A stretch of DNA of 64,000 nt, from contig JADNRX010000311.1 in NCBI GenBank assembly GCA_015501595.1, positions 1 to 64,000 of the forward strand. Reading direction: 5' to 3'. This stretch comes from Hymenopellis radicata. Lineage: Eukaryota; Basidiomycota; Agaricomycetes; Agaricales; Physalacriaceae. The notes under the pieces were generated by a model. It saw only the letters and a list, made by a program, of their open reading frames with translations, ran no database searches and had not been told where the DNA came from. The translations under genes and the position numbers were made by a program. Within the stretch, counting starts at the first letter, position 1; every line of letters begins with the position of its first letter. This document shows positions 1 through 64,000 of the stretch, piece after piece.

Positions 1-1363
1 GATGATGGTTGACGAGGCAACAGCGCGAGGGGAAGCCTTGTGCGGGTGGTGATTTGATACCATTGGCAGAATCGGAGACATCAATGGTCTACCGGAAAGT
101 CAGTGCATATTCGCACTTACTGGCAGAACACGCACCTTGCTATTCGCTAAGCCCGAGAACTTGTGTGAGTCGTCCTGGCGAGGTGGTGTCCTTTAAATTG
201 TGTGCCATCGACGTGCTCCTCCTATGTGCAGGATGTCGTCCTCGCAGCCTGGTACTCCGCAGTCATCCTGTTGTCCATGGTGGGTACGCCGCCGCCATCA
301 ACAGTCTCAACACTGCGTCGGGGCATCAGCACTGGGTCTCACAGGATAAATAATTATGAACATACTTTCGGTCATCGTCCTCCTCGGCGAACGGTCCATC
401 GTAGCTTAGTCGTTGTCATCTCTGTCTTCTTGGTGATGATTTGCGCATGCAGAGAGCTGCTGTTCGGAGGCGGAGAAAGTGAGAGACGGCATAGAAAGGA
501 GGATAAGAAACAGATCTTCGCATTCTGCTTGTCCCCATTCTCCCTCTTCAAGCCTCGGTTCGGAGGCGGCTCGAAAGCGATGCTGACAGATGAAACTAGA
601 CATGCTAACGCCCGCTCTTCAAAAAGCATCCATACGTGCCCTCCACAGCTGCAGATTTGGCAGAGCCATCGCGCGAGACCCTGGTCGCCATGCCGTTGTC
701 GTCCTGGGGACCGATACCGCCGTCGTGGTAGGCATCCTCGCTGGATGGTGCCGCCGTTGTTGCCGTCTTCGCCGGCTGCTCTTGTAGCGCGCTTGTCATT
801 GTCCTCGGGTAGTATCGTCCTTGGGCTCATGTTGTCGCTGATGGCATCCTCGGAAGCCCATGTCGTCCATGTCACGGTTGTTGTGCATGCTTGTCGTCGG
901 TGGTGGAAGAGTGGTGATTTGATCCATAGTGCATGGTGGAAGCAAAAGCGAAGATGACTTGGAAGAAAAAAAGGAAACTGAACATGCACGTGGCTTCGTG
1001 TTGTTAGCGCACGGACCATGACTGGTATAGAGGCTCGATGTATAGAGAAAACATGCAGTATAGGAAAATCTGAGCTGTGTAGGGGATCCGATCACCTTGC
1101 CTATTCCGGCTATACTTTCTATACTCTTCTATTGATCCGCGAATTTACTGATGTTCCTCCCATCACGACGCTCTCCCTCTTTGGTCGCCTCTGCTCCCGA
1201 CTCGTCCCTATTCCCTAGATGCAGGATTTTATATCCTCCGTCGCCTCTTGAACCGGCGCAGCACTTTACGTGCTCCGCTTGGTAGCAGAACAATTTGTTC
1301 TCCTACCGCAAGAGATACATTGCCGCGACTCCCGACGTAAATCCCCCGGCATAGGCAGCTAAT
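1..1363. other. No gene recognised
   Basis: Reading frames here are short and overlapping on both strands and none resembles a family I know. A near-perfect hairpin lies at about 1287-1313 (arms AGAACAA / TTGTTCT inside GGTAG / CTACC). The stretch 590-960 is rich in GTC/GTCGT words like the low-complexity halves of the CATCAGG-ended repeats further right, but no end could be defined. I see nothing firmer. Confidence 0.3.
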
Positions 1364-3755
1364 ATGTCCTTGAACAAGCGCTTCCAGCCCAAAGACTTGC
1401 TTGCCAATCGGCCAAAATCAGACGGTGAGCGCAAATTTCAATATTTCATTTAGCCGTGCTCTACTGATTTTTTAGTTGAATTAAATGCCAATGACGGGTG
1501 CGTAGGCGCTCTCGCCCCCAACAGCTCTTTTTTTATCACATCTTTGATGGACACCTCCAGTCTACCCGCCCCACCTGCAGGACACGTCCAAGTCTGCACC
1601 GAGGGACACTTTGGCGTACATGACCCCACCCGTGCGCCACAATTCTATGATGAGCGCACACTACACTTCGCCGTCTTCCCCACTCTTCCGACAGACGAAT
1701 CTGACCCCTACTATCCTCACCGCCACATGTGGAAGATTTCGGGAGAGGACGACATCAATTGGAACATGGGGGGCTTAGCGGGGTGGGCCTCGTCAAACGT
1801 CAATTCTTCGTTCGTTGTCGGGCGGCTGTGAAGTGGGCAGATGAACACGCCAACACGTACTACTGTACCGTTTCGACTGGTAATTCGCATACCGGATCAC
1901 GGACCGTCGCGAAGCGAAGCTATAGATCATATCGCGTCACGGTCCATTTTTCCAGGCACAGATCACCCAAAATGGAAATTTTCGGCCCCGCCTAGCGGCG
2001 GGGCGTCCAAATCAGGTAATTCCCGTGTTCGTGCCTAGAAACGAAGCTGTTCGCTGTAGGTTCGCGGCATATCGCGTCACATGCCGCGAACCTATGGTCG
2101 AAACGGTACAGTACGAGTGCGAATGAGAACGAGACCACCCAACATGAAATACATCCATTTCCTCGATATGTGTCTCCCCCGTCTCAAACAGTTTCTCTCT
2201 TGTTTGGAATTCGTCTCCAATAATCTCACCGCCATCCGCATCATGATGAACGGGCTATTCCGTATCTGGTTGGATGTTTCGGCAAGTGTGGATTATATGA
2301 CCATGTACCAACCCGTCCTCCGCCACGAACGCGCCATACATGATCTACCCACTCTCTCATGCACCGTCGGCGTCTTTACTTCTGAACATCACGTAGTCGA
2401 GATGTTTTCCCTCACTCCCAACGTACTACATCCGTGAACTCGATGATTTCAACACCCAACGCATCCTCACAGTTGTTTCCCTTCAGGAACCTCCATCATA
2501 CAGTCCTCCTCCTCAGCATTTCCCATCGTTTTTTCTGGCTCGAGCGATGACCCCGCCAAATTGGGCTCAGAAGTGCGCTTTTTGGATCGGTTCCTGCACT
2601 TTCGAACGAGCATTGTTGGCTTTGTTCCGCTGCCGCCAACTATCACCGAGAACACTGTGGCCTTGTCTTCCCTCGGCACTCAACATTCAACGAGCTCGCT
2701 GAAGGCGGCGCGCGAGCAGGCAGCCAAGGTTCAGAAGAAGTCAAAGCCTCAAGGTGAGTATTTCCTGATGTTTCTATTCTTTGATTGACACAATTTCAGA
2801 TCCGAATGCCCGTAATCTATTTGAAGATCACGCACGCGAACCGTATGCACCTCCCCTCCACCCCGGTTGGCGCGGAATCAATCTCGAGGTGAACACAGAG
2901 CATGTTGAGGAGAAGCGGCGACTCCAGCGTCAACGCAAGGAGCCGTTACTCACTGCAAAATATATGCTCCCTCCTCCTGGTCTCTTCCTTCGCAGTACCC
3001 TGTCCGATGACCTCCTCACCGTCTTTCTGAATCAATTTCACCACATTTTCGAGGCCCTGGTCTACCGCATTAACTGTCTCCAATCCGAAGCCCCCCTGCT
3101 GTCGAGTCAGGAATAGAGAGATGTTTTATTCCTTGCCCGTCAACAAGAACATGAAGAGGGTCAGCACATCACTCGTCGTGCCGAAGCCCTCGCCAAGACA
3201 GCTGCATCGCTTGGTAAGGCGCTATCATCCGGCGGTGTCTCCTTCTTAGCCGTGTGTCCCACTCCTCCTGGCGGTTTTGTGCTCCCACCTGTTGACAGCG
3301 GCCGCAATTGGATGTGGTGCCTTTTCGAGATCAACTTTTGCTATGAGTTGGTCATGCTCGACGACATTGTGGCAGACCCCAAGGCTATGTTGTCGCGGGT
3401 CGGTGCAGACTTGGATTCTCCTACTGAGGATGAGGAAGGCGCTGCATATGAGGCCCGATATGATGAGATCGTAAGCATATTTCCTGAGGAATCATTTCTT
3501 CAGATCGATCCATCTCGGTCGTGGGAAGGACTTTGTTCGAAGGAGTGGGCACCTCGGGCGGAACGGTTGGAGAGGCTGTGTCGGGTGATGGGAATGTGGC
3601 CAAAAGTGCAGAAGCCTGCGATTCTCAAGGTTCCGATCAGCCCCCAAGAATCAGCACAAGGTTTTGCCCAAGAGCGGGCCTTAGCTTTACTATATGCACA
3701 GACATTTTATGATACGTTCGAGCGCCCCGCAATTCTTCCGCGCGCATGGTTGTAG
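1364..3755 (+). pseudogene. Decayed multi-exon gene, copy A (unknown family)
   Basis: A broken protein-coding gene of unknown function. A start at 1364 opens MSLNKRFQPKDLL, interrupted by an intron at about 1421-1471, then runs in frame to 1831. After a MITE insertion (1863-2111) coding resumes around MKYIHFLDMCLPRLKQ, breaks by small indels near 2420 and 2530, and continues through an intron at 2754-2799 (GTGAG..TTCAG) whose splicing keeps frame. The frame from 2800 to 3755 is open except for one TAG at 3114-3116. Downstream a block WCLFEINFCYELVMLD resembles WELNELGFRFEMCMLD in the decayed gene at 14186-16418, so the two may be distant paralogues; that link rests on by-eye similarity over one motif. 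It could be an old transposon-carried gene. The stops, indels and MITE make function unlikely. Confidence 0.55.
1863..2111. mobile_element. TA-flanked MITE, 249 bp
   Basis: Inverted ends CTGTACCGTTTCGAC (1863) and its complement at 2097-2111 are flanked by TA on both sides. The inside holds a 14-base inverted repeat TAGGTTCGCGGCAT around a 10-base loop (about 2057-2094) and a CG-rich centre. End sequence, TA duplication and CG-rich centre match the elements at 27725-27946 and 42143-42375, which suggests one Tc1/mariner-type non-autonomous group. It lies inside the decayed gene 1364-3755. Confidence 0.75.
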
Positions 3756-3789
3756 TAAAAAAATTTGTATTTCTATATCTTGGACATGT

Positions 3790-3985
3790 TGTATAATATT
3801 TTTTTTGGCATACTAACTGGCGAGTACTCGCGACGAGTCCGAAAGGTCTGAGACCTGAGTTCGAGACTCTTGTAAGACTCGAGTCAGCTGGGCTCGCGAG
3901 TCGAGTCGAATCCGAACTCCAAGATGCCCGAGACGAGCTGATTCATGAGTTACTCGCGGATTCAACCGACTCGTGAAGATCTCTA
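3790..3985. repeat. Solo arm of hAT-like GAGTC family
   Basis: A 200-base array of GAGTC / GACTC / ACTCGCGAGT words ends in GACTCGTGAAGATCTCTA at 3985, a diverged form of the family end GACTCGTTGAGGTCTCTA. The order of words read from 3985 leftward follows the L-type arm of the complete element at 19282-20420. No opposite end or 8-base duplication was found, so it is a fragment. Confidence 0.6.
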
Positions 3986-4228
3986 TGCCGGGCTTAGCGG
4001 ATTGGACTTGGGGTATCTCAAGAAGCAATATAAGAGCCACCAGATGCTTCCTTCTGCTGCAATTAGAGAGCTCAAAGAATCTCTTAATCTATAGACTCAA
4101 TTACTACTCATTTTGGCTATAAATATACATGTGGCGCAATTTTTTAGTTTCCATTCTCGAGATTTGGAACCGTGATAACGTGACTGTCACGGCTTACCTA
4201 AAGGTGCAGTGTTCCCACGCTCTCCACC

Positions 4229-5900
4229 TTAGTGCGTCTTGGTCGGATTTAAGCCGAGGTTGAGTGCTTCCAATATGGGACCGTCGTATGCGTATGACAG
4301 GCGCTCGACGAGGCGGACTTGTTCGGTGGAGCCGTGGAGGTGGTAGTGGTGCATGAGGAGAATATTATGCGGGAAATCCCAGAATTAGAGCAAGGCACGA
4401 GTGTATACCCGGGTGCACCGCGACCTGTCCGGCAAATACTTGGGTCCTAGAAGCCGGACTTGCCACCCGGCAGCACACCCGGGTACCCGCAAGTACTTGA
4501 CCCGCGGGTCAAGTACTTGGCAAGTACTTGCCTTTCAGGCAGGTATTTGTGACATCCGGGTGAGGCAAATACTTGCAGAAGTATTCACCTCCTGTCAGTG
4601 TTTTCGTGCGCGCCGACGACCCCCGGGCAATTGCACGGGGGTTATCGATAAGCACGAGCCATGAGCTTTGAGTCCCGGCTGCTTGAACAGACAAGCACTG
4701 GGATCAAGCAGCATGGGGGGATGGGTGGGGTTTGATAAGGGAGGTAAAGCGGGGTATGGTGAGGTCGAGATGGCGCCTGCGATAAATGTTGGACCGTTGC
4801 TAGGGCGTCGTGGCCTTAGCAACGGCCTTTCACAGCGTCCCAGGGCATCCAGCAAGTGTTGCGTGTTGTTGCTGCGGTAGATAAGAAAAGAAAAAGAAAA
4901 ACAGAAAGAGAAAACTATGTACCGTTCGAGGCTGGATGCGTCCACGACGCCCTCCAGCCCAAAAATGCGCGTTCGACAGTACGGCGGCCTCGGACAAGGG
5001 CTTACGCGTTGTGGAGGGTGGTCAGATTGGTGTCGTCGCGAAGACGAACACCAGAGGGCACCCGAACCATATCCCTGGTGCGCGAGGCGGCGCAAATCCG
5101 ACGGCTAGGCACCCGTATCCGCTGTTCCAGAGTACAGCGGCCTCATCCCGAGGGCTTACGCGTCGCGGATGTCGTCGCACTGGTGCCGTCGCGCAGACAA
5201 GCACCAGAATGCGCCCCGGAACGTATCTGAGGGCGCAGCGATTGGCGTGAAGCCAAACCGCACCAGAAAAGCGAGAGAACACGGAGAAAACAAGAAGAAT
5301 AAGCCCCAGAACAAGTTGCGGGGCCGACGAACACAACGTTAACGTCATGTTGTGGTGGTACGAGGCAGAAAGATATGATCACAGCGGATCGATCGTTATC
5401 CGGCAGGTGCCGGGACGCTCGGCCAGCTCGGCGATCACCGAAATTCGTCGGCAGCATCGTTTCTCAACGATGTTGAGCTCGTTTGAGCTCAAATAAAATG
5501 TAATAAATTCCCAAAAATTTGTATTGACCTACCTGCAGGTACTAGGCAAGTACTTGGGGCAAATACTTGCCTCGGCAAAGCCATACTTGCCATCTGTGTC
5601 ACCACCCGTGGGAAACAGATACTTGCCATCCGGGTGCCGGGTGCGGCACCACCCGGGTGATGCCGATACTTGCAAGTACCTGCAAGTACCTACCACTCGT
5701 GCCTCTCTCTACCCAGAATGAGTTTTTGAGGCTGACGAGCGTGGTCGTAGATGACCTCGAGGTTGGTGATGACTTTGTAAAAGTCTTTGTACCACTGGCC
5801 ATGTTCGTTGAGTTGGAAAGGACCAGCGGCATAGTCGATTTCGAATTCGTCGTAGTAGATGCGGGATATGAGCATGATGGTGATCGTGATCATTGAGCCC
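4229..5900 (-). pseudogene. Decayed gene split by a hAT-like element
   Basis: Minus-strand coding runs from about 5893 down to 5720 (residues such as NEHGQWYKDF and NLEVIYDHA). It resumes on the other side of the element 4386-5711, from 4377 to a TAA at 4229-4231, with residues NILLMHHYHLHGSTEQVRLV. Taking the element and one copy of its 8-base duplication out joins a frame that reads NSFWDFPHNILL across the site. The upstream half needs one small frameshift to reach that frame. The 5-prime side is cut at 5901 by a CATCAGG-type end. I do not recognise the protein. Confidence 0.5.
4386..5711. mobile_element. hAT-like non-autonomous element, CAAGTACTTG arms
   Basis: A complete 1326 bp element. 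Ends are TAGAGCAAGGCACGAGTG and, inverted, TAGAGAGAGGCACGAGTG, fitting the hAT YARNG rule, flanked by the perfect 8-base duplication CCCAGAAT (4378-4385 and 5712-5719). Both arms are arrays of CAAGTACTTG-type palindromes (4430-4585 and 5525-5695). Next to the left arm is the family hairpin at about 4604-4658 with core GGGCAATTGCACGGGG. The body carries GGGCTTACGCG twice (near 4998 and 5154) and a TTTGAGCTCAAAT tract near 5483. No transposase is encoded, so it must move in trans. It sits in the decayed gene 4229-5900. Confidence 0.85.
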
Positions 5901-6544
5901 CATCAGGAAACTGCCTTTAGCATCAAGGCACCTCAAGTTAAGGTCACTTCTTTGAGGCACTTAAGGCTGCCAGAGGACCTCAAGGTACCCCAGGCATCTC
6001 AAGGCACTAGACCACAGTCTTAAGATGCTTTGAGATGCTTTAGGTAGCCTTGAATCCATAGTTCGCACAGCATCTGCTTTGAGTAGATTTAAGTTAGCTT
6101 GAGGCTACAGTTGTTTGTAGAGTTCCTTGAGGCAAGCTAAGGCTTCTCAGTTCTAAGTCGGGAGTTCCATTTCGCGGAGGCAGTCACCACACAAAGGTGA
6201 GGCCACTAATACTCCATTTAATCATCTGAATCACAAATACAGGGAAGCAAGTCATGCACGATGGAAAGGGGAACAGAGATACATTCTCAGTCTGAATCAC
6301 AAGTAAGAACAAAAGAAGGTATTACATAGTAACTTGGCCGCCGCACAACGGCACCTCCCAATGAAATACATCCAATGAAGTTAATAATAACTCCTCTGTC
6401 TGCACTTGGAGATATTCCGTGCAGTAAAACATTGCGCTGTTCTGCCATCAACTGCGGTTGCATTGACAGAATGGGCTCAACGGGGAAGGATAGTAAGAGG
6501 CACCATCACTAGACATGAGCTGGATGGCCACGTCCGCCCAATTA
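5901..6544. mobile_element. Left end of a CATCAGG-type element (partial)
   Basis: CATCAGGAAACTGCC at 5901 matches the left ends of R1-R3 (CATCAGGAAAAG) and X (CATCAGGAAATGCCC). About 250 bases of CTCAAGG / CACTTAAG words follow, as in the left end of X. No matching CCTGATG end was found, so the right limit is unknown. From 6150 to 6540 I see nothing recognisable. Confidence 0.45.
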
Positions 6545-6821
6545 GAGTTTATAAGTCCGGTTGGGTCCAGTTGCGGCACCCAAATTTGGAAGGACCGGCA
6601 ACCGCAACCGGTTGCCCAACACGACTTTTTGCGTCAACCGCCACAACCGGTTGGGACCACTAGCGGTCGCGACCAGTTGAAACTGACATCTCAACATGCT
6701 CTCGCAGCATCATTTATGCCCGTTGGTGGCCCCCGAGCAATTGCGCAGGGGCTACCCAATGTGCATAAGCCACGGGGAGCAATGATGGAGGTGGTGGGAA
6801 TGATGAGAGTGTGGCGCGTCC
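6545..6821. repeat. hAT-like arm with AACCGGTT words and hairpin
   Basis: It begins TAGAGTTTATAAGTCCGG at about 6545 (YARNG form). The following 120 bases hold AACCGGTT palindromes and variants near 6557, 6607, 6640 and 6672, and then the family hairpin at about 6714-6776 (core GAGCAATTGCGCAGGGG). The order end, array, hairpin is that of the R arm in complete elements. The opposite arm is missing; the body is cut at 6822 by the next arm. Confidence 0.5.
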
Positions 6822-7012
6822 TAGAGACCTCAACGAGTCCGACGCGAGTCAGACTCGCGACTCGTGACGCGAGTACTCATGCCAAACTAAGTCCAGTTCG
6901 GACTCGCGTCGGACTCGACTCGCGATGACTCACGAGTCGTTGCGAGTCTACTCGCGAGTCCTTACCACGAGTCCGAGTCATCTTACACACTCACGAGTAC
7001 TCACGAGTCCAT
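6822..7012. mobile_element. Terminal arm of the hAT transposon
   Basis: It starts TAGAGACCTCAACGAGTC at 6822, followed by about 190 bases of GAGTC / ACTCGCGAGT words ending 28 bases before the stop of the hAT transposase. Read left to right it matches, word for word with scattered changes, the inverted right arm (R arm) of the small element 19282-20420. This ties the small elements to the transposase gene. The preceding 8 bases are GCGCGTCC. A copy of these beside another end was not found, so the far end of the transposon is unresolved. Confidence 0.65.
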
Positions 7013-7039
7013 GGCCGAATCTACATACAATTCACCTAA

Positions 7040-10000
7040 CTACAAAATTTCTACATCACTATCACTATCATCTTTGTTAGGCTTACGCGACGCCTTCGCG
7101 TTGAACAATCTAATAATGACATCCTCGGGCACCAGTCCGGACTTAAACCAATTCTTCAGAACCACCGAAGCACGTACCGAATCGTCCGATAAGTTGTGCC
7201 TATGCTTGGTGACGGTTAACCCGGCCACGGAGAACATACGTTCGACATCTGTTGAAGTAGCTAGAGACAAAATCAACAACGAAGATACAATTCGTTGCAG
7301 AGGAAAAGTCTTACCAGGCATGCTAAGGTAATCCAAGGCCATTAGTGCCAAGGCGCCTTGCATCGTCATCGTAATCTTTCCCGACTTATCCAGTGAATCG
7401 AGGAAGGCCGCTCAGTAACGGATCGGATCCGTACATGTTGGAACAGTTGGGGCGGCCAAGTACTCATCGAGTACATCGAGCTCCTGGTTTAGCCCGAAGT
7501 TGCCGATTTTTAAGAATAGATTCTCTGCAGCCGCCTGTGAAAAACTGTTAGAAAATGCGGCGATTCAGAGTGTCAGACGTACACCGGCAGTAATAACAAC
7601 AGGTGGTGGCGCGGGGACACGAGGCTTATAATACTTGTTCCATTCCTCGCGCGTATGCTCGATGGCTGCTGTAATCCACGAGGGCTGCCAATTGCGTGAG
7701 ATAAAGTAGGAGGTCTTGTATCGCGGCATCATAACTAACAACTCGATTAGGCAGGAAGTTACCAAAATAACGAATACATACTCATTGAAATGCACATCAT
7801 GATATTCTCGTCGGTCTTGGCGTAGTACTTGAGAATCGTTGCACGCCCGCATGCAGCGGCAGCATGAATAACCAGCAATTTGTCCGTATCGATAATGACC
7901 TTATCAAGGTTGTCAACAAGGGTGTCCATGACGGGAATGGCCTCGAAAATCAGAGGAATCTTAGACTGGCAGATATACTTGGATGCTTGCAAGAAGAGCT
8001 AGAAACCAATGCATAAGAACGAGTACAATTACATGACGGAAAATGTAGATACAAGGAGAAGGTCTCGGAGCTGGCGGAGCATCTCCCATTCGGCTGGCGT
8101 CAACTTGAACTTCGACATTTTCTTCTTCGCAACCTTGTTAAGATCGGGCTGCTTGCAGAAGCTATCGAGCGCCGGGGCCAGGAGTAGCGCGCGATCGAGG
8201 ACGGGGTGCAATGAGTTCCAGCGTGTCGCCACCATGCGGATCATCTTCTTGGGCTTCAAGTTGTGCTTGGGGCACTCCTCGGCGAGGATCAACTGCAGAT
8301 TGTGGCTGTTGAAGATCCGCTTGCCCAGCTTCATGATCTAAATTACTGATGAGTTATTGCAGACAAATAAATGCACCAGCAGACACACCTTCGTAACTGC
8401 TGCCCGTGCATGCTTCCTGTCATCGTCGGTGAGCTCCTGTACCTCCTTCAAAGCATCCGACAAGGTATCAAGGGCGGCCTCAAGCGTCGCTGCCTGCTCC
8501 GCATCTACCTCGTCCACGGCGGCCTGATCAACCTCATCCGGATCATCCTCATCCTCCTCGATATACAGATTTCCTTCCTCATCGTAGTCTGTGCTCGCAT
8601 CGTAGTCATCCAAGCCCTTCTTGATCATTTTTTTTCGAAATGAACTGGCGCATGCATGCCTGCTGTCAGTCAGTACAGCTCGGCAACATGTAATGTATGT
8701 TTACCTTTACAGAGAGGTCATTGATATGCCCCACGCAGCCTACGAAAGTCGCGCGACCAGCAGGAGAAGTCGCTGGAAGCTTCTTTTCCATACTGTCAAC
8801 TGTGGCGGGATTGATGTTGGCATTATCGCCACAGAACCCGAGGAGCTTCATGATAATATCGAAATCCTCAGCGCAGTCGAGCGTTCGTTTACCGAGATAT
8901 TCAGCAGTGTGGCGCTTATGCAGCCTGTAATAAATTAAATGTGAGTCAGCGAAGTAGATACAATGAAGGTGAAAGGACATACAGAACCATATCCAGGTGC
9001 ATAAGATCAATGGCACACTTCTCGCGGCTAAAGAACACGAGAGCAATTCCTTGACTGGAGCGCTTTCCGCCTGATGCCCAGCCATCAAAAACCATATGAA
9101 GACGCCCCAGAACATCATCCTTCAACACGAATTAGAGAAGTCAACACAAAAAATGCAAGCAACGTACTTTCAGTTTCTTGCGCACGATGACTTTGGTCAC
9201 CTCGTAAGTTTCTTTGACGTCTTTTGACAGAGTATTGGCGGAGAAGACGCGCGCCTTCGCATTGTTCATCGTGACAATTGACCGCATCGGGTTGAACTCT
9301 GCAATAGCGAACGGGCATTGGCACAGGCAGATCAACTCGACAAGATGGTAGCGCAGACGGCCATCCGAATACGTTAAGCCACGGGCGAAGGGTTCGATGG
9401 AAGATTGTTGCTGGACGACGGTGGGACAATGCTGGACATGACGAACGAGGTTACTAGTCGACTTGTCGGTAAAATCTCAATGGACGACTAGATCCGGTCG
9501 CCTATGAACGAGGTGAGATGCAGTAAAGAAGCACAAGCCAAACTTACAATTTGCAGACGAACACCTGTTGATATTCGCCATTTTCACCGGCATTCTCCAC
9601 CCACTCGACTGCTGGGGCGCTGAAGTGAGTGTAGCACTCAGAGCTCCAACGAGCGACGAGCTTTTCTAGGGGTTAAATCAGCACCAAGAAAGCAGGTTGA
9701 GTTAGTACACTTACTCAAGCGTTTGTCCCAAAACCCACGGGAGTCTTCGCCCTCTTCATCGTCACTGGGCATCTCGGAGACGCCTTCAGAGACACCTTCT
9801 GAAACCAACTCGATGGTATCCTCGACGACCTCGACCTCCACACCTGCAACCTCCGACTCCGCCTCAGACTCAGACGGGTCAGGCTGCTTCTTCTTTCCAC
9901 GACCACCAGAGGCCTTTTTGCCTCCGCGTGAGCTCGAACGTGGACGCTTGGTAGGAGGCTTGGAAGACTTCCCGACAGTTTCGGCACGCTTGCGCTTGGG

Positions 10001-10063
10001 GAGATCGCTGAGTGAGGGGGACGAGACGGAACGACGAGGATGACGGGGAGGCATTTCTGTCAT
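7040..10063 (-). pseudogene. hAT-family transposase with two nonsense codons
   Basis: A cut-and-paste DNA transposase of the hAT superfamily, acting in the nucleus on ends with 8-base duplications. I read 11 exons, approximate limits 9715-10063, 9548-9665, 9168-9501, 8983-9119, 8705-8924, 8389-8659, 8053-8337, about 7795-7998, 7583-7734, 7315-7534 and 7040-7260, with introns of about 45-61 bases. The order is: a basic, Ser/Lys-rich N-terminus with an acidic tail; a BED-type zinc finger (VFVCKL ... NLVRHVQHC); a DDE core (VFDGWASGGKRSSQGI, CGDNANINP, CVGHIND); an acidic insertion; MVATRWNSLHPVL; and a C-terminal dimerisation region, ATSTDVERMFSVAGL spliced across the last intron, then KHRHNLSDDSV. 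TGA at 9477-9479 and at 7412-7414 replaces in-frame codons, the second almost surely Trp. Other frames stay open, so the damage looks recent. Confidence 0.85.
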
Positions 10064-10512
10064 GTTGAAAATGGGTGATCAAAGCGACTATAAGTATGAT
10101 TAGAGTGAGTCGACTAAAGTAGAAAAATAGACCAACTTACCAGGTTAAGCACCGAAAGAGCGCTATCGATGGCCAGGCAGAAGGATACAGCGGCCTGGAG
10201 AGATATTACTGGATGATAAGAAGGAAATGAAATCGATTTACCAATGATTGAGACCGAGTATTCGTCTCCTGCGCCACAGAGACCGAATGACACACTAGTG
10301 GGGAGAAAAACCATTGAAATCAGAATGAAACAGGTAAGAAAGACCCACCAAATCTCGGCGGCGCAATAAAATGCCACTATCGATGACCTGGGCGGTCTAT
10401 GCATTCCCCATTCGAAGGCCCGCTGACAATCGCCAGCAAGGAGAAACTGGCAATCGCCAATCTCTAGTGAGCCGGGCACCCGAAATCCATCGATAAGTGT
10501 CGTCCTCAGCAC
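10064..10512 (-). CDS. Hypothetical spliced exons upstream of hAT
   Basis: On the minus strand good splice signals bound small exons. One donor follows GCCGAGATTTG near 10350; exon pieces at about 10242-10294 and 10141-10206 encode SVSFGLCGAGDEYSVSI and then a hydrophobic stretch ISLQAAVSFCLAIDSAL; a last donor GTAAGTTGG lies near 10140. The next acceptor lies just before the hAT start codon. They may be 5-prime leader exons of the transposase transcript or the end of a separate gene that includes the exon array to the right. No family recognised. Confidence 0.3.
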
Positions 10513-10945
10513 CTAGCGGCTGGTCCACCGCACTTCGACATCCGTGTTTGCTGCTGGCAATCGCTTGACAGCGGAGAAATGGCAATCGCCATATTCCCAT
10601 AAGGTCGCGGTCCGAGGTCGACAAGGCACTCCAGTTGGAGCAGACGATGTTGCTGGCAATCGCCAGAGCAACGAGACTGGCAATCGCCATGTCCAAGGAG
10701 GGAGTCGGTGGTGGGAAGGAAGACGAGGGCGCTTACAAGGCCCAAACAAGTGACTGGAGTCACGTGATGTGACCTGTAGCTGAAGCGGCGGGGACACTCA
10801 GAGTGGCCTCAAAGGTGGTATCGGAGCGAGATTCACACCAAGGAAGATCAGGACAAGTAGAATACAATTGTTATCATTTCGAGTCAAATTACTGATTTGT
10901 TACGGAATTGTACATAGATAAATGTAAGTAATGATATCGTAGTGG

Positions 10946-11999
10946 GCGGGACATCGGGGCCGGAGGGCGGGAAACCCCAAATGACAGCAGAGTCTTTGAG
11001 CGAGCATATTGAAGGCATTAATGACAAAACTGCACGATTATTCATTGTGAAATTAGCGAGATATGTATAAATTGGAGAAACTTACCTTGGAGATCGGTTA
11101 ATGGTCGGGATGTCGGTGCCGGCGGGCGGAACACCTCAAACGACAGCGGAGTCTTCGAGCGAGCGTATTGAAGGCATTAATGACAAAACTGTATGGTTAT
11201 TCATTGTGAAAATACCGCGATATGGATAAATTAGAGAAACTTACCTTGGAGATCGGTTAATGGTCGGGATGTCGGTGCCGGCGGGCGGAACACCTCAAAC
11301 GACAGCGGAGTCTTCGAGCGAGCGTATTGAAGGCATTAATGACAAAACTGTATGGTTATTCATTGTGAAAATACCGCGATATGGATAAATTAGAGAAACT
11401 TACCTTTGAGGAAAGGCAAGATCGGTTAGTAGTCGGGATGTCGGGGAAGAAGGGCGGGACCACCCAGATGATGGCAGAGTCTTCGAGAGACTGTCTTGAA
11501 GGTTCGAACGCTAAGGACAACAGGTCAGTACGGTAGGAAATGAGAGAGATATGTATAAATTGGAGAAACTTACCTTAGAGATCGGTCAGTGGTCGGGACA
11601 TCGGCATTGGAGGGTGGGACACCTCAAATGACAGCGGCATCCTCAAAAGACTATCTTGAAGGTTCGAACGACAAAACTGCACAGTTATTCATTGTTAAAT
11701 AACTGAGATATGGATAAATTAGAGAAACTTACCTTAGAGATCGGTCAGTGGCCGTGGCGTCGGCGGCGGAGGGCGGGACCACCCAAACGACGGTACAGTA
11801 TTCGAGTGTACCTATCCACAGTTCGTATGCTGCAGGGGATCAAGCAGGATGGTCAGAATTGAGGGATAGACCAAGCAATTTATCGAACGCACCCAAATGT
11901 AAGTTCAAGATCAGGTAGCGACGGCGGGGGCGGCGGTTGTGGGCGGGCTTGCCCAAACGACAGCGGTGTCGTCAGGAGTATGTAGTAGTCGTGCATATG
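10946..11999 (-). repeat. Tandem array of seven exon-plus-intron units
   Basis: On the minus strand a unit of about 159 bases repeats. Each unit is a segment of 97-107 bases with clean splice sites: acceptor CAG or TAG before it and donor GTAAGTTTCTC or GTGCG after it. Segment limits are about 10946-11029, 11086-11188, 11245-11347, 11404-11510, 11574-11676, 11733-11829 and 11893-11999. All can be read in one matching frame with a core like DSAVVWVVPP, though TGA replaces the Trp in three copies. Segment lengths are mostly 1 modulo 3, so splicing all of them together would not hold a frame. No known domain recognised. Confidence 0.6.
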
Positions 12000-12990
12000 C
12001 TACAAGAGACCGAGCGGTACGGTCAGAAATGAGTGCGATACGGACAAATGAACAGACCTACCTCAGAGCAAGATGAAAAGTTAGACGACGGGCGCAGCGA
12101 CGGCGGCCAGGAGCGCCAAGACGGTAAAGGCAGTGATATAATGTATCTGGCAATCGCCAATGCGCGGTGAGCATCCAGCATGTCAGCGAGAGAGAGTCCC
12201 CGATGAGATCTATACAGATTTCGATTAGTAGCTAGATGATCAATAAAACTTACCAAAAATTAATAGATCAGGGAGAGAGTCGCGAAGCATCGCTGAGCCA
12301 GCGGCGCAGGCCGCTGCGACCTCCCGCCCTGCCGACCAAAATCCAAGATGTTGAGTACGCCAGACGGACCAGGAAGGAAGAGCCGATGGCAATCGCCATA
12401 CGACGGCGGATGGCAATCGCCAGCCCGCTCAGCGCCGGATCCAGAAAGAGAGTGTGGTGATGGAGGTGGTAGAGGATGAGGCGCGATAGCGCAAAACCCT
12501 GTTTTGGGAAGGTGAGTCATCATAATGACTCACCTTCCCAAAGTGACTTGGTCGATTTGGGCTTGAAGGTGAGTAATCATCATTACTCATCTTCTGTGGC
12601 TGTGCTAGAATCGTCTAGATTCCAAGGCCACGGGTACCCCTCCTTCAGCAGAACGCCCAAGTGCCGTTTGCTACACACGGCGCCCAAATCCCGCTGTCGT
12701 CCTCAAGATCATCGACACTGGTGAGTGTTTTGTTTCCTCTCTCTTTCTTTCCCCTCTTTCCCTTTCTCTTGCGGCTTGGCGATTGCCATCCGCCGCTGCT
12801 TGGCGATTGCCATCAGCATTATTTTCATTGACGACCAGCAGGCCAGCAACGACGACGGCGCGATTGGAGGCGGTTTGGCGATTGCCATCCGCTGCTGTCT
12901 TGGCGATTGCCAGCAGCGCTGCGTGACGATTGTCAAGCGGATGGAACTTGTGTCGGCGGGGCACAGCGCCTGATGAGCGCCTCTTGCGCC
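12000..12990 (-). other. Upstream exons of the array; palindromic DNA
   Basis: A further minus-strand exon, from about 12220 down to a donor at 12061 (CTCTGAG then GTAGGT), feeds the array, and a donor GTAAGTTTTATTG near 12255 suggests one more exon upstream. Reading frames are poor in Trp/Cys and not recognisable. The rest, 12500-12990, is palindromes and GGCGATTGCC words with a CT-rich tract near 12730-12770. Confidence 0.25.
12503..12542. repeat. Perfect 18-base inverted repeat
   Basis: TTTGGGAAGGTGAGTCAT, a 4-base loop CATA, then the exact complement. A diverged copy (AGGTGAGTAAT / ATTACTCATCTT around CATC) lies at about 12563-12591. It sits between the two opposed sets of GGCAATCGCC words and may be the centre of an inverted structure. 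Confidence 0.8.
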
Positions 12991-14115
12991 TAGACATGTC
13001 CATGAGTGCCCACCCGAGTGCACTCGCACTCGCGGGGCGGGTCACTCGTGGCTCGAAGGCACATATCCGCACTCGCGCAACACCCGAGTACTTTACTCGG
13101 GTGTGACACCCATTCACGGGTGTCTTACACACCCGAGTGTGTCGACACTCGGGTAGGATGGCGGGTGTACACGAGTACACCCACCTCCGTACCACTCACT
13201 GTCATTTCATGCACCGTCTACATCCCCCAGCAATTGCGAGGGGAGTGGAGCGGTGCATGATGCTACCGACAGGAGGGGCATGGGAGGTGATGGGATGGAT
13301 GGAGGGTAATGGCAGACGATTCGGTGTATGGCGCCTCATTCGAGGGCTTACCCGTAAAGCAGCAATAGCTAGAATGAGTGTTTAGTATAGCAAGAGATTT
13401 GACGGCGTCTGGAAACGCGCCGACACTAAAAAGAAAAAGCAATACGTACAAAATCCACCACGTCGCCAGCAGACGACGTGGCGGCCCATATCCACCACCC
13501 CGCTCTTCAAGCACGCTCAACAGCGCGGCGGGTCGCATCAGGCCAATAGATCTTATTGCCGTCGCCATCGTTTATCGTGTGCTGCCCGTTTGCGGGGCTT
13601 ACGCGTCCAGGAGCAGCTGCTGGCTGCTGTCGTTTCCGTGGAGACGACTTAAAGTCGTCTCCTGGTCCAGTAACGCCGACTCAAAGTCGAGCGCCGATGC
13701 GGATGTTGCCGACTCAGAGTCGAGCAACAGTTCTATAGTCGCCGACGTAAAGTCGAGCGACGGGAAGGGAGAGATTTGGGAGAGACGGTGACAGGAGGAG
13801 AGAGAAAACACCCCCGATCACGCTTACGCGTACTTTCGGGATACGGCCCGATCTGCAGGAATCACGAGAAATACTTATGTACGTTGTTTTTTAGCTCAAA
13901 AAAATTGAAATAAAATTGGTAAAAATTCGCAAAAATGCGAGTGTCCACCCGGGTGTCTGCCAGTGGGTACTCGCAGCCCAGAGGCAGACACCCGCACTCG
14001 GGTGGACACCCGCGGTGACACCCCACCCTTGTGAGGTAAACACTCAGCACCCGGGTGTTGAGTGCGGGTACACCCGCGAGTACCCGCAAACACCCGACAC
14101 TCGTGGACATGACTA
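12991..14115. mobile_element. hAT-like non-autonomous element, CACCC/GAGTG arms
   Basis: A complete 1125 bp element flanked by the perfect 8-base duplication CTTGCGCC (12983-12990 and 14116-14123). Ends are TAGACATGTCCATGAGTG and, inverted, TAGTCATGTCCACGAGTG. Arms at 13009-13180 and 13927-14098 are dense arrays of ACCCGAGTG / CACCCGGGTGT. The family hairpin lies at about 13207-13262 (core CAGCAATTGCGAGGGG). Other body parts are a second hairpin CCACGTCGCC..CGACGTGGCGG (about 13457-13485), GGGCTTACGCG near 13594, palindromes such as GACGACTTAAAGTCGTC (13644) and GCCGACTCAAAGTCGAGC, and an AT-rich tract before the right arm. It is almost identical to 42977-44101. No coding capacity is evident. 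Confidence 0.9.
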
Positions 14116-14185
14116 CTTGCGCCTCTTCTCTATCAGCGGGAGGAGCCTGCCAGATCGCTAACCGGATTTTTAGAGTCCAGTGAGC

Positions 14186-16418
14186 ATGCCTGCACAGACA
14201 GTATGTATTTTTGAAGTCATTCAACTGCTGCGACTGCTAATTGCGCCACAGCCCCACCAGATTGCCTACCACAAGGACATCCTCGCTAATCCTGACTGGG
14301 TCACAGCGAAAAAAAATCCAGGCCAACGTACGTTTCATTCTTGTCAAGTTTACTCTATACTAATAACAATCAGCGTTTAGTATCCATGACGGGAAGTTTG
14401 GCGCCGTCCTGATGGAGTCGCCCTTCATTGTCACGACGCCAAATGCTACATGGATTCCAAACCCTTCGCGCAGCCCGAATGAGATCCTGCAGCTTCGCGA
14501 TGATTACTGGTATGGGCCTGAGGATCCTCTGCTCTGGCCACAGGAAGATGTACCAGAAGCGCCTTGGCTCCCTTGTCTCCTGCGCAATTTTCCCAAAGAT
14601 GGCTCCCTAGACAATAAACTCGCTATTCTCTGGGATTCCCTGTCCCCTAGTCAGCAGTTCCACGAAGATGTCAGTTTTCGTCGCGGTTTTGGGTACGCCG
14701 CATCTTTGTTCGGACAGGATCTGGAAGATTGCCTCTCCACTCTGAATTCTATGTTTGCTTCCTGCAATTATCCCCCCAGAACGATGCAGGCCGTCCACCG
14801 CCACACCACGACCATGTCGGTTCTCAGCCAGACTCTTTGACTGACGCCTCACTCCCTCGCTCGTTTCTCGGAGAGGATTCGCGCCTTTCAGCGCCTCGCT
14901 CGACAGTGTGTAGCTCTGAAAACGTTTATGACGCTGCTCTTCCCCACTGGTAAAGGCATATTTTCCCACCTCCAGAAGATGCGTTTCTGTGGGAATTATG
15001 TAGGGTGTTTCACATTCGACGTGGCGCTGGGAAATCGCCTCGTGCAATGCGGAATTCCCGTCTAGTTGCTTCGTGACTTGGAACTGGTGGGCCAGTTTCG
15101 GGTTGATACCCTGCTTCCCATCACGTACGCGAAAGACGTGCTCGTCACCTCACTCCCCAAGTCGCCAATTCCTCCTTTTTGGGAGGGTCCTAGATGGGGG
15201 CTGCAGAAAATTACTGCCATCACTTCCGCAATTGAGCGCAATCAAGGCTCCTTTGCCAGTCCAGCTAATTATAGTCTCTCTGGTGCTGCTCGTCCCCAGG
15301 CAATTTTACCCGCTGCTTCCTCTTCTTCGCGCCCAACGGCCCGTCCTTCAACACGTGGCTCACCAAGTGAGTGGAATTGATTGAAGACCTCTTAATTTCT
15401 AATGTATTTCTTTATAGCGAAGGTCATTGCGTATACGACGCACACATTGCTACCTGCAATGGTGTCTACTTGGCTCCACGTCGCGAATGTAATCGACGAG
15501 CAGGAGTACCTCCAGGACTGCATCAATAAACCCGCCGAGCGATACTTTGTCCCCCGCCCCGATCTCTTCACCAACGCTTCGCAGCCGAAAGTCGCCAGCT
15601 ACATGGAAACCTGGCTTCGTTTGCGAGGAATCGTGCTGGGTTGTATGGGGGAGGGTGAACCGCAGGCTCTCTCCCACAGGGCATGGCAGCTTTGGCTGGA
15701 TCGTGGAAAGTTAGAAATCGAGGTGACGCAGGGAGGGAAGACTGTGAAGAGGAAGAATAAGGAGAAAGACGAGGTGGATGTCTTGATTTCTGCAGCGAGG
15801 AAGCAAGGTCCAGTAGATTTGGCGCCTGAGGCGATGTGGAGGGACAGAAAGTTCGATTTCGATGGAATGCTTGGGCCGCACCATTCTCGCGAGATTCTGT
15901 GGGAGTTGAACGAGCTCGGATTCCGGTTTGAAATGTGCATGTTGGATTCCACCTTGACCACTCTCGCCTCCCACCACGAACATTACAATCGGATTCGGCG
16001 TTGTTTCCCCATCGGCCACGCGCCTCTCGAATTGGCCGACTTGGGACAGGCGAATCAAGGCCTGGCGCATTCTGACTGGTTTTCGCGCGCCCCGTTTGTC
16101 TATGCTCTTCACCATGTGATGCGGTTTTGGAAGAACGATGTCGTTCACGCGGCCAGATGGTTAACCGATGAGCAGTACTTCAAGATTGATGAGAAGCGGG
16201 GATTATCACCAGCCGATTTCGAAGACTTTGAGCACAAGGTCATCAAGATCTACATCTCTTCATTCCTCACAGTCTACGGCCGGACTCCCCGCATTCCGAT
16301 GATTCTTTCGCACCAGCCGCACACTAAGTGGAAGCAGCCGGTTTACCATAGGATGGCAGTTGGGCCGAACGGAGTCTGGATGCCAGAACGCGAGTCGGAC
16401 AGTTTGTACAATTATTAG
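14186..16418 (+). pseudogene. Decayed five-exon gene, copy B (unknown family)
   Basis: A spliced gene of unknown function with good exon logic: exons at 14186-14200, 14252-14327, 14374-15366 and 15418-16418, joined by introns of 46-51 bases with GT..AG ends that all preserve frame. The third block is open except for two in-frame stops, TGA at 14838-14840 and TAG at 15063-15065; the second falls in GIPV-stop-LLRDLE. The last exon is fully open for about 333 codons and contains RPDLFTNAS, a basic Lys-rich stretch, the motif WELNELGFRFEMCMLD and a His-rich core. I think it belongs to an expanded family of agaric hypothetical proteins; the gene at 1364-3755 may be another member. The intact last exon suggests loss was recent. 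Confidence 0.6.
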
Positions 16419-16576
16419 TTTTCTTGTAGTTACAGTTTGGACGCATTTTTTGTATATCATATCAGCGCCATTGTACTTAGAATTGTATTTTTTTTATTGT
16501 ATTGCCGGACTTTTTTTTTGTTGAGCAGTTTTTGAAGGGGTAGGGGACTTGGGACAATTAGGTTCCCTAATCTTAA

Positions 16577-16667
16577 GCGAGCGTAGCCAAGCTGCTACAA
16601 GGTCAGTCTACATTTGGTCTGACTTGGGATTTGGAGAGGGCTCCTGTTCGAGCCCCGGCCATGCCTC
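16577..16667 (+). repeat. tRNA-like sequence (A and B boxes), SINE or pseudogene
   Basis: A box TAGCCAAGCTG at 16584-16594 and B box TGTTCGAGCCC at 16645-16655, with spacing like a type II (Leu/Ser-like) tRNA. The anticodon-arm stem GTCAG/CTGAC encloses an oversized loop, and the acceptor stem does not pair. It is therefore a tRNA pseudogene or SINE head rather than a working tRNA. Confidence 0.45.
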
Positions 16668-16684
16668 TCCTTGCGCAACATTTT

Positions 16685-16877
16685 TACTGGTAAAATTTCG
16701 CGAGTCCTTAGTGTACTGACTCGCGTAAGTACTCACGCTCCCCTGGCTGATAATCAGACTCGCGACCAGACTCGTGACTACGTGACTCGCGAGTCACATG
16801 AGTCCGAACGCCGATGTGCCCGAAGCGAGTCGAGTCACTGGATGACTCGGTGACTTGGTGACTCGGTGAGGTCTCTA
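16685..16877. repeat. Solo L-type arm of GAGTC family
   Basis: A GAGTC / ACTCGCGAGTC array ending GACTCGGTGAGGTCTCTA at 16877. Inverted, it aligns closely with the left (L) arm of the element 19282-20420, including the words GGGCACATCGGCGTTCG. It is followed by GATCGCGC, which does not match the 8 bases before the arm at 6822. It has the right type and orientation to be the far end of the hAT transposon, but the missing duplication argues against a simple 10 kb element. Confidence 0.6.
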
Positions 16878-17374
16878 GATCGCGCTGCTTGTCGAGAATA
16901 GAGACCTCAACGAGTAATACTCGGATCAGACCCGCGATCCGCGAGCCGAGTACTCGAGGCCGAAAGGGCCTACTCGTGATCCGCAAATGACTCGACCCGC
17001 GTTGACTCACGAGTCAAACGAGTCGAGTACTCGCGAGGTTGGCGAGTACTCGCACGCGATCCGTCATCAACGGATCTCGCGGATCAGCCCCCTCAAACTC
17101 ACCCAAAGTTCATTCATGCCCGGTGAGCATCCCCGGGCAATGGCACGGGGACACTCAGCCGTGCATGAGTCACCTGTAGCTGTAGGCATTTGCGTCTTTC
17201 CCTACACTTGCTAGGAAAACCTCAATACAAACATCCTGCACTTGTCAGGCTGACAGTTGCTAGAGATTATCATCCTTGTAATCTAAGACCACATGGTCAG
17301 GTACAAGGCATCATGTGTTCAGGTACTAAGGCACATCTAGGCACATAATACATTAGGTAATCAGGTACCACGGT

Positions 17375-17432
17375 TAGGGTCCGGTTAGAGTTAGGGGTTA
17401 GATGTCAGGGGTTAGAGGTTAGGGTGGTTCGG
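17375..17432 (+). repeat. Degenerate TTAGGG-like tract
   Basis: TTAGGGT, TTAGAG, TTAGGGG, TTAGATG, TTAGAGG and TTAGGGTGG follow in about 58 bases. TTAGGG is the usual telomere repeat in many basidiomycetes. The tract is too short and degenerate to be a telomere; it lies inside a mobile element. Confidence 0.45.
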
Positions 17433-17590
17433 GTGCGGAGCGGGGAAAGACGTCAATTACTAAATAAAGGGACGATAATTTTGAAGGGTACTAACATATA
17501 ATACTCCTTCACTTGCCCTAAGTGAAGGTTAAAGATTGTGTTAACTGAGGAAGTAGTAATAAAAGGCAATTGAGTTCAATAGTACTCATA

Positions 17591-17670
17591 GACTAATGGT
17601 GTAGTGGTTATATTACCTGCTTAGCCTGTTATTAATCTAGTGGTCACAGGTTCCATTCCTGCTGATGGCA
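17591..17670 (+). repeat. tRNA-like sequence (A and B boxes)
   Basis: A box TGGTGTAGTGG at 17597-17607 and B box GGTTCCATTCC at 17649-17659, 41 bases apart, as in a tRNA. The B box has C for the usual G, and the anticodon and acceptor stems do not form cleanly. Probably a SINE head or tRNA relic carried within the AT-rich insert. Confidence 0.45.
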
Positions 17671-18699
17671 ATTTTTAATAACATAATGTGGCTGTGTGGC
17701 TATGTTCATTGCATTATTAGGATTAGGTCATCAATTGCCTAAAATGGCTGTGGCTGTGCTCTCTAGCAAGTGAAGGGCAATTGTACTGAGGTTATCCTAG
17801 CAACTGACTGCGCAAAAAGGCTAATTTCTACAGCTATGGCTCCATGAGTACGGACTGAGGGTGGTAGTGGTGGGGGTGATGGGGTGATGGAGGGAGTGAT
17901 GGTGTCAGTGGTGGTGCTGGTGGTGGTGGTATGGTGGTGGTGGGATGGGAGTGAATGAAGAAGAAGGAAAAAACACTCACCCAACACTGTTCTTGCCTCG
18001 GCCCTCCATCCCGCCGCCACCACCATCGCCGCGTAATCTTGTCATTGGTGTTCTCATCGACGCGTTGTCGTGGACGCGTTGTCGATCTCCTCATCGACGT
18101 CGGTGGGGTCCAGCGTCGTCCTAGTGCCGGTGTCCGGTGTCTGTCGCGTCCGTCGTCCAGTCGTCGTTGTTGTGTATCCTCTGCTGCTGTCGCAAAGACA
18201 GCAGCAGCGGGCCCAGCACAGAGCCGAGGACTCAGATCCACCACCTGGCATGCAGCCAAGGTGGAATCAAACACCCCAAAGGCGGCCTGACAGTCGTCAG
18301 AGCGGCAGAGGCGACAATCGTCGCACTCTGGGTGGTGGTAGTGGTGGTGAAAAGAAGGAGAAACGACCCGATCGTGTGCTGACGCGGCCCCTCGGTGTTT
18401 GCTGGATCGTGAGAATTTGTAAGAAATTCACGCGAATGTCTCGTTTGGGCGACACAAGGGCCTGCTGAACTTGTAAAAAATTTGTATATTTAGTTTAAAT
18501 ATATATCTACATTATTGCGAGTCAAACCGAGTACTCGCGATGAGTACTTGTGCCTCCAAGGCCGTACTCGCGATCCTTCTCTGATCCGACCCGTTATCGA
18601 TCCGCGGATCAAATGGGTCGAGTAGCTGAGACCCCCGGCCGGATCGAGTACCCGAGTATCCGCATGACCCGCGAACTCGTTGAGGTCTCTAGTCGAGAA

Positions 18700-19273
18700 A
18701 GCAGGAGGACACAAAAAAGTCATTCTGGCATGGCAGTAGTCCTCTTGGCAGCGTAGAGAGTCAAGGGGTGACAGCGCAGAGGAGGCAATGGCGCATTGTG
18801 GTGGTAGGAAGCAAGACCTAAAACCGGCCCTGACGCCAGTATCTGCAACGTGAGCGACGCCGATTCAGCGACATTGTGTACCCGCCGGATAGTCCGGCGG
18901 GTACACACTGGGTACACAATGTCGCGGAAGAGTGCTTGCCAAACATGGCCAAAGCTCTTCCCTCCTTGTCAGTGCCCACCACCATCACTGATGGACGCGC
19001 TTTAACACTCGCTGTCCGGCTTCATTGTGCCTCCATCGTACCGCAAGATGACCTACCCAGCCTCGCGGATACACTCATCAGATGCCTACATTACACCCAC
19101 TATCCCTAGGCAAGATTGACGTACCCCAGCATGCAAAGTAAGGAAGGGGCGCACGAGCACTCTCGGGAGGCAGCGTGAAGAGACACTGATGGACGTGCTA
19201 CCTCTGTACTCCGGCTTTAGTCCATCTGGAAGAAGATATTGCCACGACGGCGAGCAAGCACTGGTGGAGCAGT
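18700..19273. other. Spacer between two hAT-like elements, with cruciform
   Basis: No recognised gene; a short plus-strand frame (18942-19109, PSLSVPTTITDGRAL) is unsupported. At 18868-18925 outer arms GCGACATTGTGTACCC / GGGTACACAATGTCGC enclose a second hairpin GTACCCGCCGGA / TCCGGCGGGTAC, giving a strong cruciform. A phrase ACTGATGGACG..GCT recurs near 18988 and 19187. Confidence 0.5.
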
Positions 19274-19281
19274 AGCGAGAC

Positions 19282-20420
19282 TAGAGACCTCAACGAGTCA
19301 CCGAGTCACCGAGTCATCTGGTGACTCGACTCGCGTCGGGCACGTCGGCGTTCGCACTCGCGTGACTCGCGAGTCACGGAGTCATGAGTCTGGTTGTGAG
19401 TCTGAGTTTCGGTCTGTCGACCGCGAGTCATCACACGGTGACTCGCAAATATTTAGAGATATATTTTAGTTGAATTTACAAATTTTTTGCAAGTCAAACG
19501 GGCCCTTGCGTCGCTCAAACGAGCCATGCGCGACTATTTCGCCTGATCTGGCGATCCGGCCCGAGATCCGAAGCGACGCGTAAGCGTCTGATCGGGTGGT
19601 TTCTCTCTCTTGTAACCACCACCACGACCACCTGGGGAGCGACGATTGTCGCCCCCGCTGCTCTGACGATTGTCAGGCAGCCTGTGGGGTGTGTCTTTGG
19701 CCTCGGCTTTGTGCCGGGCCTGCTGCTGCTGGCTCTGCGCTAGTAGCAGAGCTGGAGCACCACTGGACTACCTACGGACACTCGTTGCTCGACTTCAGGT
19801 CGGCGACGACGCTATCGGCGCTCGACTTCAAGTCGGCGCCGACATGACTGACGCTCGACTTTGAGTCGGCGTCGATAGGACGCGTAAGCCCCGCAAACGG
19901 GCAGCACACGATCCAATCACCGGATTGCCGACACCAACTGGATTGCGGTGCCGACGATGGATGAGAATGAGGATGACGACGACGACGACACGATGATGAT
20001 GCGATGAGGAGGGGGATGCGATGCGATGAGGCGGATGACGCGAGATGGACGCGACGACGAGTCGTTCGGAGTCGACCACCACCACCACCACCATCCTCCA
20101 CCACCACTATCCTTCCACCCCCACCCCCACCATCCTTCCACCATCACCCCCACCATACCCTCATGCCCAGCTGACTGTCCCCGTGCCATTGCCCGGGGAT
20201 GCTCGCTGTGCATGAATACTTGGGGGTGTATGGACTCGCGAGTACTTGTGAGTATCCGAGATGACTCGGACTCATGGTGAGTACTCGCGAGTGGACTCGC
20301 GATGACTCGTGAGTCATCGCGAGTCGAGTCCGACGCGAGTCTGAACTGGACTTCCTTTTGAGTGAGTACTCGCGTCACGAGTCGCGAGTCTGACTCGTGA
20401 TGGACTCGTTGAGGTCTCTA
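19282..20420. mobile_element. hAT-like non-autonomous element, GAGTC arms
   Basis: A complete 1139 bp element, perfect duplication AGCGAGAC (19274-19281 and 20421-20428), ends TAGAGACCTCAACGAGTC. Both arms are GAGTC/GACTC arrays (19300-19448 and 20225-20405). The right arm matches the arm beside the hAT transposase at 6822, which makes this the clearest derivative of that transposon. The hairpin lies at about 20160-20215 (core GTGCCATTGCCCGGGG, read inverted). The body has three GCTCGACTT..AGTCGGCG palindromes (19788, 19823, 19853), ACGCGTAAGC twice and a CGACGATTGTCGC pair. Confidence 0.9.
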
Positions 20421-20428
20421 AGCGAGAC

Positions 20429-20806
20429 CAAGTACGTGTTTTACACAACCACGTAACACCGCTTGATAGATATCAATAGTTTCCTTCCCTTTCAACGGAG
20501 ACTGCACCCACACGCGCATGGAGGAGGCACCAAGTTCAGAGTCGGGTTCAATATCTGAGTCGGAGAGCTCGACTGTGCAGACAAGGATGTTATCCTGCGA
20601 GTTTGCTATCGACGTTGATGGTCTCAAGGTGTGTTGTTTTCTGAGTCATCTAGGCGATAATCTGATCAGGTTGTAGATGTTGAAGCGCGCCAATCTTTCG
20701 CTCGAGGCCATCGAAGACATCTGCCCATTGCATTTGTTGAAGCATAGTCATATTTTGCGACAACAGCCTCGAGGGATGCGCCATGGACGCGCCTATCCAG
20801 CTTCAA
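20429..20806. other. Spacer; weak minus-strand frame
   Basis: A minus-strand frame from about 20620 to 20430 (VELSDSDIEPDSELG.. MRVWVQSPLKG) has a protein-like composition and could be a relic exon, but no family, start or splice partner is clear. The rest shows nothing recognisable. Confidence 0.25.
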
Positions 20807-23800
20807 GATCAGGAATATGGGTCTTGAGCCTAGGTCCACTATGGTTAACCAGAGAGAATCTGGTTAACCTAGAGCTTAGAAGTCTCCGATTCAGCCAGTT
20901 TAACTCAGGACACAGTCTACACCTGCCCTCATTCCTAAGTTAACCTCAAGTTAACTTTGGATGACTTAAGTCTTCCAGAATCACCTTAATGTGTACTAAA
21001 ATCATCCTGAATCACATGCAAGTGAACTTGAATCATCCTGAATCACGTTCAAGTGAACTGTAGCTATGGTAAGCAGGCTAGCAAAGCAGTTCCCAATACT
21101 ATTTGCACAATAAAATATGATAAAATTTCAATTCAATAAGCTCAAGAAAGCGCGTACAATTTGAATATCTAAACCTGTTTCTACCTACACGTACATAGCT
21201 ACAGTGTTTGGGCTGTCCGTATTGCATTATCCTCATTGTGGTGTAAGTGTTCTCAATGTGATGCTCAAAGTGTCCTCATTGTGGTGTACCAACCATCCTC
21301 ATCGCGGTGCTCGGGTCGTCCTCGTCGTGGAGCTCAGATCGTCCTCGTCGCGGAGCTCAGGTCGTCCTCATCGTGGAGCTCAGATCGTCCTTAACGGGGT
21401 GTCTGGGTCGTCCTCGTTGCGGTGCTCGAGTCGTCCTTGTCCTCATGGTCTCGTCCTCATCCTTGTCGTCGTGAATAGGTGTGGTATAGTCTTTGTCGTC
21501 GAGCCCGTCGTCGTCATCTCGTTGATGTCCTTGGCGGTTGTCATGGTCGTACACATCGTGGTTCCCTGATCGTGGTCGAGGTCACCGTGGCCGTCGCTGC
21601 GTCGACGGTGTACTCCTCAGTGTGAAACTGGTGAGGGTGAGAGGAAGGACATGAACAATGGGATGAAGCCGCACCTAAACAAAAGCCAACATGCACGTGT
21701 ACGTGGCAGTTGTCGGCGGCAGAGACTAGGACGGGCGAGATGTGAATGAATATCAGCTTGACAGGCAATTGACTGTGCGTACCGTATGACAGTGGGTGAC
21801 AGCCCGGTGATGCTGGGAATAGTAGGTATGAGTAGACGTCGCGACAACACCACCTCCCAACCATCGGCCCACAAAGCCCTGCTCAAGGTCGGCCTGGCTC
21901 TCCATGGGCCCACGCTTGGGTATCATGTTGTGGTCGCGGCAGCACTGAAAAAACCTTTATCGTTGTCGTGTCCTAAGTGCAGTCAGTAAAGGGCAGATAC
22001 CAGCTATAACAGTCACAGACGCACCTGCCAGCACCTGTCGGCAGCCTTCTGCACGCGAGTCATTGTAAAATATCAGGAGGTTGTGAACAAGCGAGGAGGG
22101 AAAGACTTACCGCTATGAGCGCTGTCGCGCTGTCGTGGGGAAAGGAAGAGAGCGAGTGATCGGACTTTGAAACTGTGATCGAATGTAAAGCCAACTTACA
22201 CGTGATCATTTCGGGCAGCCCGGCAAATGGACTTGAACGAATTTTTAGGACGGCTGAAGGCCTCGAATGAAGATGCGGATGCTGATGGGGGTTTCATGGT
22301 CACGTCCGCAGAGGAACGATGACGCTGCGCTGCAACGCATTTCGGATCGTCTCGGAATTGGGAGATGGTAGCGTCCCCGAGAGCAACGAGGGTGCGGCCC
22401 CACACGATGGCCATACACCAGTCTTCCCAGTGCCTGGGAAGGTTCTCACCCGTCTCGAAGACGTCAAGTGCTCCAAGCCAGTATGGAATTGGGGATTCTA
22501 GGAAGAGCAAGACATGAATCTTGATCGAGGAGGTTACCGAATAGAAAAAGAGTAGTGCCAAGTATCGCATGAAAAGCTGTCGGCGGCAAGTGCTCTGAAC
22601 GGTGTTAGATTAGACTGGAATAATACGAAATTTGTACTCACCACGTCAGGCTTTGGCCGTTCCTCTGCGGGAGTTGACAAATGAGGAGGTTTGCGACCGG
22701 AATGCGACGATGAGACAATGCTCCCGAATTCGGCAAAGTCGTAGTCGTGGTCTGTGTCCATGCTTGATATCGGAGACAACACAACGTGGAGCCGAGAGGA
22801 TAGCGCGGGCCTTTCATAGAGGTTCTAGAGGCAGGCGAGGAAAGCTGTGTTACATGGTGAGTTTCCCATATACAGAGCAAAATAGATTATACATACACAG
22901 TACAAGCCTACCACACTTACCAGCAACATGTCTGGCTTGTTCCGAGGGCTTGCTGCATTCACGTTCACGGCGCATTGTCGTCGAAAGGTCGCCTGAGCGA
23001 AGAGGAGCACGAGAACGTTACTCCTGAGGTACCACCAGTCAGATCAGATCCAAAGGCCAAAGCAGAGAAAAGCCAGAGACTGAAGAAAGCAAGCTTAAAG
23101 AGTCCAGACTGCACGTTGTCGTTGTTGACGTGCTGTGGCAGCAGAAGAGTAAGGTGCGTAGACTAGCTGATCAGCGCGATCGAACAATCTGCCTTGTCCA
23201 AATACCACTACGATTGGACCACGATCGTCTCGTCCTCCGTCTTCGTTCATGCTGGCGCAACGCCGACCAGAAGATCTGAGAAGTCTCCGTTTTCTGCGGG
23301 ACGAGCTGCTGAACGCGTCAGCCTCCAGGACGGAGCAGCAACGCCGACGACGACGGCTTCTGGCTGGACTGCACTCAGCCTAAAACAATGTCAGCAATCA
23401 GGAGAGACAGAAGGTGCTACCTAGCAGGTGCGTCTTATTTTGCGATCCTGCCTGTTCTTGTACTTACTTTGTGGCATGTTCCTATTCTAGACCAGCGTCA
23501 GCCTACGAGGCAGCACTCCCGGTTCGTACCCGATCACGCCTCTCTCTGCTTCCTACCACCAGCACCTATTTGTGGTGCCGTCGTCCCTGCCTCAGGACTT
23601 TTCGAGAGCCCTCCCTGGGCGCTTTTCTTTTCTTGCATTTTTGTTTTTGGACCGGTGGTACGCGAGAACGGCTTCCGGCAGCCGTCAGGACGACTTTCTT
23701 GTGTTCTGCTATCTCCCGATGACCGGCGCCGTCGCGTAAGCCTCCAGGACGGAGCACCAACGCTTCGAGAAGACGGCGACGGGCTTCAAGAGGCTGGATT

Positions 23801-24842
23801 AGCCCCCGCGCCGTAATGCTTAGTGTTTACTGGGCTAGGAGGGCGTGTCACGTAAATGGTGCGTATTTTCTGCTTGTTTTACAACAATTCTTGTTGAATT
23901 TGGCCTATCTAGGCCCACGCTACCCGACAGAGATGCCTAGTTCATGCGACCAATGATGTAGAGCGCCCTCGACGACTTTATCGACCGCGTAAGCCTCTAT
24001 CAGGAACGACAGAGACGAGTCAAGAGGCTGGTCCGGCCGCCGCGCCACCTCCATCGGGCCTCAAACGAGGCAATAGGATAATAACGGCGTCGCAGACGTA
24101 CCAGGCTCAATAAGGACGTGCGCATTTCTCGACTTTTTTCTTTTCAAATCTTCCACCTTGAAGTAGGCAGCTGTGCCTTTTCCGTCGTCGTTCGCGGACG
24201 ACTCAGCCCTGCTCTTCCGCCCGGCAGCATCACCCGCGTAAGCCGCCGAACGGGGCTGCATCTCTTCTTGGACGACGGCGACGGGCCTGAAGAGGCTGGT
24301 AAGGCCCATCACCATCGTGTTTGTGCCTCCAAATAGGCGAGGAGTCAGATTTCGATTTCGGCTGGACCCATACCAGGTGCCTCGCCAATCTGACGTACCC
24401 GACACACGCTCACGCTAGTCAGTCTAATACTTCATGTTGTGTAGTACCCGTTGTGCAATAAAATTTATTCACTGTTGTATATGTATTGAAGACTGATATT
24501 TTTGGCTTACTGTAGTCTGTAGCTACTTGCCTGGTAAATGTGAGATACCTGAGGTTGCCTAGCTCCTGTACTGCTGATACCTAAACATCTCAAGTTTACC
24601 CGAGATGGCTTATGCTGACTTCGGAAGACAGGGTAAGCCACTTATAACAACTCCTGTAAATGCTGATCCTCAAGTATACTCAAGTTAACTGATGAAGGCT
24701 TGTAGCAACTCTGGTAGAAGTAGAATTCCCGAGTTGTGCTAAGTTACCTATAGTTGTCTCTGGCAACTTAGGCCTCTTGGGTTAACCAGATAATAGGGGT
24801 CTAAACTTAGGTGAACCAGATGCTAAAGTGCTTTTCCTGATG
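20807..24842. mobile_element. CATCAGG-ended element, diverged relative of R
   Basis: The right end is CTAAAGTGCTTTTCCTGATG at 24842, almost the right end of R3. The left end near 20807 (ATCAGGAATATGGGTC) is followed by CATTCCTAAGTTAACCTCAAG at 20930, matching R (CATTCCTGAGTCAACCTCAAG). A TCGTCGTGGAGCTCAG minisatellite at about 21300-21400 sits where R has its GTCGTC minisatellite. The right half repeats intron-like blocks with donors GTGCGTATT and acceptors TATCTAG, and phrases CCTCCAGGACGGAGCA. No clean 2-base duplication is seen, so it is an older copy. Confidence 0.6.
22196..22992 (-). CDS. Small spliced gene inside the CATCAGG-ended element
   Basis: Unrecognised protein. Three minus-strand exons join in frame: 22921-22992 (RRQCAVNVNAASPRNKPDM), 22641-22824 (NLYERPALSSRLHVVLS, then MDTDHDYDFAEFG and a Ser/Pro-rich run) and 22196-22576. 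The last opens with a hydrophobic segment MRYLALLFFYSV followed by SIKIHVLLFL, then a conserved-looking WLGALDVFETGENLPRHWED and a TAA at 22196. Introns carry GTAAGTGTGG and GTGAGTACA donors and CTAG or CAG acceptors. The upstream limit is unclear; there may be more 5-prime exons. The hydrophobic segment may be a membrane helix. The equivalent region of R is decayed. Confidence 0.45.
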
Positions 24843-24906
24843 CTTTGTGTTGATTATCGACCTCGGCAGTTGATGTCTGATAGCGACGCCGACTCGAACA
24901 ACCCAC

Positions 24907-26004
24907 TAGACCTGGGCACGAGTGTCAGGTGCTTAAGTGTGCACCCAGGTGCACTCGACACTCACACCCGGGTGTCGAGTGTTTGCCGGTGCTGGGTAGG
25001 GTGTCAGCATGGGTGTCTACCCAAGTGCGGGTGTCCGGCTTTAGGCCGCGAGTACCCGTGCTCAGACACCCGTCTAACACCCGCCTAACACTCGCATTTT
25101 TTCCGCATTTTTCTGGTATTTTTTTGAGCTTAAAAACTACTAAAAAAGATATCTTTGGTGTGATTCGGCGTACCGGGCCGGTATCTGACTGTACGCGTAA
25201 GCGTATGATCGAGCGTCTCTCGTTCATTCCTACCACCATCACCACTGCGTCGCTCGACTTTAAGTCGGTGACGACAGCAGCATCGCTCGACTGCATGTCG
25301 GCGACCTCGTGCTCGACTTTGTGTCAGCATCGATGTACCAGGAGATGACTTTTAAGTCGTCTCTACGGGAACAATAGCAGCAGCCGCCGCTGCAGGATGC
25401 GTAAGCCCTGCAAACGGGCAGCAAGCAAACAGCACAAGGATACAGAGTCGTGACGCTACCGCCACACTCAACGGTGCGCTTCAAGAGCGGGGGCAGTGGA
25501 TTTTGGGCCGCCACGTCGTCTGCTGACGACGTGGCGGGTTGGTACATTTCAATGTTCTATTCTTTCTTCTCGGCGGCGTTTACAGACGCTGTCAATAATA
25601 CTGACCATTTCTACTATTACATTTATTGCGGGTAAGCCCTCCAACCGACGAGGCACCATACTCAATCCCATCCCTTGTCACTCCTTCATCTCACCCACAC
25701 CCTTCGCGATGCTACCATCATGCATCGCCGATGCTCCCCTTGCAATTGCTGGGGGATGCAGGCAAGGCATGAGTCACTCGCGAGTTGGGATGGAGGAGGT
25801 GGAGGAGGAGGTCAAGTGTACTCATGTACATCTGCCACCATACATAAGTGTTTGCACACTCGGGTGTGCAGAACACTCGCGAATGGGTGTGCACTCGAGT
25901 GCCACATCTGGGTGGCAGTCGAGTGCGGGTGTCCGGCTTGGAGCCGCGAGTGACCCGCCCAGCGAGTGCGAGTGCACCCGGGTGGGCACTCGTGCCCAGG
26001 TCTA
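24907..26004. mobile_element. hAT-like non-autonomous element, CACCC/GAGTG arms
   Basis: A complete 1098 bp element with identical 18-base inverted ends TAGACCTGGGCACGAGTG and an 8-base duplication with one change (CAACCCAC 24899-24906, CAACCCGC 26005-26012). Arms are ACCCGGGTGTCGAGTG-type arrays. The order is that of 12991-14115 read backwards: TTTTTTGAGCTTAAA near 25120, ACGCGTAAGC near 25193 and 25396, palindromes GCTCGACTTTAAGTCGG (25251), the hairpin CCACGTCGTC..GACGACGTGG (25510-25540), then the family hairpin at about 25722-25774 (core GCAATTGCTGGGGG). It differs in sequence from 12991-14115 nearly everywhere, yet keeps the architecture. Confidence 0.85.
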
Positions 26005-26012
26005 CAACCCGC

Positions 26013-27340
26013 AACTCCGTAGGGCGGCAGTGACCAAGCCAAGAACGACTTCACAGCGCTCCTTCCAATATTTACGAGCGAGGTTCTTGGCGACTTTTCA
26101 CTTTCCACGGGTAACTTTTACTTATCTTGCATTATGCACCTCGAATTCCGCGCAGCTCATCCACTTCTCGGTATGCTGTTTTGTGCTCTTTTATTGCTTC
26201 TCGACCGCACTCGGACACTCGTGAGTCGTAGATGTGCACTCCCGTGCCCAAAACGAGTAACACCCAATGTGGGGCTAATGTGGCACTAGATCTTAACGAA
26301 ACAGTGTAAGCGCCCGCTGACTCGATATACGGTCCTACAGTGTAAGTATACCCCCACTGATTCAATGCATCTGGTTTGCTAATGTTCATGACAGTCATCC
26401 ACACTGCTGGATGCCTCTTTTGTTGCTGGCCCACGTTCAGGACATTGTCTTCGTGATGCGTTCTTATCCCATTTGGTCGTCGCCAAGGTTGCTTTGACAT
26501 ATGTGACGCACATGTGCTGTGCGGTCGTCTACCATGGGCCTTGCGAGCTACTAATATTCGCTCATAGATGAGACTTTGTCTTCTGTGGAGTTCGACGTTG
26601 AGCCTGGGCATCCCTCATAGCACTAGTAGATCTGCCTTGGAGGGATTTGGACTCTAAGTTGGCGAGGGATTTGGAACCGGATAATGGGGAAGGCCGAGTT
26701 GGCGTGGATGCATTCTTCGAGAGGGATGGCCGTCAGTTCAGCTAGAACTGCATGTCTGGTTTGGGCACATCTGCACCAGACTTCGTCTCTGGGAGCAGAA
26801 TCGGCTCCTCGATAATCTCTTCCCTGTCCTTCGAGTTCTTCAGACCTGCTGGTGTGCACCTTCACCGTCTCCGTCACCTTCTCGTCGATATTCACTGTAA
26901 CCACTGTTAGCTCCGCCGAACACTTTGATCTTATACTTGTCCCAGTTCCAGCGATATTCCCCCCCCCCCCCCGGTGTACCTTGGTCATGACTGCCTTGAG
27001 CTCGTCGAGGCGCACTTTGGCCTTGGGGCTCATGTAGTGCTGGGCTGTGTGAGCCATTCGTTGACAGGCTGTGCCCCCCTGCAAGTAGGCAGCGAGGCAA
27101 TAAGGGCTCGAGGTCGTATGCCTTGAGTTTAAAGGACTTCAGATCGGCATCGTTGTATAGAAGGGTTTTGATGGACGCATGGTTATCGATGAGTGCATTA
27201 ACAACGTCGGGGTTGCTGCTTTTGCAGAATGTCTCGTTTATTGCCAGCATGTCCGTGCTGCCGTTGATATTAGGCAGTTTGCAGATGACGGCAAGTTCAC
27301 CGTGACTGTGCCTTGTTTCCAGTGAGAAGGCTGAGTACAA
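26013..27340 (-). pseudogene. Unrecognised decayed minus-strand coding
   Basis: From about 27340 down to 26960 a frame reads HGELAVICKLPNINGSTDML and SFKLKAYDLEPLLP. It then slips into a second frame, AYLQGGTACQRMAHTAQH, at about 27085. The second frame meets a run of 14 C at 26959-26972. Further down, 26611-26132 is another open frame (RRPNGIRTHHEDNVLNVGQQ). The composition looks like real protein but I recognise no family; it may be an old transposon or host gene. Confidence 0.3.
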
Positions 27341-27346
27341 GGGTGG

Positions 27347-27541
27347 GGTGATTTAAATGGTATGATTTAAAACATGATGGAAATCTGTTTTAAATCATAG
27401 GTTCTTAGAAAGGTGCTGTAAAATGTGATATATTTAAATCATGTTTTTAAATCAAGAAATTTAAAGAGATATTTTTCTAAGGTTCTTATGACCTGTGAGA
27501 CTATAAGGCTTTAGTATTATAAATAGTTATTTTAAATCACC
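27347..27541. repeat. AT-rich inverted-repeat element
   Basis: GGTGATTTAAA at 27347 and its exact complement ending at 27541 bound 195 bases rich in ATTTAAAT. It is probably a small MITE. No target duplication stands out. The following 27542-27722 holds a hairpin TCAGAGTGGAC / GTCCACTCTGA at about 27647-27681 and nothing else recognised. Confidence 0.45.
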
Positions 27542-27724
27542 TTTTGATTTAAATCAAAGTGAAGCTCAGACCATGATTATTTAATAAATTCTTATATCTC
27601 TACTGGAAGTTAAGATGATCTTTCAAGAGATCCTGTGGCTTACACCACCAGTCAGAGTGGACATCACGATGACGTCCACTCTGAGTCATAATGAGCATTG
27701 TGGACTTGCGTCGCGATCACGCTA

Positions 27725-27946
27725 CTGTAGACTTTAAATCAATTCGTCGGTCACGGGTCACAGAGGATCCGAAACCGACGAAAAGTCACACTGGTCACTG
27801 AAAAAATCATGAAAAAGTCCCCGGCGGGGCCCCCGCCGCAGCTCCGCCGCGGCGGCAATTACCATATATGGTAAGTCGACGAAACCAAAATTTCATCAGT
27901 GAGGTCACAGGTCACATGCACCGACGAATTGATCGAAAGTCTACAG
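27725..27946. mobile_element. TA-flanked MITE, 222 bp
   Basis: Ends CTGTAGACTTT..CAATTCGTCGG and the inverted form at 27919-27946 differ at only two or so of 26 positions; TA lies at 27723-27724 and 27947-27948. The centre is a CG-rich palindromic stretch (GGCGGGGCCCCCGCC) with ACCATATATGGTAA beside it. Its near copy lies at 42143-42375. Confidence 0.85.
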
Positions 27947-28046
27947 TATTATGATGTCAAAGCTGTATGAGAAACGCCGATCAATCTGACTCCATTTTGA
28001 CGAGGGACGTCAAAAGAATGTCTGCTCCGATGTACGTTCGATGCTA

Positions 28047-31000
28047 CATCAGGAAAAGTGGTCCTGCCATTGAGGAGACCCAGGCCAACTATAGGGCATA
28101 TGGTTGACTTAGAGCATATAAGTCCGGAATACACATAGGTCTCCGTAAGCCACAGTCCACGGGTGCCCCATTCCTGAGTCAACCTCAAGTCAACTTTAAC
28201 TGACTTGAGTCACGTTTCGGAGACCCCATGTTAACTAATAAACAACTTTAGCCTACTCAAGGAAACCTAATATATATCTAAACTAACTCAAAATCAAACA
28301 GGGTATGCTTTGGGAGAACTAATTAGTGTTCAGATACAAGCAGTTAATCACAGCAAGTCAAGATTCTGCATGAAATAGCTGAAATTGAAATATACTCGCT
28401 ACTAATCAACAGAAACTATCTACGAATGCTATGCTGGTAAGTTCGCTCAGTCGGGATGTAACCATCGTCATCCAAGCGGACGTGTCTAGGGTGTTCAGCA
28501 GGTCATTGTCGTCGTGGTGCTCACCCTCGTCTTCACACCGGTACGTGTCGCCGTGTTTGTCCTAGGTGCTCGTTGTCGTACTGGTCTGGGTGCTCCCATC
28601 AGGCTTGTCGAAGTGCACATGCATATTGTTGGGCTTGACCAGGTGCTCGTCATCGTGCTGGTTTGGGAGCTCTATCATCCTTGTCCTGCTGCTCGTGTCA
28701 TCCTCAGTTGGGATATCCTTGTTGGGTACCCGTCCTTGCTGGTGTTGCCGTCTCATCTCCGTGCTGTCCTAGTGGGCCGGTGTTCGTGTCCTTGGCTGGA
28801 AGTTGGCGCCGTCGCGCTCGTCCTAGTGCTGGCCGTCGCGCTCGTCATGGTATTGGCGTTATCCCGGTACTGGTGTCATCGTGCTCGTCCCGGTACTGGC
28901 CTTGTCGGGCTCGTCCTGGTATTGGTGTTGGCCCATCCCGGTACTGCCGTCGTCGCTGGTCCCAGTGCTTGCTGGTGTGGTCGCTCGTCCCGGTACTAGT
29001 GTCGTCGCTCGTCCCCATGCTGGCGGCGTCGCTCGTCCCGGTACTGGTGTCGTCGCTCGTGCCGGTGCTGGTGTTCGTCCCCATGCTGGCGTTGTCGCTC
29101 GTCCCCATGCTGGCGTGGTTGTGCTCGTTCCGGTGTGCCGGTGCTTGCGTCTGTGCCCGGTAGTTGGCGTTGTCGCGCTCGTCCTCGTCGGGTACTAAGA
29201 TGGAGATTGGTCAGTAAGCATCAGGAAAGAAGACACAAACAGCGCACCTGAACCATGGCATGAAGATGGTAGTGGTGCAACGGTTGCGCGATAGCCCTCA
29301 TGTTATGGATGGTGGTGGTATGAGTAAGAGGAAGAGAGATGATTGAACTTGGGTCGGTGGTCTAGGCGTGTGAAGAGCGTGGGCTTCGTCGTCATCATCC
29401 GGGACGAATCATCATTGACTGTCGGTCGTAGTCGTCGTGGGTCCTTGCTCCGACCTTGTCGTCGTATCATTGTCCTTATATTGTGGTCGTGGTAATCGTA
29501 GGTCATCATGCCGCGTCGACTGCCACTGCATAGTCAGTCGTAAAGGCAGAAGAAATCAGCAACGACGCACATCCAATACCAATCATGCCTAAGTTCAGTG
29601 GCGTTGCGATGAAGTCTGTGGTGGTGGTGAGCGATCGAGGAAAAAACCAACCAACGTGTGATCATGACGTGGCGAGCCGACACGAGAGGCACACCTAGAA
29701 ATATTGTCCTGTCCAAGGTCTTGTCCGACGTCTAACTATCAGTTAGCAGCGGCACCCTAACAATGAGAACAGGAGACACCTGTTTGACAGCGGGCCTACA
29801 AAGGCCTGCTCAAGGTCGGCCTGCCTCTACATAGGCCGGCTGTCAAATTGTGTCTGCCATTGATGAGAGGGCAGCTGCTGTCTGTCGAATGCAATGGTGA
29901 TGGTGATGGTGAGACGTGGTGTCCAGTATTTGGGTAGTGGGTACCCGTCGATCATGGTAGTAGAAGACAAGGTGCGTGATCAGTCGAACTGCTCATATCG
30001 TACAGCTTCTTTATGTCCTGCCTCAAGCAGTTGTCAAGTAGATACCTAGAGACAAGAAATCGATATTTCACTGAGAATATTTCCGTATGCTGCATTGAGA
30101 AACAAGAAATGCAGCCTACATGAGTGGGTATCGTAATGTGGTGACTTTCCCATATCACTCATCCCGAGTGTCGAGTCTTATTCATGCCTGCCGACAATCC
30201 CCCAAGCAATGGCGTGAGGGCAGTCGGCGTGCATGATACAGTCTCAACCACGTACAGTCTCTGTGGATCGTTACAACCCACAGAGCCTGTGGTGGTGGTG
30301 AGACTGGGCGTCGGACACAGCGATGGCCATTATTGGTGACCCCGATGGACAGCAAGGTATCAACGGACAAAGATCGTATACTCGGCCCAGGGCATACTCT
30401 CTAGGGAAGACAGATACTACGTAGTACGGGACAACCTTGTACAGAGCAGAAAAAATAACGCACCATTCTGAGATTGGATAGCGTCTAGGATGCTACCAAG
30501 CTTCTAGTCCAGACCGAGCCCAATTAGCAATAGATACAGCCTAATGCTTGTCGAACATATTTCCGCCTCATCGTGAAGTGTTGATCCGTCCTTGTTCAAA
30601 TGGCGCCGTCCCAGAGATGAGCGCGAGAGAACTCGAAGCGCATCCAGAGGCAGGGAACCAGAAAGAACCTCAACAGGCCAAAGAGACACAAGAAAGCGAA
30701 TAAAACCAGACAGAAGAGGCCCAAGAAGTTTTAAGGTCAGAAGCACGTTGTCGTTGACGCGCCATGGCGGGAGCAAGAGGGAGATAAGACTTGTCAATCT
30801 GATCAGTCGGACTTGAACTGATGAGTCGGATGACCGAGTTTATACTCGATCATCTCTCGTCCTTACCACTAGCCACCAGCATTGCTCGTCGTCGTCGCAT
30901 TTGCTCCGCGGCTTCCAACGGCCGCGTATGGAGAGGACAACTTTTCGCGGTTTTGCTCTCACGGCGAGCACAGGACGACCTCCCGGACGGAGCAGCAACA

Positions 31001-32003
31001 CTTGGAACAAACGTCCCCGGACTTCATTCTCCGTTCTGCTCTTACGCCGAGCAACGCCTCCGCGTAAACCTCCAGGACGGAGTCGCATCACATTCAGACG
31101 ACGACGCCGGTTTCAAGAAGATGGCTTTGCGCCTCCGAGGACAAGAGTTTGGATTCGGACTGGATGGCGTCGTGGACCAGCCCGAAACGGTGCGTACTGT
31201 TGCTCGGTTTTTATTTTGTTTTCATTTCAGCACGAGGTCCGCTGTCTCCAATTGATTCTTGTCCTCAAGAGCCGGGATTACTTTCTGCGCCGAAGTCGGA
31301 AGTTAGGATTGGGCTGGCTGGCGTCGTGGACGCGCCCAGCCTGAACGGTACGTATTTCCTGTTCGTTACTCTATTTCCTTCTAATTCAACAGCAAGCAGT
31401 GCTACTCCTCCCACCACCATACACTTCTCCAATTCCGTCTCACCGCTGGAATAAATGCGATCGCGTAAGCCCTCTATCGAGGCCGCTCTGAACGTGCGAC
31501 CGCCAGTAGTTATGCCCGGAGACGACCACTTTCCCCCTGCTCGGTGATTTCACTCCGACTTCCAACAGCCGTGGTGGAAAGGACGACTTTTTGGATGACG
31601 GCGCCGCGCTGCAAGAGGCTGGATGAGCCCCGCGCTGTCGTGTGTACGCCCGCCACAAGTTAGAAGGCGAAATACGGGGTACAGATGACGCGTCGTCCTT
31701 CAGGACGGAGCAGAAACACTTGTGGACGACACTGCCCTCTCCGTTTCCATGTCAGTGCCTAGATTTGGGAATTGAGGTGGACGGCGTCGTGCATCCAGCC
31801 TAAACGGTACGTGTTTCCTGTTTGTTCTTCTAGTTTCTTCTAATCCGAAAGCAATCAGTGCTACTCCTCCCACCGCCACACTCTCCTCTCGCCCTACGTC
31901 GTTCGCCCACCGCTGGAATAACTGTGGATCGCGCTCTGTCGAGGCGGCTCTGTTGAATATGCTGCTGCCAGTAGTCGCGATGGGAGACGACCACTTTTCG
32001 CTT
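28047..32003. mobile_element. R1: CATCAGG-ended repeat, right end missing
   Basis: The left end CATCAGGAAAAGTGG follows TA at 28045-28046. The copy matches R2 and R3 almost base for base up to 32003 and then stops abruptly at a gypsy reverse transcriptase fragment, missing the last 780 bases. Inside are the GTCGTC minisatellite (28840-29130), the family hairpin at about 30181-30237 (core AAGCAATGGCGTGAGGG), and on the plus strand serial intron-like segments with donors ACGGTGCGT (31190), ACGGTACGT (31348) and ACGGTACGT (31807). It encodes no transposase that I can see. Confidence 0.8.
28840..29130. repeat. GTCGTCGCTCGTCCCGGTACTGGT minisatellite
   Basis: Imperfect units of roughly 24-27 bases built on GCTCGTCCCGGTACTGGTG and GCTCGTCCCCATGCTGGCG. 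The open frames through it on both strands (Val/Leu-Pro or Gly-Thr-Ser-Asp repeats) follow from the repeat and are not taken as genes. Copies lie at about 34036-34330 (R2) and 46746-47040 (R3). Confidence 0.7.
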
Positions 32004-33242
32004 ATGGGTCTATATCAATTTCGAAGAATGCCGTTTGGGCTTCGTAATGGCCCGTCAATCTTCCAAAGGGTTATGCAAGGTATTCTAGCGCCTTACCTGT
32101 GGATCTTCACCCTCGTGTACATCGATGACATCGTAGTGTACTCTCGTTCCTGGGAAGAACATCTAGTTCATCTCGACAGTGTCCTCGGCGCTGTCGAGAA
32201 GGCAGGGATCACTTTAGCTCCCTCAAAGTGCTTCATCGGGTACTCCTCCATTCTTCTTCTAGGGCACAAAGTATCGCGGCTAGGATTCTCTACTCATAAA
32301 GAGAAAGTCACCGCTATCCTGGAGTTACAACGCCCAAAGACGGTTTCGGATTTGCAGAAGTTTTTAGGTATGGTGGTGTACTTTTCCGCGTACATACCAT
32401 ACTACTCCTTCATCGCCGCCCCTCTGTTTCGCCTCCTACAAAAAGGCGCCAAATTTCAGTGGGACGCCGAACAGGAGCTGGCGTTTACTCAGGCTAAGGA
32501 AGCCCTATCCATGGCTCCGGTGCTAGGACACCCCATCGCTGGACAGCCATACCAGTTGTACACCGACGCTTCCGATATCGCCTTGGGAGCCAGTCTTCAG
32601 CAAGTCCAGAAAATTCAAGTGCGAGACCTACGAGGAACTCCGACATATGAGCGTCTGCAGCAATCTTTTGAGCACGATCTGCCTATTCCACGATTAGTTA
32701 CGAAGGTAGCCAAGGACCTCGATGAAGCGGAGGAAGTGTTAACTTGGGCAGAAGAATTCGAGGACACCTGGGTTTATGTGGAGCGAGTCATCGTCTACTG
32801 GAGTCGAACGTTTAAACCAGCCGAACACAATTATAGCGCCACCGAACGGGAGGCTCTCGCCGCTAAAGAATCGTTAGTTAAATTCCAACCTTTCATTGAA
32901 GGCGAGCAGGTGATTCTCATTACGGATCACGCAGCGCTACAATGGGCGAGGGTTTACGAAAACACCAACAAGCGTCTAGCCGCTTTGGGCGCTGTGTACG
33001 CAGCCTTTCCAGGATTGAAGATAGTCCATCGACCCGGTCGGGTGCATTCTAACGTCGACCCACTCTCAAGACTACCGCGCATCCCTGAACATCATTCTCC
33101 GTCAGTAGACCTTCAGATCCAATTCGACCGGATAGCGATACCATCGAAGCAGCGCAGCGACTCGAGGATAAGAAGTCATCAGCAAAAAGAGCGGCCTTCG
33201 AGTGCTGGTGGTGGGATGAACTCTTGGACCCGTTCACAGCTA
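32004..33242 (+). pseudogene. Ty3/gypsy pol fragment: reverse transcriptase and RNase H
   Basis: The C-terminal part of a retrotransposon polyprotein that copies element RNA into DNA. It enters in the middle of reverse transcriptase (GLYQFRRMPFGLRNGPSIF), has the catalytic YIDD box, the connection region, and RNase H (YTDASDIALGASL ... ATEREALA ... ITDHAALQW) with a long insert between. It then has the start of the linker (HSNVDPLSRLPRIP). Everything upstream is missing at the junction with R1. After the linker one small frameshift is needed to stay in the right frame. At 33241-33242 the reading is broken at a TA by R2, and it continues at 42922. It is a broken copy. Confidence 0.85.
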
Positions 33243-36200
33243 CATCAGGAAAAGTGGTCCTGCCATTGAGGAGACCCAGGCCAACTATAGGGCATATGGT
33301 TGACTTAGGGCATATAAGTCCGGAATACACATAGGTCTCCGTAAGCCACAGTCCACGGGTGCCCCATTCCTGAGTCAACCTCAAGTCAACTTTAACTGAC
33401 TTGAGTCACGTTTCGGAGACCCCATGTTAACTAATAAACAACTTTAGCCTACTCAAGGAAACCTAATATATATCTAAACTAACTCAAAATCAAACAGGGT
33501 ATGCTTTGGGAGAACTAATTAGTGTTCAGATACAAGCAGTTAATCACAGCAAGTCAAGATTCTGCATGAAATAGCTGAAATTGAAATATACTCGCTACTA
33601 ATCAACAGAAACTATCTACGAATGCTATGCTGGTAAGTTCGCTCAGTCGGGATGTAACCATCGTCATCCAAGCGGACGTGTCTAGGGTGTTCAGCAGGTC
33701 ATTGTCGTCGTGGTGCTCACCCTCGTCTTCACACCGGTACGTGTCGCCGTGTTTGTCCTAGGTGCTCGTTGTCGTACTGGTCTGGGTGCTCCCATCAGGC
33801 TTGTCGAAGTGCACATGCATATTGTTGGGCTTGACCAGGTGCTCGTCATCGTGCTGGTTTGGGAGCTCTATCATCCTTGTCCTGCTGCTCGTGTCATCCT
33901 CAGTTGGGATATCCTTGTTGGGTACCCGTCCTTGCTGGTGTTGCCGTCTCATCTCCGTGCTGTCCTAGTGGGCCGGTGTTCGTGTCCTTGGCTGGAAGTT
34001 GGCGCCGTCGCGCTCGTCCTAGTGCTGGCCGTCGCGCTCGTCATGGTATTGGCGTTATCCCGGTACTGGTGTCATCGTGCTCGTCCCGGTACTGGCCTTG
34101 TCGGGCTCGTCCTGGTATTGGTGTTGGCCCATCCCGGTACTGCCGTCGTCGCTGGTCCCAGTGCTTGCTGGTGTGGTCGCTCGTCCCGGTACTAGTGTCG
34201 TCGCTCGTCCCCATGCTGGCGGCGTCGCTCGTCCCGGTACTGGTGTCGTCGCTCGTGCCGGTGCTGGTGTTCGTCCCCATGCTGGCGTTGTCGCTCGTCC
34301 CCATGCTGGCGTGGTTGTGCTCGTTCCGGTGTGCCGGTGCTTGCGTCTGTGCCCGGTAGTTGGCGTTGTCGCGCTCGTCCTCGTCGGGTACTAAGATGGA
34401 GATTGGTCAGTAAGCATCAGGAAAGAAGACACAAACAGCGCACCTGAACCATGGCATGAAGATGGTAGTGGTGCAACGGTTGCGCGATAGCCCTCATGTT
34501 ATGGATGGTGGTGGTATGAGTAAGAGGAAGAGAGATGATTGAACTTGGGTCGGTGGTCTAGGCGTGTGAAGAGCGTGGGCTTCGTCGTCATCATCCGGGA
34601 CGAATCATCATTGACTGTCGGTCGTAGTCGTCGTGGGTCCTTGCTCCGACCTTGTCGTCGTATCATTGTCCTTATATTGTGGTCGTGGTAATCGTAGGTC
34701 ATCATGCCGCGTCGACTGCCACTGCATAGTCAGTCGTAAAGGCAGAAGAAATCAGCAACGACGCACATCCAATACCAATCATGCCTAAGTTCAGTGGCGT
34801 TGCGATGAAGTCTGTGGTGGTGGTGAGCGATCGAGGAAAAAACCAACCAACGTGTGATCATGACGTGGCGAGCCGACACGAGAGGCACACCTAGAAATAT
34901 TGTCCTGTCCAAGGTCTTGTCCGACGTCTAACTATCAGTTAGCAGCGGCACCCTAACAATGAGAACAGGAGACACCTGTTTGACAGCGGGCCTACAAAGG
35001 CCTGCTCAAGGTCGGCCTGCCTCTACATAGGCCGGCTGTCAAATTGTGTCTGCCATTGATGAGAGGGCAGCTGCTGTCTGTCGAATGCAATGGTGATGGT
35101 GATGGTGAGACGTGGTGTCCAGTATTTGGGTAGTGGGTACCGTCGATCATGGTAGTAGAAGACAAGGTGCGTGATCAGTCGAACTGCTCATATCGTACAG
35201 CTTCTTTATGTCCTGCCTCAAGCAGTTGTCAAGTAGATACCTAGAGACAAGAAATCGATATTTCACTGAGAATATTTCCGTATGCTGCATTGAGAAACAA
35301 GAAATGCAGCCTACATGAGTGGGTATCGTAATGTGGTGACTTTCCCATATCACTCATCCCGAGTGTCGAGTCTTATTCATGCCTGCCGACAATCCCCCAA
35401 GCAATGGCGTGAGGGCAGTCGGCGTGCATGATACAGTCTCAACCACGTACAGTCTCTGTGGATCGTTACAACCCACAGAGCCTGTGGTGGTGGTGAGACT
35501 GGGCGTCGGACACAGCGATGGCCATTATTGGTGACCCCGATGGACAGCAAGGTATCAACGGACAAAGATCGTATACTCGGCCCAGGCATACTCTCTAGGG
35601 AAGACAGATACTACGTAGTACGGGACAACCTTGTACAGAGCAGAAAAAATAACGCACCATTCTGAAATTGGATAGCGTCTAGGATGCTACCAAGCTTCTA
35701 GTCCAGACCGAGCCCAATTAGCAATAGATACAGCCTAATGCTTGTCGAACATATTTCCGCCTCATCGTGAAGTGTTGATCCGTCCTTGTTCAAATGGCGC
35801 CGTCCCAGAGATGAGCGCGAGAGAACTCGAAGCGCATCCAGAGGCAGGGAACCAGAAAGAACCTCAACAGGCCAAAGAGACACAAGAAAGCGAATAAAAC
35901 CAGACAGAAGAGGCCCAAGAAGTTTTAAGTCAGAAGCACGTTGTCGTTGACGCGCCATGGCGGGAGCAAGAGGAGATAAGACTTGTCAATCTGATCAGTC
36001 GGACTTGAACTGATGAGTCGGATGACCGAGTTTATACTCGATCATCTCTCGTCCTTACCACTAGCCACCAGCATTGCTCGTCGTCGTCGCATTTGCTCCG
36101 CGGCTTCCAACGGCCGCGTATGGAGAGGACAACTTTTCGCGGTTTTGCTCTCACGGCGAGCACAGGACGACCTCCCGGACGGAGCAGCAACACTTGGAAC

Positions 36201-37965
36201 AAACGTCCCCGGACTTCATTCTCCGTTCTGCTCTTACGCCGAGCAACGCCTCCGCGTAAACCTCCAGGACGGAGTCGCATCACATTCAGACGACGACGCC
36301 GGTTTCAAGAAGATGGCTTTGCGCCTCCGAGGACAAGAGTTTGGATTCGGACTGGATGGCGTCGTGGACCAGCCGAAACGGTGCGTACTGTTGCTCGGTT
36401 TTTATTTTGTTTTCATTTCAGCACGAGGTCCGCTGTCTCCAATTGATTCTTGTCCTCAAGAGCCGGGATTACTTTCTGCGCCGAAGTCGGAAGTTAGGAT
36501 TGGGCTGGCTGGCGTCGTGGACGCGCCCAGCCTGAACGGTACGTATTTCCTGTTCGTTACTCTATTTCCTTCTAATTCAACAGCAAGCAGTGCTACTCCT
36601 CCCACCACCATACACTTCTCCAATTCCGTCTCACCGCTGGAATAAATGCGATCGCGTAAGCCCTCTATCGAGGCCGCTCTGAACGTGCGACCGCCAGTAG
36701 TTATGCCCGGAGACGACCACTTTCCCCTGCTCGGTGATTTCACTCCGACTTCCAACAGCCGTGGTGGAAAGGACGACTTTTTGGATGACGGCGCCGCGCT
36801 GCAAGAGGCTGGATGAGCCCCGCGCTGTCGTGTGTACGCCCGCCACAAGTTAGAAGGCGAAATACGGGGTACAGATGACGCGTCGTCCTTCAGGACGGAG
36901 CAGAAACACTTGTGGACGACACTGCCCTCTCCGTTTCCATGTCAGTGCCTAGATTTGGGAATTGAGGTGGACGGCGTCGCGCATCCAGCCTAAACGGTAC
37001 GTGTTTCCTGTTTGTTCTTCTAGTTTCTTCTAATCCGAAAGCAATCAGTGCTACTCCTCCCACCGCCACACTCTCCTCTCGCCCTACGTCGTTCGCCCAC
37101 CGCTGGAATAACTGTGGATCGCGCTCTGTCGAGGCGGCTCTGTTGAATATGCTGCTGCCAGTAGTCGCGATGGGAGACGACCACTTTTCGCTTTGCTGCT
37201 CTTTCGGCGTACAGAGTACGAGCATGTCATGCTAGAGGATGGAGCAGCAACGTATCTCGACAATGGCTCCGGGCTCCAAGCAGCTGGACGAGCCCTCCCG
37301 TGCCATCGTGTTCGCCCCGCCAATGAGCCTACGAATTGGAATTTGGGCCTGATGGCGGCCTGGACGCGTTGAGCCCAACACGGTGCATATTTCTTATTTA
37401 TTTTGTTCTATTACTAATTGAATTCAACGTGCTTTTCTAGGCTTGCCATCATCACCTGCGTGAGCCCCGGCAAGGCAGCACTACTGCACAGTGATAATGC
37501 TCTGCATCCTGAAATTGAGGCCGTCGTCAAGTTATTCTCGGCCACAGCTGTCGCGACTCGCCATCGTCAAAGACAGGCTCTTTATAGCCGCGGCCCGGCG
37601 ATGTCCTTCGTCCCTTTGGAGTTTGTTGTGACTGGTGACACTCCCGTAGATATTTTCGCATTCATAAAAAGTAGTTAGTTCAGTTGTATAAGTACTATGT
37701 AGGATTTCATGAATTTGAGCTGTCTTTTATGTGGCGTAATGCAAATGTGAGTATTCAAGGTAAACATGTACAACTGTAGCTGCCTTCAGAATATACCCCT
37801 CTACCAAGTTCTCCGTAGTCTGCTTAAGTTGACTATTGAGTTGCCCCAAGTTGACTATCAAGTTGAGTCAAGTCAACTATCAAGTTGTGTGAAGTCAGCC
37901 AGAGTGACTATGTGCACTCTGGTAAACTAGAGGTATAGCTCTATCCCTGAGGCAACTAAATGCTA
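33243..37965. mobile_element. R2: CATCAGG-ended repeat inserted in gypsy pol
   Basis: The left end CATCAGGAAAAGTGG follows TA (33241-33242) inside the gypsy linker. The body is nearly identical to R3, with single-base differences and a few small gaps. At 37964-37965 (TA) it is split by element X. Its last 10 bases, AAGCCTGATG, reappear at 42912-42921, followed by TA and the rest of the gypsy, with about 7 bases lost compared with R3. The hairpin is at about 35376-35432. Confidence 0.85.
37418..37678 (+). CDS. Terminal exon-like frame at the right of R2
   Basis: After a strong acceptor (GCTTTTCTAG, about 37440) a frame reads RLAIITCVSPGKAALLHSDN, then EAVVKLFSATAVATRHRQRQ and SFVPLEFVVTGDTPVDIFAF, ending TAG at 37676-37678. 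It follows a donor ACGGTGCATATT near 37381. R3 carries the same frame with one or two changes. It looks like the last exon of a gene carried by R, upstream exons being repeated and decayed. Family unknown. Confidence 0.35.
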   Translation: MNSTCFSRLAIITCVSPGKAALLHSDNALHPEIEAVVKLFSATAVATRHRQRQALYSRGPAMSFVPLEFVVTGDTPVDIFAFIKSS

Positions 37966-40900
37966 CATCAGGAAATGCCCTATTGCGTTTAAGCATCCCA
38001 AGTCTGATGTCTCCGTAACATCAAACTTAAGGCTGCAAAAGTGACTTAAAGCTCTAAAAGCAACTTAAGTTCAGTATCTTGTAAACATAATACTTAAGTT
38101 ACCTCAAAGCATCTCAAATCCCTTTAGGATTACTGCTTCCATTACATTTAACTTCACACATCTCAAATCCCTTTAAGGTTAGCGCTTCCATTATATTAAC
38201 TATAAGATGTCTTAATCTAAGATGTGCCGATACATCTATCTCAAGTTGCATCAAGCAGACTGCCGAGCTCACTTTCAATGGCTTCTGAGACATTACTATA
38301 TAGGTACACATGTAGAGAATGCCTATAGTCAATGTAGTTCTAAAGTTGAAGGCCGTACCACATCTGAATGGCATCCTGGCGGGAAGAACAATACTTCAAG
38401 AGACGCACGCTGTGGTACGGCACCATTAGCGGGCGCCGGAAAGCGGGAAGATGCCCATCTGCGGGCTCTGCTGGATGACGGCCATATAGTTGGAGGATGA
38501 CATCGGTCTCCAATCTAGCCGCGTCGGGCGCGCTGCTTGGACCAAGCGAGGAAGGTCCTTAGCGAAGACGTTAATGTCGATAAGATGGTGGCTGGCACGC
38601 CCGAGGTAGCAAGTTTTCCGACATGGTCCGCCCGCTGTAGATTGCTGATACGCTGTAGAGGGCGAGCGGGTGGAATTGTACTGTGAGGCGCCCATGCGCG
38701 AGGTCTGCTGGTAGACGGCCCTATCATTGGAGGAGGGACGCGTAAATGTGGGGAGCCCGTGCACTAGAAGAAACGATGTAAGCACGGACCACGCTTGCAG
38801 AATGAAATGAGCGTACCTTGAGCAGCGACTCGGTATAACGGGGAGCCTCGGTCGAGGGCTTACGCGTCTAGCGAGAGCCAGCAGATGTACGCATAGACAC
38901 GGACAGCGGCGAACAGAAGAGGGAAGATAACAGCTGCTGCCACGGCACCCTTGGTGATATGGGACCCAGAGCTCTCCGTGGCGGCACCGACAACCTGCAC
39001 ACCCGAATCGGTTCGAGCGGATCCAACGCAACGGCCCTCGAAATCATTATCGTCGTCCGCAGCCTCGTTAGAGGGCTTACGCGGCCAGCGGGGCCGCCGG
39101 GGCTCTCCCGCAGACAAAGTCAGATCACAGGGAGGCAAAGTCGGTCTCCAAGACTATGGACAGTCCTTCTCCAGGGGAAGATTACGCAATGTCGATCTCT
39201 GTGACAGTAGGCGACGACGCAAAGTCGGTCGCGGGTATGCTGATGGCTGTGGTGGTGGCTGGAAAGAGGGAGCACGACGCCGAACAGCTTCGATCGCTGT
39301 GCGGATCCTTCGAACCGATTATCCGATTGCGCGCGGAAAGAGTCAACCTACTCGTCGGCTGAGGAGATAGCCACTGCCCTTGTTCCACTTTTTGGCGCCG
39401 ATGATGCTGGACAATGTGTGGCTCGACGACTCGTTCAGGCAGTTGAATTGTTGGAGATCGAGGAATTGAAGCAGAGAGACCTAGGTCAATGTCAGCCTTG
39501 TCGACGATCAGAGGCGCTAGAGTCGCACATCCGCGTCCTTCGAGAGAACATGTCTTGAAATTGCCAGTGCTAGTGCCGAACGCTTCGGTGTCAGTCAGCG
39601 TCGTGACTGTTTGTTCGCGCTCGCGTCGAGGTCGTTTATGTAGTAGGAGCAGTGGTAGGAGGCCATCGGGCTGGGATTGTTTGGGCGCGGAAAGATTTTG
39701 CTTCCGCGGTGAGGAAGACGTTGACTGGAGTAGGGCTTTTATGTGGGGCGGTGATGTGGTGGGATGAGAGGGAGAGTCGCGATTCGATTGCCCGCATGGA
39801 CTGCCGTACTGTCGGAATCAACGACTGCCGTGCAGTCAGCGTCGATAACTGTGGACAACAAAAAAAGACGTACCTGCACACTGCCCAGCAAGCAAGCGGG
39901 CCAGCGCAGTCTCATCCTTCTCTCGTGGGGTCGTGGTGAAGGTGCGCGCTCTTGATGCGGACTTCCTCTGCGACTCCATATTTCAATGTCATGCTGCCCG
40001 TCGTCCGGGACTTACGCGGCCATGCATACTACAGTCGGCTCAGCGGCTTGGTGAGAGGTCGGGTCGGGTCAGAAGGAGACGACGCAAAGTCGGTCTCCGT
40101 GATCATGGCGACGACTCAAAGTCGGTCGCGGACATCGCAGATGGCGCAGTATCACGACTGTTGAAAGCCGTGGTCGTGGTTTGTCGTCCTGAGGGTCGTC
40201 GGCATCGTTGGTGGTAGTAAGAAGCAAAGAGATGAATCCGAACGCTGTTCGGATTCCCGGTCCGAATCGCCGCCGCCAAATCTGGCGGACGTTGACAACA
40301 ATGGCGGGGGAATGAGACGTCGGTGAGCCCTGGGACTTAGTGGGGATAGTACTGTATGGGTTGTAAGTGCATCTCATGAATTGCATGGAAATTTGAATGT
40401 ATGACACTTATCGTGTATCAGAGCTTGCAACTACTTGCACGCAATATACTTCGACGACCAGAATAATTCGGTGTGAATCGCGGCCGCTAGATTTCTTGCC
40501 TCAGCAGATATCTAAACCCATGTTATAGATATTACAGGTGAGATATGGGTAGCCGGTGAGTAGGAAGGGGCTAGAATGCTCATTATATCCAAATAGTGAA
40601 TGGGATACTTGCTATGTTAGCAAATTCCCGACATACCTTGTTGTAGTAGCACCTGAATATACCTGGGATCAACATTAGATATACATGGCAGCAAATACCG
40701 ACAATTGTTTTGCTACTCCGAGCTCTTCGTCGTCGTTCCGAGCGACGTTGAGGATGCTCTGAGCACGATCCGGCACGATCCGGCAAATGCCGGATCGTGA
40801 TCAGAGTCCATTGCTCGTCGTCTCTTCTTATCTTACCACCACGACGACACCGCATCCAGCCTCGGATTTTTATCTGGGGCCTCTCCTTCTATTTTCTCTC

Positions 40901-41734
40901 ATGCTCTTACCTTTGGATCCCCGGACTCGTCTTCACGGCTTCCAACAGCCGTGGATGACATCTAATTTCAAGCCCTTTAACGACAAGGCTCACGGACAGC
41001 CCAACACGGAAGCGCCGTTGCGCTAGGACAACACGGGCTGCTACAGAACCCCCCGCCCTACCGGTGCACAGGATTCAAACATGGTTTTGGGTTGGATTAG
41101 AGGTGCCGCGTCGTCTGCTAGCAACGCGGCGCCATTTGGTGCGTTTATTTCTTACAATTTTTTTCCTACGGCCTGCATCGTCACTGACTACATGCCAGCA
41201 GTCTCGCTGTGGTCTTAATTCCCCACCAAGTCCCCAGATTCCGCTTCCCAAGAATTTTGCGAAGTCAATTTGCCGCCGGCACGTGAGGCCACGTATGCCT
41301 CACGTGCCGGTTGGTTTAAATTCCGATCGGAGTGCAGGGACTTGGTCATTCGCCTTGTCCTCTTACCATCACCTCCACACTCCCACACCGCTGTTGCTTT
41401 GCGCATGGCCTCTCGACCAAGTGGAGGCTTACCGACGCTGCCTTGTGCACGTCGTTTGACGGCACTGCTTTGCGCATGTCGACTTGCAGAGTCTGCATCG
41501 TCGTGTCGTGTCATCACCATCCAGAACGGCGACGACGATGCTGGTGCGACGTCAGCAGGTGCGGGTGTTCCTTTTTTGTCTTCTTTTTCTACTGTCATTG
41601 GAGTCCTAGATGCGGCCACCCTCCTTCCTGCGACGACAAGGATAATGTGCTTCGGCATAATGAGCACGACGACAAGGCCAATCACCGAGACCTTGACATG
41701 CGAGGACGAGCACGACGACGACTCCGCCAAGGAC

Positions 41735-42110
41735 AAGGCCGATACGTACACCGAGGACGAGGCCGATACGCACACCCAGGACGAGGCCGATACGCACACC
41801 GAGGACGAGGCCGATACGCACACCGAGGACGAGGCTGATGCCTACACCGAGGACGAGGACAACTCCACGTACACCGAACTCCACGTACACCGAGGACGAG
41901 GACGACTCCACGTACACCGAGGACGAGGACGATGCCACGCACCGAGGACGAGGATGACCACAATTACATGTACACCGAGGATGAGGATGAGCACAACGAC
42001 ATGTACACTGAGGTTGAGCACGAGGACACGTACCGGACGAGGATGAACACCATGGCATGTACACTGAGGACGACACCATACGCTGAGGATGTGGATCAAC
42101 ACAAGGACAC
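41735..42110. repeat. GAGGACGAGGCCGATACGCACACC minisatellite
   Basis: About four close 24-base units at 41745-41850, then looser GAGGACGAGGA / CGTACACCGA units to 42090. Open frames (Asp/Glu/Thr-rich on plus, Arg/Pro/Val-rich on minus) follow from the repeat and are not called as genes. Confidence 0.7.
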
Positions 42111-42142
42111 ATATCTATGCTCTGGTTCCCAATATTATGCTA

Positions 42143-42375
42143 CTGTACACTTTAATTCAATTCGTCGGTCACGGGTCACAGGCGACCCGAAATCGACGAA
42201 AAGTCACAGCGGTCACAGCGAAAATCCCAAAAAAATCATCGGCGGGGCCCCCGCCAGCCTCCCGCCGCAGCTCCGCCACGGCGGCAATTACTATATATGG
42301 TAATTCGATGAATCCATAATTTCGTCGGACTGGTCACAGGTCACATGGGCCGACGAATTGAATGAAAGTCTACAG
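42143..42375. mobile_element. TA-flanked MITE, 233 bp
   Basis: Ends CTGTACACTTTAATTC and the inverted CTGTAGACTTTCATTC, continuing AATTCGTCGG on both, with TA at 42141-42142 and 42376-42377. The centre GGCGGGGCCCCCGCC and TATATATGG resemble 27725-27946 closely. It is nested in X. Confidence 0.85.
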
Positions 42376-42921
42376 TAGATAGTTTCCATTTGGTATATGT
42401 ATTGTATTATATGCACTGCCTGTGAGTTTTAACATTTATTATCTGGATTATTTTGCTTGATTAAGGTCTATGTGATACATCGTCTTTTGAGATATTTAGC
42501 AAAGAGACATCTGCTTTATGTCACCCTTAGAGAGCTTTTTAGTGGCTTTGTGAATGGCTTGCCGTGTCTTTTAAAGTATTGTATAGGTATCTTTGGAGAA
42601 GGTTATCAGAGATATTAGTCTTAGGCTGACTTCGAAGTGCTTTATGATAGCTTTGGGAGTGCTTTTTGAGTAACTGAAAGATATACCAAAGTCATCTTTG
42701 GAGAAGGTTCTCTGAGACATGTGCTTTATGCTAACTTTGAAGAGCTTTTTCATGGCTTTCGGAGCAACTTAAGGTGTCTTGGAGTAACTTAGAGTATATG
42801 TCTCCGGTAACCTTCTCCGAAAGTAACTTTGCAGCCTTCTAGCTTTTGCAGCCTTTAAGCACTTTAAGTTATCCTAAGTCGTCTAAACGCATATAGGCCT
42901 TTCCAGATGTAAAGCCTGATG

Positions 42922-45795
42922 TAGGGTAGACGCTGTCCAGACACGCTCTAGTTCCAAGAGAAGTAGCAAACCCGACTAGACATGTCCATGAGTGCCCACC
43001 CGAGTGCACTCGCACTCGCGGGGCGGGTCACTCGTGGCTCGAAGGCACATATCCGCACTCGCGCAACACCCGAGTACTCTACTCGGGTGTGACACCCATT
43101 CACGGGTGTCTTACACACCCGAGTGTGTCGACACTCGGGTAGGATGGCGGGTGTACACGAGTACACCCACCTCCGTACCACTCACTGTCATTTCATGCAC
43201 CGTCTACATCCCCCAGCAATTGCGAGGGGAGTGGAGCGGTGCATGATGCTACCGACAGGAGGGGCATGGGAGGTGATGGGATGGATGGAGGGTAATGGCG
43301 GACGATTCGGTGTATGGCGCCTCATTCGAGGGCTTACCCGTAAAGCAGCAATAGCTAGAATGAGTGTTTAGTATAGCAAGAGATTTGACGGCGTCTGGAA
43401 ACGCGCCGACACTAAAAAGAAAAAGCAATACATACAAAATCCACCACGTCGCCAGCAGACGACGTGGCGGCCCATATCCACCACCCCGCTCTTCAAGCAC
43501 GCTCAACAGCGCGGCGGGTCGCATCAGGCCAATAGATCTTATTGCCGTCGCCATCGTTTATCGTGTGCTGCCCGTTTGCGGGGCTTACGCGTCCAGGAGC
43601 AGCTGCTGGCTGCTGTCGTTTCCGTGGAGACGACTTAAAGTCGTCTCCTGGTCCAGTAACGCCGACTCAAAGTCGAGCGCCGATGCGGATGTTGCCGACT
43701 CAGAGTCGAGCAACAGTTCTATAGTCGCCGACGTAAAGTCGAGCGACGGGAAGGGAGAGATTTGGGAGAGACGGTGACAGGAGGAGAGAGAAAACACCCC
43801 CGATCACGCTTACGCGTACTTTCGGGATACGGCCCGATCTGCAGGAATCACGAGAAATACTTATGTACGTTGTTTTTTAGCTCAAAAAAATTGAAATAAA
43901 ATTGGTAAAAATTCGCAAAAATGCGAGTGTCCACCCGGGTGTCTGCCAGTGGGTACTCGCAGCCCAGAGGCAGACACCCGCACTCGGGTGGACACCCGCG
44001 GTGACACCCCACCCTTGTGAGGTAAACACTCGGCACCCGGGTGTTGAGTGCGGGTACACCCGCGAGTACCCGCAAACACCCGACACTCGTGGACATGACT
44101 AAACCCGACGAGGTCAAATCAACTCCACCCGCAGCTAAAAAAGGGAAGAATCCTCCAAAAACTACCTCTCCACCGGGACAAGCAGACAATCTCGACGGAT
44201 CAAGCTCTCAGGAGTGTAACCCGATGGAGGAACTGCCAGGGGAAGTCGACCTGGAGGAATGGGGTACGCCAGAGTCAGTGGAGAAAGCCATCCAAGATGA
44301 GCTGCAGGAGGATCGACATTCGAAGCTCTTGATTTCCGTCGACGACGAACTAGTGCAGAAGTTCGTAGCGGGGTACGCCGAAGACCGCTCCTTCAGGGAG
44401 GCCTACGCCTGGGCAGCTCCTCAGCGGAGCAACCTTTGACACCGTCTCACTATAGACGTGCGGAAAGTGGACTGCTCTATTTCGCGGATGCTGACTGGAA
44501 AATGCGTCTTTGTGTACCTAGAAGCATGGTGAACTGGGTCCTTAACTGGATCCATAACACGGCGAGTGAAGGTGCTCATGGCGGGGCGCGCAATCTGCTA
44601 AGTCGACTCCGGGGCATCTTCTTTTGGCCGACTATGGCTAAGGACTCGAAGTTCTTCGTACAGACCTGCGACTACTGTCAGAAGACAAAAGTAGATCGCT
44701 CGGGAAAGGAAGGAGGATTACGCCCAGCGCCCATTCCGGCTCGACCATTCGAGACGGTCTCTTTGGACCTGATTACGGGTCTTCCAGCTTCAGGAGTTGA
44801 GAAATTCACCGCCGTTCTAGTCATTGTCGATAAACTCACCAAATTCGCCCTGATGATACCCACGCACGACGAGTTAAGCTCCGAGGGATTCACACGCTTA
44901 TTCAAGGACTACGTGGTCGACACCTTCGGATTACCAGCGAAAATTATCTGCGATCGAGATAAATGATGGACGAGTGCGTTCTGGAAGGCAGTGTGCTCCT
45001 TCTATGGCACTAAGCTAGCTGTGTCAACCGCTCACCATCCTCAAACGGACGGACAAACCGAGATTTTGAACGCGCGTATCGAGGTCATGCTACGTTCCTA
45101 CGTCTCTGGAAACCGTAGCGACTGGGCTAGGTGGTTGGGCGAACTAAAGTTCGCTTACAACTCCAGCCGTCACTCGTCTACTGACACCAGACTGGACGAG
45201 CTTCTCTTAGGGTACCAACCCGCTGTCTCAACGGTGCCATACGCCTGGAATCTGGCTTGCCCAGCGGAGTCTGAGATTAACAGCCGTATGGGGGAAGAAT
45301 ATGTGCGAGACAGAGAGTTGCAACGAGGATTGGCTAGGGACGCGCTGGTCACTGCTCAAGAACGACAGGCAGTCTCATACAACCAAGGACGTAGACCCGT
45401 GAAAGAGATTAATGAAGGCGACCTAGTACTAGTAAACGCGCATTCTCTGCAGCTGGTAGAAGCCGAAGGAACGGGGAAGAAGTTGGTGCAAAGAGGACTG
45501 GGACCTTTCGAAGTCATGGAGAGGATTAACCCTCAAGTCTACTGCCTGCGTCTACCGAAAGACTATCCGATGCACTCAGTCATCAATCTCGTACACCTAA
45601 AGAGATACCGACCATCTCCCGCGTACTTGGGCGAACGAGAAATAATGCCGTCAACCAGGGTAAGCATCAGAGCGTTCGAGGAATACGAAGTCGAAGCAAT
45701 TCTAGGCCATCGATTATCCTCGAAGAAATCTGGTAGCAGGAAACAATACTTGGTCAGATGGAAAGGTTGCGGGCCGGAAGACGACACATGGGCTG
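42922..45795 (+). pseudogene. Ty3/gypsy pol continued: integrase and chromodomain
   Basis: The gypsy reading resumes at 42922 (VDAVQTRS linker), is interrupted by the hAT-like element 42977-44101, and goes on from 44102 (one copy of the AACCCGAC duplication removed). Seen in order: linker; the integrase zinc-binding region (WIHNTASEGAHGG ... CDYCQKTK); the catalytic core with DLITGLPAS and AHHPQTDGQTEILNARIE; and a C-terminal chromodomain (VEAILGHRL ... YLVRWKGCGPEDDTW). Integrase inserts the cDNA; the chromodomain can guide it to chromatin. There is a one-base slip near 44437 and a TGA at 44964-44966 where Arg is expected. Coding is lost at about 45795, where a gag on the other strand abuts. 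It is not functional. Confidence 0.85.
42977..44101. mobile_element. hAT-like element, second copy of the 1125 bp type
   Basis: The same length as 12991-14115 and differing at only about five positions by eye, e.g. near 43079, 43300 and 43431. The flanking duplication is AACCCGAC (42969-42976 and 44102-44109), perfect. It interrupts the gypsy linker. Near identity between copies 30 kb apart, each with its own duplication, means recent movement of both. Confidence 0.92.
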
Positions 45796-45952
45796 GACCA
45801 TCCTCTTCCACGAAGAGAAAGCTATGGTGTTGTGTACGCTGATGAATGAAATCGACCGGATTCTCTTGACGATGCCTGGACTGACGGAATCTCATTTCTT
45901 CCCACTCCTGCATCCTCCCGGCAATCCAAGTCTTGGTGAGAAAGAACTCCCG
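45796..45952 (-). pseudogene. Gypsy gag, downstream piece
   Basis: Minus-strand frame EFFLTKTWIAGRMQEWEEMRF then RHRQENPVDFIHQRTQHHSF continues the gag that lies on the far side of R3 (50728 onward). The two halves meet exactly if R3 and one CG are removed. It ends at the inverted junction with the plus-strand pol at about 45795. Confidence 0.7.
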
Positions 45953-48900
45953 CATCAGGAAAAGTGGTCCTGCCATTGAGGAGACCCAGGCCAACTATAG
46001 GGCATATGGTTGACTTAGGGCATATAAGTCCGGAATACACATAGGTCTCCGTAAGCCACAGTCCACGGGTGCCCCATTCCTGAGTCAACCTCAAGTCAAC
46101 TTTAACTGACTTGAGTCACGTTTCGGAGACCCCATGTTAACTAATAAACAACTTTAGCCTACTCAAGGAAACCTAATATATATCTAAACTAACTCAAAAT
46201 CAAACAGGGTATGCTTTGGGAGAACTAATTAGTGTTCAGATACAAGCAGTTAATCACAGCAAGTCAAGATTCTGCATGAAATAGCTGAAATTGAAATATA
46301 CTCGCTACTAATCAACAGAAACTATCTACGAATGCTATGCTGGTAAGTTCGCTCAGTCGGGATGTAACCATCGTCATCCAAGCGGACGTGTCTAGGGTGT
46401 TCAGCAGGTCATTGTCGTCGTGGTGCTCACCCTCATCTTCACACCGGTACGTGTCGCCGTGTTTGTCCTAGGTGCTCGTTGTCGTACTGGTCTGGGTGCT
46501 CCCATCAGGCTTGTCGAAGTGCACATGCATATTGTTGGGCTTGACCAGGTGCTCGTCATCGTGCTGGTTTGGGAGCTCTATCATCCTTGTCCTGCTGCTC
46601 GTGTCATCCTCAGTTGGGATATCCTTGTTGGGTACCCGTCCTTGCTGGTGTTGCCGTCTCATCTCCGTGCTGTCCTAGTGGGCCGGTGTTCGTGTCCTTG
46701 GCTGGAAGTTGGCGCCGTCGCGCTCGTCCTAGTGCTGGCCGTCGCGCTCGTCATGGTATTGGCGTTATCCCGGTACTGGTGTCATCGTGCTCGTCCCGGT
46801 ACTGGCCTTGTCGGGCTCGTCCTGGTATTGGTGTTGGCCCATCCCGGTACTGCTGTCGTCGCTGGTCCCAGTGCTTGCTGGTGTGGTCGCTCGTCCCGGT
46901 ACTAGTGTCGTCGCTCGTCCCCATGCTGGCGGCGTCGCTCGTCCCGGTACTGGTGTCGTCGCTCGTGCCGGTGCTGGTGTTCGTCCCCATGCTGGCGTTG
47001 TCGCTCGTCCCCATGCTGGCGTGGTTGTGCTCGTTCCGGTGTGCCGGTGCTTGCGTCTGTGCCCGGTAGTTGGCGTTGTCGCGCTCGTCCTCGTCGGGTA
47101 CTAAGATGGAGATTGGTCAGTAAGCATCAGGAAAGAAGACACAAACAGCGCACCTGAACCATGGCATGAAGATGGTAGTGGTGCAACGGTTGCGCGATAG
47201 CCCTCATGTTATGGATGGTGGTGGTATGAGTAAGAGGAAGAGAGATGATTGAACTTGGGTCGGTGGTCTAGGCGTGTGAAGAGCGTGGGCTTCGTCGTCA
47301 TCATCCGGGACGAATCGTCATTGACTGTCGGTCGTAGTCGTCGTGGGTCCTTGCTCCGACCTTGTCGTCGTATCATTGTCCTTATATTGTGGTCGTGGTA
47401 ATCGTAGGTCGTCATGCCGCGTCGACTGCCACTGCATAGTCAGTCGTAAAGGCAGAAGAAATCAGCAACGACGCACATCCAATACCAATCATGCCTAAGT
47501 TCAGTGGCGTTGCGATGAAGTCTGTGGTGGTGGTGAGCGATCGAGGAAAAAACCAACCAACGTGTGATCATGACGTGGCGAGCCGACACGAGAGGCACAC
47601 CTAGAAATATTGTCCTGTCCAAGGTCTTGTCCGACGTCTAACTATCAGTTAGCAGCGGCACCCTAACAATGAGAACAGGAGACACCTGTTTGACAGCGGG
47701 CCTACAAAGGCCTGCTCAAGGTCGGCCTGCCTCTACATAGGCCGGCTGTCAAATTGTGTCTGCCATTGATGAGAGGGCAGCTGCTGTCTGTCGAATGCAA
47801 TGGTGATGGTGATGGTGAGACATGGTGTCCAGTATTTGGGTAGTGGGTACCCGTCGATCATGGTAGTAGAAGACAAGGTGCGTGATCAGTCGAACTGCTC
47901 ATATCGTACAGCTTCTTTATGTCCTGCCTCAAGCAGTTGTCAAGTAGATACCTAGAGACAAGAAATCGATATTTCACTGAGAATATTTCCGTATGCTGCA
48001 TTGAGAAACAAGAAATGCAGCCTACATGAGTGGGTATCGTAATGTGGTGACTTTCCCATATCACTCATCCCGAGTGTCGAGTCTTATTCATGCCGCCGAC
48101 AATCCCCCAAGCAATGGCGTGAGGGCAGTCGGCGTGCATGATACAGTCTCAACCACGTACAGTCTCTGTGGATCGTTACAACCCACAGAGCCTGTGGTGG
48201 TGGTGAGACTGGGCGTCGGACACAGCGATGGCCATTATTGGTGACCCCGATGGACAGCAAGGTATCAACGGACAAAGATCGTATACTCGGCCCAGGGCAT
48301 ACTCTCTAGGGAAGACAGATACTACGTAGTACGGGACAACCTTGTACAGAGCAGAAAAAATAACGCACCATTCTGAAATTGGATAGCGTCTAGGATGCTA
48401 CCAAGCTTCTAGTCCAGACCGAGCCCAATTAGCAATAGATACAGCCTAATGCTTGTCGAACATATTTCCGCCTCATCGTGAAGTGTTGATCCGTCCTTGT
48501 TCAAATGGCGCCGTCCCAGAGATGAGCGCGAGAGAACTCGAAGCGCATCCAGAGGCAGGGAACCAGAAAGAACCTCAACAGGCCAAAGAGACACAAGAAA
48601 GCGAATAAAACCAGACAGAAGAGGCCCAAGAAGTTTTAAGGTCAGAAGCACGTTGTCGTTGACGCGCCATGGCGGGAGCAAGAGGGAGATAAGACTTGTC
48701 AATCTGATCAGTCGGACTTGAACTGATGAGTCGGATGACCGAGTTTATACTCGATCATCTCTCGTCCTTACCACTAGCCACCAGCATTGCTCGTCGTCGT
48801 CGCATTTGCTCCGCGGCTTCCAACGGCCGCGTATGGAGAGGACAACTTTTCACGGTTTTGCTCTCACGGCGAGCACAGGACGACCTCCCGGACGGAGCAG

Positions 48901-50727
48901 CAACACTTGGAACAAACGTCCCCGGACTTCATTCTCCGTTCTGCTCTTACGCCGAGCAACGCCTCCGCGTAAACCTCCAGGACGGAGTCGCATCACATTC
49001 AGACGACGACACCGGTTTCAAGAAGATGGCTTCGCGCCTCCGAGGACAAGAGTTTGGATTCGGACTGGATGGCGTTGTGGACCAGCCCGAAACGGTGCGT
49101 ACTGTTGCTCGGTTTTTATTTTGTTTTCATTTTTTTGTGAACAGCCTTGACGCTCGACCTTCAGCACGAGGTCCGCTGTCTCCAATTGATTCTTGTCCTC
49201 AAGAGCCGGGATTACTTTCTGCGCCGAAGTCGGAAGTTAGGATTGGGCTGGCTGGCGTCGTGGACGCGCCCAGCCTGAACGGTACATATTTCCTGTTCGT
49301 TACTCTATTTCCTTCTAATTCAACAGCAAGCAGTGCTACTCCTCCCACCACCATACACTTCTCCAATTCCGTCTCACCGCTGGAATAAATGCGATCGCGT
49401 AAGCCCTCTATCGAGGCCGCTCTGAACGTGCGACCGCCAGTAGTTATGCCCGGAGACGACCACTTTCCCCCTGCTCGGTGATTTCACTCCGACTTCCAAC
49501 AGCCGTGGTGGAAAGGACGACTTTTTGGATGACGGCGCCGCGCTGCAAGAGGCTGGATGAGCCCCGCGCTGTCGTGTGTACGCCCGCCACAAGTTAGAAG
49601 GCGAAATACGGGGTACAGATGACGCGTCGTCCTTCAGGACGGAGCAGAAACACTTGTGGACGACACTGCCCTCTCCGTTTCCATGTCAGTGCCTAGATTT
49701 GGGAATTGAGGTGGACGGCGTCGCGCATCCAGCCTAAACGGTACGTGTTTCCTGTTTGTTCTTCTAGTTTCTTCTAATCCGAAAGCAATCAGTGCTACTC
49801 CTCCCACCGCCACACTCTCCTCTCGCCCTACGTCGTTCGCCCACCGCTGGAATAACTGTGGATCGCGCTCTGTCGAGGCGGCTCTGTTGAATATGCTGCT
49901 GCCAGTAGTCGCGATGGGAGACGACCACTTTTCGCTTTGCTGCTCTTTCGGCGTACAGAGTACGAGCATGTCATGCTAGAGGATGGAGCAGCAACGTATC
50001 TCGACAATGGCTCCGGGCTCCAAGCAGCTGGACGAGCCCTCCCCGTGCCATCGTGTTCGCCCCGCCAATGAGCCTACGAATTGGAATTTGGGCCTGATGG
50101 CGGCCTGGACGCGTTGAGCCCAACGCGGTGCATATTTCTTATTTATTTTGTTCTATTACTAATTGAATTCAACGTGCTTTTCTAGGCTTGCCATCATCAC
50201 CTGCGTGAGCCCCGGCAAGGCAGCACTACTGCACAGTGATAATGCTCTGCGTCCTGAAATTGAGGCCGTCGTCAAGTTATTCTCGGCCACAGCTGTCGCG
50301 ACTCGCCATCGTCAAAGACAGGCTCTTTATAGCCGCGGCCCGGCGATGTCCTTCGTCCCTTTGGAGTTTGTTGTGACTGGTGACACTCCCGTAGATATTT
50401 TCGCATTCATAAAAAGTAGTTAGTTCAGTTGTATAAGTACTATGTAGGATTTCATGAATTTGAGCTGTCTTTTATGTGGCGTAATGCAAATGTGAGTATT
50501 CAAGGTAAACATGTACAACTGTAGCTGCCTTCAGAATATACCCCTCTACCAAGTTCTCCGTAGTCTGCTTAAGTTGACTATTGAGTTGCCCCAAGTTGAC
50601 TATCAAGTTGAGTCAAGTCAACTATCAAGTTGTGTGAAGTCAGCCAGAGTGACTATGTGCACTCTGGTAAACTAGAGGTATAGCTCTATCCCTGAGGCAA
50701 CTAAATGCTAAAGTGATTTTCCTGATG
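45953..50727. mobile_element. R3: complete CATCAGG-ended repeat, 4.78 kb
   Basis: The left end CATCAGGAAAAGTGG and the right end CTAAAGTGATTTTCCTGATG give inverted ends CATCAGGAAAA of 11 bases. CG stands on each side (45951-45952, 50728-50729), and taking R3 plus one CG out rejoins the gag frame as IREFFL. It is the reference copy for R1 and R2. It has about 28 extra bases near 49133 within the first intron-like segment. The family hairpin lies at about 48089-48142 and the minisatellite at 46746-47040. Confidence 0.9.
50163..50423 (+). CDS. Terminal exon-like frame at the right of R3
   Basis: The same frame as in R2 (37418-37678): acceptor TTTTCTAG, then RLAIITCVSPGKAALLHSDN, with His changed to Arg in NALRPEIEA, and TAG at 50421-50423. 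Keeping an open frame in two copies is weak support for coding. Function unknown. Confidence 0.35.
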   Translation: MNSTCFSRLAIITCVSPGKAALLHSDNALRPEIEAVVKLFSATAVATRHRQRQALYSRGPAMSFVPLEFVVTGDTPVDIFAFIKSS

Positions 50728-51900
50728 CGTATGGCGACTATCAGTCGAAACCAATCTGCTCGCAGCCATAGTTGCTCAGGAAGCGGTAGACCCGCCCACC
50801 AGTTCTGCGCTCGCGACGTCCAATAGTGAGGCGCCATGTTCGCGATTCCTTGGCGCATCTTCGAACTCATCCATGCCAGTTGCTGCATCTTGGAGAGGTA
50901 GTCCACTGCTGTGGTGTCTCCTCCATCCCACGGAGGGATTATCGACGGAGGCAATTTATGGTTTAACTGCCATTCGATTCCGTCCTCGTCGTCGCAATGT
51001 TCTCGCTGGTTGCCACCACCGCCACCACCACCACCACCACCGCCTCCGCCGCCTCCATAGCCACCTCCTCCGCCACCATACCTGCCTCCTCCACCACCAA
51101 ATCCTCCATACTCGCCACCATACCTGCCACCACCAAACCCTCTTCCCTCGTTGCGACCTCCTGGCCCTCCCTTGGGAGGGACGCCCTGACCGTTCTCAAC
51201 AAAGGGAGGTCCCTTCGGTGGGGGACCACCTTCGGTACCGATGTAGCCCGGTCCCGCTCACATCTCAGCTGGCAACTCCATTTCGGATTGGTTGTATTCT
51301 TGGGCGGCGACCGACGCTGCTTGGTGATTAGCTGGACTAACAGGAATGTAGCCCCGACGAGCTTCGCTGGCGAAGTCCTGAAAACGCCCGACTCCTGGTA
51401 GAGCCGAGAGGGGGTGTGTATCCTGCGTAGGAGCTTGGCGCCGTGGTCTCGGAGCTCGAGCTGGAACTACTGGAACACTTTCTGAACTGTAAGAGTGGTT
51501 ACCAGGGACCCAATTTACTGAAGCCTTTCCTTTCGCCTCCCGCACGGGAATCGATCCCAACAACTGATGAATGCACGCTGTAGCGTCTTCCACCATTTCG
51601 TAGTTCGCGTCTTTCGAGGGTGGTAGTCCATACACAGAAGGATTAGATTGTTTATAAAACTGCTCCAGACGGGCGTGATTCTCGTGGTTCAGGCGACCAA
51701 CTAGGTAGTCGGCTTCAACGGAATCGATTTGACGGGCAGCTTCGTAGTAGTCTGGCCGTCGCAGGTACTTGCCCACTTCCGTACGACCTCCTCCAGAACC
51801 TTCGTGCGTTCGAATCTCCGAAATAGTTGATTCCAGCTCTGGGAGTCGTATGCGCTGATGGGTGTTCCACCACCCCTTAATTCCCCTATTTGACTAATAG
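50728..51900 (-). pseudogene. Gypsy gag, upstream piece
   Basis: Structural protein region of a gypsy retrotransposon on the minus strand. From the right: SAYDSQSWNQLFRRF, then in another frame KYLRRPDYYEAARQIDSVEA and SYSSESVPVVPARAPR. A very Gly-rich run with GGRYGG units lies at about 51000-51160. Then comes the gag core: PPWDGGDTTAVDYLSKMQQL, MAPHYWTSRAQNWWAGLP and ADWFRLIVAIR, which stops at the R3 insertion and continues at 45952. At least two frame changes and a TGA at about 51256 are present. No long terminal repeat was recognised. Confidence 0.7.
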
Positions 51901-52004
51901 CCTGTCCATGGACACAATTATGTTTGCCAAATAATGTGTCCATTGACAGTCTGTCGACCGACACCTATTTGACAAATGGGTGGCTTTCCGGAAAAAGGTC
52001 AATA
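51901..52004. other. Unassigned spacer with GTGTC(C/G)..ACA repeats
   Basis: TGTCCATGGACA, GTGTCCATTGACAG and CTGTCGACCGACA follow within 60 bases, three small palindromes of one form. Nothing else recognised. Confidence 0.35.
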
Positions 52005-52090
52005 GTAAGAATTGAACGTGCAGCTGCACTTCAAAAGACCTTACTATGGCTCTCTCAGCAAGCAGCAGACCACTAGACCACAGCAGCTTG
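52005..52090 (-). repeat. tRNA-like sequence, downstream of a pair
   Basis: Minus strand: A box TGGTCTAGTGG (52070-52080) and B-box-like ACGTTCAATTC (about 52009-52019). The arms do not pair as in a working tRNA. It lies directly downstream of another tRNA-like sequence in the same orientation. Confidence 0.4.
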
Positions 52091-52137
52091 CAGTACTAGA
52101 GGCTAGATGCCTCTTGTCCCCACCTGCACCGAAGGCC

Positions 52138-52220
52138 CAAGTGGGAATCGAACCGTTGACCTCAAAAAGCTTACTGGCCTTTCAGCGCCCTGACACCAAT
52201 AACCGCTAGGCTACATTTGC
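52138..52220 (-). repeat. tRNA-like sequence with consensus A and B boxes
   Basis: Minus strand: A box TAGCCTAGCGG (52203-52213) and a perfect B box GGTTCGATTCC (52144-52154). The interval is a little longer than in an ordinary tRNA and the acceptor stem is not complete, so I read it as a SINE head. With 52005-52090 it forms a tandem pair, as in a dimeric tRNA-derived SINE beside the gag fragment. Confidence 0.5.
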
Positions 52221-52362
52221 CTGTATATCTTGAGGCTATACGCCTCAAGTCCCCACCCACCCCATATTCTCAATATTCTAAACAAATGCATTGCTGTCCT
52301 CCAATTCACAGCTGCACTATCAATAATGAATAACAACGATATATATTCATATATACATACAA

Positions 52363-55300
52363 CTAGTCATCATCTCCCACCAGTGTTTCATCCTCACTCT
52401 CACCTCCCTCCTCCGGTTCATTAATCTCCTCCCAATCCTCTGCCTCTTCTCCGACCTCAACCCCTTCCACATCCCATACGGCTTTGAACGACGATGCGAG
52501 TTTACGGCACACATCAGCCTGCTGTGCCGCATACGCACGAATTCCTTCCTTGATGTCGGCCCCCAGACTTTCGTCTTCGCTTTGACGGCGCACATCCCAC
52601 CATAATGCCTTCTTCTCGAGAGTTATAGGTGTCCTTCGCATTTCCTCCGCCATAAACTTACGCTCCTCCGACCAACGCAAAGAACGAGCCCGGCTCTTCA
52701 GCCACTCCACTCGGCAACCTAAATCAATGGAGGAAGCATTAGAATTAGGACAAAGAGCTAACGAGACTACCCACTTTCGACGACATCATCCCCTTGACCG
52801 GTCTCAGTCGCCCAAACCCATGACAGCTCGGTTTCACCTTGGCCCAACGGCAGAAGTACATCTATGTCAAAACTTCCACCCGCCATGTTCGTAACATCCG
52901 CTTCTTTGAGAGGCCTCAGCTGCACAGACCACGAACCACCAGGCTCTAAACGCTCCAAAGCCCGGCGACAACGTCGATACCTATCAGCGTTGAAGTTCCG
53001 CCGAGCCTCAATCGTATTGATGCTCATCTGCGCGCGAGTTCTCACGCCCTGTCCGTCCGTCTCGTCCCTTCGATACATGGCGAGAGTCCTCAACGCACGC
53101 TCGCAATCTCGCATAGCTTGCAAAGCATCGTGGCATTGACCTTTGCGAATCTCGGCCTCCTTCTTTGCGATATCCCCCAAGCATGCTGTCGACCTCTTGT
53201 CCGGTGGGAAATCCGATGGTAACCAGAGTTTCTGGTCTTCAACCTCTAAGGGACCCGTACGTGCCACGCTTTCGCGTCGCAGTTCTGCGTGAACGCCAGG
53301 CATATAGACCAATTGAACGGTGCGGAAGTTCCGAATACGTCTCGCTAGCGCCACGCGCTTCTTCTGGATGTCGCTTGCCTGGGCGTGGGTTAAGGTTCCC
53401 TCGCCGTCCGTGAGGAGTCTCAGCTTAGCTCTATCGACGCCGTTAGATGTGCATCATTCAAAACGACTGAACTCGACCTACTGATGTTCTTCTATCAAGA
53501 ACCCATTCGTTAGAAGCCCGCATGGCGACGTGTCGTGTAACGGCAGCTCCCCAGCCTCACAAGCCAGCCTCTCTCTCTCTCTGACGCGATAGCGTGCCTT
53601 CGCCTCAGTTTCGCCTTCGCAGTCGAGTCAGCTAGGTGTGGTAGCAATGATCAAAGACTGGAACTTACGCTTAGAATCGTTCTGTGCATATGGATTCGGC
53701 CGACTTTCCTTGTCTTTCTCCCAAGCCTCTACCCAGTCCGTCCAACGTGCGACTACGTCCGGGGGTAAGTGCGCCGTAAAGTCTTCATGTAACGCCCTTT
53801 GTTTGATTCCCTGCCCTTTGGCCTTGACACTACGCTTCAAGAACGTCAAGCCTACAACTATCCGTCAATAGAAAACCACAGTATGAGTGAAGGTACGTAC
53901 CCATCCCAATCAACTTACACCAGTTATGAAAACCGAACTGGTCGTCCAGCGTATCGGCTCGAGACCCTGGACCCATTTCCTTGATACTACCCGCACACAT
54001 ACGGATAAACGCCCACAGGCGCTCGATTGCCTCGCCGTCTGTACGCCCTACTCCAACTTGGATTCCCATTGCCCACGCTATCTGACAAGCTATCTGATGT
54101 CCCGGGCAGTGACCCTTTGGAATCGCCGCGCTTAAATTCATATCGTCCGGTAGCTGAAGGTACTCCGGGAGTGCCTCCATACGTTCCAAGAAATTGATAA
54201 TCCACTGACAGGCAATATCGTATGAAAACAACACGTCCTTCAGGTCATGAGAGTCCAGAAGCGCCGAGCAGACAACATAATCCGCATTGCAATATCTATG
54301 ACTCCTCCGTCAGACCTCACAAATTCAGGAGTAATCAATTTAACGAACCTCTCGCCTTTCTGCAAGTTCCCGACTGCCTGCGAGCCAACCATCTCGTGGC
54401 GAGAGCAGCAGACAGCCATAACCCCAGTTGACCTCATCCCCGTATGCCACTTTGCGTCCGCGTGTGCAAGAGCTTTGAACCCGCTGCAGGTGCTAATCTG
54501 TGAACCGTCAGTTAATATTCAATCCATGTATATAATCGAACTCACATCTTTCTGCGTCGCGTTTTTCAAGATGTGCATCCCGTAGTCGCCTGTATCCTCC
54601 ACCATGTAACCCGCTCCCGGGTGGAGCGAAGGGTCGGTGGACTGATTCGAACGAAATAGATTTGATAGGCGGAAACATGCGTCAACGGACACAATCTTGC
54701 GGTATAGATATCTAAACACTTTGTGAGCATTCTAGTTGCTTGAAACCCGACATTAATAGACTTAACTGGTCAACGCGTTCCTTCCAATCTGGAGGGAGAT
54801 TCACCTCAGGAATCGGGCAAGCAGGGCACTGAATGGTCAACTCCCCACGCGTGAAGCGGCTGGCGCCGTCCTTTTGGCTACCTTTGCCGCCGCGCATCAT
54901 CATCATCAAATGTCTATACTGCCGGATCATCCGCAATAAGGGCTGGTATCGTTTCTATGCCAAAGAATAAGAACTCTATATTTCATGACTGCGAGAATCA
55001 TACCTTCGGTACTGTGATCCCCAAGGCATCCGTGATGTACACGAGGGTCTTGTAAAAGTTATATGCCGATAGCTTACCATTCAAGGTCAAGCCGTGGAAC
55101 AAGTCGAGAAGTTGCAGTGTCGCGCATGTCTTTGGCTGATGAACGGTAGCCGGATACCAGCCAAAGCGCAAAAGCTGTTGACGACGAGGGATGGATTCGA
55201 GACAGTTGCAGTACCGCACCGACACCTCATGCAAACCTGTTACATGCATGACGACGATAGGATGAGGGTCCACCCGAGGCATGAAGCAACGCGAACCATC

Positions 55301-56126
55301 ATCGTGCCCCAGATACACTCGGAGGCCCATACTGCGTAGAGTCACCTTGTTGAACTTCTCCCCGTCCCATTCCTAGCGCGCAAATACACATGAGCTAACG
55401 AAATCGCGACATCAAAAATCCACATACCCGAATGATGTGGAGGGGAAGTCGGGCGTGCGCCGCTAAACAACATTCCTTGCAAAGCAAACGTTTCGCACAA
55501 CATTCCTTGCAGCGATACACGGCGCCATCTTCTTTGGCGCAAGTATGGCATTTACTGGCGTCAGCGCCGCCCCGACCCTTCAATCGTAACAATTCATATA
55601 AGAATTCCTGTGAGTAGTTTCGTCCCCCATGTCGACCATTCCAGACATCCATTGCGCGTCTCTGGGGTTAATAATCAGACAATGCTCGGAAATGAGAGAA
55701 TACTACGCACCCTCCCTGTTGGTGGCCTTGGGACTTCACGTTTCTGGGTCGATTCTGCGCCAGCGCGCTCCACGCCGGGGTCATCCTCGTCCACCCAGGC
55801 CGAAACGTCCTCCATGATAACCTCATCCCGTGGGTAACCATCTTGCTCGTCGCTACTCCCGTCCCCGTCATCATCACTAGAGACCTCCTGGCGATGGACG
55901 CGTTGATCTCGCTGCCATAGGAGAGGACTTCAATTGTATGTAGATGTCCGGAGCCATTCCGGACGTAGCGCTGGGTCCTAATGGAATCGTCCTCTTGCTC
56001 GCCAGGTTGGCTTGATCCCGAAGCATGAGAAGAATCCCTACGGCGCGGGGCTGCCTTCGAGTATGGATTGGATCTCTGTGTCTTCGCGCTACGCTGCACC
56101 CTCCGAAAAGCCCTAGGATTGAACAT
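52363..56126 (-). pseudogene. KDZ transposase with cysteine cluster
   Basis: A DNA transposase of the Kyakuja-Dileera-Zisupton group, very common in agaric genomes, with an RNase H-fold core acting in the nucleus. Exons from the right: 55711-56126 (basic N-terminus, acidic run), 55428-55661 (cysteine cluster CHTCAKEDGAVYRCKEC .. LCKECCLAAHARLPLH), 55004-55372 (GLRVYLGHDDGSRC ... HEVSVRYCNC), 54546-54954 (CPACPIPEVNLP; VSVDACFRLSN), 54497 downward (STGVMAVCCSRHEMVG), about 53900-54300 (SYDIACQWIINF, GHCPGHQIACQ, VGRTDGEAIERLW, MGPGSRADTLDD), then about 53660-53850, 52775-53440 and 52363-52720 (MEWLKSRARSLRWSEERKF). Candidate catalytic residues are the Asp in VDACF, the Asp in YDIACQ and the Glu in ERLW. 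Frameshifts near 55890 and 54720 break it; otherwise it is close to full length. Confidence 0.85.
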
Positions 56127-56225
56127 CGAGAATCCCAAGCGAAAAAACGGTGAAAAGCAGCAACTCTGCATCTATTAGGGTGACCAACGGGTTGACACAA
56201 CGTATTACGTCTGCCGCCACCCAAA

Positions 56226-56233
56226 GAATATAT
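56226..56233 (+). promoter_or_regulatory. TATA-like box
   Basis: ATATATAAG lies 44-51 bases before the ATG at 56277, a fitting distance for a fungal TATA box serving the plus-strand gene. The KDZ gene starts 100 bases away in the other direction, so the interval 56127-56276 may be shared. Confidence 0.4.
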
Positions 56234-56276
56234 AAGACGGGTGAACGCCGTCTATTCCTTCCACCAGATTCCATCA

Positions 56277-56844
56277 TGCCCCGCCTTTGGGAAACGCAAA
56301 TAACCCAGGAAGAGCGTACCTACGAGCTTGCGTACCGTCGCGCGGTGCTGGCTCTCCCGTCAGTCTCCTGTCATGACTATACCTGCGAGGACTGACCTTT
56401 CATCCAGAGCAAACGCTCCTCAAAAAGACCATCCCTACCCCGAGTTTTTTCACCACGGCGACCTACCACATCCCTCACGCTTTCACGCGACTCGAGCACG
56501 AGATCCTGACGGCCTCATTCGCCCAGTTTGAGAGCAAGGTCCGCGAGAATAAGGCGAGGGCGTGGCTCACCAACTTCTTTCGTGAGTGGGCGGTTCGTTT
56601 TCCTGCGGAACCGAACAATGCAAAGGAGAGGAACAAGGTCAGTGGATCCACAGTTACGCGCCATCTTCTGACAACACATTAGTCCATCCTCAAGTTTTAT
56701 ATCAACACACTGGCTACGCACTGGAGCGGCGATGGGCGTCCTCCGGGCAAAGATGGGCGTATGGACGTGATCACCGTGCGCTTTGATATCGTGCACGAGA
56801 TGGTCGATGACTTCGAGTACCTGTTCCCAGAGCCTGCGCAGTAA
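56277..56844 (+). CDS. Small spliced gene of unknown function
   Basis: Between two minus-strand genes. The two downstream exons are convincing: 56408-56637 (LLKKTIPTPSFFTTATYHIP, EHEILTASFAQFESKVREN, WLTNFFREWAVRFPAEP) and 56683-56844 (SILKFYINTLATHWSGDG ... VHEMVDDFEYLFPEPAQ, TAA). They are joined in phase by a 45-base intron (GTCAGT..TTAG). The first exon probably opens MPRLWETQITQEER at 56277. The donor joining it to the acceptor at 56407 is not clear; the best in-phase choice, near 56318, is weak. Predicted soluble protein of about 150 residues. Family unknown. Confidence 0.5.
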
Positions 56845-57328
56845 AGGGTAGTTGCATGTACGCGCCTTGAATGACAGGTAGCTAGCGGGCGGATGACAAG
56901 TCGCCCACGATTCTCGAAAGTGCGCATGAGTAAGAGTAACGAAAGAAGAGGCCAGACCGGGGTTATTGCCGCTTCTCCGCAATCAGCGGCGTTTTCCGAG
57001 ACGAACTTCCGTACAATAGGTAACAAAATCTCATCATTCAAAGTCCTTCGAGTACAACGATAATCTATATTTACAGTAAACTTATTGGAACATTTAATAC
57101 AATAGCCAGTGGCGGGGAAATCTACACCGAAGCCCAAGCGAACAAAAAGCTACCCAAGTCTAAAGCGGCGGGGAGATCTAATATACGAACAAGAAGCTAC
57201 CCAAGTCTAATAGTGTAGGATAAATAAGAGAGAAGGATAAATAAGGCAAGGGTACACTGCAGATGATAGAAAGCCAACCTCACAGTCCAACAACGCGCGA
57301 CAAAACAGACGTGTACGAGCTCCGTCGC
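56845..57328. other. Convergent 3-prime intergenic region
   Basis: It lies between the end of the plus-strand gene and the end of the 867-codon minus-strand gene, so it should hold both 3-prime ends. A phrase AAAGCGGCGGGGA..TCTA.. / AAGCTACCCAAGTCTAA is repeated at about 57145-57205. Nothing else recognised. Confidence 0.3.
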
Positions 57329-60151
57329 CTAGGAAGTTTCCTCCTCCATCATGGAATCGACACATTTGTTCAACAGGTCATCCGGCGTGCCCTCCGCGAG
57401 TTGCGTGAGGGTCCGCACCATGGCTCTGTCAATAGAGGGGTCAACACAGAGGTCCCGAGCGAGGTCCTGGTAGAAAGCAGACGCAATCACCTTGTCTTCG
57501 TCCACTTCAGGTTCATCGGGATCAACTGGGGTCATGGGAGCATCGTCCCAAAGAATCGGACCAGTTGGAGGGCAGCAGCAGAACTCTACCGGCGATGGCG
57601 GTGGAGCTGGAGTGACGCGCCTTCGCTTGCGCGGGAATCCCTCTGCCGTGTCGTAGAACTCACCCGCCAACTCAGATGGTGGAGGCGTAGGAGTTCCACG
57701 TTGTGTGCTGCTTGAAGCGCAAGTTGTTGAAGGAGTGGCAGACGTCAAAGGTGGTGGAGAGTGGGAATGTGATGATTGTGGGGGTACGGGACCAATTCGA
57801 GATGTAGGCGGTGCTCGTAGACCCGAGACGCGCGCGGAAGAGACGAAATATGGCTGTTCATGACGAGGGGAAGGAGGCGGCGATGGCGAGGGACGACGTC
57901 CATGCAAAAGTTCTGCCACCTCTGCTGCAAGCTTCTTGTCCTCGCGAGCATTTGCGAGATATTCGTCCTCCCAATTGGAGACCAACTCGGACTCGCGACG
58001 ACGCAAGGCGTCCCGACGCACCCTGAGTTCCTCAGCGATGACCTCCCGGAACCTGTTAGCGATGCGCTCCAGTGCGTTGAGGTTAGACTGTGCATGCCGG
58101 ATCCCGTCTGAATTGAGTTCATCGACTAGAAACTGGCAAGAACGCGTGACCGCATGGTTCGGCAGGACTCGTTTGAGACAAGCAATAAGAATGTCAAAAT
58201 GAGAAGCTACTCCGGGGGAAGATCTGGAGCCCAGCCTCGACAACCACTCAATCGGGTCAGTGGGGTGGGAGTGGAGGACGTTGGTGTTAGTATTAGACGA
58301 GGATGCCGTCTGGGGGGAAGAGTTAAGGACCGGAGAATTAGGGACGGTTGTGGCGGTGTCGGCCTGCGACGATGAACTCGCAGCGCTGGATGCGAGTGGG
58401 CGAACGGTAGATGGAGGGATTGAGCCGAGGGAAGAGTGATGTACGGCGGGAGTTGTTCGCTGAGGCGCCATAGCGTCGTTAAGGAGGCGCGTATTCTCCT
58501 CCTGAGAATTGCGGGACTGCGAAGGCCTCGACGGTACGGGCAAAGGGTAGGGAGCAATGCGAGGGTTACGAAGATAGAACGGTTGGCGGGAGTCAGCGGG
58601 CACGGGGAATTTGGTCTTACGCCGTTCAAGGCGTTCCAGGCGCGCCGCGACGGGAATGACCGATGGATCGTTGAGCAAATACTCGTTAATTTTGTACTCG
58701 TCCGGCAGCCCGGTTCGGGTTTCTCGCCCAGAGATCCGTTCCATCTCAGCATCCAAGGCAGGAAGCACCCTCGAAGTGTAACGGACAGGGCCTGAGGACA
58801 ACGAAGACGATGTGGAAGAGGTTGCGGCGGAAGAGGCTGGCGCGGCAGAGGCTGGTGGGACGGGTGAACGAGGTTGATGCGGCTGCTGCGAGAGCTTCGA
58901 AGCTGGTACAGGTTCAGGGAGACGTTCGATGTGTAAGGGAGACGGCGTCAAGGGCGCTGGCGCGCACAGCCCGAAACGAAGGCAACACATCATGTGGAAA
59001 AACCACATTACTTCGATCCAAACCTAAGTGGCAACAAGATTCAGCGAGGAACATAATCGAAACCAAACAATTCACGTACCCTGAGTCGGATGGTTTGCTG
59101 CTCCGCTTTGTGTGGTCCGGCAGGTATGGGCCAACGGCGATTGATCTCGAAGTGCAGCTGGCGCTCGCGTAGGTGAAGCCTCGACAAGTTCCTGGAACGC
59201 ATGGCATCGTCGAACAGAGAGCCCCAGTCCGAGGAGCAGTTATTGGCGCAGCGGAGCTGCTCCGGAATGAAGCGCTAACAGAAAACAAACGGGAGTTAGC
59301 AGATGGAAATCGACATCGGAATGATTCGTACATTATAGCCAATCTCGAACTCTTGCGCAGGCTGTGGAAGGAGAGGAGTCAGTACGTGTTGATGATGAAC
59401 CGTCGCAGAACACCCACCACGTTGACCAGAGGAAGGTCTGTGGCCCCGTCAAAAGGGTCTTGAGACCAATGGAGGTCAAAGAGGAGCGCGGATTCGTTTT
59501 CACGCAAAGCCATCGTGGAGTCGTAGTCGAGCGAGGGATGGACCACCGTACTGGGGGTAAGGGTGGCCATAACGCGAAGGAGTTGGCGACCCGAATGACC
59601 CAAATCCTCCCATACTAAATACTCGTCATCGGCTCGCCCCGCGTTGAGATGTCCTCGGCGGTATCTGCCGGCGTTGTTCGTCCAACGAAAAATCGAAGAA
59701 CCTGAACGGGGACTTCTCGTGCAGATCCAACAGTCACAATCCTCAGTGGCGCTGGATTTCATTGGCACGTTGCTGGGATTAACGCAGGAAGCCGAACACC
59801 CTCGCATACCAAGCATAGGGATGTCCTTGAAATGGGTTAATGATGCTCGCGGGTGTGTGTAAAACCTGACTGTACCTTAGGCGGGTGGATGCGCGCTGGG
59901 TGGCGTGATGCGCGCTCGGTGGTGTTCCCAAGACGCCGCGCGGATGAGTCTTCGGTGAAATCCAAGTCATCTGTCAATGGCGTCGCGCAAAAACAGAAAA
60001 CTCCTCTTGCTGCAATGCTGGGACTGGCGAGAAGGCGCCTGTGTATCGATGAGATTGCCATTCCTGAGGTCGTCTGAGTGTGCCCTTCGGACCAGAAAGT
60101 CTTGAACTCAGCAGGCATCGAGATTCCCCCGACAGGCGGATCCCGCATCAT
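57329..60151 (-). CDS. Intact five-exon gene, 867 residues, unknown family
   Basis: The cleanest gene of the window. Exons 59876-60151, 59418-59825, 59332-59361, 59080-59274 and 57329-59023 (stop 57329-57331) total 2604 bases, exactly 868 codons, every junction in phase. Introns are 50-57 bases with GTACRN or GTGGGT donors, and one has a good TACTGAC branch site. In order: N-terminal region (FKTFWSEGHTQTTSG), CWICTRSPRSGSSIFRW, FDLHWSQDPFDGATDLPL, WPIPAGPHKAEQQ, a long Ser/Pro-rich linker, a helical part (WLSRLGSRSSPGVASHFDIL .. ALERIANRFREVIAEEL, RRRESELVSNWEDEYL), a basic FPRKRRRVTP nuclear-type signal and an acidic C-terminus ending MMEEETS. The start could lie further upstream. I recognise no domain. 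It may be a host regulator or a passenger of the neighbouring KDZ element. Confidence 0.7.
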
Positions 60152-60572
60152 GAAATTCTTTCGAAAAAAGGCGGAGGTAAAGGAAGGCGGTGTCCTGTCA
60201 ATGGCAACCTCAATACGATTCGCAAAACGGTCCTGACCAAGACCGGACTACAGACTGAGGGTCGTTATCATTTGGGAGTGGACAAATGAGAGGACGCACC
60301 GACGCTCTTCAGTGTGCCTTCACAAAAACTGGCTGCAAAGTAGCGGGCCCGACGAGTCAGGCCAAGACCGAACCGCGGTTCGTGTTGACAAGACCGCTCT
60401 CTAGAATCAAAGAGTGATGGAGAAAGAACGGCGTTTCATTTGCTGTGTTTAAAAATTTGTATAGCGGGATATATTATGTAGGCCACGTGTTCGGTTCCTA
60501 ATCGTAACACGATTAGATAGTCGAGTAGATATCACAACAATTTTGTGGAAAAATGAAAGTGGGCGACTGCTA
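60152..60572. other. Upstream region of the 867-codon gene
   Basis: No coding supported. It contains the likely promoter of the minus-strand gene and, at 60440-60470, the T-rich sequence AAAAATTTGTATAGCGGG. No TATA box in a convincing place. Confidence 0.25.
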
Positions 60573-60830
60573 CTACTGTACACGACCACTAGAGACTAAA
60601 TGAACGAATAGCACTTCATCTTCGTCATTGTCTCCCCCTTGGGATGCAATACATTGTATATCATATCTTGAAGAAGCTCTGCCTGGTCTGAAAGCGCCGT
60701 CGAGGGGTACGAGGCCTAACACATATTCCGAGTTGGCGTAGCTGCAATGGTGGTGAATATCTTCATACCAGACACGTCCAGATGGGCTCACCGTTCGCCC
60801 TGCTGGAGGGCCTGTGCGTTTACCTCCGGC
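60573..60830 (-). CDS. Possible terminal exon, unknown protein
   Basis: A minus-strand frame GKRTGPPAGRTVSPSGRVWY, then EDIHHHCSYANSEYVLGLVP and SSRYDIQCIASQGG, ends TAG at 60573-60575. Composition and the Trp/Tyr/His spread look coding, but upstream exons and a start were not found. It could be a relic. Confidence 0.3.
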   Translation of the reverse strand, partial: AGGKRTGPPAGRTVSPSGRVWYEDIHHHCSYANSEYVLGLVPLDGAFRPGRASSRYDIQCIASQGGDNDEDEVLFVHLVSSGRVQ

Positions 60831-60943
60831 CCATTATTGTGAAAATGACTAGCACGCACACGGCGTGCGTTTCCTCGGCGCCTTAAGGGTCAGGATCTCT
60901 CTGAATAACGAGCGTAAGGTACTCACTTTGCACGGGGCATAAT

Positions 60944-61098
60944 CAGTCAGTGCACCAGAAGGAGAGTGGACGCCGCGGAGAGGACCAGGACGTGTTAAAC
61001 GCGTGCGTCGCGGCGGGATAGGTCTCAGTCAGTGGACTAGACGGATAGTGGACGCTGCGGGGATGACCAGAGCGTGTTGAACGTGTGCGTCGCGGCGG
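60944..61098. repeat. Two-copy tandem repeat, 82-base step
   Basis: CAGTCAGTG..AGAGTGGACGC.. to GTGCGTCGCGGCGG at 60944-61016 recurs at 61026-61098 with about a dozen changes and a link GATAGGTCT. No coding or hairpin meaning seen. Confidence 0.6.
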
Positions 61099-61403
61099 CT
61101 ACTTGGAGGTAGAAACAGACCCTTGATCATGCGTGACATGCATCGGGTCACATTCCACCGTAACTCTGGGCGCCTCTCCGCCATTGGCGACGACGACCAC
61201 TGGTTTTCCCTGACATTCTGAATAGACCATTTGAAAGAGGACATTTGGAAGTATTTTATATGATTTTCCCGCATTTCTTCGAGTTTGTATCTGATAGCTT
61301 CACAGTATCATCCATTCGCGTTCATTTACACTATAGTAACTCGATCGCGTTCAGCACTTGTTGGAGCACGATCTCCCTTGCTTTACTACCATCACCTACT
61401 CGG

Positions 61404-62123
61404 ATGCCCGGCGGACGACCACGCAAACTTCGACATGCAGGTGGACGCCCGGCTGTCTATCACACAGACGAGGCTAGACAAGCCGCTCGAAAAGCCTCTC
61501 GGGATAAATGGTACTTTAACCCAAGGTGAGAATGTCTAGACATTGTTCCGCCTGAGGCGTCATTCATTTTGTACAAGGGTACACAAGCGTGTTAAAAAGC
61601 AAATGCGCACTCGTTATAACGAGACGAGGGCAGTCCAAGAAGGACGAGGGAGTCCGAAGCCCGCCGTACCCACCACCGTGTGAGTCGATTACTTGTCTTA
61701 TTCCTGGCACGATGGACTCAACCCCGCAGCATGCCCAATGCAGACACCGAACAGACTGTTATACCCGCGCTTAAGGCGGCCCGCAAGACGCAACAACGCT
61801 TTAATGTCTACGTCGAAACCTCCGACCAGGTGTTCCTGAATCGGACAATCCTTCTCGTGCTGGAGAATTATACACCCGGAGAGGCATCCCCCTTACTCGA
61901 CCGCATTCAAGACGAGCTGGGTGAGATGGAGAGAGATGTTGAGGTGAACTTGAACGAGGTCTTGAATATTCTCGGTGCTTGGGCAGATGAGTATTTGGAG
62001 GTTCAAGGCATTCGTGATTGCATGAAGTCGTTGTTGCGGACAATTATAGACATCCAATGTAGTGCCATGGAGGGGACGCTTGAAGACGCGGTACGGCGCC
62101 GACAATTTTCTTTCCTCAAATGA
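61404..62123 (+). CDS. Three-exon gene, 205 residues, basic N-terminus
   Basis: Exons 61404-61525, 61578-61679 and 61730-62123 sum to 618 bases, 206 codons with stop, all in phase; introns of 52 and 50 bases with GTGAGA / GTGAGT donors. The protein opens MPGGRPRKLRHAGGRPAVYH with DEARQAARKASRDKWYFNP, a basic, AT-hook-like and RNA/DNA-binding-type start that I have seen in agaric hypothetical proteins. A helical second half follows (RTILLVLENYTPGEASPLL, DEVNLNEVLNILGAWADEY-like, MEGTLEDAVRRRQFSFLK). Probably a nuclear protein; role unknown. The start codon is the first ATG of the frame. Confidence 0.65.
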
Positions 62124-62439
62124 TATTATATTTTTGCGCCACATATCATTTCGCTTAAGCCCTCTCGGCATCGGCATTGTCAGAGTAGTCATTATTCGCG
62201 CCTTTCGGAATGTACCCCTGTCCACGCACGACACTGCACACTTCATCCTTGCTTCATCCTTGTTCTCGCAAGACGGATACTCGGGGTACTCGCAATCAAA
62301 ATCGATTCAAATATATACACACGTAAATGGATTTTCTGGGGCACTACTACGTACAGACATTGAGCGACAAGTAAAGACAGACACTGAGCGACAAGTAAAG
62401 ACAGTGAGTATGCGTTGACATCAAGATATTCGGTAAAAA
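62124..62439. other. Intergenic, short direct repeat
   Basis: No gene seen. A 20-base phrase of form GACA(T/C)TGAGCGACAAGTAAA is repeated in tandem at about 62357-62400, with a shortened third start. Confidence 0.4.
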
Positions 62440-63600
62440 ACAGATGGGTGCAGGTAACTATACTGATTGTTCACAATCCTACGGCAAGAGCATGCAAGAA
62501 CCCCCGTTCAACGCCGATTCAACGACCTGCCTTCCGATCTCGATGCTGGGGACAGATCTGAACACGGCGCCGCTGACACCAATACAATGCGGAGAAGCCT
62601 TGTCCCTGAGTGAAAAGTCAACTGAGGAATTTCGCGCTGGAGGAAGAACGTACCAGCCAGCGACGACGCCGACGACGCGACCCCTCGTGATGGCATAGTA
62701 CGGTCCGGGCGTACCATAGCTAGGCCTCTCGTATGGGAAGGTAGCAGGGAGTACTTGGTACGGCGAGAAGCCTGCTCAAGAAATTAATAAACGATAGATG
62801 TCGTGCAGATGATTTAATTACCGTTGTTGGTGGCGGGCTGCGAGGGGGCGGCAGTCGCGGGAACAGCAGGCAAAGCTGCTGGGACTACAGTCGCCGGGAT
62901 CGTAGGCGCAGCCACCGGGACCACCGCTGGGATCGTAGCGGTCGGGACGGCTGGCGCAGGAACAGCAGCGGCGCTTGTACCGACCGCAGCGGCAGGGCCT
63001 GGGGAAGAGATACTGCCTGTCGCGGCAGCCGTCGTGGGCTGTGTGGCGTAGGCCGGGGGGGCGGTCACTGTTAAATCGGTTCATATGATGGAGGAACCAG
63101 GAATATGTCCGCGATACGTACCACCGGAAGAGGCATGCGCGGTAGAAGGACCTAAACAACGTAAATGTTAGGGGAAACGCCGCATCTGACTGAGAACGTG
63201 TTTACTCACCGGGGGACGTGACATTACCACCGGAAGAGGAATGGGCGGTAGAAGCTGCATGTCAAGATGTGAGCGTTGGAATACACACGAGAACAATGTA
63301 CTCACCGTGAGCAGTGTCGTCGTCAACTGGGTGATCTGAGAGCAAGGCATCAAACCAACGTACGATAACTGGTTGAAGGAACTTACCAGTGGCGGCGGCA
63401 ATCAAGTCGGTTAAGATGCACGCTTGGTGGGACTCGAGTCGAATATCGAGGAACAGTTGCGCCAAGTCTGGTAACAATTGATTAGCCTCCATGTGCAGGA
63501 GGAATTGTAGCACGAACGCAGTAGTTCCACGGTCTCGACGCGGCGTCCGACCGCGGGGGACTTTTGGGATGAGGAGGAGGTCTGAACCATGGTGGGCAAT
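62440..63600 (-). CDS. Ala/Pro-rich multi-exon gene (model incomplete)
   Basis: Minus-strand exons with good sites follow each other from the right. A start MVQTSSSSQKSPAVGRR near 63590 slips (one base) into LLHMEANQLLPDLAQLFLDI, with a donor GTAAGTTCC near 63388. Short exons follow at about 63308-63336, 63206-63256 (LLPPIPLPVV) and 63085-63152 (VLLPRMPLPVV), the last two being near-repeats. Then comes an Ala/Pro/Val-rich exon 62822-63068 (APAVPTATIPAVVPVAAPT). The repeated mini-exons and low complexity suggest a secreted or structural, fast-changing protein, but no signal peptide is certain. The frame slip at the 5-prime end is unresolved and could mean a missed intron. Confidence 0.4.
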
Positions 63601-63962
63601 TTTGTATATCGAGGCGGTGAGTGTGATGGAAGTTAGAAAGCAGGAATGGGATGGAATTCAAAGCGAAGTCGGTTGATATAGAGATAGCGTGGGTATGACT
63701 GTACAGTCGCGGCGTTTTGAAAGTAGGTACTTTCCGAGAAGCTGCAGACGGAGTGGGCCCAAATCAAGCATATCCGCACCAGCCAGTCATCCTGCCAAAA
63801 AAAAGCGTGCCGAATAGTTTTGTTGAACCAAAAAGTGGGGTCATGGTCGAGCAGAGACAACCAAAGTGAGATTAGATGCCATCACCGACCGATATGTTCG
63901 ACTAATCACCACTCACGGCAGGGTCGGTCCGGATCCTCACCAACCCGACGACGACCATTCCG
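63601..63962. other. Probable divergent promoter region
   Basis: It lies between the minus-strand gene ending at 63600 and the plus-strand start at 63963. A minus-strand open frame here (TFWFNKTIRHAFFWQDDW) has no start or splice context. GGTCGGTCCGG and CACTCACGGCAG stand shortly before the ATG. Confidence 0.25.
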
Positions 63963-64000
63963 ATGTCAACCAAGCAGAAGACCAAGGCGAAGAAGGCAGC
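63963..64000 (+). CDS. First codons of a gene cut by the window edge
   Basis: ATG at 63963 opens MSTKQKTKAKKA, a Lys-rich N-terminus, after a CT/AC-rich leader (CCGACGACGACCATTCCG). Only 12 codons are visible. It may be a nuclear or ribosome-associated protein or any gene with a basic start. Confidence 0.4.
   Translation, partial: MSTKQKTKAKKA

Follow-up and report, generated by a model that had tools for sequence, protein, structure and literature searches.

The hAT elements Hermes, Tol2 and Ac carry short repeats spread through the terminal 100-200 bp at either end. In Hermes, AAGT sites are bound by several BED fingers, and the two ends differ in how these sites are laid out; in Tol2, the TIR of the left end is followed by the palindrome AAGTACTT (PMC10368747). 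We analyzed a stretch of 64,000 nucleotides of Hymenopellis radicata (contig JADNRX010000311.1, positions 1 to 64,000, hereafter the window), where elements have similar repeats, and CAAGTACTTG of the element starting at 4386 includes the Tol2 palindrome. Unlike in Hermes, Tol2 and Ac, several word classes are present here in one genome, and one TIR family, next to two groups of transposase genes, has had its word rewritten in several places at each end. Another mushroom, Marasmius oreades, likewise has hAT elements (MarorhAT-4, -10, -11 and -12) whose non-autonomous members carry the TIRs of the autonomous one (PMC9674265, available text); the term "subterminal" is absent from that text and word classes are not described in it.

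Two further systems resemble the internal parts of the elements. The MER6 MITE contains the V domain of SINEs, an internal domain common to otherwise unrelated mobile elements (PMC6887750). There, a SINE domain sits in a Mariner-derived MITE; here, it is hAT MITEs that have a module in common. The coral CMITEs are piggyBac-type MITEs that have an internal region in common, of unknown source, while their TIRs differ (PMC2872659). In contrast to them, the elements considered here are of the hAT type, have a covarying hairpin in their common module and ends from unrelated word classes, and include a likely recombinant.

The original prediction listed five complete hAT-like elements and one additional copy in the window. 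All six are real and have the coordinates given in Table 1; their 8-bp duplications are perfect in five cases and contain one mismatch (CAACCCAC/CAACCCGC) in 24907-26004. The proposed end sequence was TAGA-N7-ACGAGTS; TAGA-N7-ACGAGT has 1314 matches genome-wide versus 210 for the pattern read backwards. The proposed ends fail in detail for 12991-14115 and its copy, where the left end reads ATGAGTG and the right end begins with TAGT, and for 16899-18691, whose ends go on as ACGAGTA and ACGAGTT, i.e., not S. The word GCTTACGCG, described as common to the elements, is not universal, as it was absent from 16899-18691 when both strands were searched. The placement of a hairpin beside one arm and an AT-rich tract beside the other was borne out, with the hairpin core located 228-255 bp inside one end in the window elements.

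Table 1. Positions of elements, genes and hairpins in the window (MITE assignments are putative).
Feature	Position	Strand	Description
MITE, TIR class GCAAGGC	4386-5711	+	CAAGTA (TACTTG) and CACCCG words in both arms; body group B1; TSD CCCAGAAT
Conserved hairpin	4605-4656	+	Inside left arm border of 4386 element; core 4621-4640
Equivalent hairpin cores	13224-13243; 17131-17150; 20179-20198 (-); 25736-25755 (-); 43210-43229
Truncated MITE, GTTTACA class	6543-6821	+	TAGAGTTTATAAGTCCGG, word CAACCGG; cut off by 6822 element; sequence read directly
Candidate transposase-bearing GACCTCA-I element	6822-16877		GAGTC arm from 6822; other-side arm ends at 16877
hAT transposase gene in exons	7043-10078	-	C-terminal dimerisation domain in 7043-7411
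MITE, TIR class CATGTCC	12991-14115	+	CACTCG/CACCCG/ACACCC words in both arms; body group B2; TSD CTTGCGCC
MITE, GACCTCA-II	16899-18691	+	TIR as in 19282; GGATC 6 left, 5 right, plus CGAGTA; TSD GTCGAGAA
MITE, GACCTCA-I	19282-20420	-	GAGTC 12 and 11 in arms, GGATC 0; TSD AGCGAGAC
MITE, TIR class CCTGGGC	24907-26004	-	CACTCG/CACCCG/ACACCC words; TSD with one mismatch
Second copy of 12991 element at another site	42977-44101	+	Own TSD AACCCGAC; bodies 98% identical

As expected of hAT elements, 8-bp TSDs (with at most one mismatch) flank 50 pairs of known ends, and a hAT C-terminal dimerisation domain lies beside GACCTCA ends, both at the window 6822 arm and in a 96% identical copy in C504. A Cys/His motif that may represent an N-terminal BED zinc finger can be read by eye in several transposases. 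The 47 elements that were kept have short TIRs, with ends agreeing in at least 13 of 17 positions, followed by subterminal arrays; their length is 0.4-2.0 kb, with one 3.2-kb exception. The loci are a non-random sample, drawn among matches listed in contig order, 100 per list, and 20 regions were chosen because two ends faced each other. The window elements are regarded as non-autonomous hAT elements (MITEs), as part of an overall explanation that we consider probable.

Each arm is an array of short, mostly palindromic word copies, and the word is common to both arms of an element, just as predicted. When class-mean arms of nine classes were compared in both directions after the first 18 bp of each end had been stripped, the opposite arm of the same class was the best match in all nine. 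Left and right arms were reciprocally best in 18/18 comparisons for 5- and 6-mers and in 17/18 for 7-mers, and none of 200,000 label permutations reached the observed matching. For individual arms, the element's own opposite arm exceeded all arms, of either side, from other TIR families in 84 of 98 cases. The 14 failing arms were five GACCTCA-I left arms, both arms of L091, L104 and L119, and three of the four from GCATGCC, the class with the most dissimilar-looking left and right arms. Independent variation of the two arms was not seen, as each of the 50 pairs of known ends flanked by a TSD belonged to a single family and none was mixed, an outcome that the choice of loci favors. Facing end pairs taken irrespective of TSDs comprised 73 same-family and 24 mixed ones, with overlapping loci counted repeatedly. 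We discarded the rule that array word and TIR inner box are always identical, the own class being best in only three of nine classes.

The array word is probably a docking site for the transposase, specifically a site that the BED finger of the family's transposase would bind. One protein would have to suit both arms, which would therefore change together.

In the window, the arm from 6822 contains 13 GAGTC and no GGATC words and the arm ending at 16877 contains 10 and none, respectively. Comparison of the flanks of these two ends revealed no matching TSD (GCGCGTCC/GATCGCGC), and so we only infer that they form a pair; the 12991-14115 MITE is located between them. The dimerisation domain of the transposase gene matches PF05699 with 25.3 bits (cut-off 21.4), and the BED region of the gene is broken by a TGA in the window copy. 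Two groups of transposase genes adjoin arms with matching I or II words: type I arms (window 6822, window 16877 and C504) have no GGATC and 10-13 GAGTC, while type II arms (C140, C799, C505 and C80) have 4-6 GGATC and 3-4 GAGTC. With BED pieces joined across the intron by eye, identity was 0.53 for C504 vs. both C140 and C799, and 0.75 for C140 vs. C799. The C-terminal parts of II genes are 66-73% identical to that of the window I gene over 37-74 residues. Because the BED-word comparison covers one type I and two type II genes whose arms are known, C775 being a third BED piece with no known arm, we dropped the claim that BED fingers match words across all transposases. The pairs of transposase and word seen here agree with the view that arm words follow transposase specificity, which rests on this association.

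At 13 loci, a search for arms on the N-terminal side, ca. 2.5 kb upstream of the BED exon, gave none that was convincing; both arms of a transposase-bearing element are therefore known only for C540, C907 and C1122, and the two flanks of C1122 do not match as a TSD. The C540 locus (L039) was rejected as an autonomous GCAAGGC element, since its transposase lies in a nested element (L039:850-4866, TIR TAAGGAATAGCGCGGG, TSD TGGACGAC). The reading of the right body block as a transposase leader fell with it.

GACCTCA-I and -II have the outer TIR in common, and their same-side arms are homologous: in 96% of 45 pairs, for left as well as right arms, the same-side alignment surpasses both pairings of opposite sides. 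In this one family (14 elements, 9 and 5, so that column counts are not independent events), GACTC was changed to GATCC in 150/520 word-column comparisons of the left arm (29%) versus 118/6561 at other columns (1.8%), and in 154/440 comparisons of the right arm (35%) versus 98/7012 (1.4%); as the I/II labels were set by left-arm GGATC content, the left-arm counts are partly circular and the right-arm counts are not. In both arms, several columns underwent this change in place, one dyad included (GACTCGCGAGTC to GATCCGCGGATC). At the consensus level, the exact swap is limited to two left and four right columns, and GACTC columns also turned into TACTC (42 left, 81 right) and GACCC (63 left, 25 right).

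The I and II words could instead have diverged through drift or bias, with transposases that bind both, and the GAGTC and GAGTAC words that type II arms still retain agree with this. Since each arm shows this identical two-base change at a number of columns, at 16 and 25 times the frequency elsewhere in the arms, we consider such divergence rather unlikely. Matched rewriting is real in GACCTCA and is best read as tracking transposase specificity; an altered BED specificity would have driven parallel substitution, site by site. The idea of a matched change of words in both arms thus survives for GACCTCA, where words changed in place together with a different transposase group, but not as wholesale replacement on a common body.

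The bodies have a history of their own, different from that of the ends. The body, made up of the hairpin block and of the right block as far as the AT tract, is combined with unrelated TIRs and words, and windowed identity falls at arm borders. Among 44 elements, 12 cross-family pairs (8 GCAAGGC-TGAATAGC and 4 GACCTCA-I-GTTTACA) had right body blocks at least 0.75 identical and arms at most 0.57 and 0.59 identical, so that in these two combinations the internal region is more alike between families than the ends. The right arms of two GCAAGGC-TGAATAGC pairs were slightly above block shuffles (p 0.015 and 0.05), and left-arm identity went down to 0.54 in at least one same-family pair with a body of at least 0.75. 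In L117, a GTTTACA arm (91% over 191 bp) gives way to a hairpin block of GACCTCA-II (84% over 90 bp) between positions 200 and 240; in L109, a B1 body (80% over 416 bp) bears a C1122-like arm (86% over 97 bp). Neither is a TSD-flanked complete element. L117 looks like a direct recombinant.

Fast-evolving arms on constrained bodies would need no module exchange. Such a scenario is in line with the 75-81% body alignment seen in places between different families, with the maintained pairing of the hairpin, and with the homology by side that can still be recognised (80-93% of pairs) between GCAAGGC and CCTGGGC arms and between GACCTCA-II and GCAAGGC arms. It is nevertheless unlikely given that arms of 42 same-family pairs average 0.80 and 0.80 (minimum 0.64 and 0.66) even with right body blocks below 0.60, that arms are near null in the cross-family pairs with the closest bodies, and that L117 contains a breakpoint. 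The evidence favors exchange of bodies between families with different ends over the whole-array replacement on a shared body that had been proposed: where arms look wholly replaced, it seems to be the body that moved. Bodies may have been swapped by recombination or template switching, for example, during gap repair after excision, and the same body with different arms would mark an element that swapped its body rather than one that evolved new arms.

The hairpin of the traveling module has compensatory changes (38 distinct sequences cut from the loci). Its core is found in 42 of 45 elements longer than 900 bp and in none of the other three; in L089 and L090, the hairpin segment folds no better than shuffles. 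A search of the window against Rfam gave no match at gathering scores.

Concerted evolution, invoked earlier to account for the matched arms, would have gene conversion or copying homogenise both arrays and spread a new word from arm to arm. Words are indeed common to both arms in every class, and left- and right-arm identities correlate over 188 same-class pairs (Spearman 0.65, versus 0.05 and 0.19 for arms against body). Within GACCTCA-I, left- and right-arm distances are uncorrelated (r = 0.15, p = 0.27), and in GCAAGGC arm-body correlations are 0.58 and 0.59 versus 0.41 for arm-arm; both results also speak against the explanation preferred here. Conversion should, however, yield alignable arms, and the left arm is no homogenised copy of the right one, the global identity being 0.56 versus a shuffle null of 0.51. 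Nor did the two arms of a copy prove to be alignable and closer to each other than arms of the same side are among relatives; same-side alignment is better than opposite-side alignment for every pair within each of six classes, and the two sides retain their own starts across families. An element's own left-right alignment does beat a block-shuffle null at p ≤0.01 in 20/45 elements, that null being too easy since it breaks words, and might conceivably reflect what is left of an ancient long inverted repeat. Since left and right arms barely align, conversion between them is unlikely, and we regard homogenisation as the sole source of the matched words as quite improbable. That the arms, rich in repeats as they are, should be later simple-sequence or satellite-like expansions without function is extremely improbable, since the arrays begin at TIRs and are conserved between copies by side, the same words recur next to diverged transposase genes, and replacement is specific to the word.

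We conclude that arms matched to one transposase, in-place rewriting in GACCTCA and exchange of bodies between families probably provide the best explanation. More tentatively, and short of an even chance, two things may hold jointly: a hAT transposase changed its DNA-binding word, with a parallel two-base change at several sites of both ends and the outer TIR fixed, and a MITE internal module with a covarying hairpin of ca. 50 nt passes between unrelated hAT families, escaping dependence on one transposase. A specificity change in a transposase must bring along ca. 20 word copies per element, at two ends and in many copies, and how this happens is hard to observe directly. GACCTCA-I and -II offer matched protein and end pairs in one genome, with arms still alignable, which makes the question testable. 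As the traveling hairpin module suggests, a MITE that trades ends can outlive its transposase; if the joint reading is true, the module would parasitise parasites and switch its ends.

All six elements originally predicted in the window were recovered at the positions given for them, and the 8-bp duplications that had been claimed for them are perfect in five and carry a single mismatch in the other. The end pattern TAGA-N7-ACGAGT has 1314 matches in the 75.5-Mb genome, compared with 210 for the backwards pattern. Elements were collected from the window, 30 loci around end matches (taken in contig order among the matches listed, at least 100 per list), 20 facing-end regions with two ends of the same or similar type, 20 hairpin-chosen regions and transposase loci; sampled loci are designated L, and genome contigs, which also name transposase genes, C. 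A TSD-flanked element was obtained from 17 of the 20 facing-end regions and not from L087, L092 and L101. The hairpin-chosen regions, for which unusual cores were preferred, yielded a complete element in 9 of 20 cases and were short, so that some elements were cut. From 50 listed candidates three were discarded as unrelated (two in L013, one in the window) and two were added (see the table), which gave a final set of 49. Two small TSD-flanked elements in L013 apparently form a separate family.

Arms were compared by class as 6-mer profiles, with the first 18 bp of each end left out. Class-mean left and right arms were mutually best matches in all nine classes in both directions, and the observed sum was not equalled in any of 200,000 permutations, which bears out the prediction that both arms of an element share words. 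Agreement was favoured by the split of the GACCTCA family into GACCTCA-I (GAGTC arms) and GACCTCA-II (same TIR, arms with GGATC), since GGATC of both arms was used for it in this comparison; counted arm by arm, GGATC correlates at 0.92 between left and right (14 elements). In 92 of 96 cases, the closest opposite arm taken from another element shared the TIR family, and for 84 of 98 arms the own partner outscored every arm from another TIR family. The weak cases are L091, L104, L119, five GACCTCA-I left arms and the GCATGCC class (416 bp), whose left and right words are unlike. One family was present at both ends of 50/50 TSD-flanked pairs of known ends, an outcome favoured by locus choice. An arm-like AAAGAC/CAAGAC array, possibly a further word class with unrecognised ends, lies upstream of a B1-type hairpin in L115 (C319).

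Arm-to-arm conversion, as a route to the concerted evolution originally suggested, is made unlikely by a global left-right identity of 0.56 (shuffle null, 0.51) and by the better alignment of same-side than opposite-side arms in every pair within each of six classes. Over a lenient block-shuffle null, left and right do align to some extent in 20 of 45 elements, perhaps as faint traces of a longer inverted repeat. Overall, the arms have a common vocabulary and not a common order, which argues for a shared reader acting in trans.

The word did change in both arms within GACCTCA. GACCTCA-I and -II MITEs have the outer TIR TAGAGACCTCA in common, and the two ends of a copy agree at 17/17 positions in 12 of 14; on the transposase side, type II ends read ACGACT or ACAACT and type I ends ACGAGT. 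Whichever side is taken, arms of I and II score higher same-side than opposite-side in 96% of the 45 pairs. Columns with GACTC in type I carry GATCC in type II in 150/520 comparisons on the left and 154/440 on the right, as against 118/6561 and 98/7012 at other columns, although the sequences are related and these counts are not independent events. Type II was defined here by left-arm words, so independent evidence comes from the right arm. Unchanged GACTC is rarer than GATCC replacement (126 left, 47 right), and the next commonest right-arm replacement is TACTC (81). At the consensus level, an exact swap is found at two left and four right columns, the latter including both dyad halves.

Between families, the predicted wholesale replacement of arms on a common body is not supported in that form, and exchange of the body is favoured over new arms. 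Body blocks align across unrelated ends: GCAAGGC and TGAATAGC are 80.8% identical over 395 bp, and GACCTCA-I and GTTTACA 79.0% over 324 bp. Pairwise comparison covered 44 elements, with bases 200-500 counted from the right end serving as the body. In 12 cross-family pairs, all of these two combinations, bodies at least 0.75 identical went with arm identities of at most 0.57 and 0.59. Conversely, 42 same-class pairs with body identity below 0.60 had arm means of 0.80 and 0.80. Against exchange, left-arm identity falls to 0.54 among same-class pairs with bodies of at least 0.75, and in two GCAAGGC-TGAATAGC pairs the right arms align weakly better than block shuffles (p 0.015 and 0.05). Windowed identity drops at arm borders and within the variable middle. 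Body group B1 occurs with GCAAGGC, GATCGGC, TGAATAGC and the C1122-like L109, and B2 with GACCTCA, CCTGGGC/CATGTCC and GTTTACA. In L117, the arm is of the GTTTACA and the hairpin block of the GACCTCA-II kind, the switch lying between positions 200 and 240, whereas other GTTTACA elements have a different block. The chief correction to the original reading is that, where unlike arms share a body, it is usually the body that seems to have moved. Abortive gap repair is a source of rearranged elements. In L039, one GCAAGGC MITE encloses both a 4.0-kb transposase element and a 3.2-kb CGTTTGA element, the latter with a hairpin core and stretches about 80% like GACCTCA bodies.

The hairpin core pattern has 681 matches compared with one for the control (both strands, many palindromic sites being counted twice). 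The 38 distinct hairpin sequences compared stem from 42 of 45 elements. Of their 455 paired cells, 440 hold standard pairs; the fraction is 0.27-0.55 under partner slides. Compensatory pairs occur at 4 of 12 positions (in 2, 9, 10 and 5 sequences), representing few independent events because the structure was derived from the same, related sequences; the L089 and L090 segments fold no better than shuffles. Among L039-L082, including fetched transposase-side stretches and with most transposase loci covered at one end, the exact core was found only in MITEs of L040, L041 and L049 and in L039, where the GCAAGGC MITE has it and the nested CGTTTGA element holds one copy. Three window copies beginning TAGAGACAAGAAATCG carry a related hairpin, CCCCAAGCAATGGCGTGAGG, some 150 bp inward. 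A scan of window 27000-52000 gave no far end with TSD for them, and since the eight bases TAGATACC precede all three, the true boundary may be further out.

The type I transposase is represented by the window copy and by C504, whose C termini are 96% identical, and the arms next to it contain 13 GAGTC and lack GGATC; we infer that the arm ending at window 16877 is linked to the window gene. The genes of C140, C799, C505 and C80, which share 66-73% identity with the window gene across 37-74 residues at the C terminus, lie beside arrays with 4-6 GGATC and 3-4 GAGTC; in C140 the contig stops before a TIR is reached. The C504 BED piece is 53% identical to those of both C140 and C799, which are 75% identical to each other; the C775 piece shows 54% identity with that of C504 and 75-89% with the other two. 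The reading frame of the window copy is interrupted by a stop within the BED region. Nearby window ORFs gave no Pfam match and have five relatives (four from Hymenopellis radicata, one weak), one perhaps on C505, where a type II transposase is also located; visual inspection shows similar sequence next to the C504 copy. They may represent a second gene of the large GACCTCA element. Two tRNA-like sequences in the window, one within a GACCTCA-II element, are possibly SINE-like; ARAGORN reported no tRNA there.

Coordinates and ends of individual features
Feature	Location	Ends, duplications or words
Added element	L049:410-1569	
Added element	L030:1501-2769	no 8-bp duplication at exact ends
Discarded candidate	window 37936	
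Small element	L013:519-851	TAGGGTGGCGCAGTAAACC
Small element	L013:876-1294	TAGGGTTGCGCAG
CGTTTGA element	L039:5119-8360	TIR TAGCGTTTGAAAGTCAGG, TSD CTAACGGA
Arm	window, ending at 16877	10 GAGTC, 0 GGATC
ORFs near transposase element	window 14367-16415	
tRNA-like sequences (by eye)	window 17590-17665, 16600-16670	A-box/B-box
Hairpin copies	window 30047, 35242, 47953	TAGAGACAAGAAATCG
Word also occurring outside reported elements	window 23733, 23986, 24235, 31462, 36653, 38857, 39074, 49396	GGCTTACGCG
Transposases	C752, C543	GATCACC ends
Transposase	C1295	GACCACC ends
Transposases	C574, C683, C556	GATGTCC ends, CACTCG
Transposase	C658	ACGGATC end, CGGATC words
Transposase	C1122	ATACCG/ACGGTA in both arms
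Transposases	C540, C907	ACCCGT-type words; TSDs TGGACGAC and CTGCTGTC

According to PMC10368747, the AAGT sites bound by Hermes BED fingers are arranged differently at the two ends, and in Tol2 AAGTACTT follows the left TIR. In coral CMITEs, the internal region is described in PMC2872659 as better conserved than the TIRs and of unknown origin. Among the open-licence matches listed, no paper describes a matched change of words in hAT arms, as judged from titles and the opening of abstracts. The original observation is borne out and its interpretation holds in part, two processes being mixed in it. Parallel in-place rewriting of both arms within one family, beside body exchange between families, appears likely to us; our confidence is not higher because the type II BED comparison involves two genes with known arms and transposase loci are mostly one-ended. 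Judging from sequence comparison, the rewriting of the arms would be best explained as coevolution with the DNA-binding domain of the transposase.
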